Made by a program: the position numbers and the translations under genes. Positions 1-46,498 of a DNA stretch of 46,498 bases are shown here, piece after piece; the first letter of the stretch is position 1; each line of letters begins with the position of its first letter. The DNA lies in assembly GCA_029066805.1 (NCBI GenBank), contig JAIEFT010000019.1, forward strand, positions 1 to 46,498. The letters are read 5' to 3'. This DNA comes from Clostridiales bacterium (GTDB taxonomy: Bacteria; Bacillota; Clostridia; Christensenellales; Pumilibacteraceae). The notes under the pieces are model-generated. The model was not told the origin of the DNA. It made no database searches and was given only the letters and a program-made list of their open reading frames with translations.

Positions 1-446
1 ATACCTATCATAGCCAAAACCGACGTGGTATAGTCGACAGCACCGTACTGATTGGTTGCAGCTTTAATTCCGAGCGGTATAGCGATAAGAAATTGGAAAA
101 TAAACGCCGCCATAGCAATGCCGAACGAAATCCACATGTGGTCGGAAATAACCTGACCGACAGGCGCGCCATGCTTAAACGACTCGCCTAAGTCGCCGCT
201 GAGCGCACCTGTAAACCAACTCCAATAGCCTTTCATGATGCCTGCAAACGAATTATCGTCCAGCCCATATAATGCCTTTATTTCCTGAATGCGATCCTTG
301 TTGATAACGCCTGAGTTAAGCTGAGACTCAAAGCTTTTATCGATGTAATCAGTAGGCAACATGCGCATAATCATGTACAGCAATACGGATACCAGCAACA
401 ATATCAGTATGGAGTATAAAACTCTTTTTATGATGTACTTAACCAT
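1..446 (-). CDS. Oligopeptide ABC transporter permease, OppB/DppB-like (3' end outside window)
   Basis: Inner-membrane permease subunit expected to import peptides with a family 5 binding protein. About 148 N-terminal residues are visible; the rest runs off the window. The N-terminus (MVKYIIKRVLYSILILLLVS) is the typical first helix of the OppB/DppB family. It is followed by the usual external loop with a YGLDD-like segment and the LSGDLGESF stretch, then a second helix beginning the permease core. The ATG at 446 has AAAGG a few bases upstream. It lies 46 bp downstream of the family 5 binding lipoprotein, so the two are almost certainly co-transcribed. The family call is firm; peptide rather than nickel or another substrate is inferred from the neighbouring protease and binding protein. 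Confidence 0.9.
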   Translation of the reverse strand, partial: MVKYIIKRVLYSILILLLVSVLLYMIMRMLPTDYIDKSFESQLNSGVINKDRIQEIKALYGLDDNSFAGIMKGYWSWFTGALSGDLGESFKHGAPVGQVISDHMWISFGIAMAAFIFQFLIAIPLGIKAATNQYGAVDYTTSVLAMIG

Positions 447-492
447 TTTTTAACCTTTAGTAGTTTAGTAAAATGCACTTCCGATAGAACAA

Positions 493-3138
493 TTATGCAA
501 GCTCTACTTCCCAAATTCTGGAGAGCGGAGACTGATAGGAAGTAACTTCCGCGCCGCGCTTTAATGTTTCCTCTTTGAATACGCCCTTTCTCCAAATGTA
601 GTAAACACGTCTCTGGTATGTCGGGAACTCAACGGCAAGGTCCATGAGTATATTCATCGCACTATCTTTGTTATCCGCGCAGTAAATATCCCTACGGTCG
701 GCCACGACATCGGTCTCTCTGCCGTCGTCGATTCGGTCGGAAAGCTTTTGTATCATTTCGCGCTGTTGATAGTTATCGGGATTGTTTTTGGGTTCAAGTT
801 CGCTAAACTCACTGCTGAATATATACTTATATCCCCACGCGGTCGTACTGGTGGCTTGAGAATCCTTGTGGTACACTTGGTACATATCGGGGTCGGAAGA
901 CGAGCTCCACGCAGCTGCCCAAACCGTAAGCAAACCACTGGAAAGCTTGGAAAGCGCCACGGAATCGTGTACAACCGTTATATCGCAACCAATGTCGTTA
1001 AGGATACGCGCAGACTGCAAAAGCATATTGTTGGCAGGGTGATCGTCACTGTCGCCCGCAATAGTAAACGTGTACTTAATCGGCTTGCCCTTTTCGTCTT
1101 TCATAACGCCGTTGTCAAATTTGCAGCCGCCTTTCTCCATCAACGCCTTAGCCGATGCACCGGTGATGTCAAACTCATAATAAGGTTTCCAACCGGTGTT
1201 GTAATAATCGGTAAGAGTCTTAGACATAGGCCTGTAAATGACCGAACCGCCTTGACCGTAATACGCTTCTATGTGCGTCTCCACATTGAACGTAGTCATA
1301 ATCGCTTTGCGGATATAGATGTTGGGAATATAACGCGCGCTGACGCCGATATAACCGTAACCGAGGTTGTTTGCATATGCAGAGCTCAGTGTTTTGTTGT
1401 CATTGTTTTCCAGTGCGTTTATATCTTCGCTCTTCATGGAAGGCGACGCATAGTGCACCTCGCCCGTCTTGACGGCATTGTACAGCTGAGTGTTGCTAAT
1501 AACCTTGTAACGCAGTTTTTTGATTTTTGGCGCGCCCAACAAAAACTTTTCGTTAGCCTCAAAGTACGCTAAGTTGCTGCTGCCGAAGAACTGGCTTTTT
1601 TCCGTAGCTGCGCCACCGTCAACAGTAGACGCGCGATAAGGTCCGGCACCCAAAGGCAACTGCTTTGCCCTAACGCTGCTCATAAAGTCGGGATCGGAAA
1701 AGACCACACCGAAATGCTCGTTATCCTTTCCGTCATCCTCCGTCGCCAATTTCCACGCTTCTGTCGTAGAATAGTAGTGTCCGGGAGCGACGGTAAACGC
1801 AAAGTTCTGCTTTGCTTTGGGGTCAACACCGTTGATCCTAATGTGCAAAACGTCGTAGGACTTGGCATTGCCCTCCGCATCTTTCAACTCAAGTCTCTTG
1901 GTATCGGCGTCGTTTTCGTTTTCCATATATTCAATATAAGACTGATTCTTTAAAATCTCTATGCCGCGTATGTTCTTTACCTGCATGTTGTCCTTAAACA
2001 TGCGGTGCTTAACATCGGAAAGCCAATAGTCATTCATGTACGAGTTGACGGGATACGATAATAATACCGAACGCAAGCTGTCCTTGTAGGATTTGGTGGC
2101 TTCCTTTTGCTCATAGAACTTTTCGTTATACGCATACTTAATAAGGTCTTCCCTAAACGACTCGCCCTTGCGTTCGTCTTCCGTCGCGGGTATTTTGCCT
2201 ACGTATGCATTATCATATTCATAGTAAGCGGTTTTACCGTCTTGACCGGGAATTGCTCTTAAATTAAACGAATTGGTAGCGGAAAACAAAAACAGCTTCC
2301 ACGGTTCGTCGATTATAAGATTACCGTCCTTGTCCTTGTACTTCTCGTATTCCTTTTTGACATCGGCGGAAATAGCGGACGTCCAAGTCTCGCGCAACGC
2401 GGTTTCATAATACTCTTGGATCTTGTTGATGTCGCTTTCCAACGTTTTGTCGTCGGTATAATACTCGTATTGAGCAAAGCCGTCGTCGCCCCATACTGCC
2501 TTTCTGTCCTCGGACCACGCTAATACGGAAGACATACGACCGTCTACTTGGATGTTGAAATTAGCGTCGGCAGCCGCGGCGTTATCCAAGTCAAGTGTCT
2601 GCGTGCGGTACTCGGTCAAGCCCTGAATATTTACGGAGTACATGGTATTTGATCCGGTATACGCGGGGTCGAGATACATGTACATGTTGAATAAAATATC
2701 GTCGGTAGTGAGCGGCACGCCGTCGCTGAACAGAATATTGTCCTTAATGGCAAAGTAATAGTCGGTATAATACCCACCGTAATTGTTGCCCTGCACCATA
2801 GACTTGTCGCCGTGCTTTACATAGCTCCAAGCAAGCGAAACACACGGCTCGTTCCAATTAGCTACAAGCTCGCCGTTTTCGTCGCTGGAAAGCATACCTA
2901 TCTGCGTCTGACTGACGATTTCTCCGTCCGGACCGGACGTGTAAAAATACGGATTAAACAGCGTATCGAGCGCGTCGGTAGCAAGAATAAGCGTATCGTT
3001 ATTGGTGGGCTTGTTTCCGGGATTTTTACCATCACCATTATCGGTAGTACCACATGCCACCAAAGGCATAGCGATCGAGGAAACGCATGTTGCCAAACAT
3101 AACAACTTTGCAATAGTCTTTTTTAAAGTAATTTTCAT
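493..3138 (-). CDS. Extracellular solute-binding lipoprotein, family 5 (OppA-like), oversized
   Basis: Membrane-tethered substrate-binding protein expected to deliver peptides to the adjacent OppB-like permease. A type II signal peptide ends in the lipobox LVAC, with the lipidated Cys near residue 29. The C-terminal half shows the family 5 fold pattern: a segment reading the substrate track, paired regions around IYIRKAIMTTFN, and a final domain with a WSSSSDPDMYQVY stretch resembling the family's usual W...DP motif. At 881 residues it is far longer than the common 520-600. The extra length lies mostly in the N-terminal half, with long charged stretches around residues 230-420. The ATG at 3138 has a strong GGAGG at close spacing. 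It follows the InlB/GLUG-like lipoprotein by 35 bp in the same operon. Family assignment is strong; the ligand is unknown. Confidence 0.9.
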   Translation of the reverse strand: MKITLKKTIAKLLCLATCVSSIAMPLVACGTTDNGDGKNPGNKPTNNDTLILATDALDTLFNPYFYTSGPDGEIVSQTQIGMLSSDENGELVANWNEPCVSLAWSYVKHGDKSMVQGNNYGGYYTDYYFAIKDNILFSDGVPLTTDDILFNMYMYLDPAYTGSNTMYSVNIQGLTEYRTQTLDLDNAAAADANFNIQVDGRMSSVLAWSEDRKAVWGDDGFAQYEYYTDDKTLESDINKIQEYYETALRETWTSAISADVKKEYEKYKDKDGNLIIDEPWKLFLFSATNSFNLRAIPGQDGKTAYYEYDNAYVGKIPATEDERKGESFREDLIKYAYNEKFYEQKEATKSYKDSLRSVLLSYPVNSYMNDYWLSDVKHRMFKDNMQVKNIRGIEILKNQSYIEYMENENDADTKRLELKDAEGNAKSYDVLHIRINGVDPKAKQNFAFTVAPGHYYSTTEAWKLATEDDGKDNEHFGVVFSDPDFMSSVRAKQLPLGAGPYRASTVDGGAATEKSQFFGSSNLAYFEANEKFLLGAPKIKKLRYKVISNTQLYNAVKTGEVHYASPSMKSEDINALENNDNKTLSSAYANNLGYGYIGVSARYIPNIYIRKAIMTTFNVETHIEAYYGQGGSVIYRPMSKTLTDYYNTGWKPYYEFDITGASAKALMEKGGCKFDNGVMKDEKGKPIKYTFTIAGDSDDHPANNMLLQSARILNDIGCDITVVHDSVALSKLSSGLLTVWAAAWSSSSDPDMYQVYHKDSQATSTTAWGYKYIFSSEFSELEPKNNPDNYQQREMIQKLSDRIDDGRETDVVADRRDIYCADNKDSAMNILMDLAVEFPTYQRRVYYIWRKGVFKEETLKRGAEVTSYQSPLSRIWEVELA

Positions 3139-3173
3139 GTTACCTCCTAAAATTTAACAAAAACTGATTTTGG

Positions 3174-4670
3174 CTACTTTATACTGATTGCGGCGGTTAT
3201 CTCGCCATTATCAACTGTGAATATTACAGTGTAGACTTTACGGTTATATCTTGTAAAAGTGTACGTGTTTTTTTCCGTCATAGTCAAGTTTAAAATCGAT
3301 ACCGACGAATCGTCAACGGCTAAATCATATATCGCTCCGTCCTCAAAGGTGATTACGTCGTCAATCACGGTATACTTAACATACAAAGTATATCTTTCAC
3401 CGTCCGCGTCGACTGTATCAACCGTAGTAGACGCGATAAGCTTTATATCGGAAACAGAGCAGTTTCCTTTAAGCTCTACGCCACTGCCTTTTTGACCTAT
3501 AAACATGTCATCGGACATAACTATCGCATTTTCAGATACACCGTCGCGTATCAAATATTCCAATGTGTTAGTCTTAGTTTCGGTTGCGGTTATCTTAACG
3601 TCCTTAACGACCGCACCCGAACTAACTTGCCCTGCAAGCGTGCCCAAGTAGTAATTGGGAATTGACGTTTGCGTTAGGTCGTAACTAAGCGTTACGTTTT
3701 CAAACGTCACGTCAGAAATTTCAGCATTCGCGCCTAAAGTTCGGAATAATCCAAAGCTGTCGCAAGATATGTCTAACGCTGTCAAATTTAAGGTAAAGTT
3801 GCTTACGGTGTGTCCGTTGCCTATAAATTTACCGTTATAAACCGTGGGTATCTTGCTGCTTGCTTTTTCGTCGTTGTACGTTGCGTTCGCCATATCCAAA
3901 TCGGCAAGCAAGTAATAGTTTATGTCTTCGCCTACTCCCGCAACAACAAGATCGCGCGCTGTGCGGATCACGCGGTAAGCGCCTGCTATTGACTCGCACC
4001 ATATTTCCCCGGTTTGATCATCGCCGAAAAATCCGTCCGGCAATGTGTGTTCCGGAATATTGGCGCTTATCTCGTCGTTTTCGTCGTAGCTATCCTTTTT
4101 GTATTTATACGATATTATAGTAAATTCATCGGTGCTTTTGGGAAGCTGAGAAGCACGTAGTTTTTCGAAGCTGCCGTCGGCATAGCGCTTTATCTTGATT
4201 TCGCTTGTAAGGGTATAACCTACTCCGTAGTGTACGAAAACCGTGCAGTCGGCAGCCCATTTGGCGCACAGAGTTATGTTTTTGTCCAAAACCGTATCTA
4301 CGTCAAAATTCCATTCGGTATCCGTTACGGAAATATTGCCGTCTGCATCGCGCACAACTTCGCCGTTTTCGTCCGTTTCAGCAAGGAAAAATCCTGCGAA
4401 TGTATAACCCTCTCTGGACGGTATACGCACGCCCTTGCCGGAAACAGTAGGTGCCGGGATATAGCTGTTTTCCTTAACATGCACAAGCACCGACGTCTTA
4501 TTGTCGGCTGTACCGCCTTGGAAATCATATGTTACCCCGACAGGATAATCCTGGAGTATATCATAATCCTCGGAACACCCCGCAAACACGAACACGCCTA
4601 ATGCTGCGAGCGCGATCAGCAGTATGGACAGAACAAGTTTTCTGCGTATTGTACTAATAACCTTTTGCAT
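3174..4670 (-). CDS. Surface lipoprotein with one InlB-type repeat and a GLUG/M26-like beta-helix region
   Basis: Predicted outer-surface lipoprotein of 498 residues. The signal peptide ends in the lipobox VFAGC. Next comes an InlB B-repeat-like unit (YDFQGG start, GYTFAGFF middle, LCAKW end, about residues 45-140). The central part (about 220-340) resembles the GLUG-type or M26 N-terminal region: a YLLADLDM strand, then GKFIGNGHTVSNFTL, then FGLFRTLGANAEISDVTFEN. Nothing catalytic is visible. The upstream gene's stop is only four bases away, and the ribosome-binding site AAGGTAG overlaps that stop, indicating tight co-translation. A role in adhesion or substrate capture for the protease/transporter operon is inference. 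Confidence 0.8.
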   Translation of the reverse strand: MQKVISTIRRKLVLSILLIALAALGVFVFAGCSEDYDILQDYPVGVTYDFQGGTADNKTSVLVHVKENSYIPAPTVSGKGVRIPSREGYTFAGFFLAETDENGEVVRDADGNISVTDTEWNFDVDTVLDKNITLCAKWAADCTVFVHYGVGYTLTSEIKIKRYADGSFEKLRASQLPKSTDEFTIISYKYKKDSYDENDEISANIPEHTLPDGFFGDDQTGEIWCESIAGAYRVIRTARDLVVAGVGEDINYYLLADLDMANATYNDEKASSKIPTVYNGKFIGNGHTVSNFTLNLTALDISCDSFGLFRTLGANAEISDVTFENVTLSYDLTQTSIPNYYLGTLAGQVSSGAVVKDVKITATETKTNTLEYLIRDGVSENAIVMSDDMFIGQKGSGVELKGNCSVSDIKLIASTTVDTVDADGERYTLYVKYTVIDDVITFEDGAIYDLAVDDSSVSILNLTMTEKNTYTFTRYNRKVYTVIFTVDNGEITAAISIK

Positions 4671-4674
4671 TTGA

Positions 4675-6648
4675 CTACCTTATTGCCGCAAATTTATCCT
4701 TGAATTGTGCGTTGTTGTTGTTTTCTTGATAACTTTCGAGCAGTGCCGTCGGAACATATATTGTAACGTTGCGACTGTCGGGTATCGGGTTGCCGACAAA
4801 CTCCACCGCTCCGGATGTCTTTTTGAGCGTTATTTCGGTAAGGTTTGTGCAGTCGGCAAAAGCATTGCTGCCTATACTTTCCAAAACCAACGATTCCGCA
4901 ACAACCGTCTTAAGCGATGTACAGCCACTGAATGCATAATCGCCTACCGATTGAACCGATGCCGCGAGAGTTACATTAGTAAGCATCTTACAGTCGTTAA
5001 ACGCATAGTCGCCTATATTCCTAAGTGAGTCGCCGAACTCAAAATCGCGAAGATCCTTGCAACCGTCAAAAGCATAGTCGCCTATGGACCTTAAGCCGGA
5101 TATATCGCCTAATGTTCTAAGCCTTTCGTTGCGGTAGAACGCATTCTCGCCGATAGTTGCTACGTTTTCCGTAAGATTGATGCTTGCAAGATATTGGCAA
5201 TTATAGAACGCGCCGTTGCCGATTGAGCGTATGCTGTCAGGCAGCTTTACAGAAGTGATTGCAGGCAACTCGCTAGACCTGTAAAACGCGTCCGCACCGA
5301 TCGAAGATACCGGTCTGCCGTTGTACTTGGTAGGCACGACTACTTCCGTAGCGCTGCCTGTGTACCCTGTAACAACGCCATTATTAATCACCAAGCCTTT
5401 GGTGTAGTACGTTGTGTGCAGCTCTAAGTTGTCCGTAGGCTTGCCCACCGTATACAACTTTGTCATGTCGGCGTCCGTGTACCAACCGTCTATCACAATA
5501 TCTTTGCCTAAATCGTCGGGCAAAGCTACGTCATCTGTCTTTTTGATCGGCTGTGTGTAAAGCAGCTCGCCGTTGCCGTAATACGATACATATCCGAAAT
5601 CGGGATCTGCCGCCCAGCCGGCATACAGCGTTGCGTTATCTATAGGGAACGAACCGAAATCGAACTTGCTTTTGCATTCGACATCCTCGTACCAGCCGCC
5701 AAACCTATAGCCGTAACGCGTAGGTTCGTCCGTAGGCGCAGAAATTGTAGAACCGATCAAACCGTACAAAACTACTTCCTTACCGCCGTCGAACGCACCG
5801 CCGTTGGCGTTAAACTCAACCTTTACACTGTTATCGCCACGCCATCCCGCAACAAGCGTGATGTCGCTCGATATAACGGTATCAAACACGAATTTCTGTT
5901 TCCGGTTAGGGTTATTGGGATTTACAATGTACCAACCATCAAACGTGAACATATCTTTTGTGGGGGCGGGCTTGGGTTCTGTAACTTTATCACCCTCGTT
6001 CAATGTGTACGGCGCTATTTCAGAACCGCCCATTGTGTCAAATGTTACGGTATATTTTTTGACATTGTAATTGTCACCGCTTCCCTTGCCGTCGCCGCTG
6101 TTGCACGATGTGAGCGTAACAGCAAGGACTATAGCCACTATAACAGCTACAAGCACACAAGAAAGAATGACGATCATCTTTTTGCTGAGTGCAAACTTTT
6201 TGCCGTTCGACTCCGCTATAATTTTCTTTTTCTTTGCGGTAATCGGCTTATTTGCAGTATCGTCTTGCTCTTGTTCAGCTCCATGCTCTTGCGTTTCGGC
6301 GACTTGCTCATCAGTCGCTTCGTCATTCGCAATAGCGGGCTGTTCTTCCGTATCGCCAGTCTGTTCGTCGGCTTTAGATTCTTCCGCGATTACTTGCTCT
6401 TCTGTTTTAGAATATTCGGCTTTAGTCGGGTCCGGCTCTACTCTCTGCTCTGAAACGTCTTTTTTTGCGGGTTTTTTAGCAGTTTTTTTATTGACCGGCT
6501 TTTCTTCTACAGGCTTTTCCTCATTGGGTTCGACAGTAGCCGCAACTTCGGGCATGGTCTTTTCAAGTTCTTCAGCTGTCGCGTCTACAGGTTTTTGAAC
6601 TATCTTTTTGGCAGCCGGCTTTTTACGCGTTTTCTTGATTTCTTCCAT
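4675..6648 (-). CDS. Membrane-anchored InlB-repeat / BspA-type LRR protein with long cytoplasmic N-terminal domain
   Basis: A 657-residue protein. Residues 1-157 are hydrophilic, with Lys/Pro-rich ends and an acidic Glu/Thr/Ala/Gln-rich centre. One hydrophobic helix follows (about 158-180), ending in LTSC, a lipobox-like motif with Cys182. The exported part has about three InlB-type repeats (about 195-418, each with a GG...GW...AGW pattern) and then BspA-type LRRs (about 420-617; repeated IGDYAF.GC patterns). The start is placed at 6648 because a GGAGG site precedes it and its ATG overlaps the upstream protease stop in a TAATG junction, a sign of translational coupling; the longer upstream extension has no such support. 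It probably binds a surface or protein ligand. Whether it is lipid-modified at Cys182 or simply spans the membrane is unclear. Confidence 0.85.
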   Translation of the reverse strand: MEEIKKTRKKPAAKKIVQKPVDATAEELEKTMPEVAATVEPNEEKPVEEKPVNKKTAKKPAKKDVSEQRVEPDPTKAEYSKTEEQVIAEESKADEQTGDTEEQPAIANDEATDEQVAETQEHGAEQEQDDTANKPITAKKKKIIAESNGKKFALSKKMIVILSCVLVAVIVAIVLAVTLTSCNSGDGKGSGDNYNVKKYTVTFDTMGGSEIAPYTLNEGDKVTEPKPAPTKDMFTFDGWYIVNPNNPNRKQKFVFDTVISSDITLVAGWRGDNSVKVEFNANGGAFDGGKEVVLYGLIGSTISAPTDEPTRYGYRFGGWYEDVECKSKFDFGSFPIDNATLYAGWAADPDFGYVSYYGNGELLYTQPIKKTDDVALPDDLGKDIVIDGWYTDADMTKLYTVGKPTDNLELHTTYYTKGLVINNGVVTGYTGSATEVVVPTKYNGRPVSSIGADAFYRSSELPAITSVKLPDSIRSIGNGAFYNCQYLASINLTENVATIGENAFYRNERLRTLGDISGLRSIGDYAFDGCKDLRDFEFGDSLRNIGDYAFNDCKMLTNVTLAASVQSVGDYAFSGCTSLKTVVAESLVLESIGSNAFADCTNLTEITLKKTSGAVEFVGNPIPDSRNVTIYVPTALLESYQENNNNAQFKDKFAAIR

Positions 6649-9600
6649 TATTTGTCCCTCCTTTTTGCGGAGTATGTTGCTACAACCACAACAATGCACA
6701 AGCTCAGCGCGGCTATAACAACTACAGAAAGTGTGCTATCAGCTGTGACGGAAGCCACCGAATACTGCGAATCGTCAGACATTGAGGACGCGTTAGCACG
6801 GCTCTGTAGAGCGCTAAGCTCACTATAGTAATCCCGTCCTTTAAGCACGTTGGTATAGTACTCTGTATCGATCGAGGCGACGATATTTCCGTCTTTATCC
6901 ATCACATCATATTTATAATTGCCATTAATAAACGGCTTTTGGTCTTCGCTGCTCATATTGTAGATATTAATAAGTCTGCGAATTTCATCAGCGTCGTGCG
7001 TGGTCTTTTCAAGCTCGGCTTGAATGCTCTCGATAAACTCGAGCGTACCGCGCGATACGTGTACCTTATCGGTATCAACTAAGCATTGACCGACATACTG
7101 TTTCCAGATACGGCTATCGTAGCCGCTGTTGTTGTACGGGATATAGATTTTAAGCTGCTGCGTCTCGCCCGCATCCTCGAATGCGAAGTTGAAGTTGTCG
7201 TACTTATTGGTGAAAACATATTCATTGCGATCTACAAATTCATTGTCGTTTTCTATATCGTCGTCACCGACAACATCGTCGTCGCCGACAGTGCCTGAGC
7301 TTTCATCGTCATCTTCTTTTTCTACTTCAACCATAGTCGCATAGCTCTCTAACGTCGGAGCGTCCACAGCATTGATGGTTAGCGACGTAAGGCTTGACAT
7401 GCCGCTCATAGCCGATATACCTATTACTTTCAGATACGCAGGAAGAGTCACGCTCTTGAGCGTTTTGTTGCCGTTAAATGCGTATGCGTTAAGCTTGATA
7501 GTTTTGTCATATACAGCGTAATCGATCTTGTCTGTCTTGCCCGCAGGATAGCTGATAAGCGAGTACATACCCTTGTCGTTTACGCTGTACAGCACGCCGT
7601 CAAGGCTCTTATACGTCGTGTTCTTTTCGTCAACCGTTATTTTTTCGAGCTTTTCTGCGCCGTAGAACGCCTTGTCTGCCGCGGCAATAAAGCCTGCGGG
7701 AAGCTCAATCGTAGTTACAGACGTGCCGCTAAATGCCTCTGCACCGATTTTCTGTATCTTGGGCATGTTCACGGATGAAACACCCTTAGCACCCTTAAAC
7801 GCACCGTCGGCAATTGTTTCGACGTTGGCAATGTTTACTGCGGTAAGCGCCTCACAGCCGTTAAAGGCGTCAATACCGACGCTCTTGACCGCAGCAAAGT
7901 TGACAGTTTGAAGCCCCTTACAACCACGGAACGCATTGTTACCTATAGTTTCGGCAAGCGGGAACTCTGCATAAGTAAGTTTATCGCAGCTTTCAAAAGC
8001 CGAGTTGCCTATAGTTTTGACCGCGCCCTTACCCGATTTGTAATTCACTTCGGTGAGCGGGGTTTTTGCAAAAGCACTGTCGCCTATAGCAGTGGTTGCT
8101 GAGGGAAGCGTAATGCTGTTGAGCTTGGATTCTTCAAATGCGCCTGCTCCTATGCTCTCGACACTGTCGGGCAATGTGATTGACGTTATGCTCGTGCCGG
8201 CAAATGCGCCGTCGGCAATGCGCTTAAGTCCACTCGGGAGCGTTACACTTGTAAGCTCCGAGCAATCGGCAAACGCATTTCTGCCTATAGATTTGATTGT
8301 ATCGGGAATTACTACCGACTTAAGACCTATTGTAGTTTCCGAGTTGTCTTCGTTGACAGTAGTCCAAACACAGCTCGCAAACATTCCGTCGCTGATTTCC
8401 TCGAGATTGCCGAAGTTTACCGTAGCAAGCGCAGGATTGTAAGCAAATGCACCCGCGCCGACTTTTTTGATAGAGCTTCCCGCAAACGACACATTTGTGA
8501 ACCCACCCGACAGGAGGATCTCGTCGCCGTCATTTGTAATGCCTACTAATCCCGCAAAAGCTATTTCACCCAAATATTCGAGATTCCTCGGTATTACAAT
8601 CGTGCTGTTAGCCGGCGCATAGCCAGGATCTTGGAAGAGCGACGCGCCGTAGAATGCCGCGTTGCCTATATGGGTAGTTTTGGTATCGGAAATCGGAAGA
8701 ATGTCAATAGCCGCCCTGCAGAATGCATAATCGCCAATATATTTTACATTGTTATATTGATTGAATTGCACCCACAGATATCTACCGTCCACGGGATACT
8801 CAAAAACGAGTTCTCTGAACGCTTCCGCCTCAATGTACTCAACATTATTAAGGTTTATAGTATAGAGCGAACTGACGCCCGCAAACGCGGACTCACCTAT
8901 AGTCTTGACCGTAGCAGGCACGGTAAATGCGTAATCTGTCGCTTCCCTTGCGTTCGGGTAAGCGATAAGCTTTTTCTTGGCTCTGTCGTACAATACTCCG
9001 TCCTCGGAGGACAAGTACTTATTGCCGTTTTCCACTTCAAACGCGGCAATATCCAATCCACCGAGCGAGCCGATGCTTATGGTGTCGAGCAAAGCGCCGG
9101 ACGATACCTTAACGGTAGCAAGCTTGTCACAGCGTAAAAATACATTACTGCCCATGATAGTCAGACCGTCGGGCAATGTTATTTCTTTAAGCGATTCGCA
9201 CCGCATAAATGCATAACCGTCAATCTTGTAAACGCTGCCGTAGAACGTAACGTTTTGGAGCTCGTAGCAGTGAGCAAATGCGTTAACGCCTATCTCGTTG
9301 ACGTCGTTCTCGAATATTACGCTCTCAAGATTGATGCATGCAAAGAACGCGCTTTCGCCTACAGAGCGGGACTTGATAATTACCGATTTAAGATTGGTGC
9401 AGAACGCAAACGCGCCGCCGCGGTTAATCGAGCCGTTCTCACCGTCAAGATATAGTGTATCATAGCCCATTGAGGTGTTTTCGGGGATAGTTACCGAAGT
9501 CAACGCATTGCAGTGTGCAAACGCACCGCCACCAATCATGCCGACGCGTGATAAGTCAAGCTTTTTGAGGTTGGAGTTGTACACAAACGCGTATTTGTCG

Positions 9601-12600
9601 ATATATGTACACTTGGATAGATCAAGCTCTTCCATGGCGCAGCCCCAAAACGCGGAATCGCCTATTGATTGAACATTACCGAGATTGATTTTTTCCAGTT
9701 TGTTGCAGTTGGCAAACGCCATGTATTCGATGGTCTTGAGCGACTCGGGCAGCACCACTTCCCTAAGGTTGGTGCAGTTGAAGAACGTAGCGCGCATAAT
9801 GGACGTTACGCCCTCGGGAATGATGACCTTTTCGATATACTCATTGCCGTAGAAAGCACTCGGATAGATATAAGCAACGCCTAAGTCATCGGGAATTTCC
9901 ACAACGTTGTGCTCTACCTCGCCCTTTTCGTTGACCCAATCGCCGCCGCGACCGGTATACGAACGCAGATAAATATTATCCGATACGGCAAACTCCTGCA
10001 AAACTATTACTTCGCAGACGCCGGAAGTATATGCGCCCACAACATTTGCTTGAATTTTTGCTGAGCCGCTCTTTAGTGCTTTGATCTCGACAGACATGCC
10101 GTCTTCCAGCACCGTTATTGATACGTTGTTCGCAGAATTAGTCGACCAGTTGATCGTGACGTCTCCCGTATAAGTATACGGTTTAATCTTTGCCGAAATT
10201 ACAGCCGTTTCGCCGCGCTCCAGATTGAGCGTAGTAGACGACAATTCTACGCCGGAAATCTTTAGTCCGCCGGCAAGCTCACCCGAAACGATTATTTTGA
10301 ACTTAAGGCTATGCGTGGGGTCGTCGGCGTCGTAGCCGCTGACGTTGGGAGTGTGAACGGTAAGCGTAGTCTCGCCTTCCTTAAGTCCTGTCAAAACGCC
10401 CTCGTTGGTTATATCGGCAACGGTGGGATCTTCGACATTCCACACAAGATTTTTCATCCAGTATCCCGTCTGGTACACCGGCGCTAAATCGTTTTTGTCG
10501 TTGATATTTGCCATTACTGTAAGAAGCGTAGAAAAGTCGAGCTGCTCATTTACCTGAATAGTGTAATCGTCGCGGACGTTGCGGTTTTTGGTTATAGTCA
10601 AATCGTCTTTAGGCGTTACGATCATATCGGCATCGCCGGAAGTTTCGTCATACACCTCGCTGATGACAAGCTCGAACGAACTGGAATTTTTGGCATAGTC
10701 ATACAGCGTGACGTACAGCTTGCCGCCGTTTTCCATTATCTTATCCCAATAGCCGCTAATATCCAAAGTACAAAGCGTATCGGTATTGAACTCTCCGTCT
10801 ACAGGGATCAGTCCGTTTTTGAGAGAAGTTACGTCGGTAAGGCGCTCATAACCGTTGATAGTCTCCTTGCCGCCGTACGTGTACACGCCGTAGCCCTGCA
10901 TGTAGTGGTTGTCAAACAGGCGCATTTCAAGACTATATTCATAGTTGGAGTTCCTATTCTTGGTCTTGCGAACAGCAGCGCTTGCGATTTGCGGCGCTTC
11001 GTTATCTATAGTAAACTCAAATGAGAATGTGTTTTTGTTGCCATACTTGTACTCGGCCATCTTGTCCATTTGGTCGTCGTAATCGGTAATATAGCTATTG
11101 TCCTTTTTCCAGTCGAGATAGCACGTCATGTTGAACGTGTACTTGGCATTGTTGGGCAAATCAAGCTCGCGAATATCAAGCTCAATAAGTATCATACCGC
11201 CCGTTTGATCGCCGCCGCTACTATGAGACTTGCGCGAGTTGTAATCTACGCCCGACCACACAAGCTCTCCGGTAGCGCTGTTACGAATTTCCATATCTAC
11301 ATGCTTTGCATTACGCAACAGACCGGCATTGATCATGTACAGCATGTAGTCGCCGTCCGAGTTGTTAGTAAGCGCGGCGAATTTCTCCTGCGTTACAGGC
11401 TTTGCATAACCGTCGGCAAGATTAAACGCAAATGCGCCCATTCCATAGTAACCGATATTATCGGTAGACCACGCCGAATAGAAACCTGCGTACGGAAGTG
11501 TTCCATGAACATCGGCTTTGAGCTTATCATCCGGCAATATGGAGTCGTCAACCGCAGATTCGCCCACTTCATATTCGCTCACGTCGAGCATAGGCGCGTC
11601 GGCCCAATCGCCGTAAAACGCAAGATACGGGATATTAAGATCGATGCCGTCGGTGTTTCGGCTCTTGAGCATGACGTAGCCCTCGACGAACATACCGTTG
11701 GCGAACAGCGAGTCCAAATATTGCTTATCTGCGGACGAAAGCTCGATATTTACTGTTATTTCCGCTTCTCCGTAGCCGCTGAGCGAAATGCTGTTGCCGT
11801 TGATTGCGGCTTTGCCCTTTCGCGCTTTTACGGAATAGCTGTTGACCGTGTCTGTAAACAAATGCGCTTTTTCCAAAACAGTGCGGTCGTCGCTCGACAT
11901 ACTTTCTGTCATTACATACTGATCGAGCGCGTAGCTGATTGCACTGCCGGAATCGTTGACCAGATTGAACTTAAGCTCATACTTGCCGGTGCGGGACGGA
12001 TCGTCGCCTAAAGAAAGCTTAGGTTTGTTAAGCCCGTCAACCGTAAGGTACGCCTTTGAATTTATAGAATGCGAAATATCGGCAATGCCCGCACCCTGCT
12101 TGCGCGGCGAATACGGATTGCCTTGCTCGTTTTTGACTATTGTCGCGGTGCTCATCATACGGCTGTACGATTCGTCGCGAATTGCTGTTGTAGAAGCTTG
12201 ACGCTCCTTTTCCTTGACGAACTCGCGCACAAGTATGAGTGCGCCCGCAAGGTTGGGACACGCCATGGACGTGCCGCTCATTCTGTCGTACTGATCGCCG
12301 CCGGGGATTGCCGAGTAAATCTCGCCGCCGTGTGCTGTAATGTCGGGCGCAAGAATAAGATTAGGCAAGCAACCCCAGCTTGAAAAGTCGGACATGAACG
12401 GACCGGCAAGGTACGATGTGGAAAGCTTGAGTGTTCCACTACCCGCCGCAACCATGCTTTCGGCATAGTCCATGGTTATAAAGCAGCTGGGTATAATCTC
12501 TTTGCTGCCGACAGACATGCTGATAGTACCGGAAACGTTGTTGTATACAATAACGCCCGCTGCGCCTTTGCTTGCAGCTATACGGACTTTGTCCTCGAAG

Positions 12601-14144
12601 TTGTTTGTACCGCGTTTGACAAGCGCTATCTTGCCCTCTACGTCGATTGAATCATAATTCATAGACATGCCAACGCCGGGCACAAGCACGTATTCGAATT
12701 CGCCTTCGGTCTTGTCGCCGAGCAAACCGCCTACAAAATCGTTGGGATCGGTCTTGCCCACCAAACGCGATTCGGCAAAGTATTTCTCCTCGCCGTCGGT
12801 GATGAAATATTTGGTTTTTACGCCGCTGACCGAGCCTACGGAAAGCGCCGCATTGTACGAGCCGGGCGAACCCACCGTACCCGAGTCGGGATTGCCGGCA
12901 AGGTTGGTGTTACCCCAAGTACTGCTCTGAGCCGACGAAGCGTCGTTGCTTGCCGCAACGACCAAGCATATGCCTGCGTCGTTGATCGAGTCGTAAACCT
13001 TGTTTATAATCTCCTCGTCAACCTCGCGCGAAAAACCGCAAGACGAGCCGAGCGACATGTTGATCGCATCCACGCCGAGCGCAACCGCATCGTTTAGCCC
13101 CGCCATAATCCATTCGGTTTTAGCGCCGCTTGTGTAGTCGGAGAAAACTTTGATCGTGGCAATCTGCGCGCCAGGCGCAACACCGGTGATAGTTTTGGAC
13201 TTGCCTGCAATTATGCCCGCAACGTGCGTGCCGTGCGACTCGTGCGGGTAAACATTTGCGTCGCTATCCGCATAGTCATACGCGTAAGGGAGTTTGGAAG
13301 TAAGATAGAGATCGTCTTCGTTGATGGCATCGCCCTTTGCCGCCGAAAGCGACGTAGCGGCAAGAGTGGACGCCACCGCCGCAACATCGTCCTTGGTTAT
13401 TGCGAGCGTGTCGGCGTTTAACTCCATATTGAATACTTCGTGAGTGTAGTCCGTACCCGTATCGACAACGGCAACAACCGTGCCTGTTCCGTCAAAGCCG
13501 ACGCCCTCCGAATTGAATATACCTGTCTCGTAAACATCGACATAGTTTTCCGTTACGGTTTGGGGCGCAAGATATGTCTCGGAAATTATTACGTTTTTAA
13601 CCTTTCCGTTGCGCTCGATTGCAGCGATGTCGCCGTAGCGCACAGTAGCGGAAAACGCGTTCATGACAGTCGAATAGTCATAACGCCGTTCAATAATATA
13701 ATTAGATATATCGCTCGCTACGCTTTCACGAATGTAGCTTAAGTTTTCCAGATTCTTTTTTCCGTCCGCGGTTGCCGCAGCCTTCGCGACCGACAACCCC
13801 TTGCTCGCCGCGTAGTCCATCATGGACGTGCCCTCGAGCGATATAATAACATCTACTTCTTTGCTCGGCGCAGGCGTTGCCTTTTGCGACGCGGAAGACA
13901 CCGAAGTATCATTCAGCTTGTAGTCGTGATCCTCACCGGCTAAACCGTTTTCCACCTGAGTGTACTTGACAGACACGCCGTTCATGGTGTCAACCGAAGC
14001 CGTATCCTTACTGTCGCTGTTTTTGGGCGCGGATACTATTGCGGGCGCATACATCACCTGCAAAGCTAAAATCAACGCCAACAGCGCCGCCATCAGAACC
14101 AGTATAATTTTTTTGTTTAGTGACTTCCGAGCTGTATTAGTCAT
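6648..14144 (-). CDS. Giant cell-surface subtilisin-like serine protease (S8) with PA, Big-2 and BspA-LRR domains
   Basis: Predicted surface protease of 2,498 residues. A signal/anchor helix spans about 11-38, followed by an I9-like prodomain (about 95-195). The S8 catalytic domain has Asp228 (VVDTGTDY), His304 (HGTHVAG), oxyanion Asn400 and Ser626 (SGTSMACP), so it looks active. A protease-associated domain is inserted at about 480-570, as in lactocepin/C5a-peptidase types. Beta-rich Fn3-like regions follow, then a Big-2 domain (about 1290-1375), a very long BspA-type LRR array (about 1395-2270), an Asp/Glu-rich linker and a C-terminal helix with a SAKRRDK tail. No LPXTG motif is present. 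The start at 14144 has GAGAGGA upstream; a longer reading frame begins within the promoter region and is rejected. It is first in the operon with the peptide transporter, suggesting extracellular protein digestion. The LRRs probably confer target binding. Confidence 0.93.
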   Translation of the reverse strand: MTNTARKSLNKKIILVLMAALLALILALQVMYAPAIVSAPKNSDSKDTASVDTMNGVSVKYTQVENGLAGEDHDYKLNDTSVSSASQKATPAPSKEVDVIISLEGTSMMDYAASKGLSVAKAAATADGKKNLENLSYIRESVASDISNYIIERRYDYSTVMNAFSATVRYGDIAAIERNGKVKNVIISETYLAPQTVTENYVDVYETGIFNSEGVGFDGTGTVVAVVDTGTDYTHEVFNMELNADTLAITKDDVAAVASTLAATSLSAAKGDAINEDDLYLTSKLPYAYDYADSDANVYPHESHGTHVAGIIAGKSKTITGVAPGAQIATIKVFSDYTSGAKTEWIMAGLNDAVALGVDAINMSLGSSCGFSREVDEEIINKVYDSINDAGICLVVAASNDASSAQSSTWGNTNLAGNPDSGTVGSPGSYNAALSVGSVSGVKTKYFITDGEEKYFAESRLVGKTDPNDFVGGLLGDKTEGEFEYVLVPGVGMSMNYDSIDVEGKIALVKRGTNNFEDKVRIAASKGAAGVIVYNNVSGTISMSVGSKEIIPSCFITMDYAESMVAAGSGTLKLSTSYLAGPFMSDFSSWGCLPNLILAPDITAHGGEIYSAIPGGDQYDRMSGTSMACPNLAGALILVREFVKEKERQASTTAIRDESYSRMMSTATIVKNEQGNPYSPRKQGAGIADISHSINSKAYLTVDGLNKPKLSLGDDPSRTGKYELKFNLVNDSGSAISYALDQYVMTESMSSDDRTVLEKAHLFTDTVNSYSVKARKGKAAINGNSISLSGYGEAEITVNIELSSADKQYLDSLFANGMFVEGYVMLKSRNTDGIDLNIPYLAFYGDWADAPMLDVSEYEVGESAVDDSILPDDKLKADVHGTLPYAGFYSAWSTDNIGYYGMGAFAFNLADGYAKPVTQEKFAALTNNSDGDYMLYMINAGLLRNAKHVDMEIRNSATGELVWSGVDYNSRKSHSSGGDQTGGMILIELDIRELDLPNNAKYTFNMTCYLDWKKDNSYITDYDDQMDKMAEYKYGNKNTFSFEFTIDNEAPQIASAAVRKTKNRNSNYEYSLEMRLFDNHYMQGYGVYTYGGKETINGYERLTDVTSLKNGLIPVDGEFNTDTLCTLDISGYWDKIMENGGKLYVTLYDYAKNSSSFELVISEVYDETSGDADMIVTPKDDLTITKNRNVRDDYTIQVNEQLDFSTLLTVMANINDKNDLAPVYQTGYWMKNLVWNVEDPTVADITNEGVLTGLKEGETTLTVHTPNVSGYDADDPTHSLKFKIIVSGELAGGLKISGVELSSTTLNLERGETAVISAKIKPYTYTGDVTINWSTNSANNVSITVLEDGMSVEIKALKSGSAKIQANVVGAYTSGVCEVIVLQEFAVSDNIYLRSYTGRGGDWVNEKGEVEHNVVEIPDDLGVAYIYPSAFYGNEYIEKVIIPEGVTSIMRATFFNCTNLREVVLPESLKTIEYMAFANCNKLEKINLGNVQSIGDSAFWGCAMEELDLSKCTYIDKYAFVYNSNLKKLDLSRVGMIGGGAFAHCNALTSVTIPENTSMGYDTLYLDGENGSINRGGAFAFCTNLKSVIIKSRSVGESAFFACINLESVIFENDVNEIGVNAFAHCYELQNVTFYGSVYKIDGYAFMRCESLKEITLPDGLTIMGSNVFLRCDKLATVKVSSGALLDTISIGSLGGLDIAAFEVENGNKYLSSEDGVLYDRAKKKLIAYPNAREATDYAFTVPATVKTIGESAFAGVSSLYTINLNNVEYIEAEAFRELVFEYPVDGRYLWVQFNQYNNVKYIGDYAFCRAAIDILPISDTKTTHIGNAAFYGASLFQDPGYAPANSTIVIPRNLEYLGEIAFAGLVGITNDGDEILLSGGFTNVSFAGSSIKKVGAGAFAYNPALATVNFGNLEEISDGMFASCVWTTVNEDNSETTIGLKSVVIPDTIKSIGRNAFADCSELTSVTLPSGLKRIADGAFAGTSITSITLPDSVESIGAGAFEESKLNSITLPSATTAIGDSAFAKTPLTEVNYKSGKGAVKTIGNSAFESCDKLTYAEFPLAETIGNNAFRGCKGLQTVNFAAVKSVGIDAFNGCEALTAVNIANVETIADGAFKGAKGVSSVNMPKIQKIGAEAFSGTSVTTIELPAGFIAAADKAFYGAEKLEKITVDEKNTTYKSLDGVLYSVNDKGMYSLISYPAGKTDKIDYAVYDKTIKLNAYAFNGNKTLKSVTLPAYLKVIGISAMSGMSSLTSLTINAVDAPTLESYATMVEVEKEDDDESSGTVGDDDVVGDDDIENDNEFVDRNEYVFTNKYDNFNFAFEDAGETQQLKIYIPYNNSGYDSRIWKQYVGQCLVDTDKVHVSRGTLEFIESIQAELEKTTHDADEIRRLINIYNMSSEDQKPFINGNYKYDVMDKDGNIVASIDTEYYTNVLKGRDYYSELSALQSRANASSMSDDSQYSVASVTADSTLSVVVIAALSLCIVVVVATYSAKRRDK

Positions 14145-14224
14145 TATGTATCCTCTCGAATGTTTGGTGTTCGGAACTTGAACAGTTAGTGAGACTTCGA
14201 CATAATCGGTCGGTATACTCAATA

Positions 14225-14254
14225 ATACTATCAAGTTTTCTACACGATTGTCAA
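14225..14254 (-). promoter_or_regulatory. Proximal promoter of the protease/peptide-uptake operon
   Basis: Reading the minus strand, TTGACA (14249-14254) is followed 18 bases later by TAGTAT (14225-14230). Transcription would start near 14218, about 75 bases upstream of the protease ATG. The -35 is perfect and the -10 matches 4 of 6 bases. Confidence 0.65.
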
Positions 14255-14355
14255 GTTTAATTATCTCTGTCGAAAATCCATGTGAGATTTTTTAAACGAC
14301 AACATCGGCGTTGGGCGACACCTTTGTCTAATCCAATACCGACGTACTACCAATT

Positions 14356-14384
14356 ATTATACCGCATTGGCAAACGTTTGTCAA
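14356..14384 (-). promoter_or_regulatory. Distal consensus promoter of the protease/peptide-uptake operon
   Basis: Minus strand: TTGACA (14379-14384), 17-base spacer, TATAAT (14356-14361), a perfect sigma-A consensus. Its transcript would carry a leader of roughly 205 bases before the protease start and read through the proximal promoter. A perfect palindrome overlaps its -35. Confidence 0.8.
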
Positions 14385-14388
14385 ACGT
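14374..14388. promoter_or_regulatory. Candidate operator: perfect palindrome over the -35 box
   Basis: The 15-base sequence ACGTTTGTCAAACGT is a perfect 7-bp inverted repeat around one central base and contains the whole -35 hexamer of the distal promoter. The adjoining ten bases (14371-14380, CAAACGTTTG) are themselves palindromic and share a half-site, so three half-sites overlap. This placement would suit a repressor, but no regulator gene is identified here. The rest of 14145-14550 holds the two promoters and an AT-rich palindrome (14502-14513); I see no gene in it. Confidence 0.5.
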
Positions 14389-14550
14389 AAATACCTTTTA
14401 ACAGCCAAATTTTCGCACTAAATTTACAACTTGTTCGTCCTTATGCGTAAATAATAACATAATATGCACAATTTGTGTAAACAAACCGCCGATATTAAAC
14501 ACTATATATAGTATACGCAAAAATGCAAGCAATCACCATTCGCCATGCTT

Positions 14551-16686
14551 TTATATATTCCAATATACGCCGTTTGAATCGAGCATGTTACTTGACGAAG
14601 TCGCGGAAGCTATGTTCGCATTCGTCTTGCCCAAGCATACTACAAATGCGTTTATAGTTACAGGCATTTTAACGACTGCTACGCCGTCTACTACAAGATA
14701 GCTATCTTTGGAGAGGTTTATCGTCTTAGATGTGCCGACGGAAGCAAAATTAGCGCAAGTAGTCGCTTCTCTGCTCATACCGCCGCTTACGCACACCGCG
14801 ACAACATAACCGCTCTCGTACTTATAGCCGCGCTCGGTATCTATACTCGAGTCAGCCCTGCCTGTAGAAATGATAACGCTATTGCCGCCGTCGAAGTGTA
14901 TACCCTCGTACTGCGTAGTGCTGTTGCAATCAACGCCGTCGCCGCCGGCAAGCACGTACAGCTTGCCGCCCGAAACGGTTATGCCCGTACCGCTCTTAGC
15001 CGTGCCATTGATGCCGTCGTCCGTCGACACGACAGTTGCGTTACCGCCCGAAATACGCACAGTGTGACCCTCTATCCCCTCGTAGCTGCTTACAATGCAT
15101 ACAGTGCCGCCCGAGACTGCGACATCACCGTCGCCGTGAATTCCGTCATCGTTGGAGCGAAGCGTGACCGTGCCGCCCGAAATAGCGACAAGCCCAAGCG
15201 CAGTCTCGCCGTTGTCGAGCTCAGTTAAATTGCTTGCGTGCAAAGCGTCGTCGTATGCGCTGACCGTGACCGAGCCCGAGGAAATCGCTATCCGATTGTT
15301 CGCCTTTATTCCTTTGGTGGAGTGATCGCCCTTGTCGGTATTGCCGTCAAATTCCCCAAAGCCGCCATTGCCGCCGGGGCGACCTTGACTCGTGCTTGTG
15401 GTGTAGTTGGTCCAGCTATAAGCAAGGCTGCCACCACGCGACTGCAAAGCGATAGTATCGTAATTTGTGTTGACCGACATCTCTTCCGTGCATGCAAAAT
15501 ACGATTCACCATGCCCTTGCTGTTGCGAGCTGCTGTAAATATACAGTTGCATGTATTCATAGCTGCCGCTCGGCTTGGTGATAGCATAATAATTGTAGTT
15601 GCCCACTCTTGTGGCATTTGCCGAATTGCACCACACTGCGTCATTATCGTCATTGTAGAACTTGAGCGAATACTTGTACGACGTGGAATTATACCGAACA
15701 TAATAGGCGCTATCGGTAACGGCTGTAACTTCATCCGAGTATTTGGAGTACTTGTCGGTAAAAATCTGCAAGTCGATGTCGGCATTGCTTTGGTCGACCG
15801 TAACGTCGTAAGCGGCGTCAACACCGTCGCACGCAGAATAAATAAGGATATTACCGCCCGTGATAGCTACCGTTCCGCGCTGATTGCCCTTTTTGGAAAC
15901 GTCGCTGTCGGTAGTTTTTATCCCATCGCCGCTGCGCGCGATCAAAACCAAGTCGCCCGACTCTATTGATACGCTGTCGTCGCCGCGAAGCGCATTGTTT
16001 TTGCAATCGACCTGCAACGCTAAATTCTTAACGGTCAAATCGTTTTTGGTACGAATGCCGTTGTTGTTTTCGGACATAATATTTAGACTGCCCTTGCCTT
16101 GAACGCTCAAGTCGCAATCTGCGTAAACGCTCGCCGCGATACCGTCGGCGTCAACAGCTTTTCGCATATCGTAAATGTAGTTTGCCGTAGATTTTTTAGC
16201 CGAGAGCGTAACCTTGTCGCCGCTTGTTATATTGATAGGAAGAGCGTGCGAATACATTTCGAACCCGCTCATCTCAAGCTCGAACTTATAATTATCCGTT
16301 GCGTCGATGACGATATTGCCGTGGAGCTTGCCCGATATGTTGTACGCGCTGTTTTCGGCGATATTTTTGAACGTGACGGTGTTGCCTTCTATCGAAACGG
16401 CATTTTGCGTACCGCTTACACATGAAATAACGACCGTCTCTTGCTCGTTGCAGTCGGCGCACTTAAACACGTATTTTCCGCCGTTATTTGATATAACGGA
16501 AAAGTCATGCTCTTGCTTGTCGGACGGCTCGACAACCGTAACGTTGTTGTCGTCGGGGATTTCTCCGCCGCCCGGCGTTACGTTCGGCGTTCTGCCGGTG
16601 TCATCAGCCACTCCGCCGCACGCAACAGCCGAAAAGCACAGCAGCGCGCAGCAAAGAATAACTATCAGCTTTTTTACTCTCATCAT
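14551..16686 (-). CDS. Carbohydrate-binding lipoprotein with Cthe_2159-like beta-helix domain
   Basis: Lipoprotein of 711 residues with a short signal peptide and lipobox AVAC (Cys near 23). From about residue 100 onward it shows the repeated SGG.V.I.S..DGI.G pattern of the Cthe_2159 (DUF4353) family. Typical pieces are ADGIAASVYADCDLSVQGKG, NNGIRTKNDLTV, SGDGIKTTDSD, ALHASNLTEL and DDGIHGDGDVAVSGGTV. The founding member from Clostridium thermocellum is a calcium-binding parallel beta-helix that binds cellulose and pectin-like polymers. The Asp-Gly-Ile turns are intact here, so calcium binding is plausible, and there is no sign of catalysis. A less regular insertion lies at about 320-460. The start has GGAGCGATT before two tandem ATGs; the first is used. 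It follows an InlB-repeat lipoprotein by 43 bp, probably in one operon. Confidence 0.85.
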   Translation of the reverse strand: MMRVKKLIVILCCALLCFSAVACGGVADDTGRTPNVTPGGGEIPDDNNVTVVEPSDKQEHDFSVISNNGGKYVFKCADCNEQETVVISCVSGTQNAVSIEGNTVTFKNIAENSAYNISGKLHGNIVIDATDNYKFELEMSGFEMYSHALPINITSGDKVTLSAKKSTANYIYDMRKAVDADGIAASVYADCDLSVQGKGSLNIMSENNNGIRTKNDLTVKNLALQVDCKNNALRGDDSVSIESGDLVLIARSGDGIKTTDSDVSKKGNQRGTVAITGGNILIYSACDGVDAAYDVTVDQSNADIDLQIFTDKYSKYSDEVTAVTDSAYYVRYNSTSYKYSLKFYNDDNDAVWCNSANATRVGNYNYYAITKPSGSYEYMQLYIYSSSQQQGHGESYFACTEEMSVNTNYDTIALQSRGGSLAYSWTNYTTSTSQGRPGGNGGFGEFDGNTDKGDHSTKGIKANNRIAISSGSVTVSAYDDALHASNLTELDNGETALGLVAISGGTVTLRSNDDGIHGDGDVAVSGGTVCIVSSYEGIEGHTVRISGGNATVVSTDDGINGTAKSGTGITVSGGKLYVLAGGDGVDCNSTTQYEGIHFDGGNSVIISTGRADSSIDTERGYKYESGYVVAVCVSGGMSREATTCANFASVGTSKTINLSKDSYLVVDGVAVVKMPVTINAFVVCLGKTNANIASATSSSNMLDSNGVYWNI

Positions 16687-16729
16687 AATCGCTCCATTTC
16701 ATTACAATAATTACTGAATATTAATTTTG

Positions 16730-17803
16730 TTATTCTTCATCTATTTTTTCGAATGTAATATTAAGCTTGAGATTTTCTGCTACAAGCACTTCGGGCGCTT
16801 CATCGCCGTAGTATCTTACCACAACGTTAGCCTTGATCACGCTGAAATCCGGGTTGTCGGCTATAACTATCTGCTTGACGTCGGCAGGCACGGTCATTGT
16901 GCAAGTCGCGCCTTCTGTGACGGTGGTTATGCCAACTGCACTGAATCTGGTTGCATCAATATAGTTTGCGACAAAATGCAAGTCGCCTTTAGTGTCGGAC
17001 GAAATAACAATCTCTGTTAAGCGATTACCTCTTATAGGCGTCTCCTGCCCTTCGTAAGTCCAACCTAAAAACAGGTATCCCGACCACAAATCGTGCAATA
17101 GAGTCAGCTTTGTGCCAGATGGGCTGTTTGCAGTGTAGGTTTCGGGTCTTTTCTGATCGTGTAGTTTAAGCCAGCTCTTGTTAATAGAATAAGAAATGTT
17201 ATATATCTCGCCCCACTTTGCGTAGCAATGAATAGTGGTATCCTCGCCGGTGCGCAAGGTAAGCTTAGTAATTGGCGTTTGGAAATCGGCGTCCTCGAAC
17301 CAGCCCCAGAAATGGCAGTTATCCTTGGTAGGTTCTTTAAGTGTGACTGTGCCAGAAGTTCTTTCTGGATTGTCTGCGTTGTTCTCTCCACCGTCGAGGT
17401 GGTATATGACATCGTATTCGATTGGCACATATTTCGCGTAAAGGTTGTAAATGTTACCATTTCCGCCCGAGCCGGTTATAGAGAAAGGGAGTTCAATCAA
17501 ATCTCCTTCCCCACCTGCTTTGAGCGTATAGCCGGTAAATGTATACCCTGACTTTTCGGGCGGAGTATAAAACTCTGTAATCTCGTAACTTTCGCCTGTG
17601 ACTATCGAATACGATTCCTGCCAATAATTTTCCACCAATACATTGTACTGATAATGATAGTTGACCTTTGCAAACGAATACGAAACAATAGGTTTTTGCT
17701 CTTGATTGCCATCGTTCGCATCGTCACTACCACACGCCGCAAACGCTAATACAGAAAGCAAGCCTATCACTACAGCAAATACGGTTTTCTTAAAGAATCT
17801 CAT
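16730..17803 (-). CDS. Surface lipoprotein with InlB-type repeats
   Basis: A 357-residue lipoprotein with signal peptide and lipobox FAAC (Cys near 24). The mature part holds about three InlB/Flg_new-like repeat units. The clearest (about 130-200) runs from a YHLDGGENN segment through CHFWGWFED to HCYAKW. A degenerate one precedes it (GYTFTGYTL to LYAKY), and another follows (SGYLFLGWTYEG to HFVANY). Such repeats are beta-grasp-like spacers or binding modules on Gram-positive surfaces; no enzyme domain is visible. It has its own promoter and AAGGAG ribosome-binding site and is the first gene of a two-gene unit with the carbohydrate-binding lipoprotein, suggesting a joint surface role. The exact ligand is unknown. 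Confidence 0.8.
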   Translation of the reverse strand: MRFFKKTVFAVVIGLLSVLAFAACGSDDANDGNQEQKPIVSYSFAKVNYHYQYNVLVENYWQESYSIVTGESYEITEFYTPPEKSGYTFTGYTLKAGGEGDLIELPFSITGSGGNGNIYNLYAKYVPIEYDVIYHLDGGENNADNPERTSGTVTLKEPTKDNCHFWGWFEDADFQTPITKLTLRTGEDTTIHCYAKWGEIYNISYSINKSWLKLHDQKRPETYTANSPSGTKLTLLHDLWSGYLFLGWTYEGQETPIRGNRLTEIVISSDTKGDLHFVANYIDATRFSAVGITTVTEGATCTMTVPADVKQIVIADNPDFSVIKANVVVRYYGDEAPEVLVAENLKLNITFEKIDEE

Positions 17804-17832
17804 TTTTTAACTCCTTAATATTTTGTCGATTT

Positions 17833-17862
17833 ATTATACCACAAAGAGTAATGCGAAGTCAA
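17833..17862 (-). promoter_or_regulatory. Promoter of the two-lipoprotein operon
   Basis: Minus strand: TTGACT (17857-17862), 18-base spacer, TATAAT (17833-17838), about 30 bases upstream of the lipoprotein ATG at 17803. An AAGGAG ribosome-binding site lies between. Confidence 0.75.
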
Positions 17863-17910
17863 TTAATCTAAACATTACGACCGCATTTTGGTATTGCCGT
17901 GCAGTAGGTT

Positions 17911-18318
17911 TTACAGATGTAAAACGCAAATAAACTTGACGACTTTTATTCCGGCAGCATTTATAGCGTACAAAGTTCCGCAATACACGATATTGCCAAA
18001 TTTTTCATCATTTTCTATTTTGACCAATGAATTGTAGTTTTCGCAATTTTTCTCCATGGAATTAAAATAGCACGCGCATAAACCGACATTATCGAGGCGG
18101 TAAAAATAGAGATATTCGTCTTTCTCTTACTCGCGTCTTTTGCTTGCAAAAAAACAACGTGCCGTTATGATGCTTTCCATCGTTGTCGGATAGGTCTTAG
18201 TATAATACTACGACATATCCGTTCTTTTCGAGATTAGCATTTATTTCATCGTTGGGCAAATAGTATGTACCGTTATCGTCCCCACATGCAGATAATATGA
18301 TTGATTTAATAAATAAAA
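17911..18318 (-). pseudogene. Decayed small lipoprotein gene (two stops, one frameshift)
   Basis: Reading the minus strand, a hydrophobic stretch and lipobox (SIILSACGDD) lead into GTYYLPNDEINANLEKNGY, then hit TAA at 18197-18199. The same frame continues as DLSDNDGKHHNGTLFF. A shift of one base in a run of seven A/T (18148-18154) then opens the frame ending KDEYLYFYRLDN...NSLVKIENDEKFGNIVYCG and stopping at 17911; one more stop lies just after the shift. About 130 residues thus read coherently with three lesions, typical of a recent pseudogene. The signal peptide start is missing, apparently replaced by the adjacent sequence at 18319-18534. From general recollection it resembles short lipoproteins of gut Clostridia; function unknown. 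Confidence 0.6.
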
Positions 18319-18533
18319 ATCGGCAAAGCGCCCACTTCGCGGCACAGCCGCTCGTGCGTTCGCTAAAAAATGTCACACCGGACATTTTTCTTTACGCTCA
18401 CGTCCACTCGGGTTCAAGTTCATCATTTAAAATAAGTGATACCAAACGGCACAGAAGGGTTGCAGATTGTGCACTTTTAAGTGCGAGCGCGACGGGAGTG
18501 TAGACCCACCTACATGACCGAGCGCGAGACACG
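18319..18533. other. Non-coding stretch, possible extragenic element
   Basis: No credible gene is visible. The stretch lies between the truncated lipoprotein pseudogene and the tRNA terminator. It contains a 9-bp inverted repeat with a 6-base loop (18366-18389), flanked by A and T runs, that could end transcription in either direction. Its GC content is higher than that of the pseudogene beside it, and it abuts the broken signal-peptide end, so an inserted or repeated element is possible but unproven. Confidence 0.3.
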
Positions 18534-18534
18534 C

Positions 18535-18556
18535 AAAAAGGGCGCAAGATGCGCCC
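18535..18556 (-). terminator. Rho-independent terminator of tRNA-Leu
   Basis: Minus strand: GGGCGCA, 3-base loop, TGCGCCC, then TTTTT. The stem is 7 bp and GC-rich (18540-18556), followed by the T run at 18535-18539. It sits 16 bases past the tRNA CCA end. Confidence 0.9.
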
Positions 18557-18571
18557 TTATGCGTCGTTTGG

Positions 18572-18655
18572 TGGTGCGGTTAACAGGACTTGAACCTGCA
18601 CGGAGTTACCACAAGATCCTTAGTCTTGCGCGTCTGCCAATTCCGCCATAACCGC
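18572..18655 (-). tRNA. tRNA-Leu (anticodon AAG), CCA encoded
   Basis: The 84-base sequence folds as a leucine tRNA. The acceptor stem is GCGGTTA/TAACCGC with discriminator A and encoded CCA. It has a D-arm with TGGCGGAATTGGCAGACGC, a 5-bp anticodon stem CAAGA/TCTTG, an extra arm, and a T-arm with TTCAAGT. The seven-base anticodon loop CTAAGGA places T at position 33 and AAG at 34-36 (18619-18621), with G at 37 as in other NAG leucine tRNAs. AAG would read CUU and, if A34 is deaminated to inosine, CUC and CUA. Most bacteria use GAG here. It has its own promoter and terminator and lies downstream of the housekeeping operon. Confidence 0.95.
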
Positions 18656-18667
18656 AATTGCTAACAT

Positions 18668-18696
18668 ATTGTACTAAATCAGTCGAGCTTTGTCAA
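18668..18696 (-). promoter_or_regulatory. tRNA-Leu promoter
   Basis: Minus strand: TTGACA (18691-18696), 17-base spacer, TACAAT (18668-18673), placing the start of transcription just upstream of the mature tRNA 5' end at 18655. Confidence 0.85.
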
Positions 18697-18724
18697 CTTA
18701 TTTTTATCGAATTACACAACAAAT

Positions 18725-19360
18725 TTATTGAAAAGCTAAAATATTTTTGAGCGCGTCCTTGCTCAACGCATTTTCAGTGCGCATTTCCGCATTTGCCGTA
18801 AGCTCTAAAAACCTTAATTCGTAATCAAGGTCGGCGTTTGCGTTATACTTTCCGTCGAATGTGCCCACGCCTACGCGCAACCCCCTATGCAAAGCGGCGC
18901 ACACGGGCGCGAACCCGTGTCCATATCCCGCGTCAGCCGTAGGACACAGCACAAGCGGCACGCCTTCCTGCGCCATTAAATCCATATCGTCGTTATCCAG
19001 ACACACGCCGCCGACTATAGTTACGTTATTTAATATTCCCAGCTTGTGCAAAAGCATTATCGGCGAAAGCTTATACCGCGCCTCGATTATCCCCGCTTCT
19101 TCCAGGTCGTACGCCGCACGAATGACCGCATGCGCATTGTTTGTAATTATATAGTCGCACGCATTTTCCAGCAAGTCCTCGTCGAGCATATCTGGAATGT
19201 AAATATCCTTAATACCGCTCGCCAAAGTTTTTGTATACGGCGTAACTATCTTCACGCCGCCCGCCGCCACGCCGTCGCAACACGCTATCACTTCATCGCA
19301 AGCGATCTTTGCAGCTTTGATATTCGCTGTGCAAAACGCGTTTACTCTTTTGTTCGACAT
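18725..19360 (-). CDS. Amidohydrolase-like protein lacking metal-binding histidines (possible pseudo-enzyme)
   Basis: A 211-residue protein. Its second half lines up well with the C-terminal barrel strands of the cytosine/guanine deaminase-type amidohydrolases. LLHKLGILNNVTIVGGVCL matches the usual LG.L...T...H.V.L region, LVLCPTADAGYGHGFAPV matches the HCP.SN...G..P. region, and RVGVGTFDG matches the V.LGTD. strand. The family's metal-binding His before VCL is replaced by Gly (GGVC, 117-120), HCP is LCP (139-140), and the N-terminal HxH strand and about half the usual length are absent. Asp169 may match the conserved Asp. It probably cannot catalyse the standard deamination. Its ATG follows the galU stop by three bases, with a weak ribosome-binding site. 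Distant homology is a pattern-based inference. Confidence 0.6.
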   Translation of the reverse strand: MSNKRVNAFCTANIKAAKIACDEVIACCDGVAAGGVKIVTPYTKTLASGIKDIYIPDMLDEDLLENACDYIITNNAHAVIRAAYDLEEAGIIEARYKLSPIMLLHKLGILNNVTIVGGVCLDNDDMDLMAQEGVPLVLCPTADAGYGHGFAPVCAALHRGLRVGVGTFDGKYNANADLDYELRFLELTANAEMRTENALSKDALKNILAFQ

Positions 19361-19363
19361 AGA

Positions 19364-20227
19364 TTATTTTCCGTTTACTACGGTCAAAAGATATTCTGCA
19401 AACTTGTCTTTCAAGTCGGGGCGCTTGAGCGCGAAATCAACGGTTGCGGTGAGCGCGCCGAACTTGTCGCCCATGTCGTACCGACGGCAATCAAGTTCAT
19501 ATGCGTACACGCCGCCTTCTTTCATGATAGCATATATAGCGTCGGTCAAGCTGATTTCGCCGTTTACTTCGGGCACTTGTTCTATCCGCTCATAGATTTC
19601 GGTTGTAAGCACATACCTGCCTATAGCCGCATAGCGAGACGGCGCGTTGGATTTGGGCTTTTCCACCATACCCTTGCACCACACAAACCTGCCGTCGATT
19701 TTTTGCGGGTCGACAATGCCGTACTTGTACGTTTCCTCCGCGGGCACTTGCTGCACGCCGAGTACAACCGCTTGATGCTGTGCGTACGCGTCGCAAAGCT
19801 GTTTAGCCGCAGGCACATCCCCGACAATAAGGTCATCGCCGTTTGCCATGATGAACGGGTCGTCGCCCGTGAATTCTCTTGCGCACATGATAGCGTCGCC
19901 GCTTCCGCGCGGCACGTTTTGCATGCCGAACGTGATTTCCGCATTCTTGTTTATATTTTTGAGCGTTTGGAGCAATTCGGGCTTGTGAGCGAGCGCTTTT
20001 TCCAATCTCGCATTGGGAACAAAATATTCCTTTATAGCCTGCTTGCCCTCACCCAAAATAATATGGATTTGGTCGATTCCGCTCGATATAAGCTCGTCAA
20101 CTATATAAGAAAGAACGGGTGTATCGATAACCGGCAAAATCTCTTTGGGGATCGCCTTGGTCGCGGGCAAGAATCTTGTACCCATGCCGCCGCACGGAAT
20201 TACTGCTTTGCGAATGCTTTTTTGCAT
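19364..20227 (-). CDS. galU: UTP-glucose-1-phosphate uridylyltransferase
   Basis: Cytoplasmic enzyme making UDP-glucose from UTP and glucose 1-phosphate, a precursor for cell-wall glycans, glycolipids and exopolysaccharide. The N-terminal nucleotide-binding signature CGGMGTRFLPATKAIPKEIL (residues 12-31) is intact. Also present are the downstream GSGDAIMCAREF and MANGDDLIVGD segments and the EKPKSNAPSRYAAIGRYVL region typical of bacterial GalU. The length of 287 residues fits the family (about 290). The start at 20227 is chosen because GAGG lies seven bases upstream and the protein then begins just before the nucleotide-binding loop; a longer reading would run into the upstream zinc-ribbon gene. 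It lies 16 bp after that gene in the housekeeping operon. Confidence 0.95.
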   Translation of the reverse strand: MQKSIRKAVIPCGGMGTRFLPATKAIPKEILPVIDTPVLSYIVDELISSGIDQIHIILGEGKQAIKEYFVPNARLEKALAHKPELLQTLKNINKNAEITFGMQNVPRGSGDAIMCAREFTGDDPFIMANGDDLIVGDVPAAKQLCDAYAQHQAVVLGVQQVPAEETYKYGIVDPQKIDGRFVWCKGMVEKPKSNAPSRYAAIGRYVLTTEIYERIEQVPEVNGEISLTDAIYAIMKEGGVYAYELDCRRYDMGDKFGALTATVDFALKRPDLKDKFAEYLLTVVNGK

Positions 20228-20243
20228 AACTACCTCGTTTAAA

Positions 20244-20975
20244 CTAATCCAACCGCACAATGATTCTGTGACAGTTTTCGCACCTACACCAGCCCTGATC
20301 CTGCAATAACGCATTACCCTTTTGCGGCAGGTTCAGACCGCAACCGCCGCAGTTGAACATGTTCTTTTTGTCGTCGCCTGCTGCGGGCACGATCGGCGGG
20401 AACTTGTTTTCCTCTACCAATTTATTATATTCGGCAAACAGCTTTTCATCCAAAGACTTTCGCAACTCGTCAAGCTCGGCTTTGAGCTTATCTAACTCCG
20501 CCGCCTTAGACCCGACAAGCTTACCGTGCTTATCGCGCGCCTCGGCAAACTTCTGTTGAGCGGCTTTGCCCGACTTTAACGCTTCCGAGCGGCGCACACA
20601 CACGGCTTTCGCCTTTTCCTGTATGTCGTGCATTTTTTTGTCAGCCGATTGGAACTTGGACTTTAGGCTCTCAAGTCGCCGTACGCGCTGCTCAAGCTCT
20701 TCCTCGCTTTCGCATTCTGCGACCTCAAGCTCAGCTAGCGCGGCTTCGTTGTCCTCGATGTACCTTTGCAGTTCGGCAAAAGTATCCAAAAGCACACCCG
20801 CTTGCTGCTCGCATTCGGCAATAGCGAGCTTTGCGTCGTTAAACGCGCGCTTGTACTTATTCATTACTGCAAGCGCCTCGTCGCGTTCGATAAGGTTGTT
20901 GAGCTTGCGAAGCTCTATGTCCTTTTTCTGATAAGCAATCAACATTTTAAACGATTGTTTTACTTGTTCGTCCAT
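20244..20975 (-). CDS. Coiled-coil protein with C-terminal zinc ribbon (pfam02591-like)
   Basis: A 243-residue cytoplasmic protein. Residues about 10-190 are heptad-rich, charged and helical (long coiled coil). The C-terminus is a C4 zinc ribbon with Cys209, Cys212, Cys232 and Cys235. This layout matches the widespread bacterial zinc-ribbon/coiled-coil family (zf-RING_7 type), which often follows trmK and nif3 downstream of rpoD; its molecular role is not settled. The ATG has AAGGAG at good spacing. It lies 16 bp after trmK. In many relatives a nif3-like gene sits between the two, and it is missing here. Confidence 0.85.
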   Translation of the reverse strand: MDEQVKQSFKMLIAYQKKDIELRKLNNLIERDEALAVMNKYKRAFNDAKLAIAECEQQAGVLLDTFAELQRYIEDNEAALAELEVAECESEEELEQRVRRLESLKSKFQSADKKMHDIQEKAKAVCVRRSEALKSGKAAQQKFAEARDKHGKLVGSKAAELDKLKAELDELRKSLDEKLFAEYNKLVEENKFPPIVPAAGDDKKNMFNCGGCGLNLPQKGNALLQDQGWCRCENCHRIIVRLD

Positions 20976-20991
20976 GATGTTCTCCTTTATT

Positions 20992-21636
20992 CTATGAGGT
21001 CTTATCGTCTTTTATCTGCGGCTCAATCCCTTGCAACCGCATGACAGCCGTGATATCCGATAGTATTTGTCTGTTCTTGTCCGGCGCGACCGAGTATATA
21101 TTGTAAAGCTGTTCGAGCCGAGTTTTGAGAGCTTGACTTGGCATTTCGCAATCCACTCCGAACTTGAGTTGCAGATCGGACAGATCGCTTGCCTTACAGT
21201 CTTTATCAGCACGTATGATCGAGTAGAACTTGCCGCGGTCGAATATCGGTATGTCGCGGCCTATGCCGTAACCGAGTTCGAGTAGCGTCGCCCTGACCAA
21301 TGCACCGTCGCGGTGCGGGCTTACGATCAGAGTTTTGGGTAGCTTTTCTGCGTTACGCAGAATCTGACAGATAAGTATGCCGCCCATGCCCGATATTACT
21401 GCCTCGTCGCATTTGTACCCAAGTCCGTCGCAACACACAAATCGCACATTTGCTTTATCGCCGAGCCGAGCTTTTGCTTTTTGCAAGCATTTTTCGCTTA
21501 TGTCCGACGCGATAACAATATCTGCCGTTCCGCTGCTTGCGCAGTATTCGGCGATCAATCCGTGGTCGCAGCCGACATCCGCTATGACCTTGGCGGGAAC
21601 AATAAGCGATTTTATAAGGTCTAACCTTTCGCTCAT
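20992..21636 (-). CDS. trmK: tRNA (adenine(22)-N1)-methyltransferase
   Basis: SAM-dependent enzyme that methylates A22 of some tRNAs, as shown for Bacillus subtilis YqfN. At 214 residues it is close to the family's usual size. Motif I reads VIADVGCDHGLIAEY (about 17-31), followed by ASDISEKCLQKAKARL (motif II/post-I), RFVCCDGLGY, and VISGMGGILICQIL, a hallmark stretch of TrmK. It then continues LIVSPHRDGALVRATLLELG. The ATG directly follows the rpoD stop with no spacer, and rpoD-trmK adjacency is a conserved Firmicutes arrangement that supports the call. No lesions are seen. Confidence 0.95.
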   Translation of the reverse strand: MSERLDLIKSLIVPAKVIADVGCDHGLIAEYCASSGTADIVIASDISEKCLQKAKARLGDKANVRFVCCDGLGYKCDEAVISGMGGILICQILRNAEKLPKTLIVSPHRDGALVRATLLELGYGIGRDIPIFDRGKFYSIIRADKDCKASDLSDLQLKFGVDCEMPSQALKTRLEQLYNIYSVAPDKNRQILSDITAVMRLQGIEPQIKDDKTS

Positions 21637-22950
21637 TTATCTGTCTGTAAAGTCCTTAAGTCGCTTCGAGCGCGCGGGGTTGCGCAGTTTTCTGAGCGCC
21701 TTTGCTTCGATCTGTCGTATACGCTCACGCGTGACGCCGAACTCCTTGCCTACGTCCTCGAGCGTGCGCGGATGTGCGTCGTCCAGTCCGTACCTAAGCC
21801 GAATTACCATTTCCTCGCGCGGAGTGAGCGTATTGAGCACCGCCGCAAGCTGTTCCCTTAGCATACCCGCTTCCGCAAAGTCCTGCGGCGCTTTTGACTT
21901 TTCGTCCTCCAAGAAGTCGCCCAAGTGGCTGTCTTCTTCCTCGCCGACAGGCATTTCGAGCGATACGGGGTCTTGGCTGATACGCTGAATTTCCATAACT
22001 CGCTCTACAGGCAGCTCCATTTCCGTCGCAAGCTCTTCCGGCGTGGGATCTCTACCCAGCTTTTGCACAAGTATGCGGTTGGTGCGCGCAAGCTTGTTTA
22101 TCGTTTCCACCATATGCACGGGAATACGGATCGTGCGGGCTTGGTCGGCTATAGCGCGCGTTATCGCCTGACGTATCCACCACGTAGCGTAAGTCGAGAA
22201 CCTGAACCCTTTGGTGTAGTCAAACTTTTCCACAGCCTTCATAAGTCCTAGATTGCCTTCCTGAATAAGATCGAGCAGCTGCATGCCTCGCCCGACATAA
22301 CGCTTGGCTATTGCTACGACAAGCCGAAGGTTGGCTTCCGTGAGCTTGTTCTTGGCGTACTCGTCGCCTTCCGACATGCGCTTTGCAAGGTCGGTTTCTT
22401 CGTCGGCGCTTAGTAGCGGTATACGCCCGATATCCTTTAGGAACACCTTAACAGGATCGTCAGCGTTGGTTTCACCGCCGATAAGGCTGTCGATACTTTT
22501 GAGCTCGGCATTTTTTACCTGACCGTCTGTGATTTCTATATCGCTTTCGCGAATTATGCGCATAGCTTCCTCGAGCTGTTGCGCGTCCGCGCCGCACTCA
22601 ATAGTGAGCTTTTCGCCGATTTCAACGTTAGACAAAAAATTACGAGTTTTGCCGAGCGCTATAAGTTTGGATAGCGCGTTGTTCATTTTGGATGTCAATA
22701 TCGGCGCTTTTTTGCCGTCCTTAAGTATGCTGACGCCGTGCTCCTCAAACAGCTTGAGCGCATAGTCCATGTCGTTCGCGCCCGCCTCGAGCGGGACAAG
22801 CTTGTCAAGAATGACATTGTATTCTATCCCGTCGGAATTAGCGCCTATGAGCAATTCGTTGAGTGCAGCGTATATCGCGTCGGACGGCATATATTGTGCT
22901 TCCGTTTGCACTTCCTCTATAACTTTTTTGGATTCCTTATGTCCCTTCAT
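21637..22950 (-). CDS. rpoD: Primary sigma factor (sigma-A), with apparently doubled region 1.1
   Basis: Housekeeping RNA polymerase sigma subunit. At 437 residues it is longer than Bacillus SigA (371). Region 1.2 begins near 165 ([16 protein letters not shown]). Region 2 contains [20 protein letters not shown] and the -10 reading stretch [20 protein letters not shown]; region 3 follows. Region 4 ends with [17 protein letters not shown] and RSKRLKDF. The N-terminal part (24-79 and 91-143) appears to contain two successive region 1.1-like modules, each of the form L...G......LE....D......L.E.GI.I.DG. The ATG has AAGGAG at ideal spacing, 11 bp after dnaG, in the classic macromolecular-synthesis order. 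Confidence 0.97.
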
Positions 22951-22961
22951 GTGTACACTCC

Positions 22962-24725
22962 TTAACTGCGGTACTTCTTGATTTTGGCAAGCTCGACTTG
23001 TATCTCGCCCAGCCGTTCTATATATTTTTTGTCCTTAGTTGTTTCGTAAAGCGCGGAAAGCTCGGTTCGCTCTTTTACAAGCACTCGGCGATACAGTTCG
23101 TTTTGAACGTCTATAAACTTCTGTCTGCCGTCGCCCGGCAAGCCGCGATAATCATACAGCTCGCTGAGCATACTGTTGTCGTAACCAAACGCCGTGAACA
23201 CGTCCGACGGCTTAAAGCCCTTGTGCTCTCTGCACCAGTCGTACAGCCTTTGCGCAAAACTGTCCGGCATTGCCGCCGTCACCGTCTTGTCGTAGTCGAC
23301 GTAGTCCTCCGCACGTATCAGACTGGAAAGGAAAAACTTGATAACATCGTCGTACTCGGCATGAGCCTGCTCTACTACCGGCTCGGGGTCTTGTCGGTCG
23401 CGTTGCTTTTGCTGAACTGTTTTGACCGCAAAGTTTGCTTGCCGTTTGAGCGCGTCTACCGAAAAGCCCGTGGTCTTTGCTACGTAATCGAAATACTGCT
23501 CTTGCTCTATCGGGTTGTCAAGCGACATTACTATGCTTGACGTGCTCTCTATGGCAAACTGTGCGCGCTGATCGGGGTCGGACATGTTGTACTTGGCTTT
23601 GAGTACGTCTATCTTGTGCGCAGTGAGAGGAACAGCTTCGTCGAGGAGTTTTTTGTAACCCTCCGCGCCGTAACGCTTGATTACATCGTCCGGGTCAAGG
23701 CCTTCGGGCAAGCGCACCACCTTGACGGTCAATCCGCATTCGCGGAGAATATCCAGTCCGCGCATCGTAGCTTTTTGTCCGGCGGTATCGCCGTCGTAGC
23801 TGATGTAAACCAAATCGCTGTAAATTTTGAGCTGCCTTGCTTGCCTAGTGGTGAGCGCAGTGCCCATGGACGCCACCGCCGTGTCGAACCCGGCTTTGTG
23901 CAGCGCGATTACGTCCATATATCCTTCCGTCATTATTACGTAGTCAATCGGCGCTTTTGACTTTCGTTTTTTTAACAGGTTTATGCCGTAAATGACTTTG
24001 GATTTGTCAAAGATGTCTGTCTGCGTACTGTTGCGATACTTGGCAAAATGTACGTCCTTTTCGAGCGTCCGCCCTCCGAACGCGACCACATTATTCATGT
24101 TGTCGATTATAGGGTACATCAGTCTTTTACCGAACACGTCGTAGTTTCTGCCGTCCTTGGTTTCCGCTATGCCTGCGGCGTGCATTTGCTCATAGGTGTA
24201 GCCCTTGCTCTTAAGATAATCGAGCATTTCCGTAAAGTCTATGCTTGCTCCAAGCCCGAATCTTCTAACCATTTGAGGCGAGATCTGTCGCTCGGTCAGA
24301 TAGTCGTTAAAAACTTTTGCGCGCGGACTAGATAAATTTTCGTTATAGTGCCGCGCCGCGTCGCGCATTAGGTTGTACAAAGTTTCTCTTTGTTTTTTAT
24401 CTACATGGTTTTGGTAGCTTCCCGCCTTAGGCTTGGGCATTTCCAGTCCCGCTTGTTCGGCTAACATTTTCAGCGCGTCAATGAACTCGATGTTTTCTAT
24501 CTTCATCAAAAACGACAGCGCGTTGCCGCTCTCCTTGCACCCGAAACAATGGAAAAACTGTTTGTCGGGCGAAATGGAAAACGACGGCTGCGATTCGTGG
24601 TGAAACGGACAGCATGCCCAGTACGTGTTGCCCTTGCGCTCGGTCTTGACGTACCGCGAGATAAGCGATACTATGTCAGTCTTATCGAGCACTTTGGAAA
24701 TGAAATCGGAAAACTCTCTATCCAC
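22962..24725 (-). CDS. dnaG: DNA primase
   Basis: Makes RNA primers for DNA replication and acts with the replicative helicase. The 587-residue protein has the N-terminal CHC2 zinc finger with Cys39, His42, Cys60 and Cys63. It has the primase core (around [18 protein letters not shown]) and a Toprim domain with the EGYMDV acidic motif (about 266-270) and DGDTAGQKA. The C-terminal helical region is the helicase-binding part. Translation appears to start at GTG (24725), since the next residues align with the known N-terminus of DnaG and AGAGG lies just upstream; no better ATG is near. It is the second gene of the dgt-dnaG-rpoD operon, 43 bp after dgt. Confidence 0.96.
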
Positions 24726-24768
24726 AAAACCTCTGAAAAACCTTAGCTAACACTATATAACGCCGATA

Positions 24769-25770
24769 CTACAGTTTTGACCAGCTGCGCGGAACGGTCA
24801 AGTCCTCAAACGTGCGCACTGCGTAGTGGTCCGACATAGTGGAGATGTAATCGCACACACGTCGCTCTATCGGCTCGTCATCGTAAACGAACTGCTTGGG
24901 CAGTTCTTCCTCGTGATCTACAAAGTAAAGATACAAATATTCTATCATTTTGATAGCTTTTTTTTCTTCCGACTTTGCAAGCGACGCAGTGTACACGTTA
25001 TCAAACATGAATTGCCTGAGCTCGTTAGTCCCCGCCGCAAAGTCCGCAGATTGCGCAACGGTATTTTTGCCATAACTTGTGTTAATTATATCGCATATCA
25101 TTGACGAAATTCGCTTGGAGTGCGTGTCACCGAACATATCCGAAAAACGCTTTGGCATATCGGAGGCTTTTATCACCCCGCCTCGAACAGCGTCGTCGAT
25201 ATCGTGATTTATGTATGCTATTCTGTCTGCGTATGCCACAACAACGCCTTCGAGCGTGCTCGCTCTGCCACTGCCGGAATGGTTTAGTATTCCATCACGC
25301 ACTTCGAACGTAAGGTTCATGCCCTGTCCGTCGTTTTCTATGCGATCGACCATGCGCAAGCTCTGCTCATTATGCCTAAAGTGCGTAAATTTGCCGAGCG
25401 CTCGCTCGCCCGCATGACCGTACGGAGTGTGTCCGAGGTCGTGCCCGAGCGCTATCGCTTCGGTAAGATCCTCGTTAAGCCGCAAGCATCGCGATATTGT
25501 GCGCGCTATTTGACTGACCTCCAACGTGTGCGTTAGCCGCGTTCTGTAATGGTCGCCCTCCGGCGATAAAAAAACCTGCGTTTTGTGCTTTAGACGGCGA
25601 AACGCTTTACTATGTATAATGCGGTCTCGGTCACGCTGAAATTCCGTGCGCATGGGACAAGGCTCGATCTGTTTTAGCCGACCCTTAGTGTCCGCGTCCT
25701 TGCACGCATACGGCGACAAGTACTTGTCCTGAATTTCGTATGTAACAGACTTATAATCCATAATGCGCAC
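24769..25770 (-). CDS. dgt: Deoxyguanosinetriphosphate triphosphohydrolase-like HD-domain protein
   Basis: Hydrolyses dNTPs (classically dGTP) to the nucleoside and triphosphate. The 333-residue protein contains the HD metal site: His81 (RLTHTLEV), His110-Asp111 (ALGHDLGHTPYGHAGE) and Asp182 (AYADRIAYINHDIDD). FRRLKHKTQVFLSPEGDHYRTR precedes it, as in the short bacterial dGTPase-like group. A GTG start at 25770 is preferred over the in-frame ATG at 25761, because GGGAGG lies 11 bases before the GTG and 20 before the ATG. It is first in the housekeeping operon behind a good promoter; dgt upstream of dnaG-rpoD is common in Clostridia. True substrate range is not visible from sequence. Confidence 0.93.
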   Translation of the reverse strand: MRIMDYKSVTYEIQDKYLSPYACKDADTKGRLKQIEPCPMRTEFQRDRDRIIHSKAFRRLKHKTQVFLSPEGDHYRTRLTHTLEVSQIARTISRCLRLNEDLTEAIALGHDLGHTPYGHAGERALGKFTHFRHNEQSLRMVDRIENDGQGMNLTFEVRDGILNHSGSGRASTLEGVVVAYADRIAYINHDIDDAVRGGVIKASDMPKRFSDMFGDTHSKRISSMICDIINTSYGKNTVAQSADFAAGTNELRQFMFDNVYTASLAKSEEKKAIKMIEYLYLYFVDHEEELPKQFVYDDEPIERRVCDYISTMSDHYAVRTFEDLTVPRSWSKL

Positions 25771-25833
25771 TAAGTGTAGAACCTCCCAATCGTACGGTCT
25801 GACAATTGTATACTAAGGCATTTTAGCCATAAT

Positions 25834-25862
25834 ACTTTACCACAAAAATACAAAATTGTCAA
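25834..25862 (-). promoter_or_regulatory. Promoter of the dgt-dnaG-rpoD operon
   Basis: Minus strand: TTGACA (25857-25862), 17-base spacer, TAAAGT (25834-25839). It lies about 60 bases before the dgt start and directly downstream of the carbonic anhydrase gene. Confidence 0.7.
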
Positions 25863-25903
25863 GTAAAATATAACAATTAGAGTTTACTTAGTGAACGGTC
25901 AAA

Positions 25904-26461
25904 CTATATATCGAAATCCACTACTCCGCTTTCGGTGTGGTATAGTGCGCCGACAACAGCTACGTCCGAATCGCTTAAAATTCCTTTGATTTTGGAAACG
26001 CTATGCTTTATGTTGAGAACGCTTGCCTTGACCGCGTCCGCCTCATCGCCGATCGCACGCTTTATTTCGTCAGTCAAAAATTTTACATATCCGCTGTTTT
26101 GTTGTGTAGCGGCACATATAGCGCCGCAACCGGTATGCCCGAGCACGACTACAAGCTTACAGCCCAAATGCTCGACTGCGTATTCTATACTGCCCAACTG
26201 GCTGTTATCTATCACGTTGCCTGCAACGCGTATAACAAACAAATAGCCTATTCCCGCAGAAAAAATGCTTTCCGGAATTACTCTCGAATCAGAACAGCTT
26301 ATGATTACGGCATACGGTTTTTGTCCGTGCTTGCTTGTGTACAATCGTCTTTCGGGAGAAATATCCCCTTCGCCTTTAACTGAATTTATGTAAACTTTAT
26401 TACCTTTTTTCAGCCGCTCCAAGGCATCAACAGCGGTCATACTTTTATCTTGTACACACAT
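25904..26461 (-). CDS. Beta-class carbonic anhydrase
   Basis: Zinc enzyme interconverting CO2 and bicarbonate, likely cytoplasmic (no signal peptide). At 185 residues it is typical of small beta-class enzymes. The zinc ligands and active-site pair are visible: Cys56 and Asp58-Arg60 in SCSDSRV, then His109 and Cys112 in LGHTGCGAI. The family segment FVIRVAGNVID and the helix SIEYAVEHLG are also present. The ATG at 26461 has GGAG about 14 bases upstream, which is long; an in-frame ATG at 26440 is an alternative start. Immediately upstream is a 3' remnant of a ppdK gene in the same orientation, so it may once have been transcribed together with a pyruvate phosphate dikinase gene. No own promoter is clear. 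Confidence 0.95.
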   Translation of the reverse strand: MCVQDKSMTAVDALERLKKGNKVYINSVKGEGDISPERRLYTSKHGQKPYAVIISCSDSRVIPESIFSAGIGYLFVIRVAGNVIDNSQLGSIEYAVEHLGCKLVVVLGHTGCGAICAATQQNSGYVKFLTDEIKRAIGDEADAVKASVLNIKHSVSKIKGILSDSDVAVVGALYHTESGVVDFDI

Positions 26462-26486
26462 AGGTAGTATTATTACTCCATATTAA

Positions 26487-26519
26487 TTATTTGCGGGGAT
26501 TTTTGATATTAGCCTGTGC
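26487..26519 (-). repeat. Direct repeat copy 1 (ppdK 3' end), candidate attachment site
   Basis: A 33-base stretch matching 45888-45920 at 30 positions in the same orientation. The three differences fall at third codon positions (GCT/GCA, AAT/AAC, CCC/CCT). Homology stops at both ends. Together with copy 2 it brackets the 19.4-kb region holding the giant surface operon. From 26559 to 26688 I see no gene. Confidence 0.7.
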
Positions 26520-26558
26520 GACTGTGTTACAAAACAAGGCTATAACTTCCCATAACAT
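26487..26558 (-). pseudogene. 3' remnant of a pyruvate phosphate dikinase gene
   Basis: The minus strand reads AQANIKNPRK-stop, the same ten C-terminal residues and stop as the ppdK gene at 45888. Nucleotide differences are few and all silent. Upstream of these ten codons the similarity ends abruptly. The remaining reading frame back to ATG at 26558 (23 codons in all) bears no likeness to PPDK and is not expected to be a real protein. It lies 25 bases before the carbonic anhydrase start. Confidence 0.7.
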
Positions 26559-26688
26559 TGGGTTTTTACCGCTCAATTAGGTGGTATATATTTTCACACC
26601 GAATATCTTTCTATACACAGCAAAAGCAAGCGCTATGTCCGATAGATATAGGCTTGTCTTTTGTTATCGAATTTCGGTAAAGACGGAA

Positions 26689-26916
26689 TTACAGCAATTT
26701 TTCGAGCTGCTTGGTCAACTTTTGAAGCTGCTCGCGCTTTATTTCAATTTCGGCGTTAAACGCTCTGAAGAACTGTACATCGGTATCGTCGGGAACATTG
26801 CGGCTTAACATAGCTTCCATTATTACCGCCATGGACCTTATGCGTTTGGCCTCGAGTGCTTTGATTTCTTCCTCGAGAGCGTTAAGCTCTTTTGCTAATT
26901 TACTTTTTTGCGACAT
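26689..26916 (-). CDS. Small coiled-coil protein
   Basis: A 75-residue, highly charged helical protein with two heptad-rich halves (about 5-30 and 52-75) separated by a short loop with NVPDDTD. It has no signal peptide, membrane segment or known domain, so it is expected in the cytoplasm, perhaps as a helical hairpin or dimer. The start at 26916 is chosen for AAGGAG at good spacing; it overlaps the end of the upstream membrane protein gene by 17 bp, indicating translational coupling. A longer in-frame start exists but lacks support. The overlap suggests it binds the cytoplasmic part of that membrane protein, which is inference. Confidence 0.7.
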   Translation of the reverse strand: MSQKSKLAKELNALEEEIKALEAKRIRSMAVIMEAMLSRNVPDDTDVQFFRAFNAEIEIKREQLQKLTKQLEKLL

Positions 26917-29900
26917 GTTGTTTGCTCCTTGTTGTTTTTTTATTTTTTTGAGTCCCGGCTTCGGAATCGGCATTGCTCTGTTCCTCATGCTGTTTATCTT
27001 CCGCCGCCGCGGCTTCTTGCTCGGGAGCGGCAGCGGTTTCAGTCGGCTCTACCGCATTTTCCACACTTTCCTTTTCGTCGGTTTCGTTGGGTTCGACCTC
27101 TTTTTGCGCAAGCTTAGATTCGTCTTCCGTTTTTGTCTCTGCGCCTACGCCTTGATTGTCCTTGATAACATTATTTATTTTTCTCTTATAAGTTACCTTT
27201 TTGATCAAGCCTTTTTCCAAAAGCGCCTCGGTGCTCTCATACGGAGGACGGTAATCCTCATTCTTGTTTTCACCCTGCACAATAACCAATTTTTCGCACA
27301 GCTGAGCAATAAGCTCTTCTGCATATCCGAGTCTGCGCTGACTCTTGATACGGAACAAGCACGGTGTTTCGGCAAACTTTTTGCTTTGCGAACGTTCAAC
27401 CCTATATTTAGTATCCTCGTAATCGTCGGGATCAAGCGCGAGATAGAGGCAAAGCGTCTTCCCACGAATTACGAGTTTAGCTAACTGGTTCCTGCCACAA
27501 CTAAATGCGTCGTAGCCCTTGGAAACTTTGCTCTTAACCTTTTTATAGCTTAACAAAATATTTTTCAAATATGAATATCTTTCTTTTGCTTCGTCAGTGG
27601 CTTGAATGAGTTTGACCGAGAAAGGTCTTTGATAGCTCACGAACGTAGCAAATCCGCTTTCTTCATCGCTTTCGATAAGGATAGCCTCTTCCTCTTCATC
27701 CGAATCGTCCTCCTCCGTCTCTGCCTTTTCCGCTTCGATCCGCTCAAGTTCTTCGGCAAGCCTTACGCTTTCCCTTGCCTCCTCGGCTATCTTGTTGGCC
27801 CTGACCGATGCGATCGTTGCGTCCATTGTAGCCTTTGTGCGCATAGCGACAATTGCTTTGCTTGTGAGCATTTGCAATACGCCTTTGTCATGCAACAGCC
27901 AGAATATAAACACGAGCACGCCAAGCGAACATATAACTATAATCAGTACAAGCCACCACGCCATACCTATAGTGTCGGTTTCCGGGACAAATATGTGGAA
28001 AATAGTATCGAATGTCAGTTCGCTATAATTGGCTGTACCGGCAACTGTCGCCGTAAGAAGATATGCGCCGACCTTCGCTTCCGACAGCTTGTTGATATTA
28101 TTGGCGGAATCGTAAATCACGTTCTCCTCGTCATCAACGTCGACGATTACAATCCTTGCAATGCCGTGGTGCGAGGCGGCGACAGGTATATTATCCTCGT
28201 TGGAGTATTTTCCCTCCGCCCAAGTCGTAATCGCAGGTGCGGTGCTCCAATAATTTTCGGCTTTGATTACTTCGAACGAAGGCAATTCGGAAAAGTCCGC
28301 AACGGTTTCCAAAAGTCCGGTGTAGTTCTTGGTCGCGGCAATCTCGGCGCGCAAGTAGTATTTGCCGACTTCCAGCAACTTGAGCCCTTCAGACACTGAC
28401 GTAGGGACAGAGCCCTCGGCATTGACGGTAAACGACGTGGTTCCGTTAAAGTTGAGCAATCCGAATCCTTCACCCGATTGCTTATATACTCTGTACTTGA
28501 TACCGGAAGAACCGTGTGCGGCGGTAGCCGATATAACGTTGACTTCTGGATTGTATTCGCCGTAAGCCCAGTTGGAGAGCTTAGGGATTTGCGTCCAATA
28601 GTTTCTCGCCTGCGTCACTCTGAACTGAACGAGCGCGTCCGCGCTGAAATTCTCGTTTATCGATGTGTAATTTTCGGTATCCGAAATCAAGCTTGCGAAC
28701 AGATAATAAGTACCGGCATCGAGATTGGCGAGAATTTTCGAGACTTTAGCGGGGGCTTTGCCCTCTTCCAGCTCGAAGCAGTCTTTGCCGTCGAACTTAA
28801 TCGCGGTATACTCGTCGCCGTCCTTTGTATAGACAGAGAACTTAACGCCGTCTCCGAATGCGGGAACAGCATTAATGACGTTAATGTTTTCGTCAAAGCC
28901 GTGCCATTCCCAGCTTACAATGTTGGGAGTAGTCGTCCAGGTATTGGTAACTTCAACAACCTCGAACTGTGTATAGTCATGCGCATTGTAATAGTTATTG
29001 CAGCCCTGCACCGTTGCATAGAGGTAGTAAGTCTTTTTGGCGTCGAGCTTGTTCAAAAGCTGTTCGACGTCCTGCGAAACTACGCCATTCTCAAGACGGA
29101 TCTCTTCAAGCCCTTCTACAAGGTTTTCTCCCGCCGCGTCTGTAGCTATGGAGAAGTACAAATCCTCGACGCCCCACTTGACGTCAGCGGTAAAAAGATT
29201 TACGTTCCTGTCGTACTCGCCGTATTTCCAGCGCACAACATAAACACCGCTTACCGAGTTGTAGGCCTGAACGATTTTGTACGCATTTTGAATAGTAACT
29301 TCGCCGCTAAATCCGCCGATACCCGTAATAGTCAAATCGGCGTTTCCCACGTTCCCTTCGTTGTCCGAAGAAAGCGTATAATCCTCACCTTCTACGAGAA
29401 CACGACGGTCAAAGACAAGCTCTATTTGGGGCACGATATTAGCTTCGTCGGTATAAGGAAGTTCAGTATTTAACACTCTGTACTTTATGGTCACGTTCTC
29501 GTCGGTAGACGTGCTTTCACCCACGTTGCTTTTGGTAAGCTCGTACGCACTGACGGTAAGGTTAACGTCCAGCGTAACTTCCGAATAAGCAACACCGCAA
29601 GACACTTCACCGCTGTTATCGTTATCCCACCAATGCTCATGATTGTCGGGCGCAATGCCGCTCGGAACGTTGACATTGAGCAAATATTTGCCTGCTTTCA
29701 ACGTTTTGAGATATGCATTGAGCGAGTTTACTCTGAACAGTGTATCTAAAACAGTGCCATCTTTGACTTCGTAAAGCTCGGCGGTATTGCCGATATACTT
29801 GACAGCGAACGTTTCCTTTTCCTCGCCGACTATGGAGGAAACTGTGTAGTACACCGTGTCCCCATGTTGAGCTCGGAAGGTGTACGAAATTATATTGTCA

Positions 29901-30097
29901 TCACCGTAAGTCCAATTAAGGGCGAGACCATTGGGAACGGCGGCTCCGTCGTCCGAATTAAGTATGGCGTTGGCGCTCGGTTCATCCGCAAGCACTGCAA
30001 CATCCGCTTTGGCGTAAGAAACCATAGCGGGAACAAATAGCAGCGTTGCGAACATGCACAACATGCAAGCAGTTAATAACAGTCTTTTTTTAATCAT
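26900..30097 (-). CDS. Single-pass membrane protein with extracellular repeats and a cytoplasmic domain
   Basis: A 1,065-residue protein with an N-terminal signal peptide. The exported part (about 35-705) has roughly five repeats of 105-120 residues. Each opens with a W...G.Y...N motif (for example IPKLSNWAYGEYNPEVNVIS) and ends in a G.YYL.A...T.NY strand. A transmembrane helix follows at about 712-738. The cytoplasmic side has a helical Glu/Ala-rich segment, an acidic linker, and a compact domain (about 814-940) with LLSYKKVKSKVSKGYDAF and VIRGKTLCLYLALDPDDY. A low-complexity acidic tail then ends in a Lys-rich stretch. The start at 30097 follows GGAG by six bases and overlaps the giant gene's stop by 8 bp. 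I believe the cytoplasmic domain recurs in other Clostridia proteins, but I cannot name a family. It could link the surface to the cytoplasm. Confidence 0.85.
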   Translation of the reverse strand: MIKKRLLLTACMLCMFATLLFVPAMVSYAKADVAVLADEPSANAILNSDDGAAVPNGLALNWTYGDDNIISYTFRAQHGDTVYYTVSSIVGEEKETFAVKYIGNTAELYEVKDGTVLDTLFRVNSLNAYLKTLKAGKYLLNVNVPSGIAPDNHEHWWDNDNSGEVSCGVAYSEVTLDVNLTVSAYELTKSNVGESTSTDENVTIKYRVLNTELPYTDEANIVPQIELVFDRRVLVEGEDYTLSSDNEGNVGNADLTITGIGGFSGEVTIQNAYKIVQAYNSVSGVYVVRWKYGEYDRNVNLFTADVKWGVEDLYFSIATDAAGENLVEGLEEIRLENGVVSQDVEQLLNKLDAKKTYYLYATVQGCNNYYNAHDYTQFEVVEVTNTWTTTPNIVSWEWHGFDENINVINAVPAFGDGVKFSVYTKDGDEYTAIKFDGKDCFELEEGKAPAKVSKILANLDAGTYYLFASLISDTENYTSINENFSADALVQFRVTQARNYWTQIPKLSNWAYGEYNPEVNVISATAAHGSSGIKYRVYKQSGEGFGLLNFNGTTSFTVNAEGSVPTSVSEGLKLLEVGKYYLRAEIAATKNYTGLLETVADFSELPSFEVIKAENYWSTAPAITTWAEGKYSNEDNIPVAASHHGIARIVIVDVDDEENVIYDSANNINKLSEAKVGAYLLTATVAGTANYSELTFDTIFHIFVPETDTIGMAWWLVLIIVICSLGVLVFIFWLLHDKGVLQMLTSKAIVAMRTKATMDATIASVRANKIAEEARESVRLAEELERIEAEKAETEEDDSDEEEEAILIESDEESGFATFVSYQRPFSVKLIQATDEAKERYSYLKNILLSYKKVKSKVSKGYDAFSCGRNQLAKLVIRGKTLCLYLALDPDDYEDTKYRVERSQSKKFAETPCLFRIKSQRRLGYAEELIAQLCEKLVIVQGENKNEDYRPPYESTEALLEKGLIKKVTYKRKINNVIKDNQGVGAETKTEDESKLAQKEVEPNETDEKESVENAVEPTETAAAPEQEAAAAEDKQHEEQSNADSEAGTQKNKKTTRSKQHVAKK

Positions 30098-33000
30098 GAT
30101 TTTCTCCATTCTCGTCTTCGCGTTTTTTCTTTTTAGGCTTCCATAACAGGATATAAAAGCCGATTATGGTCATAGCTATAACTTCCACTCCGATAATGCA
30201 AACCGCAATAATCCAGTAAGGGAAATCCGTCCTTTGAACGATCTCGCCCATTACAGCGGGCACTTGCTTGTCGTAATCCGGGTTGACAATTACGGTAGTG
30301 TCGATTTCGTCAACGGACGGCTCGACAATGATCGGCGGTTTTACCGGCGTATCTGTTGCCAGTATGGTAAGCCTTGCCGCAAGCGGACGGATAGCCCTGT
30401 AGTTTTCGCTGTCGGGAAGAATGAACTTGGCTGTTATGTCGTAAGCCCCCGCGTCCATAGCGCCGTTGAACTCCAACTCTTTGCCGTCCACAGTTACGTA
30501 GTACTTGACTTCTATTCCGTTGGGAATTGTTCCGCTGACGGCAAGCATGTGCGTATTGCCGTCGTATGTAACGGTTTTACCCTCAAGCGATACGTCAGTT
30601 ATGCCGAGCGACGCAGGAACAACCTTAAGCGTTGCCGTCATCTCTTTAATCGGCTCATAATTCTTTGTATCTCCGTAGAACCTAACTGTTACCTTCTGAC
30701 TTCCAACCTCGGTGCGGGAGTTGTTTACATACTCGTAGGTAACGCCTGCGGGCAGTATACCTCTGATCGATAACGAGTGCGCGTTGCCTGTATATGCTAC
30801 CGTCGCGTCAGGGAACGTCACGTTAAGATCGTATTTTGCCTGAACTATATTAAGCTTTGCAGTCATTTGAGTAACGGATAAGCTGTAGTTCGGATTCTGT
30901 GAATAGAAATGAACAATAACCGTATACTCATCTACTTCCACGCAGCGGTTATTCTCGTAGTAATATGCGACGCCAGCAGGAAGCTTACCCGATATGAAAA
31001 GCGAATACGGATTGCCGGTATAAACTACCGTCTTGTCTTCAAACTTAACGCCGCTCAAATCAATCATATGTTCGGATGCCGTAATGGTGAGCTTAGCTTC
31101 ATACAAAGTTTTAGTTCCGGCGGCAAACTCGTAGTTATCCTTGTACGCGTCCTTAATCCAAATCGTAGCCGTTGCGTCGTACTCGCCGACACCGGTTTGA
31201 ACACTGTTGCTGTATGTTACGTCCACCTGCGCGGGCAGAGTCCCGATTAACTCGATACTGTGCGAATTGCCGTCGTAATGATAGCTCGCGTCATCAAAAG
31301 ACAAGCTCAAACTGATCTTAGCCTTATTGATGGTAAGAGTTGCCGTATATTCGGCTTTCGTATCGCTCTTAATGTGTTCGTCATTTGAAACTACAGAATT
31401 GATAAACTTGTAGTTGACAGTATCTTTAAGCGTAAGCGTAGCGGTAACTGTGCCACTTTCATTGACATTGATCTTGCCGTTGTTCGCGTATTCAACCATA
31501 ATAATATCAGCCGCGTCAGCAGGCAATCCGATTACTGCAAGCGACCTAGCTTCGCCTGGAGCATATACAAATGAATTACCCTCGAACCTAACGTCTTTCA
31601 GATCGAATGTCGCCCTTGAAATCTCCACATTGAACGAACCGCCTGTTACATCTACATAGTTGAGCGCCGAAACCTTGTACTGCGCGGTATAAGTACCCGC
31701 GTTGATGAACAGGGTGTTTTTCGTCATCGCCGCGATTTGCGCTTTGGCATAATATGTACCGCTCCAGTTTGCGTGGCTGTACGTTATTGCCGCGCTGCTG
31801 TACAAATCGGGGTAATTCGCCCAAATGCCCTCGCCTGCCGTAATAATGTCCGACGTGGTAAATGTTTGATTGATATGTAAGCTACCGTTATAAGTGGCGG
31901 TAATATTATCTATACCGCTAACTGTGAACGACGCCGCGCTTACAGTGAACGCAAACGTATGAGTAAATTCCGCATACTCTACGTCGTCGACTGTAACTGC
32001 ACCCACGGTTGCCACAAGCGTGTAGCTGTCTGCGGGCATAGTGCTGTTTATATAATCCGAATATTCAGCTTTGGTGAACGGGTCGCCGATTTGCTCTGTA
32101 TCGCGCTTGAGAATGAGCGTGATCGTTGCGGGGCTTTCGGCGTTGTCCTTTTCCAAATTGGGAAGACTCGGCACAGTTGTTGATCCGAACGTCCAGCCCG
32201 CTATTCCGGAGACAAAACCGTTGCCGCAAATAGCCGCGTACCAAGTTTTCGTCACAGTAAGCGTGCCGTCATCTTCGAGCTTTGCTCCGCCTACAGCAAC
32301 AAATTCGTAGTTATCCGAGTCGTTGAGCATAAGCGTCGCCGTTGCGACTTTCATGCCGGAAACGGTAGCCTTGTTACTATTATTAGTATACTTTATTGTA
32401 TACAACGTCCCGTCAGGGTATTTGACTGTTACCCCGCCGTCTACATAACGCACTACCGCGTTGGTAACTTCGATTGCACCGTCGGTCACGCCGGCGATTG
32501 CAGCGGGATAATATTTATACCCATCCACATCGCTCTTGACGTAGCCGCTCATGAGCTCCGAGCCATCGTCGCTTAACCATTTCGCGTCGCCGACTGTAAC
32601 TTGCTTTTTAGCAACCTCTACCGGAATAGTATATGTGTAGGTCTTGCTCTCGCCATCCACGGTGAATTCTACGTCTACCGAAGTATCTACAGCATGCAGG
32701 CAATTGTCGTTTGCATATATTACTGTCGCCGTATCTTTGGCTGCGTCATACGTATGCGTGTGTTGTCCGTTCCGACTGCATACTAACACTAGCCCGCTGA
32801 CATTGAACTTGTCGAACACTGTGTAACCTGCTTTTTTTACACCGTCGGTGTTGACAGTGCTCCAGTCATGTCCCAGCGCCGCTATCTGTGAATACGTAGT
32901 ATAATCACACCCTTCGCGCTTGCATGTGTCGTATTCGTCCCAACCTATACCCTCGCACGTCGCCGCTTGCGCATCGTGATGCTCAATGTCATGCGCATTG

Positions 33001-36000
33001 GGATCTATTGCAAGCTCAAGCTCTTTTGTGGTAAGACAAGTAAACACCTCATCTTCATACTCTACGCTCGCAGTGTATACTTTCTTGCCGGTAGCTATAC
33101 ATGTAGCTTCTGTAGTCGATGTAACTACGCCGGTAACCCAGGTTTTTGCCATTCCGACTTCGCCGCAGAGACCTCGGATACATAGGATTTCCACTTCTAT
33201 CTTCCACTCGCCCGATGTGTTGTCCCAAGTTTTCCAGTGCGCATCCCAGTCGTGCCCGAGCGCATCGTCAGTGGTTACCACTTTAATATCTTCATAGCTG
33301 CCTACGGTTGCCGTATAGGTTATTTTGCCTTTTTCCGTGCACGACGGAGCTTGCTCTAAGGAAGTAACGGTTGCCGTTTCGGTTCTTATTGTCTCTCCGC
33401 ATACGGGGCAAACAAACTTCGCTGTTGCCGAGGTATAACCTACCCACTCCCAATCGGGCTTCTCGGGTTCAGTGTGGGATAATTTTGGAATTTCGACGTC
33501 GCTCTTATTAGAGGTCGACGTTTCGCACACGTGATCGCCGTCTTGGTCGTAGTAGTACTGATTGCACCCATTCATGCACTCAAAGTATTCGTAATTACCT
33601 TTCTCTTTACATGTGGCGGCCTTTGCCGATACGATTTCTCCGCTATGTTTAAGAATAGCTAAATTAGTATTTTCACTGTAATCACATCTTGCGCAAGCTT
33701 TTTTAATATAACCGGCTTCTTCGCATGTTGACTCTTTCTTTTCGGTTGTTAGGTCGTGACCCAACGCCTTAGATTTATATCCGTTTTCGGTGTCTTCCAC
33801 ATAAGCGCCGCTAAGCTCCTTGTACTCGCCGCTAATGGGATCTTTGGCTTTGCTGAAATGCTTGTCGCATCTTAGACAGTGATTATGCTCTATCTCCCCG
33901 TCTTCGGTACAGGTCGCAGCTTTGCTCGTGAGTTCCATATCGTGTCCTTGCGCTTCGAGAACTACGGAATCCACTACTGTTGTGCACGCCTCGTCCGAGA
34001 AGTTCTTGCCGCATATCGAGCAGTGCCAATACTCAATATTGCCTTCTTCGAGACACTTTTCAACACGTGCATGATACCCATCGGCAATATCGTGTCCGAG
34101 ATATGCCTCGTTGCTCTCCGACAGCCATACGCACGATCCGTTGTCTGCAAAGAAATATGAGCTCGGCGCGATCACTTTTCCGTCGCTATCTTTGTTGTTT
34201 TCGCCGTATCCGGAAGTTATTACGCCCTTACCGCTCTCAAGCGTTACGCCGATTTCTGCGCCCTCGGTGAGCGCTTCGGACACGGTTATTACTTTGGAAT
34301 ATAACCACACGTTACTCGGGGTAATTTTGTCCGCAAGAGTATTGCCGCTGATGACGGCATTTCCGCTCACTGCAAACAATGTTGCGCGCCAATCGACATA
34401 CACTCCGCCGCCACCGAATCTACCATCACCCGTTGCTGTTATGTTGCCGGTTATAGTGCCACCGTTCATTATAAACGTAGCATAATCACATACGATTACA
34501 GCGCCACCGCCGCCGTAATTAGCGCCGGAAGAAGTCGCTTCACATTCGGTTATAGTGCCTTTTTTCATCTCGACTGTTCCGTAAAGAATATACAAAGCGC
34601 CGCCGTTTACCGCCAGACCGTTTTTAATAGTACCGTTTGTGCCGCTGTCGTCGATCGTAAGATAAGCTGAACTTCCATTAACCTCGATATGTCCTTTCTT
34701 GTTAAGATCGAGCGTTTTGTCGTTAAGGTCAAGCGTTACTTTGCCTGAAGTCATCGCGGACAACGCCGCAGACGCCGTGACATTTTTAATCAGAGTTATG
34801 GTTGCTCCGTTTGCATCTGCAATTGCATCCGTCCACGCGGTATTGATACTCTCGTAGCTGTATAGTCTACCTTCTGCGCTACCGAATTCGACATTGGCAA
34901 CGAAATCGCCTATAATTGCCTGACCGTCGGCTTTATTCCATCCAACGGTATAAGCCGCGTTATCGGAGAAGAATATAGTCGAAGGCGCAACTGACTTGTT
35001 GTAACCGCTAGTGAATACCCCGGTTTCCTTGTCATAAGGATCTGGGGAGCTCGTGCCCAGCGTCACACCGATATGGGAATCATTATTAATATCAGCAACG
35101 TTAAAGATTTTGTTATTTATAGCATAAAGATTTCCGCCGGTATTTTCATTAATTAGGACTAACCCTTTTATACTAGGTGTGGGACCGCCTGCGAAATATA
35201 AACCACCGCCTTTACCTTCCGTTGCCGTGTTACCCGATATCGTCAACTTGCTGTTACTATTTGTATTATCGCCTAAGTACAGCATACCGCCCACGTATAC
35301 GCCGCCGCCGTTCTTTGCCGTATTGCCGAAAATTGTACCGCTGATAAAAGTGCCGCCGTTTGCATACACGCCGCCGCCGTTTTCCGTTGCCGTATTGCCG
35401 GAGATTGTACCGCCGTTCATATTAAACGTGCCATGGTCAATGTATACACCGCCACCGTTTTGCGCCGTGTTTTTGTCAGCGTCGTCCGTACCGCCTATTG
35501 TACCGTCGTTCATAGTGAACGTGCCGTTATTTGTTACATACACGCCGCCGCCGTTGTAAACGTCGTCCCTGACCGCAGCATTGTTACCTGAAATCGTACC
35601 ACTTGCAAGAGTTAAGCTTCCGCCGTCAACGTAAACTGCGCCGCCGTTTTCCGCATAACCTCCGGTTATTTTGCCTGTATTCTCGCTTGACGTGTCTTGA
35701 ATAGTTAAAGAGCCGCCGATTATTTTTATATTTGATTGATAGAAATTATAATGATATTGATCAAAACCACCGTTGAGATTGAGGGTTTTTCCATTCAATT
35801 CAAGCGTTATATTTCCTGTAATTTCGGCTAAATGCGTGCCTCGGGTAACCACAACCTCGTCGACAAGAAGCGTTACCTTTGCGCTTCCTATGTATAATGC
35901 ATAATCCCATGCTTCTTTGATTGTTGCGAAATTGTATGCGTCGAAGCCGCCATAATCAACCGACGCGACGGCCGAGCCTATCGCCGCTTCGATATTATAG

Positions 36001-39000
36001 TTGGAATAGCCGTATAAAACGTCTTTAGCGTCATCATCTGATTCGAAATACGTTGAAGGCGCCGAGTAGTTTCTATTACCGTAGCCGGAAGTGAATATGC
36101 CCGTTCCATTTTGAAGCGTTATGCCGATTTTTTGCGTATTTGTAAGCGCACCGGTTACATTAATAACCTTACCGGACTCCAGATAGACGTTACCGCCGTT
36201 AGTATTGCCGTAAATTTCGGGATTTCCGCTTATTTTGAACGTACCGCCGTACTGAGTACAGTATATGCCGCCGCCATAGCTCGTTGCGCTGTTGCCTGTA
36301 ATAGTACCGCTTGACATTACGAATGTGCTACCCGAAAAGTACACGCCGCCGCCATAGCTCGTTGCGCTGTTTTTGTCAGCCTCGTCTGTACCGCCTATAA
36401 TACCGCCGCTCATTGTGAACGTGCCGCCCGCAACATACACGCCACCGCCGTAAACTGCCGTATTACCTGTCAGACTGCTACCGCTCTGCAATGTCAATGA
36501 AGGCTCGCCTTTCACGGAGCCTGCAATTCGAATAGCTCCGCCGCCGCTATAGCTCGTTGAATGGTTGCCGGCAAACGTTCCGCCGACCTTGACGGCAATT
36601 TTTCCTATGATGTACAAGCCGCCGCCGTTGCCCGCAGTATTATTGCTCAGCGTGCCGTTTACCACTACATCGAACAATGTTGAAGTCTCGTTTGTCGCAT
36701 AAATACCGCCACCGTTCGAAGCTTCATTGTTATCTAATTGGGCGTCTTTGCCGATAGTGATCTCCGCATAAGTGGCAATTCCGCCGCCGTTGCCGCCTTT
36801 GTTATCGGAAATAGTGCCGCCGATCATGCTAAAGAGCGTTACATCGCTAATTACGTATACACCACCGCCGTACGCGCTTACTTCGTTATTTTTTATACTG
36901 CCGTCGTTCATAGTAAAGCTAGACATAGAGCCGACATACACGCCACCGCCGTTGGCGATACCATTTTTATGATCTTTGATTTCGCCGCCGTTCATTATAA
37001 GAGTGCTGTGTGACGTCACAAAAATGCCGCCGCCGAAATATCCTTTGTTGTCGCTTATAACGCAACCCTCATTAAGCGTTACTTCTGCGCCTGTTGCATA
37101 TACACCGCCGCCGTCACCGCTGCTGCTTGTTACTCTATTACCTGTAATAGTGCCGCCGCTCATTGTGAAATAGCCGCCGTTGACATAAACCGCGCCGCCT
37201 TTATCGGCAATAATACAATCGGTAATAGTGCCGCCGCTCATTGTAAATGAGCCGCTGTTGACGTAAATTGCCCTGCCTACAGGAGTATTTGCATTGCCGA
37301 TCGCGTGGCGAATAACACCGCCTTCGATGGTCTTATTACCTGTGGACAGCGTAAGAGCATTGCTTTTTGTCTTAGCGCCGTCTATTAACTCGAAAGTGCC
37401 GGATACGTAGAAAATATCGTATACTTCTTGTTGATCGGCGTGTACTGCGGTCAGCACGTGACCGTCAAGATCGAAGCGTATGAATTTACCGCTTTCGATT
37501 TCAATAGCGTAGATCTTAGTGGCGGTTATGTCTATTTCCGCGTCTTTGAGAAGAGTGACCACCGCGAAGCTTTCGGCAGTAGTGGCAAGGGTGTTTGCGT
37601 AAGAGAACGCGTCCTTGACAGTCATGAACTTTGACGTATTGCCATTAAAAGTTACTGATGCTTCAACTACGCCGATCGCGACTTCACCGTCGCCGTCCAA
37701 AAGCACCTCGCATTCGGCTCTATCCGAAACGAAGAAAGTCGTAGGCACAGTGCCCGAATGAAAATCGTTGTATCCCGTCGTAAAAGTCTGAGGGGTGGAA
37801 TACACAGTCACGCCGATTTTAGGCGAATCCGACGCTGTGAGCTCACCCGCAATATTGACCTTGGAGTTTGCATCAACGTACAAGTTTGAGGGTGGCAGTA
37901 CTCCGCTCGAGTTCTCACTGCCATTACCTGCGTACGTGTTATTTAAAATTGTAATATCGCCGGAAAGCTTGACAGTTTCGTTGCCCTTAGCATAAACGCC
38001 ACCACCAATGCCGTTTTTGCTTGTAACTTGGTTGTCTGTTATCTCGCCACCCGTCATAGTGAACTTGCCTTTGCCGACGTACACGCCGCCGCCATTGTAC
38101 GCTGCTGTGTTGGCGTAGATATTGCCTTCGGTCATCGTAAAGACGGAGGTATCCTCACCGACGGCAATGCCACCACCGCTAATCGTAGCTGTGTTGGCGT
38201 AGATATTGCCGCCGTTCATCGATAAGGTCGCAGAATAATGAATATACACGCCGCCGCCATTGCCGCTTGCCGTATTGCCGTGAATTTTTCCGCGTTGCAA
38301 AACGACGTTCGAATTAGAATTGAGGTACATGCCGCCACCGCTGTTTCTCGCGGTATTACCATATATCTCCGCGTCGTCGCCATTCATCTTAAACAGAATT
38401 TGATCGTTCGAATTATCGCTTCTGACATATACTGCGCCGCCAAATTGAGCGGTATTGTTTTTGATGACGCCACCGGTAATTGTGGCGAACGCGTCTTGAC
38501 CTTTAATAAACGAACTGTAAAAAACAACAACGCCGCCGCCGTACTCAGCAGTATTACCGCATATAGCGCCGCCGCTCATATTAAACACGTAAACGTTAAC
38601 GCCGCCACCGTAGCCGCCGTTATTGGAATTGCCGGCGATAGTGCCTTTTTCGAGATTAAGCACGTATGGTTCTATGTTGGACGAAACGGCGGACGGCACA
38701 TAGATACCGCATTTCTTTCCGCCGGTTATAACGCCGCCCGTAAGTTTTTTTACGCCGTCAGCCGACTCGTCTAGAGTGTCGTCAAACACATACAAGCCGT
38801 TAGAATTAACCGTGTACTTATGAACTACTTCCGGCTTGCTGTCCGTGACGGTAAGCATACCGTCATTAAGCTGTATAACCGAGGAGTTTCCGGTATGGCG
38901 CAAAATCTGACCGTTAAGGTCGAGAATGATGTATTTTCCGCCGTTTACGTTGAGAGTAGCAACCGCCGTTTCGTCGCCCAAGCCATCCTGATAGCCGAGC

Positions 39001-42000
39001 GTGATCGTAGCTTGTTTCTCCTCTGTAGTATCGAGCTTGTTTGCCGCCTTGAACGCGGTTTCTACGTCGGCGTAAACCTTAGTATCGCCGTCGAATGTGA
39101 CAGTAACACGCTCGTTGCCGACAAATGCTTCGTCATTTTCGTCTACGATTATGTCGTAGCCTTTAGTCGCATGTTCGTCCGCAACAAAGATTTTATCGGG
39201 CGTAGTCGAAGGATTGGTGGTTGCATAGCTCGTCGTGAACGTACCCCTGCCGTTTTGCATACGCACACCGATCTTTGGCGAAGCAGTCGCAGTGAGTGAG
39301 TTCCCGATCACTACCTTTTTGCCGCTAAGCACGTAAAGATTGCTTGCGGAAAGCTCGTCGTGCGCCCCCTGCTTATTGCCTAAAATTGTGGGATAAGCGT
39401 CCTCGCTGTCCGAAATCGTGAGCTGACTGTTAATGCCTATATAAACGCCGCCACCGGCGGTTGCCGCGATATTGGCGTCCGTGTCGTCTTCTCCGCCTAT
39501 AACAACGGCTCCGGAAATCGTTAAGCCTACAAAATAGTTGATTCCGCAGTCGTAATAAATGCCGCCGCCATAGCCTTCCGTAGCCGTATTTCCGGTTATA
39601 ACTACATTTCCGCTTATGACGCTTGAACCAATACTATGGCTTCCCGGCAAGTTAGGACTGCGGAAAATACCGCCGCCATTCTTTGCCGTATTATTGCGTA
39701 TCTTGACATTACCGCTTATCACCGCGGAAGACGTATGCAATGCAATGCCGCCGCCGTTGCCGTTTTCCGCCTTGTTCCCTATGATTTCAATGTCACCGCC
39801 GAGAGCCAAGTGCGAGTCGATCAATCGGATGCCTCCGCCCAAAGAATCATCTTCGCTATCCAGCCCTTTCGCGACGCCCGTAGCGGTATTATTATTAATC
39901 GAACCGCCGGTAAGCGTGTTGACATTCCACGTATTTGAGTATATGCCGCCGCCTTGCAATGCGGTATTTTCGCTTACCGTACCACTCAACATTGTTACCG
40001 TCGCCGTATAGTAGGCATGAATGCCGCCGCCTGCGCCACCGCTTGTGTTATGACTTATTTCACCGCCGTCGAGCGTGAAAGCGCCCGAAGTGTACACACC
40101 ACCGCCATGAACTGACGAGGTATTATGGCTGATATTTCCGCCCATCATACTGAACGTGCTTCCGGAGAAGTACACACCGCCGCCGTTGCCTGTGCAATCG
40201 TTGTTTCTTATCTCGCCGCCCGTAATAGTGAGCGTGCCGCTGAATAAGGAGACGCCACGACCGATATTGTCAAATATCTCGGCATTATCTTGTAAATTAA
40301 GCGTACCCGAACTGAAATATACGCCGCCGGTTTTGTTCTTAGGAGCATTGTTTGAATATATCTTTGCATTTCCGCCTATAGTCAAACCGCTGGAGAATGC
40401 CGAAGTAGTGCCAAAACACAATCCGCCGCCTTCTTCCGATGAATTATTCTCATATATCTCGACGTTGCCGTCTATACTGCTCCCGGCTCTGCAAAAACTA
40501 TATATTCCGCCGCCGAACGTACCTGCTGTATTGTGATGAATTTTCGTCGTTCCGCCTATATGAACATTTGCGGTAACCATCAAGCCGCCGCCGGTTTTAC
40601 CCGACTTGTTATTTTTGATTTCACCGCCCGTAATTTCAAATGTGTGTTCGCAATCGAAGCGCAAACCGCCGCCGTCTTTGTTACTATAATTGCCCTCTAT
40701 TGAGCCACCCGTCATCACAAACGCAGAATTTACGCTACCCGACGACACGCCGCCGCCTGCTTCGTTCGCCCTGTTTCCGGCTATTGTGCCGCCTTGGAGC
40801 TTGACTGCTGCCGGGCTCGAAGACTCCGAATCCTGATTGCCAATCAATATCGCGCCGCCGTATGCAACGCCATTGCCGCCCGTAATTACTCCGCCGTAAA
40901 TAGCGTTAACGCCGCTATCACCATCGGTAAGCGTATCGTTTATTATGTACATTCCCGTAGAGCCATCTACGGTATATAAATGCTTAACCGTCTGATCGGT
41001 ATCGATAATAGTAAGCGTGCCGTTTACGGATATTACCGAAATATTAACGTCGGACGCGGCGCGCAATACTTGACCGTTAAGGTTGAGCGTAATGTAGCTG
41101 CCTGCGTTTACCGTAAGCGTAGTTTCGGTTATTTCATCGCCCAAACCTTCCCTATAACCGAGCTTAACTACCGCCTGATTTTCCTCTGTGGTCGCGCAAT
41201 TGTTTGCCGCTTTGAATGCAGTTTCTACGTCATTGTATACCTTAGTCACACCGTCGAATATGACAGACACGCGCTCTCGACCGACATATCCCTCACCGTT
41301 CTCGTCGGAAACAATTGCGTAATTGTCATTATCAGACACGAAATATTCGGACGGCGCAGCAGAGTTATTTTGCGCATAGCCGCTCGTGAAAGTGCCTTTG
41401 ACTGATTCGAGCGTAACGCCTATTTTTGTTGTATTGGAAAGTTCGCCGCACGTAATTACTGCTTGTATCGGAGTAGTGCCGACAGACTTTGCCAAATATA
41501 TGTTGCTTTGCACACCGTTTTCGGCGGCTGTTTTGTTATCTTTAATATACGGATTGCCGCTTAATGTATAGATGTTTCCGTAAGTGTTTACATGAATAAC
41601 ATAAACACCGCCGCCCGTCGGAGCGATATTATTTGTTATACTTCCGCCGGCATGAATGATTGCGGCTCTGCCGTCGCTGAAAATACCACCGCCGCTAGTT
41701 GTCGCGGTATTGCTATTGATATTCGCAGAATCTTCGATTGTCAATATTCCGACGCTAGCGTATACGCCGCCGCCGCTTCTTGCGGTGTTACTGTAAATCT
41801 CACCACCGTTTATTGTTAGCGTAGCGTTGTTAACGGAAATACCGCCGCCGTCACAGGTTGCGATATTATTGTAAGTTTTAGCGTCGCCGCTTAAAGTAAC
41901 TCTGCCGCTTGAAATGTACACACCTGCGCCGTTCTGGCTTGAGGTATTACCGTAGATTTCACCACCGCTGATGACAGTGTCTTGGGGGTTGATTAGAATA

Positions 42001-45000
42001 ACGCCACCGCCGTTTCCGGTTGTATTATGACCGTAAATTTTGCCCCCGCTCATTATAAGCGTACCGTTTACGTAAAGTCCGGCTTCTGTATTATTGTGTA
42101 TCTCAACGTCACCCTGTAAGTTAAGCGTACCTGAGATATACACTCCGTTTCCTGCGTTATCGTGAATATCTACGTTACCCTGCAAATTAAACGCAGGCGA
42201 CGAATTACCGGAGACATGAACTCCGCATCCCGTATTATCGTGAATATTGACGTTATCATCTATTGTAAGCGTAGCCGCAGTGATACCGACGCCGTGCCCT
42301 TTATTACCATAAATCTCAACGTCGTCTTGTATGACAAGATCGTTCGTCATTGCATAAATGCCGCCGTAATTGCTATTGGCGTTAGATATGTTGGAATAAA
42401 TTTTTACATTTCCGCCTACAGTCAACGTTGTATGAGAGCCCGAGAACATGCACAATCCTGCACTTTGAGCCGCCTTATTCCCATAGAACTCGGCGTTTCC
42501 GTCTATGATCACGTCTTTACCGCAACCGAAATATAATCCGCCGCCGCTAGCGCCCGCGGTATTGTCATGGATTTTTGCTGTTCCGCCGATGTAAAATTCA
42601 TTAAGACCGGCCCCGGCACGCATACCGCCGCCGTCGCCTCCGGCTTTGTTATTATTAATTTCGCCGGCGATCATACTGAATTCGGAGTAACCGTTAATAA
42701 AGACTCCCCCGCCGGCGTATCGCGCATAATTGCCCGCTATCGATCCGCCCGTCATTTCAAACTTAGACCTGAGACCTAGAGCTATGCCACCGCCGCTACC
42801 GCCATTATTTCCGGCTATTGTGCCGCTCTGAAGCTTGACTATAGCACCACCCACATCCCCGGTGTGTTCGCCGGCTGAAATCGCGCCGCCGTAACTACCG
42901 CTTCCTTTACCGCCGGTAATGACGCCGCCGCTAATCGTTCCTACGCCCTCCACGCCCTCGATAAGGCTGTCATCAAACATATACACACCGTTTGCGCCTA
43001 CGGTATAACGGTGCTTTACGTTGTTCGGATTGCTGTCTTTTATAGTAAGCGAGGTATATATGGGTTTAGAAGCAGTCTCGGGATTTTTAGTATAATTGCT
43101 AAGAGCCGTATTGAAATTATAATTAGAATTTATAACTTCTATGACGCTACCCGATTCCGCTACGTAGTTAACGAGCCTGCCGTTGAGGTCGAAAACCACG
43201 TACTTGCCAAGATGGACCTCCATAGTTTCGCCCACGTGCTCCACACCGTCGGTATCCGTAGCCGCAAGCAGAGTGATTGTTGCCGGGTTTTCTTCGGTCA
43301 AATCGTCGTAGTCGTCCACATGGAAGAATGCTCCCTCCGCGTCCGCGTGATATGTAGTTTCGTCACCGCACTCGAGCTTGACGCGCCCCGGAATAACCGT
43401 AACCTCGCGCTTTGTCGGGTCCGGTTCCGAAGTCAATCCAAGTCCGATTGCATTAAGACCGAGGCTTTCCTCGCAAGTAAAATACTTGCTGGGCGACGCA
43501 GTGTTTTGTACGCCGTAGCCTGAAGTGAATACCCTGCCTAATTCAGTGGAAAACGCACTGCCGTACTGATACTTGGAAAAACGAATATCACATCCATTTG
43601 TGATTTTGCCGTTTACTTCGATTTTCGCACTGCCGTTGAGCAATACGTTATTTTTTCCGTTTGCGCCGTTGCCCTTTATTACCGGATTGCCGCTTATAGC
43701 CAGAACACGTCCATCGCCTACCCAGCTAATACCAAAGCTACCGTTACCTATAATTTTTCCGCCGGTCATGCTTACCGAACCGTATCCGGGAATATTTATT
43801 CCGCCGCTTGTATTGTTCTTTATTTCGCCGCCGTTTATGAAAGCGCTCGGAACGCCGTTGCCTGTTCCGTAAACTGCAATCGCGCTTCCTGCGGTATGTC
43901 CGTATATTTCGCCGCCGTTCATCGTGAACTTGGCGCTGTCAGCCGCATAAACGCCGCCGCCCATGCCGCCGTATCCGGCTACGTTGTCGTATATTTTTCC
44001 GTCTTTCTCAAGCGTAAATTCGCTGCCTTCGCCGACGATCGCCACGCCGCCGCCACTGCCTTGGCGAATAACATTGCCATCTGGATCGTCGCAATGGTTT
44101 CCGTATATAAGATAAGAGCCTTTTGTCTTGACCTTAGCGCCGCCGCTTATCAAAATGCCACCGCCGCCCTCGCCGCCGATTGTGGTCACGGAATTGTTAT
44201 AGCTCGCGCCGGCGTACAGTTCAATAACGTCATCTACCGAGCGAGAGCCGTTAATATATATGCCGCCGCCACGATAAGCGGTGTTGTAATTGCAATTAAC
44301 TTGAGTTAAGGAGGCAGTGCAATGTTCAAGCGCAATGCCGCCGCCGTTACCCGTCGCAGTGTTATAACTGCATTGCACCATGCTCATTTCTATGGTCATA
44401 TCGGTTGCGTAAATTGCCCCGCCGCTACCCGACGCGGTGTTACGCATAAGCTCGTTGGCGATTCCTTTAAATTTAGCGCTGCTACCTTGAGCAAAGTACA
44501 ACGCTCCGCCGCTACCGTTTGTCGCGTGGTTGCTTTCCGCCGTAAAATCATTAGACGTAAACTCGCCGGACATCGCGAACAGCGCTCCGCCACTCTTTGC
44601 TGTGTTATTGTTTAATTGAAATCTGTTGTTAATAGCGAGCTTTGCTGTCGTAGAGTCGTTATTGAGCCAAATTCCGCCGCCGCGCTCGTCTGCGGTATTA
44701 TTGGATATACGCGCCCTGTTATACGCATCCCCTGTACCGTCGAGCGTAAGAGTGCCACCGTAATTGAATATTCCGCCGCCGTTGTTTGTTGCCTTATTGC
44801 CTAATATGTAGACGTTGGGACGCAATGTGCTTTCGCGCTTGATATTGACTGTAGAGCCGTTTGCCATATACAGTCCGCCGCCGTTATCTGCGGTATTGCC
44901 CAAGATATTACCGGAAACGAAATCAAGCGTTCCGTTGCTCGCAACGTACACACCGCCTCCGCCGGTTCCGCTAATGCCGAGATCTTCGCCCGTACCGCCG

Positions 45001-45551
45001 GTTATTATTCCTCCCGTAATCCTATTGTCCGAAGTGGCGTCAAGCGCCGCCAACCCATTTTCATTAACAGAGTAGCCACGTCCTGTACCATGAGTATCGC
45101 TGCTTATCGTAAGATGTGCGTCAGACGCGACCTTTATTACCGATCCCTGTGCGCCATCGGCGAGCTTAAGAATGTTGTTTTTCAGTTCGAGCTTTATGTT
45201 CGCGCCCGTGACCACAAGCGTGCTGTCGATTTCCGCATCCTTCGTTAGGGTGACGGTAGCGGGATAATCTTGGGAAGTTTCTTGCGCATTAGCAAGCGCC
45301 ATTGCCGCGCTCAATGTGAGTTTCGTTTCGGTTATTTCGCCGTTTTCGTCTATTACATATTCGTATGTAACACCGTTGTATGTAACAGTCGCTTCGGAGA
45401 TTTCGTCTGCATATGCTGTTACGTCCACAAAGCGGAATATATGAAGAGCGTCATCACTAACGCTTCCGCCATAAAAAAGCGACCAAAAAATAACCGCGGC
45501 CAAAACGATCATCAGTGATAAAACGAGCGAATACCTACGTTTGCTTATCAT
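30090..45551 (-). CDS. Giant beta-helix surface protein (adhesin-like), 5,153 residues
   Basis: Predicted exported and membrane-anchored surface protein. An N-terminal signal/anchor helix (about 8-30) is followed by about 3,780 residues of right-handed beta-helix repeats of the GGGVYV...GTFTMSGGTI.GNTA kind, related in pattern to Pmp/adhesin repeats. They are organised in seven modules, each closed by a (F/I)TSGY...P..(Y/F)F..D element. Residues about 3810-4220 hold Cys-pair motifs of the form ATC.E.G...C..C. Immunoglobulin-like MBG-type repeats (Y.G..H.L...G.LP..V.Y.YVN) extend to about 5070. A C-terminal helix (about 5110-5137) and a KPKKKKRED tail follow, with no LPXTG. The start at 45551 is chosen for GGGGAG at eight-base spacing; the longer frame begins at the transcription start. 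It is the first gene of a three-gene operon. Function in adhesion is inferred from architecture; no enzyme domain is seen. Confidence 0.9.
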   Translation of the reverse strand: MISKRRYSLVLSLMIVLAAVIFWSLFYGGSVSDDALHIFRFVDVTAYADEISEATVTYNGVTYEYVIDENGEITETKLTLSAAMALANAQETSQDYPATVTLTKDAEIDSTLVVTGANIKLELKNNILKLADGAQGSVIKVASDAHLTISSDTHGTGRGYSVNENGLAALDATSDNRITGGIITGGTGEDLGISGTGGGGVYVASNGTLDFVSGNILGNTADNGGGLYMANGSTVNIKRESTLRPNVYILGNKATNNGGGIFNYGGTLTLDGTGDAYNRARISNNTADERGGGIWLNNDSTTAKLAINNRFQLNNNTAKSGGALFAMSGEFTSNDFTAESNHATNGSGGALYFAQGSSAKFKGIANELMRNTASGSGGAIYATDMTIEMSMVQCSYNTATGNGGGIALEHCTASLTQVNCNYNTAYRGGGIYINGSRSVDDVIELYAGASYNNSVTTIGGEGGGGILISGGAKVKTKGSYLIYGNHCDDPDGNVIRQGSGGGVAIVGEGSEFTLEKDGKIYDNVAGYGGMGGGVYAADSAKFTMNGGEIYGHTAGSAIAVYGTGNGVPSAFINGGEIKNNTSGGINIPGYGSVSMTGGKIIGNGSFGISWVGDGRVLAISGNPVIKGNGANGKNNVLLNGSAKIEVNGKITNGCDIRFSKYQYGSAFSTELGRVFTSGYGVQNTASPSKYFTCEESLGLNAIGLGLTSEPDPTKREVTVIPGRVKLECGDETTYHADAEGAFFHVDDYDDLTEENPATITLLAATDTDGVEHVGETMEVHLGKYVVFDLNGRLVNYVAESGSVIEVINSNYNFNTALSNYTKNPETASKPIYTSLTIKDSNPNNVKHRYTVGANGVYMFDDSLIEGVEGVGTISGGVITGGKGSGSYGGAISAGEHTGDVGGAIVKLQSGTIAGNNGGSGGGIALGLRSKFEMTGGSIAGNYARYAGGGVFINGYSEFSMIAGEINNNKAGGDGGGMRAGAGLNEFYIGGTAKIHDNTAGASGGGLYFGCGKDVIIDGNAEFYGNKAAQSAGLCMFSGSHTTLTVGGNVKIYSNISNANSNYGGIYAMTNDLVIQDDVEIYGNKGHGVGITAATLTIDDNVNIHDNTGCGVHVSGNSSPAFNLQGNVDIHDNAGNGVYISGTLNLQGDVEIHNNTEAGLYVNGTLIMSGGKIYGHNTTGNGGGVILINPQDTVISGGEIYGNTSSQNGAGVYISSGRVTLSGDAKTYNNIATCDGGGISVNNATLTINGGEIYSNTARSGGGVYASVGILTIEDSANINSNTATTSGGGIFSDGRAAIIHAGGSITNNIAPTGGGVYVIHVNTYGNIYTLSGNPYIKDNKTAAENGVQSNIYLAKSVGTTPIQAVITCGELSNTTKIGVTLESVKGTFTSGYAQNNSAAPSEYFVSDNDNYAIVSDENGEGYVGRERVSVIFDGVTKVYNDVETAFKAANNCATTEENQAVVKLGYREGLGDEITETTLTVNAGSYITLNLNGQVLRAASDVNISVISVNGTLTIIDTDQTVKHLYTVDGSTGMYIINDTLTDGDSGVNAIYGGVITGGNGVAYGGAILIGNQDSESSSPAAVKLQGGTIAGNRANEAGGGVSSGSVNSAFVMTGGSIEGNYSNKDGGGLRFDCEHTFEITGGEIKNNKSGKTGGGLMVTANVHIGGTTKIHHNTAGTFGGGIYSFCRAGSSIDGNVEIYENNSSEEGGGLCFGTTSAFSSGLTIGGNAKIYSNNAPKNKTGGVYFSSGTLNLQDNAEIFDNIGRGVSLFSGTLTITGGEIRNNDCTGNGGGVYFSGSTFSMMGGNISHNTSSVHGGGVYTSGAFTLDGGEISHNTSGGAGGGIHAYYTATVTMLSGTVSENTALQGGGIYSNTWNVNTLTGGSINNNTATGVAKGLDSEDDSLGGGIRLIDSHLALGGDIEIIGNKAENGNGGGIALHTSSAVISGNVKIRNNTAKNGGGIFRSPNLPGSHSIGSSVISGNVVITGNTATEGYGGGIYYDCGINYFVGLTISGAVVIGGEDDTDANIAATAGGGVYIGINSQLTISDSEDAYPTILGNKQGAHDELSASNLYVLSGKKVVIGNSLTATASPKIGVRMQNGRGTFTTSYATTNPSTTPDKIFVADEHATKGYDIIVDENDEAFVGNERVTVTFDGDTKVYADVETAFKAANKLDTTEEKQATITLGYQDGLGDETAVATLNVNGGKYIILDLNGQILRHTGNSSVIQLNDGMLTVTDSKPEVVHKYTVNSNGLYVFDDTLDESADGVKKLTGGVITGGKKCGIYVPSAVSSNIEPYVLNLEKGTIAGNSNNGGYGGGVNVYVFNMSGGAICGNTAEYGGGVVVFYSSFIKGQDAFATITGGVIKNNTAQFGGAVYVRSDNSNDQILFKMNGDDAEIYGNTARNSGGGMYLNSNSNVVLQRGKIHGNTASGNGGGVYIHYSATLSMNGGNIYANTATISGGGIAVGEDTSVFTMTEGNIYANTAAYNGGGVYVGKGKFTMTGGEITDNQVTSKNGIGGGVYAKGNETVKLSGDITILNNTYAGNGSENSSGVLPPSNLYVDANSKVNIAGELTASDSPKIGVTVYSTPQTFTTGYNDFHSGTVPTTFFVSDRAECEVLLDGDGEVAIGVVEASVTFNGNTSKFMTVKDAFSYANTLATTAESFAVVTLLKDAEIDITATKIYAIEIESGKFIRFDLDGHVLTAVHADQQEVYDIFYVSGTFELIDGAKTKSNALTLSTGNKTIEGGVIRHAIGNANTPVGRAIYVNSGSFTMSGGTITDCIIADKGGAVYVNGGYFTMSGGTITGNRVTSSSGDGGGVYATGAEVTLNEGCVISDNKGYFGGGIFVTSHSTLIMNGGEIKDHKNGIANGGGVYVGSMSSFTMNDGSIKNNEVSAYGGGVYVISDVTLFSMIGGTISDNKGGNGGGIATYAEITIGKDAQLDNNEASNGGGIYATNETSTLFDVVVNGTLSNNTAGNGGGLYIIGKIAVKVGGTFAGNHSTSYSGGGAIRIAGSVKGEPSLTLQSGSSLTGNTAVYGGGVYVAGGTFTMSGGIIGGTDEADKNSATSYGGGVYFSGSTFVMSSGTITGNSATSYGGGIYCTQYGGTFKISGNPEIYGNTNGGNVYLESGKVINVTGALTNTQKIGITLQNGTGIFTSGYGNRNYSAPSTYFESDDDAKDVLYGYSNYNIEAAIGSAVASVDYGGFDAYNFATIKEAWDYALYIGSAKVTLLVDEVVVTRGTHLAEITGNITLELNGKTLNLNGGFDQYHYNFYQSNIKIIGGSLTIQDTSSENTGKITGGYAENGGAVYVDGGSLTLASGTISGNNAAVRDDVYNGGGVYVTNNGTFTMNDGTIGGTDDADKNTAQNGGGVYIDHGTFNMNGGTISGNTATENGGGVYANGGTFISGTIFGNTAKNGGGVYVGGMLYLGDNTNSNSKLTISGNTATEGKGGGLYFAGGPTPSIKGLVLINENTGGNLYAINNKIFNVADINNDSHIGVTLGTSSPDPYDKETGVFTSGYNKSVAPSTIFFSDNAAYTVGWNKADGQAIIGDFVANVEFGSAEGRLYSYESINTAWTDAIADANGATITLIKNVTASAALSAMTSGKVTLDLNDKTLDLNKKGHIEVNGSSAYLTIDDSGTNGTIKNGLAVNGGALYILYGTVEMKKGTITECEATSSGANYGGGGAVIVCDYATFIMNGGTITGNITATGDGRFGGGGVYVDWRATLFAVSGNAVISGNTLADKITPSNVWLYSKVITVSEALTEGAEIGVTLESGKGVITSGYGENNKDSDGKVIAPSSYFFADNGSCVWLSESNEAYLGHDIADGYHARVEKCLEEGNIEYWHCSICGKNFSDEACTTVVDSVVLEAQGHDMELTSKAATCTEDGEIEHNHCLRCDKHFSKAKDPISGEYKELSGAYVEDTENGYKSKALGHDLTTEKKESTCEEAGYIKKACARCDYSENTNLAILKHSGEIVSAKAATCKEKGNYEYFECMNGCNQYYYDQDGDHVCETSTSNKSDVEIPKLSHTEPEKPDWEWVGYTSATAKFVCPVCGETIRTETATVTSLEQAPSCTEKGKITYTATVGSYEDIKVVTTDDALGHDWDAHWKTWDNTSGEWKIEVEILCIRGLCGEVGMAKTWVTGVVTSTTEATCIATGKKVYTASVEYEDEVFTCLTTKELELAIDPNAHDIEHHDAQAATCEGIGWDEYDTCKREGCDYTTYSQIAALGHDWSTVNTDGVKKAGYTVFDKFNVSGLVLVCSRNGQHTHTYDAAKDTATVIYANDNCLHAVDTSVDVEFTVDGESKTYTYTIPVEVAKKQVTVGDAKWLSDDGSELMSGYVKSDVDGYKYYPAAIAGVTDGAIEVTNAVVRYVDGGVTVKYPDGTLYTIKYTNNSNKATVSGMKVATATLMLNDSDNYEFVAVGGAKLEDDGTLTVTKTWYAAICGNGFVSGIAGWTFGSTTVPSLPNLEKDNAESPATITLILKRDTEQIGDPFTKAEYSDYINSTMPADSYTLVATVGAVTVDDVEYAEFTHTFAFTVSAASFTVSGIDNITATYNGSLHINQTFTTSDIITAGEGIWANYPDLYSSAAITYSHANWSGTYYAKAQIAAMTKNTLFINAGTYTAQYKVSALNYVDVTGGSFNVEISRATFDLKDVRFEGNSFVYAPGEARSLAVIGLPADAADIIMVEYANNGKINVNESGTVTATLTLKDTVNYKFINSVVSNDEHIKSDTKAEYTATLTINKAKISLSLSFDDASYHYDGNSHSIELIGTLPAQVDVTYSNSVQTGVGEYDATATIWIKDAYKDNYEFAAGTKTLYEAKLTITASEHMIDLSGVKFEDKTVVYTGNPYSLFISGKLPAGVAYYYENNRCVEVDEYTVIVHFYSQNPNYSLSVTQMTAKLNIVQAKYDLNVTFPDATVAYTGNAHSLSIRGILPAGVTYEYVNNSRTEVGSQKVTVRFYGDTKNYEPIKEMTATLKVVPASLGITDVSLEGKTVTYDGNTHMLAVSGTIPNGIEVKYYVTVDGKELEFNGAMDAGAYDITAKFILPDSENYRAIRPLAARLTILATDTPVKPPIIVEPSVDEIDTTVIVNPDYDKQVPAVMGEIVQRTDFPYWIIAVCIIGVEVIAMTIIGFYILLWKPKKKKREDENGENHD
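34200..45420 (-). repeat. Seven tandem beta-helix modules inside the giant surface gene
   Basis: Module ends are marked by the TSGY-type element at about residues 675, 1388, 2107, 2594, 3156, 3514 and 3782. This gives lengths near 675, 713, 719, 487, 562, 358 and 268 residues. After each of the first five or six ends, a new module opens with a V.FDG.TKVY.DVETAFKAAN-like strand set and a L.LNG..L cap before the GGG repeats. Modules 2 and 3 share the closest opening segments, also at DNA level. Confidence 0.75.
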
Positions 45552-45672
45552 TTTCCATTCTCCCCAATATTCCGCACTTATTATATTTTCCGCGAAAAAG
45601 CAACAAGTGTTTGCGACTATTATAACGCTAAGCAAAACAATAAAGTTTGCAGCATACAATACGGTTCATTAA

Positions 45673-45701
45673 ATTATATTATACATTGCGAATTTTGTCA
45701 A
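45673..45701 (-). promoter_or_regulatory. Promoter of the giant surface operon
   Basis: Minus strand: TTGACA (45696-45701), 17-base spacer, TATAAT (45673-45678), a perfect consensus. Transcription would start near 45666, giving a leader of about 115 bases before the ATG at 45551. The leader holds a second TATAAT (near 45616) without a good -35. I see no riboswitch-like structure. Confidence 0.85.
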
Positions 45702-45808
45702 TATGATTTCTAAAATATTTCATTTGATTTTCCATATAGATTAACAGATAAATCCAATGAAAGCCATTAAAGAAAATATTACTTTAGTTTATACCTTATT
45801 TTTGAGCA

Positions 45809-45845
45809 TAAAAAAAGGACTTACTTCCCGAAGAAGCAAGTCCCG
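45809..45845 (-). terminator. Rho-independent terminator of ppdK
   Basis: Minus strand: GGACTTGCTTC, a TTCG-type loop, then GAAGTAAGTCC and a run of seven T (45810-45816). The stem has about 11 bp with one G-T pair. It lies 43 bases past the ppdK stop and separates it from the surface operon promoter. Confidence 0.9.
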
Positions 45846-45887
45846 AAAACAACAAATGTGTTTATGCTTATTTTACACAATTATTAC

Positions 45888-45920
45888 TTATTTGCGAGGA
45901 TTTTTGATGTTTGCCTGTGC
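45888..45920 (-). repeat. Direct repeat copy 2 (intact ppdK 3' end), candidate attachment site
   Basis: The last ten codons and stop of the intact ppdK gene, matched at 30 of 33 bases by 26487-26519 in the same orientation. See copy 1. Confidence 0.7.
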
Positions 45921-46498
45921 CGCAGCGAGGCGCGCGATGGGCACGCGGTACGGCGAGCAAGACACGTAGTCCAAGCCGATGTTGTGGCAGAACTCGATGG
46001 ACGAAGGATCGCCGCCGTGTTCGCCGCAGATGCCGCAGTGAAGCGTTTTGCGCTCGCCTTTGCCGAGCTTGACGGCGGTTTCCATAAGCTTACCTACGCC
46101 GACCGTATCAAGCTTTGCAAACGGATCGAACTCGTAAATCTTGTTGCCATAGTAGCTGGGAAGGAACTTACCTGCGTCGTCGCGGCTGAAGCCAAACGTC
46201 ATCTGCGTAAGGTCGTTTGTGCCGAAGCAGAAGAATTCAGCCTCTTTTGCGATATCGTCGGCAGTGAGCGCCGCTCTCGGAATTTCGATCATTGTGCCGA
46301 CTTCGTACTTGAGGTTGACGCCCGAAGCCTTGATGACCTCGTCCGCGGTCTTGACAACAGTCTTTTTAACGAATGCCAATTCCTTAACTTCGCCGACAAG
46401 CGGGATCATAATTTCGGGAACGACCTTCCAGTCCTTGTGCCGCTTTTGCACCGCGATAGCCGCTTTGATGACCGCTTTGGTCTGCATAACGGCGATTT
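45888..46498 (-). CDS. ppdK: Pyruvate phosphate dikinase, C-terminal part (5' end outside window)
   Basis: Enzyme interconverting pyruvate and phosphoenolpyruvate with ATP/AMP and phosphate, central to PPi-linked glycolysis in many anaerobes. About 202 C-terminal residues are visible, covering the end of the PEP/pyruvate-binding TIM barrel. Signatures include VPEIMIPLVGEVKEL, VGTMIEIPRAAL, AEFFCFGTNDLTQMTFGFSR and the active-site loop LHCGICGEHGGDPSSIEF with the catalytic Cys. The C-terminus is SPYRVPIARLAAAQANIKNP. The frame is open to the window edge, so the first visible ATG (46487) is internal. The gene ends at a clear terminator. Its last ten codons are repeated at 26487, next to the carbonic anhydrase gene. 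Confidence 0.96.
   Translation of the reverse strand, partial: IAVMQTKAVIKAAIAVQKRHKDWKVVPEIMIPLVGEVKELAFVKKTVVKTADEVIKASGVNLKYEVGTMIEIPRAALTADDIAKEAEFFCFGTNDLTQMTFGFSRDDAGKFLPSYYGNKIYEFDPFAKLDTVGVGKLMETAVKLGKGERKTLHCGICGEHGGDPSSIEFCHNIGLDYVSCSPYRVPIARLAAAQANIKNPRK

What the first reader, a model, noticed from the sequence alone, without database searches (positions are those of the whole stretch)
26487..45920. Giant surface operon bracketed by a 33-bp direct repeat of the ppdK 3' end: possible integrated island
The last ten codons plus stop of ppdK (45888-45920) recur in the same orientation at 26487-26519, just upstream of the carbonic anhydrase gene. Between them lies only the three-gene surface operon. 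The match is 30/33 and all three differences are silent, so both copies probably came from functional ppdK genes. Integration into a gene's 3' end with the element restoring the end is a known habit of tyrosine-recombinase islands. No recombinase gene is present in the interval, so this may be a remnant, a mobilised passenger region, or instead the trace of a second, lost ppdK copy.
Basis: partly seen in the sequence, partly recalled or inferred. Interest (0 to 1): 0.75.

Follow-up and report, generated by a model that had tools for sequence, protein, structure and literature searches.

The report
Recombinase-less surface-protein island at ppdK end
A block of giant surface-protein genes in an uncultured gut bacterium sits in a docking site at the tail of the metabolic gene ppdK, where related bacteria carry mobile DNA islands probably inserted by a serine recombinase.

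Summary
In detail: the last 33 bases of ppdK recur beside the carbonic anhydrase gene (30/33, all silent, nowhere else in the genome). The island reading is well supported; the likely agent is a large serine recombinase (LSR), not a tyrosine recombinase. Solitary ppdK tails occur in at least 9 of 20 genomes of the genus. In G008, G041 and G217 an LSR gene directly follows ppdK; in G009 it follows a tail copy. Such insertions replace the last codons of PpdK (KNPRK becomes RQPRNK, RSPRNK or RNPRSK) and leave the original tail at the far end. The window island has no recombinase: a cargo-only island resembling pseudo-SCC, carrying a three-gene surface operon that G013 keeps at another locus. Its far-end arm matches G005 and G008 (19/27) but the contiguous LSR islands of G009, G041 and G217 only at chance level, so the LSR as agent of this copy, and the operon as its cargo, remain inferences.

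The parts
45888..46498 (-). 3' part of ppdK (pyruvate phosphate dikinase), cut by the contig end; target gene of the integration
   Evidence: PF02896 E 3e-45; rest of the gene on contig C59
45888..45920 (-). attL: core plus the (inferred) replacement ppdK tail, AQANIKNPRK-stop
   Evidence: direct repeat with 26487-26519; read as attL by comparison with G008, G009, G041 and G217
45803..45887 (-). putative left end of the element: terminator-like hairpin (about 45817-45845) followed by TTTTATGCTCA, a motif also found after the ppdK end of G006, G008 and G009
   Evidence: 4 of 15 ppdK ends printed have TTTTATGCYCA (G018 there is cut by its contig end); suggestive only
30090..45659 (-). 5189-aa repeat-rich surface protein with an apparent C-terminal membrane anchor (by inspection); cargo
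   Evidence: ORF, sequence; C-terminal part 44% identical to a protein of G013
26900..30109 (-). 1069-aa protein: extracellular part, one apparent membrane span, cytoplasmic domain (by inspection); cargo
   Evidence: 61-63% over nearly full length to G013:C45
26689..26988 (-). 99-aa reading frame (may start later, about 26916), third gene of the operon; cargo
   Evidence: 59% to G013
26520..26546 (-). left arm of attR, i.e. right end of the element (...TTTTGTAACACAGTC)
   Evidence: 19/27 identical to the arms of G005 and of G008, random pairs mean 6.8 sd 2.3; 8/27 to the window's own ppdK; 8-11/27 to the contiguous LSR islands
26487..26519 (-). attR: core plus the (inferred) displaced original ppdK tail
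26487..26558 (-). small frame MLWEVIALFCNTVAQANIKNPRK ending in the tail; similar frames in G008 and G005 (MSSLKIIDQFCNTFAQANIKNPRK, MISMRIVDPICNTFAQANIKNPRK)
   Evidence: sequence, relatives; may simply reflect conserved att DNA
25904..26461 (-). carbonic anhydrase gene: chromosomal flank beyond attR
   Evidence: PF00484 E 1e-30; ppdK-carbonic anhydrase adjacency in G038
24769..25770 (-). HD-domain phosphohydrolase gene, followed by dnaG: core flank, directly next to ppdK in G016 and G007

Best explanation
The interval 26520-45887 is an integrated genomic island in a recurrent docking site, the 3' end of ppdK. Mechanism, inferred from relatives: a circular element carrying an LSR and an attP recombines with attB in the last codons of ppdK. 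The exchange lies within the shared stretch GCNCARGCNAAYAT. The element supplies a new ppdK tail, stop codon and terminator, so PpdK stays whole; the original tail is carried to the far end. In this copy both tails encode KNPRK, so the swap is silent. The window copy holds no recombinase. It is a cargo-only, pseudo-SCC-like island whose cargo is a three-gene surface-protein operon, inserted with a recombinase acting in trans or left after its gene was lost (G217 shows an LSR gene decaying in place). Shown by comparison: the repeats, unoccupied sites, LSR islands at the same site in relatives, tail replacement there, and the likeness of this end to other solitary tails. Inferred: that an LSR of this clade moved this copy, and that the operon came as its cargo.
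For: Repeat unique in the genome, silent differences. Unoccupied sites: ppdK to the HD gene about 66 bp in G016 and 85 bp in G007, ppdK to carbonic anhydrase about 112 bp in G038. Solitary tails in 9 of 20 genus genomes, 11 copies, in the stretches read, plus G041 and G217. In the 9 attL/attR pairs the likeness stops at the 5' side of the core (5-10 of 27, chance 6.8) while 18-32 of 33 match from the core on; eight pairs lie on one contig each, the G008 pair on two. LSR directly after ppdK in G008, G041 and G217, and after a tail copy in G009. The LSRs of G008, G009 and G041 form one clade, support 100/100, among 23 rows. Tail replacement: QANIRQPRNK (G008, G217), QANIRSPRNK (G041), QANIRNPRSK (G009) after ppdK against QANIKNPRK at the far end. 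G008 and G217, of different families, are 257/301 identical after the core, against 232/300 in the ppdK DNA before it. G038 (unoccupied) and G217 (occupied) bear the same genus label. Window arm 19/27 to G005 and G008; G005, G008, G002, G009 (both) and G041 share GACC at exactly -21. Operon orthologue in G013 at another locus.
Against: No recombinase in the window interval; the best own-genome match to the G009 LSR is 29% over part of the protein. The window arm matches the islands whose LSR and tail lie on one contig only at chance level (G009 10-11, G041 8, G217 11 of 27) and lacks their GACC at -21. G008, which it does match, has its LSR and its solitary tail on different contigs, and that tail's arm is only 11/27 like the arm of G217, whose left end is nearly that of G008; so the GTAACAC-type tails (G000, G005, G006, G008, G014, G015, G019, G005b) have no recombinase shown on the same contig and may belong to another recombinase. 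With G164 counted, the ppdK-linked LSRs are not one clade (2 changes). Base composition is not foreign. The window's two tails encode the same peptide, so the telling replacement is not visible here. TTTTATGCYCA is in only 4 of 15 ppdK ends. The G013 operon has no ppdK tail beside it.
Confidence: 0.68

Rival explanations
1. Two steps: the tail at 26487 is the scar of an older island that has since been lost, and the surface operon entered or grew between the two att sites later by another route (homologous recombination between surface genes, or another element).
For: The operon exists in G013 between argG/argH-like genes and pnp-like genes with no ppdK tail seen there. Homology between the two operons ends about 80 bp before the window's tail copy. 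Related surface genes occur at many loci in the genus. In G006 and G014 the 0.76-0.85 kb between ppdK and the solitary tail looks eroded.
Against: The operon fills almost the whole space between the two att sites, leaving about 230 and 170 bp, and no further gene-sized frame outside the three.
Confidence: 0.19
2. The same docking site, but this GTAACAC-type island was moved by a recombinase of another, still unseen kind.
For: The GTAACAC-type tails have GCACARGC cores and no recombinase shown on the same contig; the contiguous LSR islands have GTACARGC at the tail and other arms. A second att type with tails like QANILHPRSK exists.
Against: G005 and G008 share with G002, G009 and G041 the GACC at -21, and G002 is 17/27 like both and 15/27 like G041, a chain between the two types. 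G008 has an LSR of the clade at its ppdK.
Confidence: 0.18
3. The repeat is the trace of a second ppdK gene, deleted except for its end.
For: Silent differences fit two once-functional ppdK tails.
Against: One ppdK in the genome. In all 9 pairs the likeness stops at the same 5' boundary, and the sequence left of it is shared between solitary tails of different genomes, not with ppdK.
Confidence: 0.03
4. A tyrosine-recombinase island as the reader first suggested.
For: Direct repeats at a gene 3' end are common for such islands (recalled). G009 has a tyrosine integrase inside the 95-kb interval after ppdK.
Against: That integrase lies about 26 kb from the ppdK end. None of the PF00589 matches in the 20 genus genomes lies next to a ppdK tail. 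The recombinase genes beside tails are LSRs.
Confidence: 0.05

Closest known systems
SCC/SCCmec of staphylococci and ECC of enterococci (Ccr large serine recombinases, rlmH 3' end)
   Same: Large serine recombinase; insertion in the 3' end of a conserved gene; flanking direct repeats; variable cargo; remnants and composites (PMC6222049, passages; PMC7029136, passages).
   Different: Target is ppdK, not rlmH; one LSR gene per element where seen, not a ccrAB pair; Clostridia; different att core. The relation of the LSR to Ccr was not tested.
Pseudo-SCC elements
   Same: Flanked by the integration-site repeats but without a recombinase gene, thought to rely on one in trans (PMC2900268, passages).
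   Different: Different site and host; no helper LSR of the clade found in this genome.
SCC/ACME islands carrying the surface adhesin gene sesJ
   Same: Surface-protein gene carried in islands at a gene 3' end docking site (PMC7029136, passages).
   Different: The SCC element there named SCCsesJ has ccr genes; the surface proteins were not compared.
Site-specific LSR clusters (Durrant et al. 2022)
   Same: Related LSRs that share one conserved target gene (PMC10083194, passages).
   Different: The word dikinase does not occur in that paper's main text as held; its supplements were not read.

Membership tests
Site-specifically integrated genomic island | flanking att direct repeats | tested here: met
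Site-specifically integrated genomic island | unoccupied site in relatives | tested here: met
   G016, G007, G038; none in the same species
Site-specifically integrated genomic island | sporadic presence of the cargo | tested here: met
   nearly full-length 1069-aa homologue (63%) in 1 of 19 other genus genomes, at another locus; all other listed matches are partial
ppdK-site LSR island (family described here) | attR arm shared with LSR-bearing islands | tested here: inconclusive
   19/27 to G008, whose LSR is on another contig; 8-11/27 to the contiguous LSR islands of G009, G041, G217
ppdK-site LSR island (family described here) | LSR gene in the element | tested here: not met
   no such gene in the interval; best own-genome match 29%
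SCC elements | insertion in rlmH | tested here: not met
   insertion in ppdK
SCC elements | ccr genes | tested here: not met
   no recombinase frame in the interval
Integrative and mobilizable or conjugative element | relaxase or conjugation genes in the interval | tested here: not met
   only three non-overlapping gene-sized frames; Pfam finds nothing in the 1069-aa and 99-aa proteins or in the C-terminal 1499 of 5189 residues of the giant protein; the rest of it was not scanned
Active mobile element | excision to a circle | not testable with these tools
   needs reads or cells

The most novel reading that the evidence does not exclude
The ppdK 3' end is a docking site, shared by several families of one order of uncultured gut Clostridia, for SCC-like LSR islands carrying phage-defence, radical-SAM and surface cargo. 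Each insertion rewrites the last codons of a core metabolic enzyme and at the same time half of the attB site, so the PpdK C-terminus records the last element that entered and may decide which element can enter next. Recombinase-free islands such as this giant surface operon use the site as passengers.
Probability: 0.3. Interest if true: 0.68.

Novelty: new variant of a known kind. Interest (0 to 1): 0.52.

Why it matters
It links a 33-base curiosity to a family of mobile islands with a defined docking site, a candidate recombinase clade and an inferable attP/attB pair in uncultured gut Clostridia. It offers a route by which giant surface-protein operons can come and go at one chromosomal place, alongside anti-phage systems. 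It also shows mobile elements repeatedly replacing the end of a central metabolic enzyme without breaking its reading frame.

Tried and rejected
Second ppdK copy: rejected, one gene in two contig pieces. Real ppdK absence in G005, G010, G011, G015 and G019 (no match with the C-terminal query): rejected, all five have other ppdK pieces, so the assemblies break in the gene. Foreign composition: no clear signal (GC3 0.522 in the two large island genes, 0.578 in twelve other window genes, 0.555 in two other surface-type genes of the window; G+C table). Tyrosine integrase at the ends: none found. Phage, plasmid and viral collections: no DNA match for the attR region among phages; LSR relatives only under 60% identity in phages and plasmids; none in viral contigs (a pattern-based scan). 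LSR relatives at about 38-51% mostly showed no ppdK tail beside them, so specificity is claimed only for the clade of G008, G009 and G041 and for G217. G164 (tail overlapping the end of its LSR frame) and G381 (tail about 4.9 kb after its LSR, with a short ppdK-like stretch before it) were left as unclear. G306 (65% to the G041 LSR over its first half, the rest cut by the contig end) had no tail beside it. Direct repeats around the G013 operon: no shared 11-mer between the two flanks compared. Literature: no paper on ppdK as an integration site was apparent in the listings; these list only the top papers of an open-access library, the papers were not opened for this point except PMC10083194 (passages) and PMC6222049 (passages), and the one listed was not read.

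On checking, the confidence was lowered from 0.74 to 0.68 and a rival (another recombinase for this att type) was added, because G008's LSR and tail lie on different contigs and the window arm matches contiguous LSR islands only at chance.
Full report
Observation. The window is contig C11 of a 1.93-Mb assembly in 61 contigs. On the minus strand ppdK ends at 45888 with AQANIKNPRK-stop, and the same 33 bases recur at 26487-26519 with three silent differences. Shuffles give none, and the whole assembly holds only these two. It has a single ppdK, split over the ends of C59 and C11. Between the repeats lie the frames 30090-45659, 26900-30109 and 26689-26988.

Unoccupied sites. In the genus (20 genomes with the own one) the HD-phosphohydrolase, dnaG and rpoD genes form a recurrent row. 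In G016 and G007 ppdK ends about 66 and 85 bp before the HD gene. In G038, of the same order but another family, ppdK (95% over the C-terminal 202 residues) is followed after about 112 bp by a carbonic anhydrase gene 75% identical to the window's, with one tail. In G006, G013 and G017 1.3, 1.5 and 5.7 kb lie between ppdK and the HD gene. In the other genomes mapped, ppdK and the HD gene lie on different contigs, far apart (G009), or one of them was not found.

Solitary tails. Scans of fetched stretches and one whole-genome pattern search found ppdK tails without the rest of ppdK in G000, G002, G005 (two), G006, G008, G009 (two), G014, G015 and G019: 11 copies in 9 of 20 genomes. The pattern search alone found 7 of 20. 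The copy of G006 is degenerate. Because most genomes were read only in part, these are lower bounds. Outside the genus tails were found in G041 and G217, with unclear cases in G164 and G381.

Recombinase. In G009 the tail near C1:188213 is followed after about 260 bp by a large serine recombinase (PF00239 5.7e-33, PF07508 1.6e-20), then type I restriction genes and an ATPase-DUF234 gene, then the next tail near C1:201867, beside the HD gene. In G008 an LSR (67% to that of G009) starts about 290 bp after ppdK and the contig ends. Another G008 contig has an Avs4-like SMEK_N protein before a solitary tail and a carbonic anhydrase gene after it; that it is the other end of the same island is an assumption. 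In G041 the whole element is on one contig: ppdK, LSR 13538-15316, a 1106-aa helicase-like protein matching PADLOC PDC-S53, a protein matching Pfam Zeta_toxin, and the tail at 20794, about 7.5 kb in all. In G217, of another family, ppdK is followed by an LSR gene now broken into pieces, a 415-aa frame, three frames that look like radical-SAM proteins and one like an ABC or excinuclease ATPase (names from inspection, not from a family search), and the tail, about 10.2 kb. G217 bears the same genus label as the unoccupied G038. In G002 a 926-aa helicase-like protein lies between ppdK and a tail, without recombinase. The LSRs of G008, G009 and G041 form a clade with support 100/100 among 23 rows; G217 was left out because its gene is broken, and G164, if counted as ppdK-linked, falls outside the clade.

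How specific is it. Searching 396 genomes of the order, with at most three candidates scored per genome, gave 8 with an LSR at E at most 1e-80 to that of G041. Of these, G009 and G217 have the tail or ppdK beside the LSR, G164 and G381 are unclear, and G306, G394, G036 and G102 show none in the stretches seen. Of 16 loci in the GTDB collection I scanned the upstream side of 12 for a tail: L149 (the G009 record) and L150 (the G041 record) have the tail or ppdK there, ten do not, two of these (L151, L159) with little or no upstream sequence; in all 16 only L150 holds ppdK.

Where the exchange happens. Elements with a recombinase replace the ppdK end: QANIRQPRNK in G008 and G217, QANIRSPRNK in G041, QANIRNPRSK in G009 after ppdK, against QANIKNPRK at the far end. 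G012 has QANILHPRSK after ppdK, with its far end not seen. The exchange therefore lies in or before the ANI codons. Left of the core the two ends of an island do not match beyond chance (5-10 of 27; random mean 6.8, sd 2.3); from the core on they match at 18-32 of 33 (9 pairs, the G008 pair on two contigs). After the core G008 and G217 are identical at 257 of 301 columns, against 232 of 300 in the ppdK coding DNA before it, although they belong to different families. This fits transfer of one kind of element.

The window copy. The 27 bases before the tail at 26487 match the arms of G005 and G008 at 19/27 (P about 1.5e-5 each from 200,000 random pairs, 13 comparisons, not corrected) and of G006 at 17/27. 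They match G014, G015, G019 and G002 at 13-15, and G005b, G009 (both), G041, G217 and G381 at 7-11, at or near chance. The arms fall into a GTAACAC type with the core GCACARGC (window, G005, G006, G008, G014, G015, G019) and the arms of G002, G009, G041 and G217 with GTACARGC; G005b mixes both. GACC stands at exactly -21 in G005, G008, G002, both G009 tails and G041, not in the window (chance of GACC in an eight-base slot 0.010). G002 is 17/27 like G005 and G008 and 15/27 like G041. The two types are thus linked, but no GTAACAC-type tail was seen on one contig with a recombinase, and the G008 tail arm is only 11/27 like that of G217. The LSR as agent of the window copy is therefore likely but not shown. 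After the ppdK stop the window has a terminator-like hairpin followed by TTTTATGCTCA; the motif follows ppdK in G006, G008 and G009 but not in the 11 other ppdK ends printed, one of them (G018) cut short. No LSR of the clade is in the genome (best 29%). The interval is best described as a recombinase-free island, comparable to pseudo-SCC elements, which are flanked by integration-site repeats but lack ccr genes (PMC2900268, passages).

Cargo. The 1069-aa protein has one nearly full-length homologue in the genus (G013:C45, 63%, one TAG in the aligned stretch). There it stands with homologues of the other two genes between argininosuccinate-gene-like frames and pnp (names from inspection), with no ppdK tail noticed. 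DNA homology between the two operons runs to about 80 bp before the window's tail copy. The operon is therefore accessory and has occupied two loci. Whether it came in as cargo or was placed between two older att sites cannot be decided here. Surface-adhesin genes as cargo of islands at a gene 3' end have a precedent in sesJ on SCC and ACME elements (PMC7029136, passages).

Known kinds. SCC and ECC elements use Ccr large serine recombinases, the 3' end of rlmH, and flanking direct repeats (PMC6222049, passages). The ppdK islands work alike but differ in target, in having one LSR, and in host. I saw no report of ppdK as such a site in the listings of five searches, which cover open-access papers only.

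Confidence. Integration at the ppdK 3' end as the origin of the repeat: about 0.87. LSR of this clade or a near relative as the agent: about 0.66 (lowered from 0.78 on checking). Operon as cargo of the same event: about 0.6. The stated 0.68 refers to the account as worded, which marks the last two as inferred.

Noticed in passing
G009:C1:106428-188213 (L094-L098): About 82 kb between ppdK and the first tail holds a tyrosine integrase, AAA ATPases, a trypsin-like protease and a second LSR (47%) near its right end: probably several elements stacked at this site. Only part of it was annotated.
   Followed up: partly
G012 L083, G009 L094, G005 L101: A second att type: tails such as QANILHPRSK, QANIRNPRSK and QANIVHPRFK with related DNA (GGTCCAAG or GGTTCAAG), in G012 followed by LexA-like and UmuC-like genes. 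Its recombinase is unknown.
   Followed up: partly
window 26900-30109, residues about 720-974: The cytoplasmic part of the 1069-aa protein also matches frames of roughly 260-390 aa, several of them close to giant surface-protein genes, in many genus genomes; the protein has no Pfam match.
   Followed up: no
G000 C59/C11 and G005 C26: In both assemblies a contig ends inside ppdK at residue 710; the cause is unknown.
   Followed up: no
G004 L079 and G012 L084: The HD gene is missing beside dnaG and no match to it was found elsewhere in these two genomes.
   Followed up: no
G014 L075:5776-6760: The tail and a following terminator-like hairpin are both repeated (32/33 over the tail) around a 0.76-kb stretch that looks eroded: perhaps an island nearly emptied.
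   Followed up: partly
carbonic anhydrase loci of the genus (L005-L016): The carbonic anhydrase gene stands in several different neighbourhoods within the genus, so it may itself be mobile.
   Followed up: no
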